A stretch of 36,910 nucleotides of DNA from Flavobacteriia bacterium (GTDB lineage: Bacteria; Bacteroidota; Bacteroidia; Flavobacteriales_D; Crocinitomicaceae). The translations under genes were made by a program, and so were the position numbers. The stretch is taken from NCBI GenBank assembly GCA_947463445.1, contig CANHRS010000019.1, positions 1-36,910 on the forward strand, given 5' to 3'. The notes below the pieces were generated by a model, which saw only the letters and a program-made list of their open reading frames with translations, did not search any database and was not told the DNA's origin. Below, piece after piece: positions 1 to 36,910 of this stretch; positions within the stretch are counted from its first letter, which is position 1; each line of letters begins with the position of its first letter.

Positions 1-2
1 AT

Positions 3-290
3 AATCAACCTGAAAAAGTCCAGGAGAAAATTGAGTATGTTTTAATGATTTTAAAGACGGTACAATTTGTTCCAAAAAAAATTTTAACTCATATTTCTGG
101 TGAAGAAGGTTTATATGAAATTAGGGTTGAGTTTGAGAGTAATATTTACCGTATTTTTTGTTGTTTTGATCAAGGAGATTTGATTTTGCTTTTTAACGGT
201 TTTCAAAAAAAATCGCAGAAAACACCTAGAAAAGAAATTAGATTAGCTCGAACGTTAAAAAACGAATATTTTAACTTGAAAAACAATTAG
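3..290 (+). CDS. HigB/RelE-type toxin, 5'-truncated by window edge
   Basis: The reading frame is open from base 3, before the first ATG at 45. The residues before that ATG (NQPEKVQEKIEYVL) fit the usual helical start of Gp49-like/HigB toxins, so the true start lies outside the window and the ATG at 45 is internal. Visible family features are the core LYEIRVEFESNIYRIF, then a hydrophobic strand (DLILLFNGF), then the basic QKKSQKTPRKEI segment typical of ribosome-dependent mRNA interferases of the RelE superfamily. The stop is 3 bases before the next ATG, and that gene encodes an HTH protein, giving the toxin-first order of higBA modules. The expected role is translation-coupled mRNA cleavage restrained by the partner. 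Family assignment is firm; RNase activity is inferred. Confidence 0.85.
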   Translation, partial: NQPEKVQEKIEYVLMILKTVQFVPKKILTHISGEEGLYEIRVEFESNIYRIFCCFDQGDLILLFNGFQKKSQKTPRKEIRLARTLKNEYFNLKNN

Positions 291-293
291 GCC

Positions 294-599
294 ATGAAAA
301 AAGAGAACATTACTAAGATTTGTGATTTTGATGCGCTTTTAGATTCGAAATATGGTGAGAAAGGGACTGATAAAAGAGAGCAATTTGAAAGTCGTGCTAC
401 TTATTTTATCATTAGTGAAATTTTGAAAGAGGCGCGTAAAGAAGCTAATATGACGCAGGAGCAATTAGCTGAAAAAATTGGTACAAAAAAAAGCTATATT
501 TCACGTATTGAGAATGGTAAATGTGATATTCAACTTTCTACATTATATCGAATATTTGAATTTGGTTTAGGCAAACAGGTAAATTTAACTTTTGGATAA
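294..599 (+). CDS. HigA-type antitoxin, XRE-family HTH
   Basis: A 101-residue protein whose C-terminal half is an XRE/Cro helix-turn-helix (about residues 45-95): MTQEQLAEKIGTKKSYISRI followed by ENGKCDIQLSTLYRIFEFG. The N-terminal ~40 residues are charged and probably bind the toxin. It starts 3 bases after the toxin stop, so the two are co-transcribed and probably translationally coupled. Known antitoxins of this type neutralise the toxin and bind the module's own promoter, here beyond the left edge. No terminator is visible after it. The 101 bases before clpP hold no gene and no convincing promoter. Confidence 0.88.
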   Translation: MKKENITKICDFDALLDSKYGEKGTDKREQFESRATYFIISEILKEARKEANMTQEQLAEKIGTKKSYISRIENGKCDIQLSTLYRIFEFGLGKQVNLTFG

Positions 600-700
600 T
601 TGTTTTTAACATTTGACTATCCACAAAATTTCCCAAAAAAATCTTTCATCGTGATTTTTCATGTATCTTTAATCTCGATAAAAAATAAAAACAAGATCCT

Positions 701-1369
701 ATGTTTGGAAACGACGAATTTAGAAAATATGCTACAAAACATGTAGGTATTAGCAGTATGCATTTAGAGCATTATATTGAATCATCAGTAACACCATATA
801 TCATCGAAGAGCGTCATTTGAATATGACACAAATGGATGTTTTTTCCCGTTTAATGATGGACAGAATTATCTTTTTAGGTACAGGAATTAACGACCAAGT
901 TGCGAATATTATCAATGCGCAATTATTGTTTTTGGAGTCTGTAGATGCAAAAAAAGACATTCAAATTTACTTGAATTCACCAGGTGGATCTGTGTATGCA
1001 GGTTTAGGTATCTATGATACAATGCAATACATTAAACCAGATGTTGCAACGATTTGTACAGGTATGGCTGCTTCTATGGGGGCGGTATTGATGTGTGCAG
1101 GTACAAAAGGTAAACGTACAGCGTTGAAACACTCACGTGTGATGATTCACCAACCATTAGGAGGTGCACAAGGTCAGGCTTCGGATATCGAAATCACTGC
1201 AAGAGAGATTCAAAAATTAAAAAATGAATTATACCACATCATTGCAGATCATTCTGGTCAAGATTTTGACAAAGTTTGGGCTGATTCTGACCGTGATTAC
1301 TGGATGACAGCTGAAGAGGCTAAGGCATACGGTATGGTGGATGAAGTTTTAGTTAGAAATCCTAAGTAA
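701..1369 (+). CDS. clpP: ATP-dependent Clp protease proteolytic subunit ClpP
   Basis: A 222-residue serine peptidase of family S14, the proteolytic chamber of ClpXP. The catalytic triad is visible: Ser125 in GMAASMGAVL, His150 in MIHQPLGG and Asp199 in DRDYWM. The oxyanion strand NSPGGSVYAG (residues 92-101) is intact. The protein has a ~30-residue N-terminal extension before the TPYIIEE segment compared with E. coli ClpP. The start at 701 is the first in-frame ATG and has no Shine-Dalgarno, as is usual in Bacteroidota. clpX follows after 64 bases, but an intrinsic terminator lies between. The common upstream partner tig (trigger factor) is absent and a toxin-antitoxin pair sits there instead. 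Confidence 0.97.
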   Translation: MFGNDEFRKYATKHVGISSMHLEHYIESSVTPYIIEERHLNMTQMDVFSRLMMDRIIFLGTGINDQVANIINAQLLFLESVDAKKDIQIYLNSPGGSVYAGLGIYDTMQYIKPDVATICTGMAASMGAVLMCAGTKGKRTALKHSRVMIHQPLGGAQGQASDIEITAREIQKLKNELYHIIADHSGQDFDKVWADSDRDYWMTAEEAKAYGMVDEVLVRNPK

Positions 1370-1389
1370 TTAAAACAATAAAATAATAT

Positions 1390-1421
1390 AAGGCCAATCA
1401 AGGAAACTTGATTGGCTTTTT
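1390..1421 (+). terminator. Intrinsic terminator between clpP and clpX
   Basis: A perfect 10-bp stem, GCCAATCAAG (1393-1402) with CTTGATTGGC (1407-1416), is closed by a GAAA tetraloop and followed by five T. A-rich bases before the stem can pair with the T tract. It ends 12 bases before the clpX start, so it should end or attenuate clpP transcription. Confidence 0.9.
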
Positions 1422-1433
1422 GTTCCAATATAT

Positions 1434-2666
1434 ATGGCAAAAAAAGAAACGAATTGTTCATTTTGTGGTCGTCCTAGAGCGCAAGTAGGTATGTTGATTG
1501 CCGGTGTTTCTGGACATATCTGTGAGAGTTGTATTACCCAAGGCTATACAATTGTGCAGGAAGAAATGGGAGCTGGAAATAAAACAGCAACTAAAACGCA
1601 AGAACCCTTGAATGTCTTGAAACCAAAAGAAATCAAGGCGAAATTGGATGAATATGTGATTGGTCAGGAGGATGCTAAAAAAGTGTTATCTGTATCGGTG
1701 TATAATCATTACAAGCGTTTGAATCAAAAGGTAATGAAAGATGAGGTGGAGATTGAGAAATCGAATGTCATTTTGGTTGGTAGAACAGGTACAGGAAAAA
1801 CATTGTTAGCGAAAACAATTGCGAAAATGTTGAATGTTCCGTTTTGTATTGCCGATGCAACTGTATTAACAGAAGCAGGTTATGTAGGGGAGGATGTGGA
1901 AAGTATCTTATCCCGTTTATTACAGGCTGCTGATTTTGATGTGGATGCTGCACAGCGCGGAATTGTATTCATCGATGAGATTGATAAAATTGCACGTAAG
2001 AGTGATAACCCATCCATCACACGGGATGTATCTGGAGAAGGAGTTCAACAAGCCTTATTGAAATTGTTAGAAGGTACGGTTGTGAATGTTCCACCTCAAG
2101 GAGGAAGAAAGCACCCAGAACAAAAAATGATTCAAGTAGAGACAAAGAATATTTTGTTTATCTGTGGCGGTGCTTTTGACGGAATAGAGAAAATTATTTC
2201 TCGAAGAATTAATCGTCAGACGATAGGTTTTACTTCCAATGATACCGTTCGTATCGATGGGGATAACTTCTTGAAATACATTAATCCAACGGATATAAAA
2301 ACATTTGGTTTAATACCGGAATTAATCGGTCGTTTTCCATCCTTAACGTATTTAGAGCCTTTAGATGCGAAGAGCTTAAAACGTATCTTGACAGAACCTA
2401 AAAATGCGTTGGTAAAACAATATTTGCGTTTGTTTGAAATTGATGGAACTAAACTTTCGTTTGATGCGGCGGCATTAGATTTTATTGTGGATAAAGCAAT
2501 TGAATTTAAATTAGGTGCACGCGGATTACGTTCGATTTGCGAGGCAATTTTAACGGATGCCATGTATGAAATTCCTTCCGAAAAATTAGGAGAATTTAAG
2601 GTTACCTTGGAATATGCGAAAGAGCAATTTTCGAAATCGAAGGTGGCGCAGTTGAGTGTTGCGTAG
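1434..2666 (+). CDS. clpX: ATP-dependent Clp protease ATP-binding subunit ClpX
   Basis: A 410-residue AAA+ unfoldase that delivers substrates to ClpP. Domains seen in order: N-terminal zinc-binding domain with Cys8, Cys11, Cys30 and Cys33; Walker A GRTGTGKT (116-123); pore-1 loop GYVG (149-152); Walker B IVFIDEID (177-184); RKH loop (225-227); the ClpP-docking tripeptide IGF (264-266); and the sensor-2 region LGARGLRSI near residue 360. All key residues are present, so the enzyme should be active. The distance to the ATG from the preceding terminator is only 12 bases. Expression therefore depends on read-through or on a promoter inside clpP; none was identified. Confidence 0.97.
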
Positions 2667-2688
2667 TGCAGGAATACAATTCCAGCAC
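2666..2688. repeat. Stem-loop directly after clpX stop
   Basis: GTGC (2666-2669) pairs with GCAC (2685-2688) and GGAAT (2671-2675) with ATTCC (2679-2683), with one A-A mismatch and an ACA loop. There is no T tract, so it is not an obvious terminator. It may be an intergenic palindromic repeat. Confidence 0.6.
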
Positions 2689-2703
2689 AGCGGGTCGTTA
2701 AAT

Positions 2704-2730
2704 GAGTTGCAAAGCATTGCGATTGAACGG
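2704..2730. repeat. Degenerate copy of REP-like palindrome
   Basis: Shares the 13-base core GCAAAGCATTGCG, the preceding GAG and the trailing TG.ACG pattern with the palindrome at 2824-2850, exactly 120 bases away. The outer stem arms have decayed here (GAGTT versus GAGAC on the left). Confidence 0.5.
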
Positions 2731-2752
2731 AGCAAAATAAATATGGAGTATG

Positions 2753-2788
2753 AAAATGGGTGTTTAGAAATTTCTAAACACCCATTTT
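2753..2788. terminator. Perfect 36-bp palindrome, bidirectional terminator
   Basis: The two 18-base arms, centred between 2770 and 2771, are exact reverse complements, with GGGTGTTTAGAAA on the left and TTTCTAAACACCC on the right. A runs precede the stem and T runs follow it. It can therefore terminate clpX on the plus strand and the convergent minus-strand operon ending at 2851. Confidence 0.9.
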
Positions 2789-2797
2789 TATTTTAGG

Positions 2798-2818
2798 TAG
2801 AAATGTTTTACATTTCTA
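2798..2818. repeat. Short inverted repeat
   Basis: TAGAAATG (2798-2805) and CATTTCTA (2811-2818) flank a TTTTA loop. The arm resembles part of the neighbouring terminator stem (TTTAGAAATTTC), so it may be a shortened derivative of it. Confidence 0.5.
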
Positions 2819-2823
2819 AATGA

Positions 2824-2850
2824 GAGACGCAAAGCATTGCGTCTGTACGA
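2824..2850. repeat. REP-like palindromic element
   Basis: AGACGCAA (2825-2832) pairs perfectly with TTGCGTCT (2837-2844) around an AGCA loop, followed by GTACGA. It directly abuts the stop codon of the minus-strand gene at 2851. The degenerate sibling is at 2704-2730. From memory, short GACGCAA/TTGCGTC palindromes are dispersed between genes in Bacteroidota; copy number in this genome cannot be judged here. Confidence 0.6.
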
Positions 2851-5562
2851 TTATAGGGAAGGGAAAAGTTCGGGTGTTAATTTAGGTTCAAATGTTTTAA
2901 ATTTCTCTAATCCTGTGTTTTCCAGTAATTCCTTTAGGATAATTCCTTTGTTATACGCTTTCGCTCTTAGTATAGCGTTTGCTTTCATTTTTTCTTGCAC
3001 TTCTTCGTTTTGGAAGTAATGCATACAGCTTTTTACCATATCTGTTTTTCCAGCGGCAACATACCCACAATTATCGGTGATGATATCTTTCGGTCCTTTC
3101 GATTTGTAGGCTACGACTGGTAGTCCACAACTAAGTGCTTCAAGCACCACACAACTAAACGTATCGAATTTGGAAGGTAAAATCAATAAATCAGCCGATG
3201 AATATATTTCAGGTAATTTTTTAGCATCTATCCAACCTAAGAAAATGGCATTTGGAAGTTGTTTTTTCAATTCTTCCTCCGCCGGACCAGTACCTGCAAA
3301 AACGAGTTTTACATTTGGTATTTCTTTTTCAATTTCAGGAAAGATAGAAACGATATCTAGGACTCCTTTTTCGTGACTTAAACGACCCGTAAAAAGGATG
3401 ACTTTTTCCGATTCTTTACATCCGAATAATTTTTTCTTGGTACTTTTTCTTGGGTAGAAAGAATCGTTACACCAATGTGCAGTTCGTTTGATTTTATCTA
3501 TCGGGAAATCCATGTCTTTTCCGGAGAACCAGTTTTGATGATCTGAATTCAGCACATATAATTGATCAAAACCAGCATAGAATGCACGCAACATTCTTCT
3601 AACACGGTTTAGGTTGTGACCGTCAACACCAAGTACTTTTCTAGCGAATAATAACCAATCTGTATGCACATAGAAATTTGCAGGGACAGAATACGCATTT
3701 TTCAAATACAATGAAATCACTCCCATAATACCTTCTGTAGAACACATGATTCTATCGTATTCGTTTTCTAGGAAAAGATGATGTATTTCATTTAGGTTAG
3801 GAATACGAATCGGTTGTTGTTGGTAAAATGGTAGAGTAAATTCCGCTAATGGTTTTACGACAATTAAATGATCCTCCGATTGTAAGGTACTACTACAAAC
3901 TAAGAAATCAATTGGAAGATTAAGACGTTTTACTTCCTTGTGCATTTCTTGTAATACAAAAGACACACCATTTTTATCTTCAAATGTATCCGTCAGCCAC
4001 AGCATTCTTTTTGGATGTGGGAATGCGTTTATTTTTTCTGAGAATACATCTAAAAGTGGTCTGTTGGAGTACATCACTTTGGAACTTGTAAAAAGAGCAC
4101 CTTGAATAAGGGAAGCTGCTAACATCGGGAATGGTAGTCCATCTAATAAGTTGGATATGTCTGGATTGACCATTTTTTTACCAAATAATTTTGCTTTTTT
4201 GCTTTTGGATTTGGTTAGTAATCGTATTTCACTTGGGATTTCTAATCGTTCTATTATGTCTGTAATATTGATTTTTTCTAACGACCCATCTTGCATTAAT
4301 TTATTGACTTTTTCGGTTACTCTTGCGAATAAAACTTTACTGAGTTCGTTGCTAATTGTATTAACTCCTTCTGTGATTTGTGCATTCATTTCTTCCCCTT
4401 CTAATTCATTTGCTTTTGCAATTTGTAGGGCGGCATCAAATACAGGTTTATAGATTTTAGGTAATAATAATCGTTTTCTTTTCGATGGTACTTTACCGAT
4501 AAAACAGTTATGAAAAAGTTCGATAAACTTCATAGTTACTTTGTGTCTACGAAGTTCAGCGAATGCATTTGTCACGAAAAGGGCTAACATTTTTTCATTG
4601 AATGACCCTTTGTGTAACATAATACGCACCAATCCTGGGTCTTCCATGTACATAGCGATTTGACAGAAGTAATCTAAGAAGGCTACCGTTAATTTCTCTG
4701 AATTTTGATGTGTTCCAAAAGGCGCCATTGCACTATTTCGAATTGCTTCTAGTGCTAACGATGAGGTAGATTCTGTTTTTAATCGCTCTTGTAAATTAGG
4801 TACATGTAGATAGGTCCCGGTTTGTCCGGAGAATATTCCCATGTGACTATCGGAACCACCAGAATAGGATTTTTTGTAGCGATTTTTACAATATAAACTA
4901 ATGTCGATATTAAATCGTTCTGCATCTTTATCTATTTGCTCCGGTGTAAGGTTTTCTAGCCATGTTTTCACTAAAATATTTTGCCATGTATCTCGTTGGC
5001 CATTCAGTACTTCAAAACGTTCAAAAAGTAATACCATTTTGCTTAAAAAGTCAAAAGATGGTGTTTTTTGTACGTTATAGTGGTAGAGTGGGTGTGCCCA
5101 AATTGTAGGGAGATTATGCGCATGTGTATATTGTAGAAATTGATATACATTTCTGCGCAACTTGTTCAGTACAATTTCTTGTTCTTTGGAGAAACCGTAG
5201 GTTAATACATGGATACCAATATTAAAATCAGGGACTGTACAACTAAATTCCGCACCTACAAGGACATCATTTCCTTTTTCGATTTGTTCAAAACAAGAGC
5301 GAGCATTGTTATGGTTTGTTATGGTGATTGCGTTAACCTTGTTTTTTTCTAAACGTTTAATAAGCCTTTCGGTAGGTAACCATGTTTCAGGTACATTTAA
5401 TATTCGACCGATTAATTCATCTGGAACATCGCTGTTGTAGTCGTGACAATGTAGGTCAATTTTCAGAATTTCATCGGACGGAAATTTCTCTTTTTGATTT
5501 TTTAAAAACAGCTGAAGTTCCTTGTTTAGTTCAGCATGGAAGGATGTAGTTTTTGCAGCCAT
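2851..5562 (-). CDS. PHP-domain / family 4 glycosyltransferase fusion
   Basis: A 903-residue protein with no signal peptide, so cytoplasmic. The N-terminal PHP metallohydrolase domain (about 30-255) has the metal-binding motifs DLHCH (36-40), TNHNN (82-86), GAEFS (103-107), AHP (156-158) and GGSDSHMG (235-242). A helical stretch of ~230 residues fits no family I recognise. The C-terminal part (about 490-890) is a GT-B glycosyltransferase of the GT4 type: LWLTDTFEDKNGVS in the acceptor half, FTGRLSHEKG (near 724) and the nucleotide-sugar loop DTFSCVVLEALSCGLPVVA (near 805), where the first Glu of the EX7E motif is Asp. It is the last gene of the operon beginning at 10502. It may glycosylate lipid or protein, with the PHP part hydrolysing a phosphate or acetyl group; the substrate is unknown. 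Confidence 0.85.
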   Translation of the reverse strand: MAAKTTSFHAELNKELQLFLKNQKEKFPSDEILKIDLHCHDYNSDVPDELIGRILNVPETWLPTERLIKRLEKNKVNAITITNHNNARSCFEQIEKGNDVLVGAEFSCTVPDFNIGIHVLTYGFSKEQEIVLNKLRRNVYQFLQYTHAHNLPTIWAHPLYHYNVQKTPSFDFLSKMVLLFERFEVLNGQRDTWQNILVKTWLENLTPEQIDKDAERFNIDISLYCKNRYKKSYSGGSDSHMGIFSGQTGTYLHVPNLQERLKTESTSSLALEAIRNSAMAPFGTHQNSEKLTVAFLDYFCQIAMYMEDPGLVRIMLHKGSFNEKMLALFVTNAFAELRRHKVTMKFIELFHNCFIGKVPSKRKRLLLPKIYKPVFDAALQIAKANELEGEEMNAQITEGVNTISNELSKVLFARVTEKVNKLMQDGSLEKINITDIIERLEIPSEIRLLTKSKSKKAKLFGKKMVNPDISNLLDGLPFPMLAASLIQGALFTSSKVMYSNRPLLDVFSEKINAFPHPKRMLWLTDTFEDKNGVSFVLQEMHKEVKRLNLPIDFLVCSSTLQSEDHLIVVKPLAEFTLPFYQQQPIRIPNLNEIHHLFLENEYDRIMCSTEGIMGVISLYLKNAYSVPANFYVHTDWLLFARKVLGVDGHNLNRVRRMLRAFYAGFDQLYVLNSDHQNWFSGKDMDFPIDKIKRTAHWCNDSFYPRKSTKKKLFGCKESEKVILFTGRLSHEKGVLDIVSIFPEIEKEIPNVKLVFAGTGPAEEELKKQLPNAIFLGWIDAKKLPEIYSSADLLILPSKFDTFSCVVLEALSCGLPVVAYKSKGPKDIITDNCGYVAAGKTDMVKSCMHYFQNEEVQEKMKANAILRAKAYNKGIILKELLENTGLEKFKTFEPKLTPELFPSL

Positions 5563-5574
5563 AATTTGAATTTA

Positions 5575-6183
5575 TCAGAAAGCTATATACCAGGCATTTG
5601 GTTCTACTTTATTTCGGAATTTGCTAAGTGTGGTAGCTATTTTCTCTTTGGATTTAAGTTTATACACAACATAGTGCAGGTTATTTAAATAGGTGGATGT
5701 CATTTCCACATCGTAATCACGCAATTTATCCACTTGTTTTTCTGCATTTGATTTATAGAGATATGCACCTAACACGATATACTTATGTGTAATGTTATTT
5801 GGTTGTTTCGTTAGCACTGAAGTATTCGCTTGGTAGTGAGTTTTTTGGGATTCTAGCTGTTTTTTAAGTGTTGCAATAAGAGAATCTTTTTGTAGATTAT
5901 TGGAATTTAATAGTTGAATAATAGCACGTAACGAATCCATGTTATACTCTTTTGAGTCTGCAATTTTATTTTGTTCCTTATTGATGGTTTCAATTTTTAA
6001 CATCAAACCATCGATTTTACTTTTATTGAGTACTTGTTCCTTGTTTTTTATATTGCCTTCATTGATCACATGTACCTTATCAATAAGTTTCGTTATTTTT
6101 TTTGTATGGTTTACTTGTGTAGTGTCTTGCGCGAATGAAAAACTCTGATATACAATGACGGTGAGGAATACTAGTCTTTTCAT
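5575..6183 (-). CDS. Exported SPOR-like domain protein
   Basis: A 202-residue protein with a signal peptide (MKRLVFLTVIVYQSFSFAQ, cleavage near 19), a polar coiled-coil-prone middle (about 40-125, rich in K, E, N and Q) and a C-terminal ~70-residue segment. That segment, beginning KYIVLGAYLYKSNAEKQVDK and ending near AWYIAF, matches the SPOR pattern of an aromatic-hydrophobic strand, helix and second strand. SPOR domains bind denuded peptidoglycan, so a periplasmic, wall-associated role is likely. Its ATG overlaps the stop of the upstream PorP/SprF gene (ATGA), and the PHP-glycosyltransferase starts 12 bases after it. The SPOR call rests on pattern only. Confidence 0.65.
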   Translation of the reverse strand: MKRLVFLTVIVYQSFSFAQDTTQVNHTKKITKLIDKVHVINEGNIKNKEQVLNKSKIDGLMLKIETINKEQNKIADSKEYNMDSLRAIIQLLNSNNLQKDSLIATLKKQLESQKTHYQANTSVLTKQPNNITHKYIVLGAYLYKSNAEKQVDKLRDYDVEMTSTYLNNLHYVVYKLKSKEKIATTLSKFRNKVEPNAWYIAF

Positions 6184-7469
6184 TTCTTTTGTAGTTTTTG
6201 TTGTAAAATTTTCAATTTATCCTCGATTTGTTTGATATATGCATCGATGATTGGTGTCATTTCTGGACTAGTTTGCACATTTGCTAATTCTTTTAATTCC
6301 TCTTGTACTTTATCTAGTTCTTTTTGTATGTCTTTCGGAGAGATATTTTCCGTGTTTGCTAGTATAGTTAAACGCGTAATAATATTTTTCATTTTTAATA
6401 GGTAGTAAATATCTTCCGGATCATTTGTTTTTGGGGTAGGAATCGTTTCATTGTTTTTCTCTTCCTTCGTATCTATGTTCGAAGAAGATTTTTGGATAGG
6501 TTGTAGTTTACGGTTCGAGATATGCACGTATGAAAACTCCATTCCTCTAGATCCGGCTGCAACAAAATTTCCGATAGAAGTAGCATAACTTACACGAAAA
6601 ATATTGTTTTCATTTAATTTTAGTCCGATTTGGGCAACGAGTGCTTTTTGATAAATCCAGTTTATACCGACTATTGGTTCCACGTGTTTAATTCCTGTGT
6701 AGTTTATTAGAAATCCTGTGTTATATTCTTTTGCATTACTTTGATTCATGTATAAGAATTTAGGAGTCAAGGTCAGTGTATTTCCGATTGGATAGATTAA
6801 ATGAATGTGGAAATTTGTTCGTAAGTCTGTGGTGTGATCGATACTGTTTTTTTGGTTAGTGCTACCTACATGGTAGAATGATAATCCAGTTGCTAACAGT
6901 GTTTTTTTAGCGCCAAATTTAGTTCGGTAATAGATACCAAGATTATTATCTAATGCATAAATACTTTGTCTTGTGAAGTTTTCACCAGATGCAAAGCTAT
7001 TATCAAACCCAGTTGCTGAGTTTGGGTTGTATTGGGAGGCATAGGTAAAATTTTGTGTATTCATACTTGTATTGAGTACGCCTAGTTGCATACCAATAGC
7101 GAGGGATGATTTATCATCGTTTGTTGCAGGATTTATGATTTTATAGGCACCAGAAATTAAGAAATTAAAGGTGTTAAATGCGCCGCTTGCACTTCGATTA
7201 TTTCCTAGAAATTGTCCGATAGCAAAGCGATTTGTTAAAGGCATATCTACACCAACGGAAGACACTACGTTACCAGATTCCCGAGAGGCATTAGTGGAAT
7301 GGTATCCATTGTTTGTGTTTAATTGAACCCCTTTGGATGCATAAATTCGTTCACCTGTTAGCGCAGGGTTTAGGTACAAAGTATTTAAATCATATTGATA
7401 ATAGCGCGCATCTTGCGCAAGACTTATGATTCCGACTAAGGATACAAGTAAGGAACTAATTAATTTCAT
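6180..7469 (-). CDS. PorP/SprF-family outer-membrane protein
   Basis: A 429-residue protein with signal peptide MKLISSLLVSLVGIISLAQ and the family's N-terminal signature YYQYDLNTLYLNPALTGE. A long run of alternating beta strands (to about 325) matches the predicted outer-membrane barrel of PorP/SprF proteins. After it comes a low-complexity Lys/Glu/Pro linker and a C-terminal helical coiled coil (about 350-429) that is an unusual extension. It lies 12 bases downstream of a type B sorting-domain protein. In Flavobacterium johnsoniae, SprF is needed to export its partner SprB, which carries a type B domain; by analogy this protein should serve the PKD protein encoded upstream. Confidence 0.88.
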   Translation of the reverse strand: MKLISSLLVSLVGIISLAQDARYYQYDLNTLYLNPALTGERIYASKGVQLNTNNGYHSTNASRESGNVVSSVGVDMPLTNRFAIGQFLGNNRSASGAFNTFNFLISGAYKIINPATNDDKSSLAIGMQLGVLNTSMNTQNFTYASQYNPNSATGFDNSFASGENFTRQSIYALDNNLGIYYRTKFGAKKTLLATGLSFYHVGSTNQKNSIDHTTDLRTNFHIHLIYPIGNTLTLTPKFLYMNQSNAKEYNTGFLINYTGIKHVEPIVGINWIYQKALVAQIGLKLNENNIFRVSYATSIGNFVAAGSRGMEFSYVHISNRKLQPIQKSSSNIDTKEEKNNETIPTPKTNDPEDIYYLLKMKNIITRLTILANTENISPKDIQKELDKVQEELKELANVQTSPEMTPIIDAYIKQIEDKLKILQQKLQKK

Positions 7470-7481
7470 GTTCTTTCTATA

Positions 7482-10400
7482 TTAACGCGTAAGGTTGATA
7501 ATACCATTTTTAGTAACTTCTTTTCCATCTACTGTTGTAGCTGTAAATGCATATTGGTAAGAACCAATTGGTTGTGGTAGACCTTTATAGGTTCCGTCCC
7601 AACCATCATTTTGCGAAGTACTTAAGAAGATTTCATTCCCCCATTCATTGAATATTTTTAAATCAAGTTTTGAGATAGGTCCGCCCAAAATCTTAAACAC
7701 ATCGTTGTTGTTATCCCCATTTGGTGAGAATGCAGATGGTACTGCTAAAACGGTGGAATAGTTAATTTTTATATTGTCACAAAAAGTATTATAACAAGAT
7801 TTAGAAGAGTAAGCGGTTAAACAAACCGGATAGTCAGCCGCTTTTTCTTCTATGTACGCATGTTGTGGAGAAACTAGTGCAGTGCTTGTATTGTCTCCAA
7901 ATTCCCAGTAAAATTCTGTTGCTTTACTGGATAAATTTTCAAATACAACTTTTAGGTTTGGCACCAAAGAAGTGGTGTTTTTAATAGCAAATTTTGCTGT
8001 AGGTACTGGTTGGATAGTGATCATTTTCGTTTTTATCAAACTGTCTTTACACCCTAATGGAGTAGTTGCAAAACATTTTACGGTGAACGTATCCATGGAT
8101 TGGTATTTGTGAAAAGGACTAAATGTGGTTTCTTTAAATCCATCTCCAAAATCCCACGCATATTTTGTATTAGAAGAAGCGAGAGAGGTATTTTTAAAGT
8201 TTATTACTTCTGGGAAACATCCTTCTATTTTATCAGATGTGAAACTAACTTTTGGAATTTCTTCAATTTCAATTTCCTTTTGGATGGAGTTTTCACAGTT
8301 TTGGTCGGAAGAAACGGTTAGTTTAATCAGGTATTTTCCTGGTTTATCAAAAATGTACGATTTGTTTTGTGCTTGAATGATGTCTTTGTTAATTTCCCAT
8401 TTCCAATTTTTGATAGATCCTTTAGAAACGGTAGAACTATCGATAAATTCTGTAATTCGTTTTGCACAAAAGTTTTTCACCATAAATTTCGGATAAACAG
8501 CACTTAACGCATAAATATATCCTGGGATTACCAGTGAATCTTTACACCCACCCGGAGCGGTTATTATTTCTTTTACGGTGAATAAACCATCTTTTAGGTA
8601 GGTATGATTTGGAGATTTTTCGGTGGAACTAGTGCTATCACCAAAAATCCATGTATAGGTGGATCCTTCTGCAGTGGTTGAAAAGTCATTGAATTTAGGT
8701 GTTAACGGTAAACAACCAGAAGTATTTTCAGCACTAAATTGCACAATAGGTTTGTCGCTTATGACTACTTCTTTTTCTATAGTATTTGAGCAACCTATAC
8801 TCGATGTTGCAGTGAGGTTCAGTTTATATTTTCCTTTTTTAGAAAAAACATGTGTTGGATTTTGAATATTGGATTTATTTCCATCTCCAAAGTCCCAGAA
8901 CCAAGAGGTGACTTTAGAGGCTAATACGGTAGACTTGTCAGTGAAATTTATACTCGTATTGGAGCATGCAGTAGAGTTGGTAAAATCAGCTGCAGGAATA
9001 TTTAATACTGTGATGTAAGATGTTTTAATTAGGGAATCTTTACAACCCCCTTTTGTTGTAATAACTTGTTTGATTGTATAAGATCTTACAGCTACAAAGG
9101 TATGTGTAGGATCTTTTTCGGTAGATAATTTAAAATCACCAAAATCCCATAAATATTGTGAACCTTCATCGGTAATAGATTGGTCAATGAAGCTAACCGG
9201 GAATGGAGAGCAACCACTAATAGAGTTAGACATGAAATCTACTTTTGGTTTGTTATTGATTATAATTGTTTTTGTAATTGTTCCTTTAGAACCTTGGCTA
9301 CTTGTTACATTTAATTTTACTTGGTATGTTCCAGGTTTTTTGAATACATGCGATGGATTTTCTAGAGTAGAGGTAGTAGCATCTCCAAAGTCCCATTCCC
9401 ATTTAGTTAATGTTCCAATTGTATTTACGGAAGTATTAATAAAGTTTAGAGCAGCATCCACACATGCATTGGTGGAGTGTATAAAGTTTGCATTTGGTTT
9501 TGAGAGTTCAATAGCGAAGAAGTAGGAACTAACACAACCTTCTTCTGTACGCACTTTTAATGTCACTTTGTATTCACCCCCAGCACTGTAGTAGTGTGTT
9601 GGATTTTTTTCTGTACTTGTTTTTTGATCTCCAAAGTTCCATTCATACGTTGGTGAATTTCCTACATTTTCTGAAATATTAGTAAACTTGGTAGAATCCT
9701 TAAGTGGTAAAAATTCGGAAGTAAAGTTTGCTTTTGGGGATTGATTTACTTTTAAAATCTGGGTTATAGAGTCCTTACATCCTTCTGCAGTTTTTACTAC
9801 TAATTTCGCTGTGTAATCTCCTGGATCTGTGAAGGTTGTGCTTACGTCTTGGTTTTTGGATGTAGAACCATTACCAAGGTCCCATGTATATCCTGCAATT
9901 GGAATTCCGGATGCGTTTAATGGACCTTTAAATACGATAGGTGATCCACTACATAATATACTCGTAGTTAATTTAGAATTGTTTGTAATTGGAGTTACTG
10001 GAGTGACCTTGTATTTAGATGGGTAACCTACTAATAATGTTGTAATTGAAAAGAAATCTGCTTCAGAAATTGAGGTACAAGGTACATTTATTTGAAAGCG
10101 CACATATATGAGAGGCGTGTTATTTGGTATTACATAGGAAACGTAAGGTCCTGATGAATTGTTACGTAAAAAATTATCGTTTGGATTTAAGAAGGAATAC
10201 GGTTCTAATTGTGCAATAATCTTTGTAGTGCTGATGTAGGTTAATTTTGTTTGGTTAAATTTCATTCTAAAATCAAAGGAACTTACTGGGCCTTTTGATT
10301 TTACATAGATTGGCATATCAAAGTAGGTTATACCATTAGAGAAAGAATAAATTGCATTTTGCAAATCAAAAAATAGTGTGTCGTTTGCTACATCTGGCGG

Positions 10401-10502
10401 TGGTGTAGGTAGGAATGTTGCGCCATGAGCAGAATTATTATTTTCTTTTGCATGTAATTGAACACTGCAAAACAGGATTAAAATCCAAACTATTTTTTTC
10501 AT
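7482..10502 (-). CDS. PKD-repeat surface protein with type B T9SS sorting domain
   Basis: A 1006-residue exported protein. I place the start at the ATG ending at 10502 (MKKIVWILILFCSVQLHA signal peptide), not at a TTG two codons earlier. After a Pro-rich stretch (PTPPPDVAND) comes a cohesin-like beta-sandwich (about 45-180, core FDFRMKFNQTKLTYIS). Nine PKD-like repeats follow, most with W-[DEI]-FGD (WDFGDATTSTLENPSH is one); repeat 7 has lost the FGD motif (WKWEINKD). The C-terminus (about 919-1006, SAFSPNGDNNNDVFKI to IINLTR) is a gliding-motility type B sorting domain. It heads the operon with PorP/SprF, SPOR-like and PHP-GT genes. It is probably a cell-surface adhesin-like filament. Confidence 0.92.
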   Translation of the reverse strand: MKKIVWILILFCSVQLHAKENNNSAHGATFLPTPPPDVANDTLFFDLQNAIYSFSNGITYFDMPIYVKSKGPVSSFDFRMKFNQTKLTYISTTKIIAQLEPYSFLNPNDNFLRNNSSGPYVSYVIPNNTPLIYVRFQINVPCTSISEADFFSITTLLVGYPSKYKVTPVTPITNNSKLTTSILCSGSPIVFKGPLNASGIPIAGYTWDLGNGSTSKNQDVSTTFTDPGDYTAKLVVKTAEGCKDSITQILKVNQSPKANFTSEFLPLKDSTKFTNISENVGNSPTYEWNFGDQKTSTEKNPTHYYSAGGEYKVTLKVRTEEGCVSSYFFAIELSKPNANFIHSTNACVDAALNFINTSVNTIGTLTKWEWDFGDATTSTLENPSHVFKKPGTYQVKLNVTSSQGSKGTITKTIIINNKPKVDFMSNSISGCSPFPVSFIDQSITDEGSQYLWDFGDFKLSTEKDPTHTFVAVRSYTIKQVITTKGGCKDSLIKTSYITVLNIPAADFTNSTACSNTSINFTDKSTVLASKVTSWFWDFGDGNKSNIQNPTHVFSKKGKYKLNLTATSSIGCSNTIEKEVVISDKPIVQFSAENTSGCLPLTPKFNDFSTTAEGSTYTWIFGDSTSSTEKSPNHTYLKDGLFTVKEIITAPGGCKDSLVIPGYIYALSAVYPKFMVKNFCAKRITEFIDSSTVSKGSIKNWKWEINKDIIQAQNKSYIFDKPGKYLIKLTVSSDQNCENSIQKEIEIEEIPKVSFTSDKIEGCFPEVINFKNTSLASSNTKYAWDFGDGFKETTFSPFHKYQSMDTFTVKCFATTPLGCKDSLIKTKMITIQPVPTAKFAIKNTTSLVPNLKVVFENLSSKATEFYWEFGDNTSTALVSPQHAYIEEKAADYPVCLTAYSSKSCYNTFCDNIKINYSTVLAVPSAFSPNGDNNNDVFKILGGPISKLDLKIFNEWGNEIFLSTSQNDGWDGTYKGLPQPIGSYQYAFTATTVDGKEVTKNGIINLTR

Positions 10503-10536
10503 AAACAAGCTATTAAAGTCACATTAAGTCACAAAA

Positions 10537-10603
10537 CAAAGGTAGTTTTGGAAGACTAAAATAAAATAAAGCCTATGTTATGATATGTTTATTAGGTTGT
10601 TTA
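10537..10603 (-). promoter_or_regulatory. Promoter box plus bipartite upstream element
   Basis: On the minus strand, TACCTTTG (10537-10544) matches the Bacteroidota -7 consensus TAnnTTTG, 34 bases before the ATG ending at 10502. Upstream, blocks TATGATATGTTTA (10579-10591) and GTTGTTTA (10596-10603, plus-strand sense) match the same blocks before the paralogue at 11652, at the same distance from the box. No good TTTG -33 box was found, which would fit activator dependence. Confidence 0.5.
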
Positions 10604-10626
10604 GTTTGTGTTAACACGCCATTTAG

Positions 10627-11652
10627 TTAATTGTTATTGATCTCAATTTTTTCTATTTTGTTGAAGTCATCGTTAAATACATTTACCAAATACATTCCGT
10701 TTGATAAGTTTGAAATATGAATTATTTGTTGTTTGTTAGCTTCTAAGATTCCTGCATAACTTACTTTCTTTCCTGAAATATCTGTAATTATGAAATTTGA
10801 GTTTACACTTGAAATGATGTTTAAGTATTCAGTAGTAGGATTAGGATACATTTTTACATTATTTAACTCAATTGAATCAATAACACTTGCGGACTTAAAA
10901 TGTAGTAGTTGTGTTAATGTATCCTTGCAACCTTCCTTAGTGGTAATCTCTAATTTTATCAAATAGTTACCAGTTTCGAGATAGGATGTATTTACTTTTT
11001 GTTTGGTGGAAGTTTCTCCATTACCTAGATCCCAATTGTAGGATACGATAGGAATTCCGGAGGTGTTAGAGGGTCCTTCAAACGAAATAGATTTTCCGAT
11101 AGAAAGTGGGCTAGTTGTTAATAGTGTATTGGTGGTTATCGGTGTTACAGGAGTCACCTGATTTTTGCACGGATAACCCACCAATAATGTCGTGATAGAA
11201 AAGAAATCAGTTTCATTAATAGTCGTACAAGGAACATTTATTTGAAAACGAACATAGACAAGGTTTATATTATTTGGTATTACATAGGATACACTAGGGC
11301 CGGATGTATTGTTACGTAAAAAATTATCATTTTGGTTTAAGGAAGTAAAGGGTTCTAGTTTTTCTACTAGCTTAGTTGTACTAATATAAGTGAGTTTTGT
11401 TTGATTGAATTTTAATCTAAAGTCAAACGAGCTTACAGGTCCTTTAGATCGAATATAGATCGGGATATCTAAAAAATTTCCTGTAGTAGTAAATGAATAG
11501 ATGGCATTTTGTACATCCAAAAATAGTGTATCATTCGCTACATCTGGAGGCGGTGGTGGAAGAAAGGGTGTTTTAATGTTATTGTGCAAATTTTCGTTTG
11601 CATAGAGTTGGGAGGCAAGAAGTAGTATAATTAAGTAAATTGTTTTTTTCAT
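10627..11652 (-). CDS. Cohesin-like/PKD protein with type A T9SS sorting domain
   Basis: A 341-residue exported protein with signal peptide MKKTIYLIILLLASQLYA. Residues 25-255 closely match the N-terminal third of the protein encoded at 7482-10502: the same Pro-rich PPPPPDVAND, the cohesin-like core SKGPVSSFDFRLKFNQTKLT and one PKD repeat (YNWDLGNGETSTKQ). Instead of eight more PKD repeats and a type B domain, it ends in a type A sorting domain (about 262-341, MYPNPTTEYLNI, FIITDISGKKV, NGMYLVNVF). That ending closely resembles the tail of the protein at 11839-15273. It looks like a chimera. The 118 bases to the next gene hold that gene's own promoter, so it may be transcribed separately. Confidence 0.9.
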   Translation of the reverse strand: MKKTIYLIILLLASQLYANENLHNNIKTPFLPPPPPDVANDTLFLDVQNAIYSFTTTGNFLDIPIYIRSKGPVSSFDFRLKFNQTKLTYISTTKLVEKLEPFTSLNQNDNFLRNNTSGPSVSYVIPNNINLVYVRFQINVPCTTINETDFFSITTLLVGYPCKNQVTPVTPITTNTLLTTSPLSIGKSISFEGPSNTSGIPIVSYNWDLGNGETSTKQKVNTSYLETGNYLIKLEITTKEGCKDTLTQLLHFKSASVIDSIELNNVKMYPNPTTEYLNIISSVNSNFIITDISGKKVSYAGILEANKQQIIHISNLSNGMYLVNVFNDDFNKIEKIEINNN

Positions 11653-11688
11653 TTTGAAACGGTTTAATATTGCTAGTTTGTTGGTTTA

Positions 11689-11755
11689 CAAATTTACTTT
11701 TGAAACAACAAAACACATTAAACTAGATGCTATGATATGTTTAAATCGTTGTTTA
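11689..11755 (-). promoter_or_regulatory. Promoter box plus bipartite upstream element (second copy)
   Basis: On the minus strand TAAATTTG (11689-11696) fits TAnnTTTG, 36 bases before the ATG ending at 11652. Blocks TATGATATGTTTA (11731-11743) and GTTGTTTA (11748-11755) lie 34 bases further upstream, exactly as before the gene at 10502. Both blocks are identical between copies; only the 4-base spacer between them differs (AATC here, TTAG there). Confidence 0.5.
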
Positions 11756-11786
11756 TTTAATATTAATTTTCTTCATCTTTGCGCAT

Positions 11787-11816
11787 AAAAAAAGGTCGCG
11801 GCATAAGCCGCGACCT
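11787..11816 (-). terminator. Intrinsic terminator of the 11839-15273 gene
   Basis: On the minus strand a perfect 10-bp GC-rich stem, AGGTCGCGGC with GCCGCGACCT (11793-11802 and 11807-11816), closes a 4-base loop and is followed by seven T (11787-11793, sharing one base with the stem). It lies 22 bases beyond the stop codon. Confidence 0.93.
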
Positions 11817-11838
11817 CTTCTGAAAATCAAAGAATGTA

Positions 11839-14800
11839 TTAGTTGTTGATCACAACTCTTTCCACTTTGTTAAATGTTTCGTTGTATACATTTACTAAGT
11901 ACATACCGTTTGCAAAGTTTGAAACATTGATTGCTTGTTGCATGTTAGCGTTTAAGTCACCACTAAAGATTACTTCTTTTCCAGAAATATCTGTTATGAT
12001 TACTTTAGAGTTAACACCAGCAACGATGTTTAATGAACCAGCTGCAGGGTTAGGATACACTTTCACAGAATTAGAAGCATCTACTGAAGCAATTCCAGCA
12101 GCTAAACCTCTTAATTCTACTTTTACTTGTTTACCATCTAACATACCTTTTACAGATGTAAAATCTTCCATGTTTATTTTACCGTTAGCAGCATCAAATT
12201 GAACAGATACTACGTTTGTATTTAAATCAAATGTAGAGAAATCATTCGATGTAAAACGTAAAGTTCTGTCATCAATATTGAAGTGGTTAAAGCTCTCGAT
12301 TTCGTTTGATTTAGCGATTACATTTTTGAATGTTAATGCATCTTCGTTAAATTTAATTGCGAAGTCAAGTCCTTTTACTGTTTTTTGACCTTCGATAGAA
12401 ACAGGCACTTCAATAGTAGAACCATTAACTTTAACATTTGCGAAATCGAAAACGATTTTGTTTTCCAAAGATTTCACTAAACCATTTTTAACAAATGCAT
12501 CATAGTTACCATCTACATCACCAATCATAATTCCTTTGTATGTTTCTGGAGTTATGTCAGGACAGTTAGCAAAATCAGTTACTGTAGCAGGTAAGAAGAA
12601 AGGAGTTACAGGAACTCTTGATTTCGAGAAACCACCAGCTAAGTCATTTGCAGGGTACGTAGTAGAAATTTTGTATGCTGCATTGTTTTTGATTCTTAAT
12701 GAGTCAACAAAGATCCAGTCTTTAGATGGTTGACCATTAGATACACCAGCATTTGTATAGTTCCAAGCTTGTCTGTACTCACCAATGCTTAAAGCACCTC
12801 TTTGTCTGATTTGAGAGATATCTCCCGCAGAGATAACACCATCGATGTTAACGTCAGCAGCAATCATTTGGAATACATTTGGCGTTACAGCAACGTCATT
12901 TAATAGTATAGAGTTGATGATGTTTACGTCACCTGCGTTTACTACGTCAAAAACGTCTGTTGTGTTAGCGATATCTCTTACGATACGTACACCTAAACCG
13001 TTATTTAAGTCATAAGAAACTTCACCAGCAAGGTTTGCTTTTACATCGATATTGTTACCGTTGATAATACCAGTATTTACATCTGCACCATATACTTTCG
13101 TTGCTAAATAATCATTTGGTAATAAAGCATCGTATTTGATTGGAGAATTGTCAGACCAGAAACGTAACGCCATTGGGAATGTAAAATCTTTACGCGTAAT
13201 TGCTTTTCCAGCAGATACTGCTTTTGTAGAAACACCACCAATGTAAGACTCTTGTAGGAAAGAAGCAGTAACAGTTGTAGTATCTACAGATGCAAAGTTT
13301 GCAGTTTTATTGAACTCAATGGTAACAATTTTACCAATACCAGCAAATTTTGTGTTAGCAGGAGCACTTGCGTTGAAGTAAACAGAAATGTTCATTGTAC
13401 CGTTAATTGCATCAATGGATTTGGATGTGTTTACAAATGCAGGGTTAATCAAATCACTGTTTACAGTAATTATTCCTGAAGGAGTCATTTTTGTTTTGTC
13501 GTAAGCAACAACCATATCGTATCCAATCACGTCATTTACTGTGTTTGTAGCAGCAGCAGTAACAGCCATGTTGAATTTAGGAAGGTTACATTTTTGTTCT
13601 ACCGTAAGAATTTCGTATGGTAGTGCATTTGGATCTGCAACAGAGAATGTTTGCGCTGGAGAAGTAGTTACAGCACCTTTGTTATCTGTAGCTCTTACTG
13701 TCAACGATTTATTCCCTGGTGTACTTGTCCAAGCGTAAGAATATGGAGCAGTATTATCTGTACCAACTACTGTACCATTGATTAAGAATTCAACACCAGT
13801 TACCGAACCATCCGAATCTGCTGCATTAGCATTGATTGTGATTACGGTAGGAGCGATGATAGATCCAGCAATAGATGGAGTAGTAGATGCGATTGTTGCT
13901 GTTGGAGGATTGTTAGCAGCAATTGTAATGTTTGGTGTTGTAGAAGTTCCTGTTAACCCTAAGTTATCTGTAGCAACCGCTTTGATAGCACGAACACCTA
14001 AAGATGAAGTCCAGTTTACAGAGTAAGGAGCAGTATTATCTACACCTACAGAAACGTTATCTACGAAGAACTCTACTTGCGCAACTGAACCATCCACGTC
14101 AGAAGCTGTAGAAGTTAATGTGATTACATCTCCAACGATACCGTTAGAACCAGCAACAGTAACTGTTGGAGCTTGGTTATTAGCAACAGTGATTGCAACA
14201 ACAGAAGAAGTGGTGTTATCTCCTTTGTTATCCGTAGCAACTGCAGTGATATTATGGTTACCAGCAACTGCAGTATAGTTAGCTGTAAATGGAGCAGCAT
14301 TATCTACACCAACAGAAACACCGTCTACGAAGAATTCAACTTGTGTAACTGATCCGTCAACGTCTGCAGCAGAAGCTGTTAATGTTGTTGCAGTACCAGT
14401 GATGATAGAAGAACCGTTAGCAGGAGAAGTTACACTTACTGTAGGAGGATTGTTTGGAGCTAAAGTTAATGACTCTAATACTGTTTCACCAGGAAGAGCA
14501 TTGGAAGCTACATATTTTTGAGAAACTCCAGCAGTTGGCGTACCAATTTGGATGTTAAATTCAAAACGGAAAACACCATCAGTTGTAAATTGTCCTAATA
14601 ATACTCTGTTTTCAGATGTTGGTCCAGTTGCACCATTTAATGCAGAAACAGCTCCATCCGTAACGATAAAAGAGTTACCAAATTGACTTGTTGCATCAAA
14701 TAATCCGCCAGTTGGATCGATACCTACGAAAGTAACAGCCTCAGGAGAACCAGCGATGTTACCATCTTGTGTTTTCAATCCGATACCCATTAAACCACCA

Positions 14801-15273
14801 GTATTATTTAAGATAGATGACAAAGTCAATAAGTTGGCAGCACCATTATCTTCTGTTTTCAAAACACCAAATTGTCCAGTTGCAGAAGCACCTACAGATA
14901 ACCAAGAGTCAAGTGCAACCGTATTGGTTTTTAATTGTGCACTTGGGATAGCATTTGCAGTTGCAGCTCCACGATCCTCATTGTTGAAGAAAGAAGTAGA
15001 AGTAGAAATTTTTAAAGGGTGATCGGCATTACCATATAATGCTTGGAATTTGTATCCTGGTAACATATCTGCATATACACGGTAAGTTACAGATCCTACA
15101 GGAAGAGTACCTACTGAAGCAGCAGCATCTGCAGCGTTTGCGATGTAGTATTTTTCAACGATGATTCCCTCTAAACCGTTTTGCGCTTGTGCAAAACCGC
15201 CACCTAATAAAGCCAAACTTAAGCTCATTAAGATTTTTTTAGCAATTCTTCTTTTTTGTCTTTTTGTTTCCAT
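11839..15273 (-). CDS. Mosaic surface protein: novel domain, Ig-like, cohesin-like, dockerin-like, type A sorting
   Basis: A 1144-residue exported protein; signal peptide to about residue 30 (ALLGGGFAQAQ). Order of parts: the novel N-terminal domain shared by five proteins here (31-265; VEKYYI, GSVTYRVYADM, NTVALDSWLSVG, LLGQFTTDG); three Ig-like repeats of ~90 residues from about 274 (DGSVTQVEFFVDGVSVG); a cohesin-like domain (about 554-690; YDMVVAYDKTKMTPSG); a dockerin-like segment (about 772-825; DVVNAGDVNIIN and ADVNIDGVISAGDISQIRQ); a second cohesin-like domain (about 939-1054; VKGLDFAIKFNEDALTFKNV); and a type A T9SS domain (about 1067-1144; VKVYPNPAAGSLNI). It starts 58 bases after the stop of the beta-helix/dockerin gene and is probably co-transcribed with it. 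It may act as a scaffold-like surface protein. Cohesin and dockerin calls are from pattern, not search. Confidence 0.85.
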   Translation of the reverse strand: METKRQKRRIAKKILMSLSLALLGGGFAQAQNGLEGIIVEKYYIANAADAAASVGTLPVGSVTYRVYADMLPGYKFQALYGNADHPLKISTSTSFFNNEDRGAATANAIPSAQLKTNTVALDSWLSVGASATGQFGVLKTEDNGAANLLTLSSILNNTGGLMGIGLKTQDGNIAGSPEAVTFVGIDPTGGLFDATSQFGNSFIVTDGAVSALNGATGPTSENRVLLGQFTTDGVFRFEFNIQIGTPTAGVSQKYVASNALPGETVLESLTLAPNNPPTVSVTSPANGSSIITGTATTLTASAADVDGSVTQVEFFVDGVSVGVDNAAPFTANYTAVAGNHNITAVATDNKGDNTTSSVVAITVANNQAPTVTVAGSNGIVGDVITLTSTASDVDGSVAQVEFFVDNVSVGVDNTAPYSVNWTSSLGVRAIKAVATDNLGLTGTSTTPNITIAANNPPTATIASTTPSIAGSIIAPTVITINANAADSDGSVTGVEFLINGTVVGTDNTAPYSYAWTSTPGNKSLTVRATDNKGAVTTSPAQTFSVADPNALPYEILTVEQKCNLPKFNMAVTAAATNTVNDVIGYDMVVAYDKTKMTPSGIITVNSDLINPAFVNTSKSIDAINGTMNISVYFNASAPANTKFAGIGKIVTIEFNKTANFASVDTTTVTASFLQESYIGGVSTKAVSAGKAITRKDFTFPMALRFWSDNSPIKYDALLPNDYLATKVYGADVNTGIINGNNIDVKANLAGEVSYDLNNGLGVRIVRDIANTTDVFDVVNAGDVNIINSILLNDVAVTPNVFQMIAADVNIDGVISAGDISQIRQRGALSIGEYRQAWNYTNAGVSNGQPSKDWIFVDSLRIKNNAAYKISTTYPANDLAGGFSKSRVPVTPFFLPATVTDFANCPDITPETYKGIMIGDVDGNYDAFVKNGLVKSLENKIVFDFANVKVNGSTIEVPVSIEGQKTVKGLDFAIKFNEDALTFKNVIAKSNEIESFNHFNIDDRTLRFTSNDFSTFDLNTNVVSVQFDAANGKINMEDFTSVKGMLDGKQVKVELRGLAAGIASVDASNSVKVYPNPAAGSLNIVAGVNSKVIITDISGKEVIFSGDLNANMQQAINVSNFANGMYLVNVYNETFNKVERVVINN

Positions 15274-15295
15274 TTTTATTTTATTTTAAAATGAA

Positions 15296-15320
15296 CAGAG
15301 TCCTAAATTTTAGGACTCTG
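15296..15320. other. Stem-loop in the leader of the 15273 gene
   Basis: CAGAGTCCTAAA (15296-15307) and TTTAGGACTCTG (15309-15320) are exact inverse complements around a single T. In the minus direction it lies between two genes and is not followed by a clean T tract. It may be a weak terminator, processing site or mRNA stabiliser dividing the 17041 and 15273 genes. Confidence 0.6.
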
Positions 15321-15331
15321 CATTATTTTTT

Positions 15332-17041
15332 TTAGTTACAGCTTGTACCAAAAGATGAGGATAACTGTAAGAAGTCATTTACGTTAGTAACACCATCTGC
15401 GTTGATATCCGTAGGACATGCAGCAAGACCTTTCGTATGACCTAACATGTGTGAGTAAGACCAGTCAGATAACCAGTTTTCGTTCGCATTAGGAGAAAAA
15501 GCACCACGGTAGTTAGCAGTTCTGTAGAAACCATCTACTGGAGCAGTAGGACAACCACTAATTGATAATGCAGGGTTTGGAGCTAAATCATTTTTAACTG
15601 TAATTGCATTTGTTGTAGTATTAATAGTGTAAGCATAATCAAAACCTGGCAATGTATTTCCAGTTACAACTACGTTACCGTCAGCAGTAAATTGATCATT
15701 ATCAGCAGTTACAACGTTAGCAGCTGAACCACCAACAGTTAATGGGTTAGTTACACCAACGAATGTGTTACATTTTACTTTTAAGATATTTGAACCATTT
15801 CCATTTGCAGTTGACCAGTTATGGTAAGATTCAGAAGTACCTGGACGAACTGTACCAACAGATTTAACTGTATTAAAACCATTTTTCCAGTTTGCGAATA
15901 CAGAGTTGTAGAATTCACCACCTGTTAATTCTTTTGCAGCGATTGCAAACATACCAGTGTTATCGGATGTGTTTGTAGTTTTAGCGTTACCAACCATTGT
16001 AACGTTATAGAATACAGGAATCGATTTTGGATTGTTATTTGTTTTGTTATCATCTGAATCCGCTTCAAATCCATTATCTGAATCAGGGCTAGAAGTAAGA
16101 TCTGATTTCATTCCAAAAATAAATTGCGCTTTACCAGACCAACCTAAATCGTAATCAACCATATCGTCATTTCCAAATATTGTAGATAAATATTTGATGT
16201 TTACTGTACCACCAAAGAATTCCACGTTATCATCTGCACAAGAAACGATTTCGATATGTTCCAATGTAGTACCTCTACCAACAGAACCCAAAGTAATACC
16301 ATTTAACTCAGCTCCAACAGTTAATATAGCTCCTGCGTGACGTACAGAAACATAACGTAAGATACCTGAGTTATCATTATCATTAAAGGATTGACCACCT
16401 GTTAAGTTAACACCATATTGATTTTGTAGGTTAGATGTAGCAAAACCTTCAACGGTACCTAAACCATTTGCAACAGCTAATTTACCAGCACCACCTGCAA
16501 CGTAAGGTCCATTTCCAGCCAACGTCAAGTTGTTAGTTGCAGTACCTAAAAGTACCAAACCACCCCATTTTCCGATGTTTGAAATTGCATATGTTCCGTC
16601 CATTGGATCAGCTTCTGCTGTAAATACAATTTGACAATCTGCAGAACCATCCGCGATAATTTTAGCACCTCTTGAAATAACTAATGCAGATGCTTTTGCT
16701 GGGTCAGGTACTCCTGGAGTAGCGCCATCTGGAGCAGTACGTCCTTTAAGTACAGTTCCTGGAGCAATTGTAAGAGTTTGTAAAGAATCAACGTAAATTT
16801 TTTGGTCGATGATATACGTTTTATCACATGTAAGAACAGCACCAGCAGTTAATTCTCCACCATAAGTACCATTTATAGCTGTAAATCCAGGTAAGGAAGA
16901 AAGCAATACAGTTGGTCTTGAAGCTACAGGTGGACAACCACAAGCGGAACCTAAGTTAGATTGCCCAAAAGATGGCGTGATTGCAGCTACAGCCAATGCT
17001 GCAGAAGCGATCATTTTTGAAATTGGTAATTTCTTTTTCAT
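15332..17041 (-). CDS. Exported beta-helix-like protein with C-terminal dockerin-like motif
   Basis: A 569-residue protein with a signal peptide (ASAALAVAAITPSFGQ, cleavage near 26). The body has the recurring strand-turn pattern of a right-handed parallel beta-helix: LTIAPGTVLKGR, ALVISRGAKIIADGS, GKWGGLVLLGTA, NNDNSGILRYVSVRHAG-like turns, and DNVEFFGGTVNIKYL. It is related to the repeated module of the 31248-34205 protein (APGTxxRG, GAKIxAxG, WGGLVxLG, GTVxxK). The last 25 residues, from CPTDINADGVTNVNDF to the terminal Cys, form one dockerin-type F-hand (D-x-N-x-D-G then N-D-F). No type A or B sorting domain is present, so its export or anchoring route differs from its neighbours. The substrate is unknown. 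Confidence 0.82.
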   Translation of the reverse strand: MKKKLPISKMIASAALAVAAITPSFGQSNLGSACGCPPVASRPTVLLSSLPGFTAINGTYGGELTAGAVLTCDKTYIIDQKIYVDSLQTLTIAPGTVLKGRTAPDGATPGVPDPAKASALVISRGAKIIADGSADCQIVFTAEADPMDGTYAISNIGKWGGLVLLGTATNNLTLAGNGPYVAGGAGKLAVANGLGTVEGFATSNLQNQYGVNLTGGQSFNDNDNSGILRYVSVRHAGAILTVGAELNGITLGSVGRGTTLEHIEIVSCADDNVEFFGGTVNIKYLSTIFGNDDMVDYDLGWSGKAQFIFGMKSDLTSSPDSDNGFEADSDDNKTNNNPKSIPVFYNVTMVGNAKTTNTSDNTGMFAIAAKELTGGEFYNSVFANWKNGFNTVKSVGTVRPGTSESYHNWSTANGNGSNILKVKCNTFVGVTNPLTVGGSAANVVTADNDQFTADGNVVVTGNTLPGFDYAYTINTTTNAITVKNDLAPNPALSISGCPTAPVDGFYRTANYRGAFSPNANENWLSDWSYSHMLGHTKGLAACPTDINADGVTNVNDFLQLSSSFGTSCN

Positions 17042-17396
17042 TTTTTAATGTTTTTAAAAATTTTACTGAGTACAACATGCACTCAATTTTCATGTCAAAT
17101 TTCGTTCGCTTTTGCTTGCATATTGATAAAAAAACTGTTATCAATAAAACAAGTATTTTAATGGGAAATGTTAAATAATGGAACAGTGGATTAACAAATA
17201 GATTTGTTTGTTTCTATTTGATTAATATTTATTTAATACTTTCTTTTTTTTGGATTTTAATCCATTGATTTTCAATTCTTGATTGTTAAATGGCTAAGCT
17301 TTTGTTTGATAAAGTTTTGCACTTAATAATGTGTATAAACCGAACAAAAAAGCCGTGACATAACTGCCACGGCTTAATCTATTTAAAAAGATTGAA
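17042..17396. other. 355-bp intergenic region
   Basis: No coding region is supported. It holds the leader and promoter of the minus-strand gene starting at 17041 and, at its right end, the terminator of the 17397 gene. ATTGATAA (17122-17129) and TTATCAAT (17138-17145) form an 8-bp inverted repeat with an 8-base loop, 80 bases upstream of the start; this could be an operator or a leader hairpin. I found no exact TAnnTTTG box. Confidence 0.6.
17346..17375 (-). terminator. Intrinsic terminator of the 17397-19802 gene
   Basis: On the minus strand GCCGTGGCA/TGTCACGGC-type arms (17352-17360 and 17365-17373, one mismatch) close a 4-base loop and are followed by a run of T (A run 17346-17351 on the plus strand). 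It lies 21 bases past the stop codon. Confidence 0.85.
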
Positions 17397-19802
17397 TTAG
17401 TTGTTAATCACAACACGTTCCGTTTTTGTATAATTAGCATTAAAAATTCTAACTAAGTAAACACCAGCTGAAAATTCTGAAACAGCTACATGATGCGATG
17501 TGTTAGCAATTAATTCATTTTTGTATGTAATTACTTTTCCAGAAATATCGGTAATTTCTAGAGAAGCATTTTCACTAGCAATAATGGATAATTCTTGGTT
17601 TGCAGGGTTTGGGTAAACCAATGTTTGTAGGTTTGCTGCAATTGTTTCGATAGATACGTTGTTATCTCTTACCATAATATCTTTTGTTTTAGTGCTTGTT
17701 AAACCTCGATTATCTGTTGCTAGTATTTTTACGGTATGTTTACCAGCGACAGCTTTCCAAGTAGAAGTATATGGGGCTATAGAATCACTTGCAAGTACTA
17801 CATTATCTATAAAAAATTCCACTTTTTTAATTGAACCATCTGTATCCGTTGCCTTTGCTGTAATTAGAACATTAGCACCAACAATTGCGGTTGAATCAAC
17901 AATTAGTTCTACAAGTGGCGCTTTATTATCTACAACTTCAAGTATGGAATCTGCAGATGTTCCAGTAAACCCTCTATTGTCTGTAGCTATTGCTTTTACT
18001 TTGTGTACTCCAGCTTTTGCAACCCATTTAATAGCATATGGCGCAGTAGTACTTATGCCGACAGATAAATTACCGACAAAGAATTCTACTTGTGTAATAG
18101 TACCATCTTTGTCTACCGCAGTAGATGTGAATGTTACCTCATCTCCTGTTATTGCATTTTTTGGGGATTGTATCGTAACAACTGGCGCTTGATTATTTAC
18201 AACCGTGATGGAATCTTTTTTAGATGTACCTTTTAATCCAAAATTGTCCGTTGCAACTGCTTTTATAAAATGTTTCCCAAATGTAGTTTTGTATGAAATA
18301 GAGTAAGGACTTGTAGCATCTGTTCCAACTGAAACATCATCTACAAAAAATTCCACAGAAGCAATCGTACCGTCAGAATCAGTAGCCGTAGCAGAAATTA
18401 CTACAGCATCGCCTGTAATAGCATTTGCAGGATTAGAAACTGTAACAATTGGAGCAACATTATCTTTTACGATAATAGTTGAATCTTTCGATGTACCCTT
18501 TAATCCTTTATTATCAATTGCTACTGCTTTTATTTTGTGCGTACCTACTATAGCATTCCAATTAATCGAATATGGAGAAGATTTATCTGTACCTAGATAA
18601 GTTCCATCTACGAAAAATTGAACAGAATCAATAGAACCATCTACGTCATTTGCAATCGCATTGATTGCTATCATAGACCCTGTCATTGCTGTTGGAACAA
18701 CTGCAACACTTACAGTTGGCGCTTGATTATCATTAACAACTATAGTAATTGGCTCTGAGACAGTGCTATCTCCTTTATTGTCTTTTGCAATAGCAGTTAA
18801 TAAATGTGTGCCTGTAACAGTTTTGTAATCATATTCAAATGGAGCAGTGAAATCTACACCTACTAATTTTCCATTTACAAAAAACTCAACTTGAGTAACT
18901 GTCCCATCTTTATCTGTAGCATTAGCAGTAATAGTAGCAATTGCAGCAGTCATGAATTTTGCGTTATTCGCTGGAGAAGTAATACTTACAGCAGGAGGTA
19001 TATTAGATTCATATTTTAATGATGTTATTGTTTTTTCTCCAATAATAGGATTAGAAGCAACATATTTTTCGGAAACTCCTGGAGTAGGAGTACCAATTTG
19101 AATATTGAGTTCGAACGTAAATACACCATCTGTTGTAAATTGTCCAAGCAAAATGCGGTTTTCCGCTGTTGGTCCAGTAGCACCATTTAACGCTGAAATT
19201 GCTCCATTATTTGTTGTAAAGGAATTTCCAGATTGACTAGTTGCATCGAATAAACCACCTGTTGGATCAATACCTACGAAAGTAACAGCTTCTGGAGAAC
19301 CAGCCATGTTACCATCTTGTTTTTTCAATCCTATCCCAATAGCAAGGGCTGTATTATTTAAAATAGAATTTGCAGTCAGTAAGTTAGCTGCACCATTATC
19401 TTCGGTTTTAAGAACACCAAATTGTCCAGTCGCAGAAGCGCCCACAGAAAACCAAGAGTCTAAAGCTACTGTATTGTTTTTTAATTGTGCACTTGCTATG
19501 GCATTTGCAGTTGTTGCTCCTCTGTCTTCGTTGTTAAAGAAGGAAGTAGAAGTAGCAATTTTTAATGGGTGGTCTGCATTTCCATATAAAGCTTGAAAAC
19601 GATATCCCGGTAACATGTCTGCATATAAACGATAGGTAACAGAACCAACAGGAAGAGTTCCAAGGGATGCAACAGAATCCTCTTTTGTAGAAATATAATA
19701 TTTCTCTACAATAATTTTTTCTAACCCATTTTGGGCAAAAGTAACTGTCCATAGTAAAGACAGCCCTAGTCCAAGAAAGATTTTTTTAGTAGTTTTCTTC
19801 AT
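17397..19802 (-). CDS. Novel-domain / five Ig-like repeats / type A sorting protein
   Basis: An 801-residue exported protein; signal peptide to about residue 23 (LGLSLLWTVTFAQ). The novel N-terminal domain (24-262) is nearly the same as that of the proteins at 11839 and 27679 (GLEKIIVEKYYISTKEDS, NTVALDSWFSVGASATGQFG, LLGQFTTDGVFTFELNIQIG). Five Ig-like repeats of ~88 residues start near 268, 359, 450, 537 and 626. Each carries an Asp-Gly turn, VEFFVxxxxVG, a Pro-Tyr strand and KAVATDNxGxxGTS. A type A T9SS domain closes the protein (about 720-801; LVYPNPANQELSII, LEITDISGKVI). It has its own terminator. The 192 bases upstream (19803-19994) hold no gene, so it looks monocistronic. It is likely displayed on the cell surface as a stalk-like molecule. 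Confidence 0.9.
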   Translation of the reverse strand: MKKTTKKIFLGLGLSLLWTVTFAQNGLEKIIVEKYYISTKEDSVASLGTLPVGSVTYRLYADMLPGYRFQALYGNADHPLKIATSTSFFNNEDRGATTANAIASAQLKNNTVALDSWFSVGASATGQFGVLKTEDNGAANLLTANSILNNTALAIGIGLKKQDGNMAGSPEAVTFVGIDPTGGLFDATSQSGNSFTTNNGAISALNGATGPTAENRILLGQFTTDGVFTFELNIQIGTPTPGVSEKYVASNPIIGEKTITSLKYESNIPPAVSITSPANNAKFMTAAIATITANATDKDGTVTQVEFFVNGKLVGVDFTAPFEYDYKTVTGTHLLTAIAKDNKGDSTVSEPITIVVNDNQAPTVSVAVVPTAMTGSMIAINAIANDVDGSIDSVQFFVDGTYLGTDKSSPYSINWNAIVGTHKIKAVAIDNKGLKGTSKDSTIIVKDNVAPIVTVSNPANAITGDAVVISATATDSDGTIASVEFFVDDVSVGTDATSPYSISYKTTFGKHFIKAVATDNFGLKGTSKKDSITVVNNQAPVVTIQSPKNAITGDEVTFTSTAVDKDGTITQVEFFVGNLSVGISTTAPYAIKWVAKAGVHKVKAIATDNRGFTGTSADSILEVVDNKAPLVELIVDSTAIVGANVLITAKATDTDGSIKKVEFFIDNVVLASDSIAPYTSTWKAVAGKHTVKILATDNRGLTSTKTKDIMVRDNNVSIETIAANLQTLVYPNPANQELSIIASENASLEITDISGKVITYKNELIANTSHHVAVSEFSAGVYLVRIFNANYTKTERVVINN

Positions 19803-19994
19803 ATAAGCAAATTGATTTTAGTTTTTATACAATAATTCAAATTTGCGAAGGAAAAACAAGAAGGTCGTAAAGGATTTGTTATCTAAAGAATATCAATTTT
19901 TAACCCAAGTTTATATATACTTCTCTTTAATTTAATAGACGGTTTTTTTGTTAATTCAGACGTAATTTTCGCGTCATAGAAGGTGTCCAGTAAT

Positions 19995-21779
19995 TTACTG
20001 CTGGATGTTATTTGCTAAGCTATAGTATTTTATGAAATTCACTTCATCTCCCATTGCTTTATAAACCTGAGCAAGTAACAATTTTATTTCTATATTTTTT
20101 GGTGCAACTAGTATCCCTTTGTTTAGGTACATTATAGCACGATGATAAGCGCCAATACTAGCCAGTGTCATCCCTAAATTATGATACCCTCGAACAGCTT
20201 TTGGATGAACATTTATTTCTTTTTTGTAAAATTGGATAGCACTTTTAAAGTCTTTTATATCAAAATAGATATCTCCTAAATTCCCATTACAGCTTTTACT
20301 GTCTAACTTTTGTACTTTGTTAAAATAATAAATGGCAGAATCATTTTGATGGAGCATTTGATATGCATTTCCAAGGTTCTCTAGATTTTCGATCGAATTC
20401 GGATACATCCTGTAGGACCAAGTTAATTCGTGTATTCCTTTCTTAATTACATCTGTTTTTATTTTATTGTCCGTTGTTATTGTTTGTCCTTTTTTCAGAT
20501 ATTCAATCCCTAAGAATAAATGTGCTTTCGCATTGTTTTTTAAATTTTTACTGTCCGATAGAAATAGGCTGTAATTTTCTTTCCAATCGCTATTTCTAGA
20601 AATTGTTTTTATAGAAAAGAAACAACATATTGTGAGGATAACATACAACATTTTTCGTGCACCAAAAATTCTATCAAATAAAAATGGAAGAACGAAACAA
20701 AAACCAAAAGATGGAAAATATAAAAATCGTATGGAAAAAATAGAACCTATCTTTAGTGGTAAATTACTGAAGAGGGATATCGTAATTCCAAAAAATAATA
20801 TTCCATATATTATGACTTCTTTTTTTTGGAAACGGTAAATCGTGTAGGTAAAAAGAAGGACTATCATGGTGAATGACAACCAGAAATAAATATGTGTATA
20901 ATGTATAATTGGAATTTGATTAAAAGAGTAGTCGTACAGAAGTTTGTATGGAACAAAAACTAAAAATACATAATGCCCAACAAGTGAAAATGCAGTTGGG
21001 AGTCGCTCTACTAAGGACAAATCAACAAGCGGATTTTCTAGTTTTGCTATTGCGTAACTTGTTCCATGGTTTTCTAAAACAACATGCCGGAGTAGTAAAA
21101 AAAGAATCGAAATAATACTTAAATACACAACTGGTTTTCTATAGGTTTTCCAAGAGTTATCCGTGAAAAAGTAAAGTGTAATTGGTAGAATTAGTAAGAT
21201 TAAAATCGCAGTCTCTTTGGATAGTAGTGCAAGTAAATAAAAGAGGCAACACATCCACAGCTTTTTGTTTGATTTCGATTTAACGTAGTTTATGCCATAT
21301 AATAAGGCGAGTATGGAGAAAAAGAAAGCAAGTAATTCATCTCTACTTTTGATGTTTGCAACTACTTCTGTATGTGTTGGATGCGTAGTGAAAAGTAAAG
21401 TAATACTCAGAGGTAGAATGAGTGAATATTTCGGCAATATGGTACGTAAAAAAATAAATACTACCTGAATGGTTAAAACATAAAATAGAATATTTACAAA
21501 ATGATGTATGGTAGGATTATTAGGAGAAATTTGCCATTCGATAGCAAATAAGATAACGGATAACGGTCTGTATAAACCATCTCCCATTGCTGCATGACCG
21601 TAGCGGTAAAAATGACTAACTATTTCTGGTATTCCAGCAATTCCTTTTTGTGTTACAAAATTCTCAGTGATAACTGTGTAGTCATCTAATACATATCCAT
21701 GATTCAATGTATTAATGTATAGTAATATCGTTAAAATAAAAAGAAGTAGGTGTACTGTTTTTGTACTAAGCAGATTCAT
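19995..21779 (-). CDS. TMTC-like GT-C glycosyltransferase with C-terminal TPRs
   Basis: A 594-residue membrane protein with roughly ten hydrophobic spans followed by a TPR domain (about 425-590, about four repeats). The GT-C features of the TMTC/DUF1736 family are visible: Asp32-Asp33 in the first external loop (VLDDYTVI), YRPLS (70-74), HPTHTE with the RDELLA partner motif (133-151) and LLSKET (185-190). Eukaryotic TMTC enzymes transfer mannose from a lipid-linked donor to Ser/Thr of cadherin repeats. Here it ends an operon that also encodes an Ig-repeat surface protein, so those repeats are plausible acceptors (inference). It starts 18 bases after the barrel gene; no clear terminator follows. 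Sugar and acceptor are unproven. Confidence 0.85.
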   Translation of the reverse strand: MNLLSTKTVHLLLFILTILLYINTLNHGYVLDDYTVITENFVTQKGIAGIPEIVSHFYRYGHAAMGDGLYRPLSVILFAIEWQISPNNPTIHHFVNILFYVLTIQVVFIFLRTILPKYSLILPLSITLLFTTHPTHTEVVANIKSRDELLAFFFSILALLYGINYVKSKSNKKLWMCCLFYLLALLSKETAILILLILPITLYFFTDNSWKTYRKPVVYLSIISILFLLLRHVVLENHGTSYAIAKLENPLVDLSLVERLPTAFSLVGHYVFLVFVPYKLLYDYSFNQIPIIHYTHIYFWLSFTMIVLLFTYTIYRFQKKEVIIYGILFFGITISLFSNLPLKIGSIFSIRFLYFPSFGFCFVLPFLFDRIFGARKMLYVILTICCFFSIKTISRNSDWKENYSLFLSDSKNLKNNAKAHLFLGIEYLKKGQTITTDNKIKTDVIKKGIHELTWSYRMYPNSIENLENLGNAYQMLHQNDSAIYYFNKVQKLDSKSCNGNLGDIYFDIKDFKSAIQFYKKEINVHPKAVRGYHNLGMTLASIGAYHRAIMYLNKGILVAPKNIEIKLLLAQVYKAMGDEVNFIKYYSLANNIQQ

Positions 21780-21797
21780 TAACTCTTTTTATTTTTT

Positions 21798-22484
21798 TTA
21801 GTGAAAGCTATAGAATAAACCAAAATTTGCACCTAGTGCATACAACCATTTTTTAACAGGATCATTATTCACAGGAGTTACGGATCGTTTATATAATCCT
21901 TCTACTTTGAATATCCAATTATCGGCTAATTTTGCCTGCATACCTAATCCAGCGATTGCTCCAAGGTTAAACGAAGATAAACTTGTACGATTCGTAAATT
22001 GAACAGCTTCTTTTTTATCTTCCAAGTGAATCACTGTTTTTTGTTGGATAAAGAAATTTCCAGTAAGTCCAAATGTTGTATAAATGTCTACTTTTTTAGA
22101 AATTACTACATAGTCTAAACGTACCGGAACAGCTACAAAATAGTAATGATTTGTATAATTAACTGTTTGTAGATCTACATTATTTTTCGTTTGCTCACCA
22201 TTATTTGTAAAAAATGCGCCTGTAGTTAGGTTTGTTTTTTTGCCTATGGCATGGCTATACTGAACACCTGTTGCAAAACCATATTTTGGAGTCTCCATAG
22301 AATCTGCGATTTCTTTAATCCACATCGATTTTGTATCTGCCTCCAATAAACGGAAGGTGTAGTCTGTGGAATAGGTAATGCCAAGTTGCTGTTTTTTCCA
22401 GGATGTTGTATCTACTTGGATACTGTCTTGTGCATGGATAAATGCGCTAATTACGGTAATAAGGATACTGAATAATAGTTTCAT
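21798..22484 (-). CDS. Outer-membrane beta-barrel protein
   Basis: A 228-residue protein. I choose the ATG ending at 22484, which gives a clean signal peptide (MKLLFSILITVISAFIHAQ) and a 14-base gap to the upstream gene; the longer frame starts at a TTG and would overlap that gene. The mature part has alternating strands with aromatic girdles (YFVAVPVRLDYVV, VDIYTTFGLTGNFFI, LGAIAGLGMQAKLADNW) and ends with FGLFYSFH, close to a typical outer-membrane terminal strand. It resembles small 8-stranded barrels of the OMP_b-brl_2 type. It is the sixth gene of the operon starting at 30972. Function beyond membrane anchoring or sensing is unknown. Confidence 0.75.
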   Translation of the reverse strand: MKLLFSILITVISAFIHAQDSIQVDTTSWKKQQLGITYSTDYTFRLLEADTKSMWIKEIADSMETPKYGFATGVQYSHAIGKKTNLTTGAFFTNNGEQTKNNVDLQTVNYTNHYYFVAVPVRLDYVVISKKVDIYTTFGLTGNFFIQQKTVIHLEDKKEAVQFTNRTSLSSFNLGAIAGLGMQAKLADNWIFKVEGLYKRSVTPVNNDPVKKWLYALGANFGLFYSFH

Positions 22485-22498
22485 AGGATTGAGTTTGA

Positions 22499-23221
22499 TT
22501 AATCTTTGATACAACGAATACTAAAACCATACGTTGTATACGTATGATGACGAAATACTTTCTTTTGTTTTGCATCGATGTAACGGTACCATGCTTCATT
22601 TCCACTGGATGGGGTAGAAGTCCACCAAAATGCGGTGTTTTTTTCTTTATTTATTGCCCCACTAAATAAGCGACATCCTGCAAATAATCCAGTAAATCCA
22701 CTTTCATTGGTTCCAAATGCATATATTTCACTTTCTGTCGGTGCTTTATATTTTGCTAATAATTTATCCGCTTCTACACTACCTCTCCATGCAGTTTTTT
22801 CGGATTCACTCGTTTGCATTCCAAGTGTTTTTTCCAAAGTTTTCCATTCTTCATCACTCGGAATATGCCATCCTTTTGGGGCAATCATTTTAATATTATC
22901 TATCACTTTCCAATTATAAAGTGCTCCTAATGTTGTGTCATAGATACAATATGCAGGTTTTGTTGCGTTAGCCCATAGTGAATCTGCAGCTTTTTCAGAT
23001 AAATGCGCAATAGGAGTATTGTCCGTAAAAACAGTTACTTTGAGGTTTTCAGCCATCCACCATTGCTTACCTATTTTTACTGTTTTGTACGAATTTCCTT
23101 GTACATCCTTCATGCTACTATATTCAGGTGTAATCGCTGTAACTTCTTCTTTGGTACAACGAATCATGCTTACCAATACAAGGATACTTGTTGCAACGAA
23201 ACAAATTGTTTTCTTTTTCAT
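22499..23221 (-). CDS. FISUMP-domain putative lipoprotein
   Basis: A 240-residue protein made almost entirely of one Fibrobacter succinogenes major paralogous (FISUMP) domain: GNSYKTVKIGKQWWMAENLK, GALYNWK, APKGWHIPSDEEWKTLEK, WWTSTPSS and the closing GFSIRCIKD. The N-terminus MKKKTICFVATSILVLVSMIRC looks like a lipoprotein signal with Cys22 as the acylated residue, although Arg before Cys is atypical for a lipobox. FISUMP domains are common in exported Bacteroidota and Fibrobacter proteins and are related to formylglycine-enzyme/C-type-lectin-like folds; no activity is established. It lies 7 bases after the upstream gene and 14 before the next, inside the operon. Confidence 0.85.
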   Translation of the reverse strand: MKKKTICFVATSILVLVSMIRCTKEEVTAITPEYSSMKDVQGNSYKTVKIGKQWWMAENLKVTVFTDNTPIAHLSEKAADSLWANATKPAYCIYDTTLGALYNWKVIDNIKMIAPKGWHIPSDEEWKTLEKTLGMQTSESEKTAWRGSVEADKLLAKYKAPTESEIYAFGTNESGFTGLFAGCRLFSGAINKEKNTAFWWTSTPSSGNEAWYRYIDAKQKKVFRHHTYTTYGFSIRCIKD

Positions 23222-23228
23222 CCTTTAG

Positions 23229-24596
23229 TTAATGTTTGATAAATGTTTTACTTTCAATCGTATTTCCTACTGTTAAGCGTAAATGATAGATACCATTCGG
23301 TAATTGTTCAATATGAACCGCTTCATCCATCAGAATCGATTTTTCTCCAAGTGTTTTTGTTAATACAGCATTTCCAAATACATCGTAAATAGTATATGCC
23401 ATTGCCGTTTCTTCACCAGTTTTAGCATTAATATAGATGTAACTACTACTTGGGTTTGGATGGATTTCAAAGTCTAGTCCATTTTGGAGTAGGGAAGGAC
23501 ATACTTCTGCAATATCACGATTATTACAAGATCCTGGATAACAACACAAATTGTGTATCATTACATTGGCAGTAGGATCGTAATTACATGCTTTTGGGTC
23601 CATACATCCTAGTATTATTTTTGTTTTACATGCATTTTGTTCGTTACATACTGCACGGGGGGAATATTCCATGTAATTTTGGTCTGTACATCCACACGTA
23701 AATGGATATTTTAAAAATCCGCTATAACGTTCGTTCAACTCGTTTTTTTGTACTAAAATGGAATCATTTGATACATATTGTACTTTTGTTGGAACCCCAT
23801 TTATGTTTTCGAGTACTTCGATATTCAAGGCAAACGAAAGCTCTCCTGTGGTGGTAACTTGTGCTATTAAAATCTGATTTTTACTACTATCTGGACCTAT
23901 AATTCCTGCATTTTTAAGAAAGAAATCTGTGCTTTTAAAACTATTTCCTGGTACAATTGATCCAAATATAGTGGAATCATCTTTGTCTCCAAAGAATGCT
24001 TTTATACCATAATCTTCAGTTAAACTTATCACGTTTTTTATAAGTTGATTACCATCATTACGTGTGATAGGAATTCCAGCTTTAGTGTCTCTATTTGCTA
24101 ATAAACCAAATGGCAATGCTGCGCTACCACCATCATTATTTGTTCCACCGATAAATGAACCATCCGTATCTTGATCTTTGGGAATTCCATAGTAAGTTCC
24201 ATTAGTATCGGATTTACATATTTGGCCAAGAGTTAACCAACTATCTAGAGCAATTGTATTATTACTATAACGTCCTTTTTTAAAATCTTTTCCAAAACTC
24301 AATCCTTCGTTTTTATGATTGAAAATTGGAGCTGTGCTCTGTAATATAAATGGATGATTTTTATCGCCATAAATACGTAGTAATTTATTTCCTTTTGGCA
24401 GATCTACATAAATACGATAAGTGACAGAACCAGGAAGTAAATGCCCGCCATTGGTGTCCAATCCGTCAAAATCATCAGAAATATAATATTTTTCAACAAT
24501 TACATTTTCTATTTGTGCTTGCGAAAGAAAGGATGTTAAAAATAATCCTAACAGTAAAAGAATTGCTTGCAATTTCATAAGCTTATTTTTTTTCAT
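23229..24596 (-). CDS. Divergent novel-domain protein with Cys-rich module and type A sorting domain
   Basis: A 455-residue exported protein. Start is M1 or M7; both leave a signal peptide ending SFLSQAQ. The first ~270 mature residues are a divergent copy of the locus-specific domain: VIVEKYYIS, GSVTYRIYVDLPKG, NTIALDSWLTLG and ILIAQVTTTGELSFALNIEV are kept. It carries insertions rich in Gly/Asn/Asp (GGTNNDGGSAALPFG). A Cys-rich stretch (about 300-356) has two GC-[TM]-D units, GCTDQNYMEYSP and GCMDPKACNYDPTAN, a repeat type seen in marine Bacteroidota surface proteins. The end (about 378-455; FEIHPNPSSSYIYI, NGIYHLRLTVG) is a type A T9SS domain. It lies 2 bases downstream of the TonB receptor gene, implying coupled expression. 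Confidence 0.88.
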   Translation of the reverse strand: MKKNKLMKLQAILLLLGLFLTSFLSQAQIENVIVEKYYISDDFDGLDTNGGHLLPGSVTYRIYVDLPKGNKLLRIYGDKNHPFILQSTAPIFNHKNEGLSFGKDFKKGRYSNNTIALDSWLTLGQICKSDTNGTYYGIPKDQDTDGSFIGGTNNDGGSAALPFGLLANRDTKAGIPITRNDGNQLIKNVISLTEDYGIKAFFGDKDDSTIFGSIVPGNSFKSTDFFLKNAGIIGPDSSKNQILIAQVTTTGELSFALNIEVLENINGVPTKVQYVSNDSILVQKNELNERYSGFLKYPFTCGCTDQNYMEYSPRAVCNEQNACKTKIILGCMDPKACNYDPTANVMIHNLCCYPGSCNNRDIAEVCPSLLQNGLDFEIHPNPSSSYIYINAKTGEETAMAYTIYDVFGNAVLTKTLGEKSILMDEAVHIEQLPNGIYHLRLTVGNTIESKTFIKH

Positions 24597-24598
24597 AA

Positions 24599-27500
24599 TT
24601 ATAGTTTGTATGCAATAGAAAGAATGAAGTTGGTTCCATATCTAAAATTATCAAAGTCGATATAGCCATTATTCATGCGGTATGCTCTTCTTGCTTTTGT
24701 GTTTAAAATATCACGAACCATTAAACTAGTGTTAAAGTGTTTCCCGATTTTTTTTGTGATTTTAAAATCGATGGTATTACGAGGCATTTCATATACATCT
24801 GGGAAACCTTTTATAACACCTGTTATAACTAATCGAGGTCCTTGTACATTATAACTTAACGAAGCGGTGATACCTAAACTATCCGATTTATAAGTAGATA
24901 TAGCATTTATTATGTATGGAGCTTGTCCAAACATTGGTCGATTAATTGTATCCAACGCTTTAAAATGTTTTACACCATCTATTATCGACATGTCTTTACG
25001 TATAAATGCAGAATTGGATTGAACCAAGGTTACATTTGCACGTACTTCAAATTGTTTTCCGATTCCTTTTTTTCCTTCAAACTCGAACCCTTTCACGATA
25101 GACTGATCGATGTTTTGCCACGTGATACCAGCAGAGCCAAATCCCATTTCGATATGGTTGCGGAAGTCTTTGTAAAATAAACTTACAGAAATATTATCCC
25201 CATTTTTAAAATAGGATTCCCCTCTAAAATCATAGTTTTTGATATGTACGTTTTTTAAGTCAGAGTTACCATATATCAAGGTTCTAAATTCATTATCATA
25301 TACCGCTGCGTCATTCAACTCACGAATGCTTGGTCGCGCAACTGTTTGACTGAAATTTAAACGTAGATTAACCTGCGCAAATTCGATTTTTTTGATCTTA
25401 TACACGATATTCGCACTTGGTAATACATTTGTTTCTTTTAAGTCTGCTGCATTTACGAGAGCAAATCCTCCTATGTTTTCGCGACGAATATCGTTTTTAG
25501 CATATCCTTTTGTATAATAATCTATTACATCCGAAAAAATTTGCGATTTTTCTACGCGAATACCTCCTGCCAAACGTAGACCAGACTTTAAGGTGTAGTC
25601 TAGGGAAACAAATCCAGCTTGGATGGAACTAAATCCGAAGGTATGGTTTCTTGCAAAATCAGCAGTAGAATAATTAAAATCAATAGTACGGTTTGTTAAA
25701 ATAAATTTATCTTGATTTAGGAAACCATCGATATCATCTGAGTTTAAAGTTTCCCCGCCAATTTTATTTCCATTATTTAAAAAATATTCTTCTAAGTTGG
25801 ATGTACGATTATTGCGTTGAAATGCAGCCCCAAATTTGATTTTACGTGTCATGTCTGAGGTAGAACTTTTAAATGGAATTTCTGCTGCTGCTCTAGCATC
25901 CAAAATGTTTTCATTTAAATAACGATAGTAGCGGCGTATACCTTCTCCTGCTGTTGGAGAAAACGTATAATCAAACGTACTATCAATAACATTATTAACA
26001 ACATACCCATATTGCAAAACTTTAAAGTCAGGTGCTGCACTGTTTCCTTGTGTATAGGATGTGTTAAAATCAATTTTTGTTTTTGTTTTGGGTAAAAAAT
26101 GCTCGGATTTTAGTTGATATATTAACTGTTGTCGTTGTTCGTAAAATTGATTTACGCGTGTGCCAGCTTCTTGATCAGGCGAATTATCTCGCTGCGCTAC
26201 GAAGTTTGCTACATCATTGGTTCCTGAAATGTTTGGCATAAACATAAAAGAGATACTGTTTTTTGCATTGAACTTATACGCAAGATTTACCAGGGTACTC
26301 CAGCTATTTGTTTCACGACTAATGATTGCGTTGTCTTTAGCATCAAATCCAAGTTTACTCGTGTCTCCAGATAATCTTTGTGAAATTCCGTTTGGATCAT
26401 ATCGTACGTTTGTTCCATATCTAAATCCAACAATATATCCAAGAGGTTTTCCAAATAATTTAAATTGATTACCAATACTAAAACTTTGGCTAAAATTCAT
26501 AGGTGCTTTTCGGTTGACAGAGTTCCAGTTATGTGAAAATCCATTGTTATAATCTGTTCCATTGGGATTTATTTTGTCAAAAGCAATTTGCTTGTATTCT
26601 GCATTATATTTGTTTACAGCAGCATTAATCGCATTTACATCATTAATACCACTCTTAGAAAGTAAACCCAATTCTACTAACCCCAATTTGAAATAGTTAA
26701 CTCCTTCAGTGGAACCGTCTTTCCATTCTGTTACTCCAATAGATTTGTAATAATTGCTCAATCCTAATGCTTGCATTTCTTGGTACTGATTGGGTACTAG
26801 AATTGGGCTATTTAATTTTTCGTTTTTATTCACACGAAGGCTATTATCAAATCCTAACCAATCCGTCTTGCTGCGTTGCGAGGAAATCACATCTTTAAAG
26901 GTAGTCTGTTCGTTGTATCCAAATTGGGATTCCACATTTACTTCTAGTTTTTCAGGATAATCTTTCGTTTCCACGGATAAATATGCACCGGAAAAGTCAC
27001 CTGGAAGATCTGGAGTTGCTGTTTTTGTGATGATGATATTGTCTACCAAACTTGCTGGAAAGATATCTAATTTGATATTGTTGGTTAAAGGGTCTAAAGT
27101 CGGGATACGAGATCCATTTAAGGTTGTTTTTACATATCTATCCCCAATACCACGTACTGTAATCAATCCACCAGCGGTAGAAACACCAGAAACACGTGCT
27201 ACCGCAGCAGTTACGTTTGGATCTCCTGTTTTTTTCATGGTTTCAGAAGATACATAATCAATGGTTGTAGCCGAATTCTTTTTGATATTCTCCATGTATA
27301 AATCATTCGCCTTCGGCTTTTTCTTTTTCACAATCGCTGTTCCAATAGTGGTGACTTTTGGCTCTAAGGAATAATCTTGCAGGTACAATTTGGAACTAGT
27401 AAACTTAATTGTATCCTCCAATAATTGATAATTTGTAAGGGAAATTACCAAAACATCGATTGGTAATTTACCATCTACAGAAAAGTTCCCGTCAAAATCG

Positions 27501-27661
27501 GATAATGCAATTTTTGTTCGATCACTTTTTAAGTAAACTTTCGCGTTGTACAAAGCATTCCCTTTTTCATCTGTAATTTTTCCTCTAACTGTTCCTTGCG
27601 AAAATCCAATTACGGTAATAAATAGAGAGAATAATGCCAGTAGGTGTTTTAAATTTTTCAT
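24599..27661 (-). CDS. TonB-dependent receptor with CarboxypepD_reg-like N-terminus
   Basis: A 1020-residue outer-membrane receptor. In order: signal peptide (to about 21, TVIGFSQ); a carboxypeptidase-regulatory-like beta-sandwich (about 22-100; GTVRGKITDEKGNALYNAKV); a plug domain (about 125-240) with VSGVSTAGGLITVRGIGDRY and ITKTATPDLPGDFSGAYLSV; and a long 22-strand-type barrel with the C-terminal YGTNFILSIAYKL. It lies 17 bases after a novel-domain/Ig gene and 2 bases before another novel-domain gene. No SusD homologue is adjacent, so it is not a classic SusCD glycan importer. It may import a ligand captured by the displayed proteins, or use TonB energy for another surface function. The ligand is unknown. 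Confidence 0.93.
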   Translation of the reverse strand: MKNLKHLLALFSLFITVIGFSQGTVRGKITDEKGNALYNAKVYLKSDRTKIALSDFDGNFSVDGKLPIDVLVISLTNYQLLEDTIKFTSSKLYLQDYSLEPKVTTIGTAIVKKKKPKANDLYMENIKKNSATTIDYVSSETMKKTGDPNVTAAVARVSGVSTAGGLITVRGIGDRYVKTTLNGSRIPTLDPLTNNIKLDIFPASLVDNIIITKTATPDLPGDFSGAYLSVETKDYPEKLEVNVESQFGYNEQTTFKDVISSQRSKTDWLGFDNSLRVNKNEKLNSPILVPNQYQEMQALGLSNYYKSIGVTEWKDGSTEGVNYFKLGLVELGLLSKSGINDVNAINAAVNKYNAEYKQIAFDKINPNGTDYNNGFSHNWNSVNRKAPMNFSQSFSIGNQFKLFGKPLGYIVGFRYGTNVRYDPNGISQRLSGDTSKLGFDAKDNAIISRETNSWSTLVNLAYKFNAKNSISFMFMPNISGTNDVANFVAQRDNSPDQEAGTRVNQFYEQRQQLIYQLKSEHFLPKTKTKIDFNTSYTQGNSAAPDFKVLQYGYVVNNVIDSTFDYTFSPTAGEGIRRYYRYLNENILDARAAAEIPFKSSTSDMTRKIKFGAAFQRNNRTSNLEEYFLNNGNKIGGETLNSDDIDGFLNQDKFILTNRTIDFNYSTADFARNHTFGFSSIQAGFVSLDYTLKSGLRLAGGIRVEKSQIFSDVIDYYTKGYAKNDIRRENIGGFALVNAADLKETNVLPSANIVYKIKKIEFAQVNLRLNFSQTVARPSIRELNDAAVYDNEFRTLIYGNSDLKNVHIKNYDFRGESYFKNGDNISVSLFYKDFRNHIEMGFGSAGITWQNIDQSIVKGFEFEGKKGIGKQFEVRANVTLVQSNSAFIRKDMSIIDGVKHFKALDTINRPMFGQAPYIINAISTYKSDSLGITASLSYNVQGPRLVITGVIKGFPDVYEMPRNTIDFKITKKIGKHFNTSLMVRDILNTKARRAYRMNNGYIDFDNFRYGTNFILSIAYKL

Positions 27662-27678
27662 AGCCTTGATAAATGATA

Positions 27679-30132
27679 TTATTCAATAATAAATTTTTGA
27701 ACTAGTTGTATACCGTTCATCGTGCTATGTAAATGGTAAACTCCTTTTTCTAAATGTTGAATATCTATTGTTTCAATACGCGTGTTTTGATTCTTTTCTA
27801 AGTTTTTTTCTAGTACGATTCTTCCTAGATTGTCCACAATTTGATACTCCGTGAAAGTTGCATCATTCGCTCCTTTGATTTCAAATGTTACAAATGTGGA
27901 TGCAGGATTAGGATATATGTCGATACTCATATTTGCAATACGTTCTTCCTCTAGTCCTGCGGTATAATTTTTAACCTCGATCGTTTTGATGCTGGAATTT
28001 GCTTTTGCTCCTTTATCATCTTTAGCAACTGCCTTGATATGATGGATTCCTGCTTTTGCAATCCATTCTACGGAATAAGGTGCCATTTGATCTAAACCGA
28101 TGGAAATAGAATCTAAGAAGAATTCAACTTCTTTAATCTTGCCATCTAAATCGTATGCATTTGCAGTGATTTTTAGCACATCTTCTTTATAAATGGTCTC
28201 AAAATAATTGCTTATACTAACAATTGGTAATTGGTTGTCCAATACTTCTATCATTACGGAGGAAGAAGTAGTTTTTGCTAATTGGTCATCTGTAGCTACC
28301 GCAGTAATATAATGTTTACCCTTTGTAGCTGTATAGTTTGCTGTGTATGGAGTTACTGAATCCACACCTATCGATTTATCATCTAGAAAAAATTCAACGT
28401 TACGTACTTTACCATTTTCATCCGTTGCATTTGCAAGTATTAATAATACATCGCCTGTCGTAAGTTTTGTGTCATTACCAGTAGGGGTAATAATTGCAAT
28501 TTCAGGTAAAATATTCGCAATAACTTCTATTGTTACCAATGCAGAAGTTGTTTTTTCTAATTGATTATCTGTTACAACTGCTGTAATAATATGCTTCCCA
28601 ACTACAGCTGAATAATTTGCGGTGTATGGAGTTACGGAGTCGATACCTACTGTATTCCCATCCACGAAAAATTCTACTTGTTTTACTTTTCCATCTGCGT
28701 CACTTGCACTAGCTTGTATAAGTATGTTAGTACCTTTGATAATTTTTGTATCCTTATTAGTTGGAGAAAGTATAGCTATTTCAGGTAGTATATTTGAGAA
28801 AATCTCGATACTATCTTTTTTCGAACTTCCTTTTCCATCTTTATCATCTGTCGCAATTGCATATACAGTATGTTTACCAAGAACAGCGGACCAATCAAAC
28901 GCATATGGTGCTAATGAATCTTTTCCAACGAATAGATTGTCTACATAAAATGCTACATGTTTGATCGTTCCATCTTCATCTGTTGCATTTGCTTCAAGGG
29001 TAACCGATCCAATTCGTGCTTTTTTCGGCACTTTAATTGTTACTACAGGAGCGATATTATTACTTACAACAATCGTAATACTAGTGGATGTTGTTGTGGC
29101 CTTCTGATTGTCAGTAGCTTTCGCAGTGATTTGATGTGTACCATCCGTGGGTGTATATGCGAAAGAATATGGAGCTGTATTATCTATTCCTATTGAGATT
29201 CCATCCACATAAAATTCAACTTGCTCAATCGTTCCGTCTGAATCTGTTGCATTAACACTAATAGTTGTTTCTATGCCTGTTTTTAATTTAGCATTATTTG
29301 AAGGAGATGTGATTTCTACTACTGGAGCATTATTACCCGTACGAATTAACGATGGTATAGTAAATTCTTTTTCTTTGTCGTTTGTAATTGGATTAGAAGC
29401 AACATATTTTTCAGAAACTCCTGGAGTAGGAGTACCGATTTGAATATTGAGTTCAAACGTAAATAGTCCATCTGTTGTAAATTGTCCAAGTAAAATGCGG
29501 TTTTCTGCAGTTGGCCCAGTAGCACCATTTAATGCTGAAATTGCTCCATTATTTGTTGTAAAGGAATTTCCAGATTGACTAGTTGCATCGAAAACGTCTA
29601 GTTCAGTTGTTATTCCAACAAATGTTACCGCTTCTGGTTTACCAGCCATGTTGCCATCTTGTGTTTTCAATCCTTTACCCATTGCATCAGTGATGTTGTT
29701 TAGGATAGACGATAATGTGAGTAAATTGGCAGCGCCATTATCTTCGTCTTTTAAAACACCAAATTGCCCTGTCGCAGAAGCACCTACAGACAACCAAGAA
29801 TCCAAAGCCACCGTATTGTTTTTTAATTGTGCACTTGCAATTGCATTGGCAGTTGTTGCACCCCTATCTTCGTTATTAAAGAATGAAGTAGAAGTAGAGA
29901 TTTTTAATGGGTGATCGGAATTTCCGTATAATGCTTGAAAACGATATCCAGGTAACATATCTGCATATACTCGGTATGTTACTGAACCTATAGGTAATTT
30001 TCCTAAGGATGCATCCGAATCCTCTTTTGTAGAAATATAATATTTCTCTACAATAATTTTTTCTAAACCATTTTGAGCATAACCCAAAAATTGCAAGGTC
30101 ACAAATCCTAGCGCAAGTACTAATTTATTCAT
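27679..30132 (-). CDS. Novel-domain / five Ig-like repeats / type A sorting protein (operon copy)
   Basis: An 817-residue exported protein; signal peptide to about 19 (LALGFVTLQFLGYAQ). The novel domain (20-258) matches that of the 17397-19802 protein almost residue for residue, except around VGITTELDVFDATSQ, where the GIDPTGGLF loop is replaced. Five Ig-like repeats start near 269, 357, 447, 539 and 634; repeats 3 and 4 are closely alike (ILPEIAI, VDSVTPYTANY, KTTS). Repeats 2-4 carry D-S-[LV] in the same loop, a match to the Bacteroidota O-glycosylation sequon. The last ~80 residues (IDIYPNPASTFVTFEI, KGVYHLHSTMNG) form a type A T9SS domain that is not closely related to those of the other two Ig-repeat proteins. 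Second gene of the operon. Confidence 0.9.
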   Translation of the reverse strand: MNKLVLALGFVTLQFLGYAQNGLEKIIVEKYYISTKEDSDASLGKLPIGSVTYRVYADMLPGYRFQALYGNSDHPLKISTSTSFFNNEDRGATTANAIASAQLKNNTVALDSWLSVGASATGQFGVLKDEDNGAANLLTLSSILNNITDAMGKGLKTQDGNMAGKPEAVTFVGITTELDVFDATSQSGNSFTTNNGAISALNGATGPTAENRILLGQFTTDGLFTFELNIQIGTPTPGVSEKYVASNPITNDKEKEFTIPSLIRTGNNAPVVEITSPSNNAKLKTGIETTISVNATDSDGTIEQVEFYVDGISIGIDNTAPYSFAYTPTDGTHQITAKATDNQKATTTSTSITIVVSNNIAPVVTIKVPKKARIGSVTLEANATDEDGTIKHVAFYVDNLFVGKDSLAPYAFDWSAVLGKHTVYAIATDDKDGKGSSKKDSIEIFSNILPEIAILSPTNKDTKIIKGTNILIQASASDADGKVKQVEFFVDGNTVGIDSVTPYTANYSAVVGKHIITAVVTDNQLEKTTSALVTIEVIANILPEIAIITPTGNDTKLTTGDVLLILANATDENGKVRNVEFFLDDKSIGVDSVTPYTANYTATKGKHYITAVATDDQLAKTTSSSVMIEVLDNQLPIVSISNYFETIYKEDVLKITANAYDLDGKIKEVEFFLDSISIGLDQMAPYSVEWIAKAGIHHIKAVAKDDKGAKANSSIKTIEVKNYTAGLEEERIANMSIDIYPNPASTFVTFEIKGANDATFTEYQIVDNLGRIVLEKNLEKNQNTRIETIDIQHLEKGVYHLHSTMNGIQLVQKFIIE

Positions 30133-30153
30133 CTTTATTTTACTTTTATCTTT

Positions 30154-30972
30154 CTATTTTTTACGTTCTTTCCCATAGATTAAACTAGGGATACATATTT
30201 CATCTTCGATTGGGTTTCGTGCCACAAAACGTTGACTAACACCTTTAGTTGGTGTTGCAACTTGTATGTTTAGTTCAAAGGAGAGTTCACCATCGGTAGT
30301 AACCTGTGCAAGTAATACACGATTGTTTGTCAACGAATCTGCACCTTTAGATCCTCCTAAGCATGCCCAAGCTCCATTTTTGATTTCAAATAAACCTCCT
30401 GGATGGTTTCCGTCAAAAATTTTTACCGCACTGTCAATATGAAAGAAAAATGGTCTAGGTACATTCTCGTGTCGAACAATACCATCTTTTTCTACTAATG
30501 ATATTCCCATTGATTTTTTTGCATTCGCTAAAAACTTTTTCTCATGTTTTATCGTTTCTAAGGTGTCATCATCGGTTTTTAAAATACCATAACAATCTTC
30601 TCCTGCTGCTCCAACCGATAACCAAGAATCAAGCATTACCGTATTTTTTCGTAAGGTTCTAAAAGGAATTACGTTTGGAATAGTAGCACCATGGTCTATG
30701 TTGTTGAAAAAAGTGGTCGTTGTAGCAATGTTTAAGGTGTGTTCAGGACTACCATAGGCAGCTAGGAATTTGTAGCCCGGTAAAAGATCTGCGTATATTC
30801 TATAGGTGATAGCATCTATAGATAATTTACCAGCATATACATTTGCTGTAGTATCGTAGGCTTGCGCTACATAATATTTTTCTACGATTATTTTTTCTAA
30901 TCCTTGTTGAGCAATAGCTGTACCGAAAGAAAAAACAAGCATTAAAATGCTAGATAAAAAGGGTTTTAACAT
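30154..30972 (-). CDS. Stand-alone novel-domain exported protein
   Basis: A 272-residue protein that consists of a signal peptide (MLKPFLSSILMLVFSFGTAIA) and one copy of the locus-specific domain only: GLEKIIVEKYYVA, DAITYRIYADLLPGYKFLAA, FFNNIDHGAT, NTVMLDSWLSVGAAGED, VLLAQVTTDGELSFELNIQV and the closing FVARNPI. It has no Ig repeats and no T9SS sorting domain; it ends in a basic YGKERKK tail. It should therefore reach the periplasm but not the surface by T9SS, unless a partner carries it. It is the first gene of the seven-gene operon and starts 191 bases beyond the preceding terminator, where the operon promoter should lie; no exact TAnnTTTG box was found there. It defines the domain limits. 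Confidence 0.85.
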   Translation of the reverse strand: MLKPFLSSILMLVFSFGTAIAQQGLEKIIVEKYYVAQAYDTTANVYAGKLSIDAITYRIYADLLPGYKFLAAYGSPEHTLNIATTTTFFNNIDHGATIPNVIPFRTLRKNTVMLDSWLSVGAAGEDCYGILKTDDDTLETIKHEKKFLANAKKSMGISLVEKDGIVRHENVPRPFFFHIDSAVKIFDGNHPGGLFEIKNGAWACLGGSKGADSLTNNRVLLAQVTTDGELSFELNIQVATPTKGVSQRFVARNPIEDEICIPSLIYGKERKK

Positions 30973-31163
30973 TGTTAATCAAGTAGTTGTTGAATGTTAG
31001 TGAATCTACTATTTACTTGAACAAATATCTTTTATTAAAACAGCAAATGGATGAAATCACAATTAACCCTTTATTAATTCCGATTCCCTATTCGTAATAT
31101 TGGTTTAAACTAACGCGCGTTTTTGATGCGTTTTATTAATAGAGTGTTAAGTGGGGTTGGTGC

Positions 31164-31199
31164 AAAAAAAAATGGCTGCTCATTTCTGAACAGCCATTT
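31164..31199 (-). terminator. Intrinsic terminator of the 31248-34205 gene
   Basis: AAATGGCTG (31170-31178) and CAGCCATTT (31191-31199) pair perfectly. One mismatch then TCA/TGA extends the stem inward around a TTTC loop. On the minus strand it is followed by T (nine A, 31164-31172, on the plus strand). It separates this gene from the operon starting at 30972. Confidence 0.9.
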
Positions 31200-31247
31200 A
31201 AGTGGGATGTAGTTATGTTTAATTAACTACAAGTATTTACTTTAATT

Positions 31248-34205
31248 TTATTTTTCTACTGCTAAACGGATTGTTTCCGTAGAAACACCATTAGAAATTG
31301 CAATTAAATAAATTCCAGTCTCAATAGAAGAAGTATTTATCGTTAATTTATTTTCACCTGCTTCTAATGTACCATCAAAGATGTTAGCAACTACTTTTCC
31401 TGTAATGTCATACATAAAAACATTTAAAGTTGTTGTAACTGGTAAGTTGAATGATAAAACACCGGATTGATTCATCGGATTAGGATAAATAATTGCATCA
31501 GAACCTATCGTAGTTAAATCAGAAATACTTGCGTTACCTTCTATTTCTTTTTGCATTCCACCAACGAATTTTTTACTAGTGAAATCTGCTTTTGTAGCCA
31601 TAGCTGAACCATTTGATAATCGTGCATCCATCTTGTTTCCTAAATTAGAGAACATGTTTTCCCATTTAATGTCAGCGATTACCATTGTTGTGTCATTCTT
31701 TTTTGGACCAAACCAAGGTTGATAGAAACTTTGTGAAGCAGTTACAACATTCGTGTTTTTAGCTAAGTTAACAAATGTATTATTCTCAAAAGACATTGTA
31801 TCACCCGTAATGTTATCTTCCGTTGAAGAACCTTCTATAGAAAGTCCTTTTTCCCAACCAGTAACTATAGTGTTAAAAACAGAAATACTAGAGTTTCTTC
31901 TAATACGGAATGCTTTTTCAAATTTCTCTCCTTGAGGTAATGTGATTGTTCCGTCTCCTTTTGGACCTACCATCGTGATGTTAGAGAAAACAGCAGCAGT
32001 TAATGGTTTTGCGTTTGAACCAGTTGCATCGTTATCAGACTCAAATCCATTTGAATCTCCAGCAGCATCTGACATGTCAGCATCTCTTACGATTAAACCA
32101 AATTGAACGCGACCTCTATAACCGAAATCTGTATCAAAATCGTCATCTAAACCTCTGTAAGCGATTAGGTGTTTACAATCTACAGTTCCACCAAACCATT
32201 CAAAAGAGTCATCTCCAGAAAAAGAAACTTGTACATAATCTACTGCAGTTTTAGAACCAACAGAACCAAACGTTAAACCATTCACTTCTTTGTTTGGTTG
32301 TAATGCAATACCAGCGAATTCAATACGAACGAATTTCAAAATACCGGAACTATCTGTATCATCTGTACCACCAAATTCAGTATCTACAGAAGGGTTAATT
32401 CCTTCAATGTTTGCTTTAGAACCAGGTTGGTTATTAATTGCTTTACCTAATAAAATAACACCGCCCCAATCACCTTCAGCTCTTGAACCAACAGCTTGGT
32501 TAGAAGTAAATACAATTGGATTCTCTTTTGTACCAGAAGCATTAATTTTTGCTCCTTTAGTGATAATTAATGTACCTTGTGTTGTTTTATCTCCTCTAAT
32601 TATAGTTCCTGGAGCTATTGTTAATGTAGCACCATTTTTAACATAGACTTTATTCTCTAACTTAACGATTCCACTCCAAGTTGTGTTTGAGGTAATGTCA
32701 GAAGAAACTGTAGTAGTTGTTGCTCCATAAACTGTGTTTTCTGGGTCAAAATTTGCCCAACCACTTGTCCAGTCTGTTTTTGCAGTATTGTCAGTTACAT
32801 TAAATGCTCCTTGGTATTTTGTTTCTGTCCAAAAAGTGTTTGCTCCTACAGGCTCAGTAACGAAACCACCAATGAATTTTTTGTTTTTGAAGTCTGCTCC
32901 AGTAGCTGCAACTGAACCAACTGTTAAACGTGCATCAATTGTTCCGTCAAATTTAAAAGCGTTAATTAATTTTACATCTGCAAGTAATGAAGTTGTATCA
33001 TTCGATTTTGCTCCAAACCATGTAGCGTAAAATGCTGGAGCAGCTGTTACTACTTTTGTGGATGTACTAAAATTTGTAAGGATATTGTTTGCAAATACTA
33101 AACTGTCTCCAGTTACGTTATCTTCCGTAGAAGTTCCCTCGATTGATAAGCCTTTTTCCCAACCTGTAATGATAGAGTTGAAAACAGAAGTTGCTGTATT
33201 TCTTCTTAGACGAAATGCTTTTTCAAATTTTTCACCTTGTGGTAAAACAGTTGTTCCGTCACCTTTAGCTCCGATTAATGTAATGTTTGAAAATACAGGA
33301 GCAGTTAATGGTTTTGCACTAGAGCCAGCAGCATCATTGTCTGATTCAAAGCCATTTGAATCACCTGCAACATCCGACATACTTGCATCTCTAATGATTA
33401 AACCAAATTGAACACGTCCTCTATATCCGAAATCTGTATCAAAATCGTCATCCAATCCACGGTATGCAATTAAGTGCTTACAATCTACAGTACCACCAAA
33501 CCATTCGAAAGAATCATCCCCTGAAAAAGAAACTTGTACATTGTCTACTAGTGTTTTGTTTCCTACAGAACCAAAAGTAATACCATTCACTTCTTTGTTC
33601 GGTTGTAATGCAATACCTGCGAATTCAATTCTAACATAACGAATAACACCTGAATTATCTGCATCATCTGTACCACCAAATTCTGTATCAGTACTTGGTA
33701 TAATACCTTCAATGTTCGCTTTTCCTCCAGGTTGGTTATTTACAGCGTTTCCTAAAATGACAAGTCCACCCCAATCGCCTTCTGAACGAGCTCCAGCAGC
33801 TTCATTGGAAGTAAAAATAATAGGATTGTTAACGGTACCATCCGCGATGATTTTCGAACCTTTAGTAATAATAAGTGTACCTTGAGTTGTTTTATCCCCG
33901 CGAATAATTGTTCCTGGAGCTATTGTTAATGTAACACCTCCTTTAACGTAAATTTTGTTTTCTAGTTTGATAATACCACTCCACGTTGTGTTAGTTGTAA
34001 TGTCTTTAGATACTGTAGTTGTTGCAGTTCCATACACTGCATTCTCTGGATCAAAGTTTGACCAACCATTTGTCCAGTTTGTTTTAGCTGTGTTGTCAGT
34101 AACAGGAAACGCACCTTTGTATTCTGTAGGTGTCCAGAATGCTTGTTGAGCATTCAATGCCGATCCTAATAAAATTGCTGAAACGCTTAAGTAAATTTTT
34201 TTCAT
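31248..34205 (-). CDS. Surface protein of two tandem beta-helix-like modules with type A sorting domain
   Basis: A 985-residue exported protein; signal peptide MKKIYLSVSAILLGSALNAQ. Two modules of 435 residues (23-457 and 458-892) follow one another. Each opens with FWTxTxYxGAF, then DNTAKTxWTxGWxNFDPEN, a beta-helix-like core (LTIAPGTIIRGDKTTQGTLI, EGDWGG, IEFAGIALQPNKEVNG, SFSGDDSFEWFGGTVDCKHL, RGLDDDFDTDFGYRGRVQF) and KKFxGG at the end. The C-terminus (about 904-985; IIYPNPMNQSGVLSFNL, ETGIYLIAISNG) is a type A T9SS domain. The module is related to the 15332-17041 protein. It lies between two TonB-receptor loci, with its own terminator. Homologues are widespread in Bacteroidota as uncharacterised surface proteins; legacy names such as transporter have no support here. 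Confidence 0.9.
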   Translation of the reverse strand: MKKIYLSVSAILLGSALNAQQAFWTPTEYKGAFPVTDNTAKTNWTNGWSNFDPENAVYGTATTTVSKDITTNTTWSGIIKLENKIYVKGGVTLTIAPGTIIRGDKTTQGTLIITKGSKIIADGTVNNPIIFTSNEAAGARSEGDWGGLVILGNAVNNQPGGKANIEGIIPSTDTEFGGTDDADNSGVIRYVRIEFAGIALQPNKEVNGITFGSVGNKTLVDNVQVSFSGDDSFEWFGGTVDCKHLIAYRGLDDDFDTDFGYRGRVQFGLIIRDASMSDVAGDSNGFESDNDAAGSSAKPLTAPVFSNITLIGAKGDGTTVLPQGEKFEKAFRLRRNTATSVFNSIITGWEKGLSIEGTSTEDNVTGDSLVFANNILTNFSTSTKVVTAAPAFYATWFGAKSNDTTSLLADVKLINAFKFDGTIDARLTVGSVAATGADFKNKKFIGGFVTEPVGANTFWTETKYQGAFNVTDNTAKTDWTSGWANFDPENTVYGATTTTVSSDITSNTTWSGIVKLENKVYVKNGATLTIAPGTIIRGDKTTQGTLIITKGAKINASGTKENPIVFTSNQAVGSRAEGDWGGVILLGKAINNQPGSKANIEGINPSVDTEFGGTDDTDSSGILKFVRIEFAGIALQPNKEVNGLTFGSVGSKTAVDYVQVSFSGDDSFEWFGGTVDCKHLIAYRGLDDDFDTDFGYRGRVQFGLIVRDADMSDAAGDSNGFESDNDATGSNAKPLTAAVFSNITMVGPKGDGTITLPQGEKFEKAFRIRRNSSISVFNTIVTGWEKGLSIEGSSTEDNITGDTMSFENNTFVNLAKNTNVVTASQSFYQPWFGPKKNDTTMVIADIKWENMFSNLGNKMDARLSNGSAMATKADFTSKKFVGGMQKEIEGNASISDLTTIGSDAIIYPNPMNQSGVLSFNLPVTTTLNVFMYDITGKVVANIFDGTLEAGENKLTINTSSIETGIYLIAISNGVSTETIRLAVEK
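31530..34139 (-). repeat. Intragenic tandem duplication, 2 x 1305 bp
   Basis: The coding sequence for FWT-motif to FWT-motif repeats with a unit of exactly 435 codons: copy 1 at 32835-34139 and copy 2 at 31530-32834. Many stretches are identical at protein level (for example GDDSFEWFGGTVDCKHLIAY and RGLDDDFDTDFGYRGRVQFG), while DNA third positions have diverged. The duplication is therefore not very recent. Confidence 0.9.
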
Positions 34206-34320
34206 AATTTATTTTAAATTTTATGGTGCAAAGTAACAGCGCAAAACTCGTTAGAATGTTACCCAAAGATTAATAAATGTTTAATCTTAAATAACGAAAA
34301 TCTAACAATGTTAATAATGC

Positions 34321-34348
34321 AAAAAGGGAAGGTTAATACCTTCCCTTT
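34321..34348 (-). terminator. Intrinsic terminator of the 34385 TonB receptor gene
   Basis: AAAGGGAAGGT (34323-34333) and ACCTTCCCTTT (34338-34348) are perfect 11-bp arms around a TAAT loop. In the minus direction the stem runs into five T. It lies 36 bases past the stop codon. Confidence 0.92.
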
Positions 34349-34384
34349 AAATTTTATATGTTTTGATTAACAGTATTTTGCGAC

Positions 34385-36910
34385 TTAAAACTTGTAACTC
34401 GCACTTAATGATATGGTTTGTCCATACGATATTTCTTGCCAACGGTTGTCAATTCCTTTTGTGTATCTTTTGTCATTGTTAAGGTCTTGAAAGAACAAAA
34501 GTTTCTGTGCTAATAAATCCTTAACATTGAATTTGAATTCCCATGTTTCTTTAATTCGTTTCGCAAATTGCATATCAATCACATGTCTTCCATTTTCCCA
34601 TACAGATGGTTCTTGGGTATTTCCAACAATGAAAATACGCTGACCAACAACATTATAGTTTATTGCTAAACTCCAATCCTTCGTTGGATGTTCAAATTGA
34701 TATCCAGCATTTATTATATATGGTGATTGCCCCTGCATCGGTCGATTCCCTCCAGATCCAGCTATACTGTCTAAAAATACCGTTGAATTAATAAAGGATA
34801 CATTTGAGTATAGCGTTGAATTACTTAGGAAACTATTTTTCTTCAGGGAATCCCCGAATTTTCTAGAAAATAAATCCAATTTAATTCGGTATTCTATTTC
34901 CATACCTATATTCTCCACTTTTTTGATATTAGTATAATATAGTTCAGGCGCACCAGAAGTCCCTGTACGATTAATCAGCTCTATTGGATTAGTAAATTCT
35001 TTTTTGAATCCAGAAATACTAAACATTTGGGAGGATGACGGATATACTTCATAGCGTACATCATAATTGTCAATCGTAGCTCTTTGTAAATTTGGATTTC
35101 CGGATAAAATATTATCCATTACGAAATTATAAAAAGCAAATGGAGCTAATTCTCTAAATTCAGGACGAGAAACAGTTTTGTAGTAACTAGCTCGTAAATT
35201 CATTTTTTTAGTTAAGCCATAAATCAAGTTTATCGATGGAAGCAAATCTACTACGGTTGTATCAATCGTTTTGTCTTTATTACTTCCAAATTCCGTATAG
35301 TTGAAATGTTGATTATAGGATTCTAATCTTACTCCACCTACAGCTCTAAGTTTTTTTGTAATTTTTGAATCTAACATTACATATCCTGCATTTAGTAGTG
35401 AATTAGCAGAATAACTATCACTAACCTTGGTTGCTTCGTCTAACTTAAACCCACCTTTACCGCTTTCTAGTTTACCTAAATTAGAGGATGCGAAAATTAA
35501 TTCAGGTGCAAGTAGTGTTAAACTATCATTGAATTTTTTACCTGTCGGTTTATATTGTGAGAAACCTAAGTTACGTGCGCTGAAATTACGTGTACGGTAT
35601 TGGGTGGATCCACCAATTTTTATCTCCTGTTTGTTGTTTTTTATTTCAAATGGAAAAATTAAATCAAACTTTCCAGAATAGATTGTTTCATTTGTTTTAG
35701 CCCAAAACATGTTACCTGCTGCTGTAGGAATTGTTCCATTTTTTTGAATGATTGCAGCATAATTTTGTGTGGTGTCGTCTTCTAAATAAGTAGACTTTTG
35801 ATATACTACACGACGTTGATTAGGTATATCTCTCACAATGTTACTCAATCCTGTACTCCAATTAACCTTCATAAAACGCGCTACTTTGTGCGAACCAGAT
35901 AATTGACTGGTATTCAGTAAATTTTGGGTGTACCAAAAGTTGGTTGATTTTTCCCATTGACGTGGGTCAGAATCTAATTCACGCACACCTTTACGGATAT
36001 TAATTCTGTCGTCACTTGAAATAGAATATAAGTTGTAGAAATTAATTCGACTGCTATCATTGAATTCATAGGATAAGTTCAACATGGCAGTATTAAGGAT
36101 AGACTTAACAAATACAGAATCCTTTAATTCCGATTTAGTAACTACTCCATTCGATTGTTCTTCAAATTCTCTTCGTATGGTTTCATTTGCCTGATTGATT
36201 ACATTATAATTGTATGCAAAAACAAATCCTAATTTATGGCCATTTTTTAATGAATGCGCCCTTCCAATGCTATATTGTAGGTTGAAATTTGGTAGTGCAG
36301 TCCTATTCATAGGTTTCCAAGATGGGGTCAATAACTTTGCTGCATTCGCTTTTTGTTCATTTGTATATGATTCAAAATCCTTAGTGCTTGGGATACCACT
36401 TGGTAACTTTCTAGTATCCGCTCCTAATCCTAAAAAATCTGTTGCAGTACTTTCAGATGTTTTAAAATCGTTAAAGGTTGTAATCGTGTTTATAGAACCT
36501 CCAATTTGTATCGTTTGGAAATTTTTTGGTCGCGGTGTAATCGTTTTAATGTTAATAACACCTCCAGCAAATTCGCCTGGTAGATCAGGCGTAGCTGTTT
36601 TTGTTATAACAAGGTTGTCCAACATATTAGATGGAAAAATATCAAAGGAAAATGCTTTACGGTCCGACTCAGAACTTGGAAGCGGTGCATCATTTAACAT
36701 CGCAAAATTATAGCGATCGTTTAGTCCACGAATTACAACAAATTTATTGTCTTGAATACTTGCACCACTTACACGTTTCAATACATCGCTAGTTCTTGTA
36801 TCTGGAGTTTTTTTAATTTCTTCTGCTGTGATTCCACTTGTAACAGAGGTCGCATTTTTTTGTGTCATTAACAATGCGGCAGTTGTTTCAGTTTTAGGTT
36901 TATTTCTAAC
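34385..36910 (-). CDS. TonB-dependent receptor, N-terminus cut by window edge
   Basis: The frame stays open through the right edge. The residues before the apparent start (VRNKPKTETTAAL) continue the usual spacer before the plug, so the start codon and any CarboxypepD_reg domain lie outside. Visible parts: a plug with TPDTRTSDVLKRVSGASIQD, NKFVVIRGLNDRYNFAMLND and ITKTATPDLPGEFAGGVINI; then a barrel of alternating strands ending in the typical outer-membrane terminal strand TISLSASYKF. It shares plug motifs with the receptor at 24599 but is otherwise distinct. No SusD-like gene follows; the next gene downstream is the tandem-module surface protein, after a strong terminator. The ligand is unknown. 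Confidence 0.93.
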   Translation of the reverse strand, partial: VRNKPKTETTAALLMTQKNATSVTSGITAEEIKKTPDTRTSDVLKRVSGASIQDNKFVVIRGLNDRYNFAMLNDAPLPSSESDRKAFSFDIFPSNMLDNLVITKTATPDLPGEFAGGVINIKTITPRPKNFQTIQIGGSINTITTFNDFKTSESTATDFLGLGADTRKLPSGIPSTKDFESYTNEQKANAAKLLTPSWKPMNRTALPNFNLQYSIGRAHSLKNGHKLGFVFAYNYNVINQANETIRREFEEQSNGVVTKSELKDSVFVKSILNTAMLNLSYEFNDSSRINFYNLYSISSDDRINIRKGVRELDSDPRQWEKSTNFWYTQNLLNTSQLSGSHKVARFMKVNWSTGLSNIVRDIPNQRRVVYQKSTYLEDDTTQNYAAIIQKNGTIPTAAGNMFWAKTNETIYSGKFDLIFPFEIKNNKQEIKIGGSTQYRTRNFSARNLGFSQYKPTGKKFNDSLTLLAPELIFASSNLGKLESGKGGFKLDEATKVSDSYSANSLLNAGYVMLDSKITKKLRAVGGVRLESYNQHFNYTEFGSNKDKTIDTTVVDLLPSINLIYGLTKKMNLRASYYKTVSRPEFRELAPFAFYNFVMDNILSGNPNLQRATIDNYDVRYEVYPSSSQMFSISGFKKEFTNPIELINRTGTSGAPELYYTNIKKVENIGMEIEYRIKLDLFSRKFGDSLKKNSFLSNSTLYSNVSFINSTVFLDSIAGSGGNRPMQGQSPYIINAGYQFEHPTKDWSLAINYNVVGQRIFIVGNTQEPSVWENGRHVIDMQFAKRIKETWEFKFNVKDLLAQKLLFFQDLNNDKRYTKGIDNRWQEISYGQTISLSASYKF

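Follow-up and report, generated by a model that had tools for sequence, protein, structure and literature searches.

What is the role of a protein domain that opens five neighboring proteins of one Flavobacteriia bacterium (Crocinitomicaceae; assembly GCA_947463445.1)? The window, that is, the whole stretch of 36,910 nucleotides analyzed (contig CANHRS010000019.1), holds five neighboring genes, all on the minus strand, that encode a homologous domain of about 230 residues (the head) directly behind the signal peptide. An earlier note, made from the sequence, had located these five reading frames correctly, to which we add their strand; it had left a TonB-dependent receptor, a FISUMP protein, and a beta-helix protein of the same block unlinked to the heads. 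The genes of the block are as follows.

30154..30972, minus strand: class a protein, 272 aa, signal peptide and head (30157-30909) only, no type IX tail
27679..30132, minus strand: class b protein, 817 aa, head (29329-30075), five Big_7 Ig-like domains, type A sorting tail (27679-27918)
24599..27661, minus strand: TonB-dependent receptor, 1020 aa, Plug domain, CarboxypepD_reg-like N-terminal stretch below cut-off
23229..24596, minus strand: class c protein, 455 aa, head (23715-24515), 10-cysteine module (23499-23696), type A tail (23229-23465)
22499..23221, minus strand: Fib_succ_major (FISUMP) domain protein (Pfam E 3.9e-41), possible lipoprotein
21798..22514, minus strand: small outer-membrane beta-barrel-like protein, 238 aa, OMP_b-brl_2 match below cut-off
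19995..21779, minus strand: membrane protein with C-terminal TPR repeats, 594 aa
17397..19802, minus strand: extra b-like head protein, 801 aa, head (19005-19733), five Big_7 domains, type A tail (17397-17618)
15332..17041, minus strand: beta-helix-like secreted protein, 569 aa, fold judged by eye, no Pfam match, no type IX tail
11839..15273, minus strand: class d protein, 1144 aa, head (14458-15183), three Big_7 domains, weak dockerin-like stretch, type A tail (11839-12060)
10627..11652, minus strand: accessory secreted protein without a head, sub-threshold cohesin-like N-terminus, PKD domain, type A tail
7482..10508, minus strand: PKD-repeat accessory protein, type B (CHU_C) sorting domain, N-terminus similar to that of the 10627..11652 protein

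The five heads align over their full length, with 33-47% identity to the stand-alone class a copy, which matches the other four at E = 2e-62 to 1e-22. Three signatures had been said to occur in order in all five proteins; rewritten as four patterns, they do so in 5/5 head ORFs and are absent from the other window ORFs examined (at least 80 aa, overlaps removed). Any one of the four patterns appeared in 1 of 200 residue shuffles of this ORF set. The organism's own assembly (2.56 Mb, 91% complete) contains exactly five head copies, and a profile search at E ≤ 1 finds the same. The E values, the assembly search, and the shuffles together reject chance similarity. Across all 147 aligned heads, eight polar residues are invariant: E10, R37, D94, D114, D142, Q202, T205, and N214.

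The N-terminal position noted for the window (5/5) also holds elsewhere, in 195 of 208 full copies, with 13 internal. This total is a lower bound, because ORF picking dropped overlapping frames: a recheck of two loci, L074 and L118, found that six of their seven heads had been missed in this way. Such a position, and the joining of the head to very different downstream modules, would also suit a domain that serves type IX export, as targeting signal or chaperone, and binds no ligand. We consider this very improbable. Three tailed window proteins (at 10627, 7482, and 31248) have no head, class a is a head without a sorting tail, some copies are internal, and the tie to one receptor described below would be left unexplained. 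Furthermore, type IX cargo is known to be marked for export across the outer membrane by its C-terminal domain (PMC4804311).

We find no known family for the head within Pfam, NCBIfam, PHROGs, or PDB sequences, which agrees with the earlier statement that no characterized family was recognizable. None of the 147 heads matches Pfam at E ≤ 0.01, and none of the five window heads does so at E ≤ 10. NCBIfam models gave two stray single-member matches to the 147 heads (best E 0.0057), with no full-length match in either collection. PHROGs and PDB sequences gave no credible match; a profile of the five window heads found three strays among PDB sequences, at E 0.26 or more. Our literature searches, in the parts of the sources they returned, yielded no recognized description of the head domain or of its gene cassette.

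The stand-alone copy is modeled by AlphaFold2 at pLDDT 95.5 with 147 alignment rows (an earlier model from 5 rows reached pLDDT 45 and was left unused). The head is thus confidently predicted to have a well-defined fold, and the proposal that it folds independently holds as a prediction. Foldseek, a single aligner that easily misses beta-sandwiches, matched the model to nothing at E ≤ 0.001 in PDB or BFVD; the best PDB match had E 0.26, and TM-scores were at most 0.31 among the matches listed (50 of 193). No known fold was therefore matched significantly with this aligner. That no known binding module resembles the head, by sequence or by Foldseek, is an observation that speaks against a role in uptake.

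Heads are part of a conserved cassette. The 72 named loci, from uncultured or metagenome-assembled genomes by their record titles, typically have heads on both sides of one TonB-dependent receptor. These synteny counts derive from the best 80 of 239 confirmed stretches and are biased toward head-holding and closest loci; some named loci are contigs of the genomes sampled below (e.g., L071/G082, L073/G067, L078/G062, and L136/G010). A head lies directly downstream of the receptor in 52 of 54 named loci, and in 54 of 54 after a recheck of the two exceptions, with a median gap of 10 nt (2 nt between receptor and class c genes in the window). Upstream, a head is present in 49 of 56 loci; none was found directly before the receptor in L072, L073, L074, L078, L106, L119, and L128. 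The usual followers of this receptor-head block are a FISUMP protein (behind class c in 43/51 loci; a loose lipobox-like pattern in 38 of 41 complete homologues) and a beta-helix protein with a terminal calcium-loop motif. Outer neighbors, named by eye, differ between loci, and the block therefore forms a unit. The TPR membrane protein is present in some close relatives (L023, L136, and L138) and does not belong to the cassette in most other loci; the accessory protein at 10627..11652 adjoins class d in close relatives (L024 and L133).

Inheritance of the block is all or none in our sample. Of 99 sampled genomes, the organism's own included, 20 have a receptor orthologue (E ≤ 1e-100) and the other 79 have none; these 20 are exactly the genomes with a long-form head among the matches listed. 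Beta-helix orthologues are found in 18 of the 20, both misses being incomplete genomes. The head is thus a system component, as the earlier note had supposed, because it is locked into this cassette. Since the domain belongs to a recurring gene block around an outer-membrane receptor, we conclude that the heads probably belong to an undescribed cell-surface binding and uptake machine. Recent foreign origin of the cassette was considered and rejected, its GC content (0.348) being like that of its flanks (0.335-0.354).

Head proteins fall into classes that differ in their tails and stalks (31 head proteins of unclear position were excluded). Class c, whose genes lie behind the receptor, forms one clade (31/31 rows, SH-aLRT 98), in a tree that, like the A4 profile, excludes near-identical rows (62% or 75% cut); A4 also leaves out 5 of 148 non-redundant heads. 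Its module has 10 cysteines in 50 of 52 proteins and 11 in two. Por_Secre_tail is present in four of the five window head proteins and absent from the 272-aa copy. In other loci, a profile built from six window tails, rather than Pfam, detects type IX tails in 46/48 class b, 46/52 class c, 10/11 class d, and 3/32 class a proteins. The organism's own genome encodes SprA, the type IX translocon (2413 bits, over cut-off). Surface exposure, claimed for all five proteins, is therefore backed for the four with tails and unsupported for the stand-alone copy; as that copy and 29 of 32 complete proteins in the class a position have no tail by our profile, class a proteins may be periplasmic.

The claim that heads are fused to further modules stands for the Ig-like (Big_7) domains and the 10-cysteine module, whereas dockerin-like parts are weak and no head protein of the window has a cohesin match. 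Dockerin_1 scores 15.8 bits in the 1144-aa class d protein (cut-off 22.9) and 22 bits in the genome search (E 4.8e-4); elsewhere, a weak dockerin-like stretch occurs in 16 of 29 class d proteins at E ≤ 1 (best 1.9e-5). A sub-threshold cohesin match (22.1 bits, cut-off 24.1) lies in the neighbor at 10627-11652. Cohesins over the curated cut-off are absent from the window head proteins, and no cohesin match is present in class d proteins of other loci among the matches listed (25 of 34 families). The beta-helix protein of the window ends in one DxNxDG calcium-loop, half-dockerin-like motif (15335-15418). By a looser pattern composed after viewing the sequences, all 37 complete beta-helix proteins carry this terminal motif, against none of the 528 further complete ORFs (200 aa or longer) of those loci; a strict pattern matched 8/37. 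The motif may be a separate docking signal. In cohesin-dockerin assemblies, the dockerin is duplicated. The cassette resembles these in the class d stretch and the half-dockerin-like motif, but differs in that the latter is a single calcium loop.

These stalks and motifs bear on a second alternative, in which classes b and d, with long Ig stalks, and the beta-helix protein form an adhesive layer or filament, class c is its anchor, and the receptor serves assembly or signaling. Big_7 stalks, present in the window b and d proteins and in 20/29 class d proteins, fit this view, as do PKD/CHU_C proteins near several loci and the uniform terminal motif of the beta-helix proteins. Ig stalks and PKD neighbors, which also count against an uptake function, suit adhesins too. 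Heads that must fit together would be expected to show within-locus likeness, and b-d pairs from the same locus exceed cross-locus b-d pairs in likeness by 5.6 points on average. This signal is moderate, however: the within-locus b-d pair ranks top in 5 of 24 loci, too few for strong concerted evolution of b and d heads, and a-d pairs lean the same way (+2.6 points, highest in 4/16). Class b is often a head and sorting tail only (median 97 residues behind the head), which would make a poor fibre subunit, and an adhesin needs no strict co-inheritance with a TonB receptor. We therefore regard this alternative as rather unlikely.

Returning to uptake, we infer that the head binds a ligand or partner. 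The heads most likely capture a ligand for the TonB receptor, in a SusCDEF-like layout built on type IX secreted proteins. As a fuller model, held with a little less than even confidence, the head is a mainly beta binding domain that carries an insert, and one outer-membrane machine for capture and uptake, centered on the receptor at 24599-27661, has the four or five head proteins among its subunits. Classes b, c, and d would be displayed at the cell surface by type IX secretion, their stalks differing in length, with b and d reaching further out than c. Class c, adjacent to the receptor and bearing the 10-cysteine module, could be a dedicated receptor lid or docking subunit; class a, without a tail, might serve the receptor from the periplasm or be carried out in a complex. 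The heads would bind one ligand or its parts, the receptor would import it with TonB energy, and the FISUMP and beta-helix proteins would be further surface subunits. A special co-evolution of class c with the receptor is unsupported: receptor-head distance correlations over 24 loci are similar (r 0.70 for b, 0.70 for c, and 0.72 for d), so class c shows no special coupling beyond shared history.

In SusCDEF glycan uptake loci of Bacteroidota, a TonB-dependent receptor is encoded alongside lipoproteins and several proteins that bind at the surface. The cassette likewise groups a TonB-dependent receptor with several candidate surface binding proteins and lipoproteins. However, the window receptor matches no SusC-type model (TIGR04056, TIGR04057); at E ≤ 0.01 it matches only TIGR01782 in NCBIfam (162 bits, below the cut-off of 310) plus one stray. 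The parallel is thus one of layout only. Moreover, none of 17 window proteins scanned with Pfam matches SusD, the binding candidates are mostly type IX cargo and not lipoproteins, and no glycoside hydrolase was seen. TANFOR-domain polymorphic toxins of Bacteroidetes are, in the parts of PMC7073777 available to us, large proteins with an N-terminal domain of unknown function and type IX proteins enriched nearby. For the present proteins, none of the matches to the Pfam and NCBIfam libraries used indicates TANFOR, and no toxin or immunity gene was seen.

No clue to the ligand was found. It also counts against the uptake model that no enzyme, periplasmic binding protein, or inner-membrane transporter was seen conserved among the cassette genes, in an unsystematic annotation of flanking genes. 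The cargo might be a metal, cofactor, or phosphate compound and not a polymer, with hemophore-like heads. No carbohydrate enzyme was seen alongside the TonB receptor in the cassette, which is compatible with this, as are the invariant acidic residues of the head and a two-component system (named by eye) that adjoins a neighboring second TonB locus in one relative. We nevertheless think it quite unlikely, because the cassette showed no conserved regulator of metal or phosphate and no conserved inner-membrane importer, and a small ligand would hardly seem to call for four to eight paralogous heads.

A shorter form of the domain is dispersed among surface proteins of other genomes (G077, G089, G097, and others), none of these three having a receptor orthologue. 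The two forms are homologous by profile-profile comparison (hhalign probability 99.9, E 1.6e-31). The D of DSW and the Q, T, and N of the QFTTDG...N block are invariant in the short form, and E and R are kept in 8/9 rows; unlike the long form, it has no insert bearing the invariant D114 and D142-G143. It is N-terminal in 7 of 7 proteins listed, and its copies are scattered over the genome, often with GCTDxxACNY repeats. Its profile finds at least 34 of 295 genomes in a class sample. In an order sample, at least 152 of 399 genomes match, many of them with a modest best E (about 1e-8 to 1e-19) and taken as short form; in phylum samples, the A2 and A4 profiles each find 4 of 395 genomes, the organism's own included and one match weak and partial. 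Plasmid and phage origins of the short form were both rejected on searches with single proteins: tblastn with one two-copy protein found nothing in plasmids, and one viral-contig scan with a short-form protein found no relative. Ten cyanophage records (E 2e-4 to 8e-3) matched mainly over a linker, the GCTDPxALNY stretch between the two domains of the query, as judged by query position.

We tentatively suggest, with less confidence than in the machine itself, a new class of outer-membrane machine. It would comprise a dedicated TonB receptor, paralogous heads of a fold unseen in solved structures, type IX display on graded stalks, a 10-cysteine partner, and a beta-helix protein docking by its terminal calcium loop. 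Such a machine may have spread through Bacteroidia once the dispersed shorter surface domain had been recruited as its head and had gained the insert. The head defines a domain family worth naming, with 147 aligned rows, none with a Pfam match, and a confidently predicted fold for comparison. All-or-none inheritance of the gene block makes its function testable. By our reading of record titles, the uncultured hosts come largely from lakes, groundwater, and soil. Our findings point to many uncultured Bacteroidota having a surface system that is linked to TonB and falls outside the SusCD scheme.

Five proteins encoded in the window share an N-terminal domain of ~230 residues, the head, as the earlier note had claimed. 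All five head open reading frames (ORFs) are real and lie on the minus strand. The domain aligns end to end, at 33 to 47% identity to the stand-alone copy, with four signature patterns in the same order in each protein and pairwise E-values of 2e-62 to 1e-22. No further copy was found, even at E ≤ 1, in the 91%-complete assembly (2.56 Mb, 122 contigs; the window is on contig 19). By eye, the mature proteins have Gln first, at or near the predicted cut, which agrees with the Bacteroidetes "Q-rule" expectation of a Gln start at the signal-peptide cut (PMC5837995). Outside the head they consist of familiar parts, namely type IX sorting tails and Big_7 Ig-like repeats (Pfam and NCBIfam).

The head is undescribed within Pfam, NCBIfam, PHROGs, and PDB sequences, so the view that it belongs to no characterised family stands. 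The window heads have no Pfam match at E ≤ 10, and 147 aligned heads (four from the window, 143 from loci of named genomes) have none at E ≤ 0.01. These rows gave just two stray NCBIfam matches, one member each, and the heads matched one PHROGs member, at E 0.29. Against PDB sequences, the deep profile gave nothing at E ≤ 10 and a 5-row profile gave three strays, none with E below 0.26.

The 147 rows also formed the structure-prediction alignment. For the mature stand-alone copy (251 residues), the prediction reaches pLDDT 95.5 and pTM 0.93 and is mainly beta: first strands 4–14, 34–42, 47–53, and 59–63, then a long stretch of loops, short strands, and helices, and later strands 179–187, 195–205, 209–212, 215–218, and 225–229. 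Foldseek found no match at E ≤ 0.001 among 350,542 PDB chains (best E 0.26) or viral models; the weak matches that ranked highest include adhesins, cupins, seed globulins, and leukocidins. The structure check proposed for this 272-residue precursor returned a confident predicted fold and no significant known match, and the model may represent a new fold. Ten residues are invariant in 147/147 rows: E10, R37, D94, D114, D142, G143, Q202, T205, G207, and N214.

Heads occur within a recurrent gene block, here called the cassette. Our scan of named genomes (by title, uncultured or metagenome-assembled) covered 72 loci, from the best 80 of 239 confirmed stretches, with at least 208 full heads; 195 of these 208, a lower bound, are N-terminal.

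Typical cassette order in named loci, with window members in brackets
Class a: median 276 aa, in most cases the head alone (30154–30972, minus)
Class b: 365 aa, head and sorting tail, in some cases with Ig stalks (27679–30132, minus; extra b-like copy 17397–19802, minus)
TonB receptor: about 1020 aa (24599–27661)
Class c: 446 aa, head, 10-cysteine module, and tail (23229–24596, minus)
FISUMP (Fib_succ_major) protein (22499–23221), then a small beta-barrel in some loci (21798–22514)
Beta-helix protein (15332–17041), then class d, long (11839–15273, minus)

A head directly follows the receptor in 52 of 54 assessable loci, and in 54 of 54 after recheck of the two exceptions, where the downstream head ORF is overlapped by an antisense ORF; the median gap is 10 nt. 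Directly upstream lies another head in 49/56 loci; the remaining seven blocks seem to begin with the receptor. The FISUMP protein follows class c in 43/51. The window keeps the typical order and adds the extra b-like copy and a membrane protein with TPR repeats. By eye, the outer flanks vary among loci, which argues that the cassette is a self-contained block. In L132 and L135, class d is followed by homologues of PKD-CHU, PorP/SprF-like, SPOR-like, and PHP-glycosyltransferase genes in the window's order; in these two loci the accessory block is thus kept beside the cassette as well. The window's 903-aa protein at 2851–5562 (minus) fuses a PHP-like phosphoesterase region (by eye) to a glycosyltransferase group 1 domain, and adjoins PorP/SprF-like and SPOR-like (by eye) genes.

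Because named loci were selected for holding a head, adjacency counts alone are biased, and a sample of 99 genomes served as the independent test of linkage. Heads matched in 23, own genome included. Three of these (G077, G089, and G097), genomes of a short form of the head, have weak partial matches only (best E between 4e-10 and 3e-13). Receptor orthologues (E ≤ 1e-100) occur in exactly the other 20 and in 0/79 remaining genomes. Of these 20, 18 also have a beta-helix orthologue (E ≤ 1e-81), the two others being 59% and 86% complete; weaker relatives (E 5e-44 to 1e-59) occur in seven cassette-free genomes. Of 13 genomes in the genus sample, four lack the cassette, three of these falling below 90% completeness; its gain or loss as a unit is therefore likely. 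Beyond the genus, the head search matched 152/399 genomes of the order sample, many weakly among the matches listed (probably the short form), and 4/395 in each phylum sample, counting the own genome and one weak, partial match. The short-form profile matched 34/295 genomes of the class sample, several of which, among the matches listed, carry a 280/370/450/1150-aa set in other families.

The short form is numerous in several genomes of another family of the same order: each of the four genomes searched for it has 21 to 56 such stretches among the matches listed, often two per copy. The cassette (long-form) profile matches both its ends but not its middle, and hhalign relates the two profiles at probability 99.9. 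In a 9-row alignment, the D of DSW, Q, T, and N are invariant, E and R are kept in 8/9, and the core lacks the insert bearing D114 and D142. Five short-form proteins had no credible Pfam or NCBIfam match within the domain; outside it, the matches were to sorting tails and a galactose-binding-like module. The alignments suggest that the cassette head is this short surface domain with an insert. Two proteins (L040:99–1676 and L026:2752–5574) carry two short-form heads each, with a GCTDPxALNYxPxAxxDDGSC linker between them and arrays of its cysteine motif after them. Very large proteins at L025:13992–19501 (G067 contig 43), L027:1348–7542, and L028:849–4951 have two long-form heads each, with a GCTD/NYNP-type cysteine motif ahead of the second; G067 packs some eight heads into 12 kb, and its open frame reaches up to 2366 residues.

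The cassette heads are separated by class. In a 73-head tree, class c forms one clade (31/31, SH-aLRT 98), class a needs five changes, and b and d need 10 each. Class c proteins have 10 cysteines in 50/52 cases and 11 in the other two. Heads of b and d from one locus average 57.6% identity, 5.6 above cross-locus pairs (highest in 5/24); the gain is 2.6 for a–d, 1.4 for a–b, and at most 0.4 for any pair with c. In the window, DNA identity is 73 to 82% among b, the extra copy, and d, and 51 to 57% in pairs involving a or c. Sorting tails, counted with a profile of six window tails, occur in 46/48 b, 46/52 c, 10/11 d, and 3/32 a proteins, and the genome encodes SprA. Surface exposure, assumed earlier for all heads, is therefore well supported for classes b, c, and d but lacks support for class a.

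The beta-helix protein has no Pfam match. All 37 complete homologues lack a type A tail, and 37/37 have one DxNxDG calcium-loop motif within the last 40 residues, found at the terminus of 0/528 other complete ORFs (≥200 aa, same loci); these counts use a looser pattern composed after the sequences were seen, a stricter first one having matched 8/37. The motif resembles half a dockerin and may be a docking or sorting signal that has so far gone unrecognised. It lies at 15335–15418 (minus) in the window and near the C-terminus of beta-helix proteins in L071–L142, often with a final cysteine, replacing the type IX tail; a similar motif ends short-form proteins in L026 and L041. In class d, one stretch weakly resembles a dockerin (16/29 proteins match Dockerin_1 at E ≤ 1, best 1.9e-5), and cohesin was absent among the 25 listed of 34 matched families; by eye, the 1144-aa protein appears to have cohesin-like stretches on both sides of this stretch. 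At 31248–36910 (minus) lie a second TonB receptor (an 841-aa open frame crossing the window edge) and a duplicated beta-helix protein with a type A tail. Such a pair also adjoins the cassette in L023, L136, and L138, in L023 next to a two-component system (named by eye).

The cassette receptor is TonB-dependent (Plug domain match) and nearest TIGR01782, below cut-off. It is not SusC-like by model, and the cassette lacks the tested defining features of SusCD; its working would nevertheless resemble that of known TonB-linked surface loci. No enzyme hinting at a ligand was seen among the cassette genes of these loci. That the heads instead form a surface fibre or adhesin is the main rival reading, and we consider it rather unlikely. 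Linkage to the cassette supports the earlier proposal that the head is a system component, with a larger anatomy than described. Our best, still tentative, reading of the homologous heads, their linkage, the distinct classes, the sorting tails, and the predicted fold is a capture-and-uptake machine, for which we infer the binding, docking, and transport steps: heads of graded reach would bind the ligand, and class c would pass it to the receptor.
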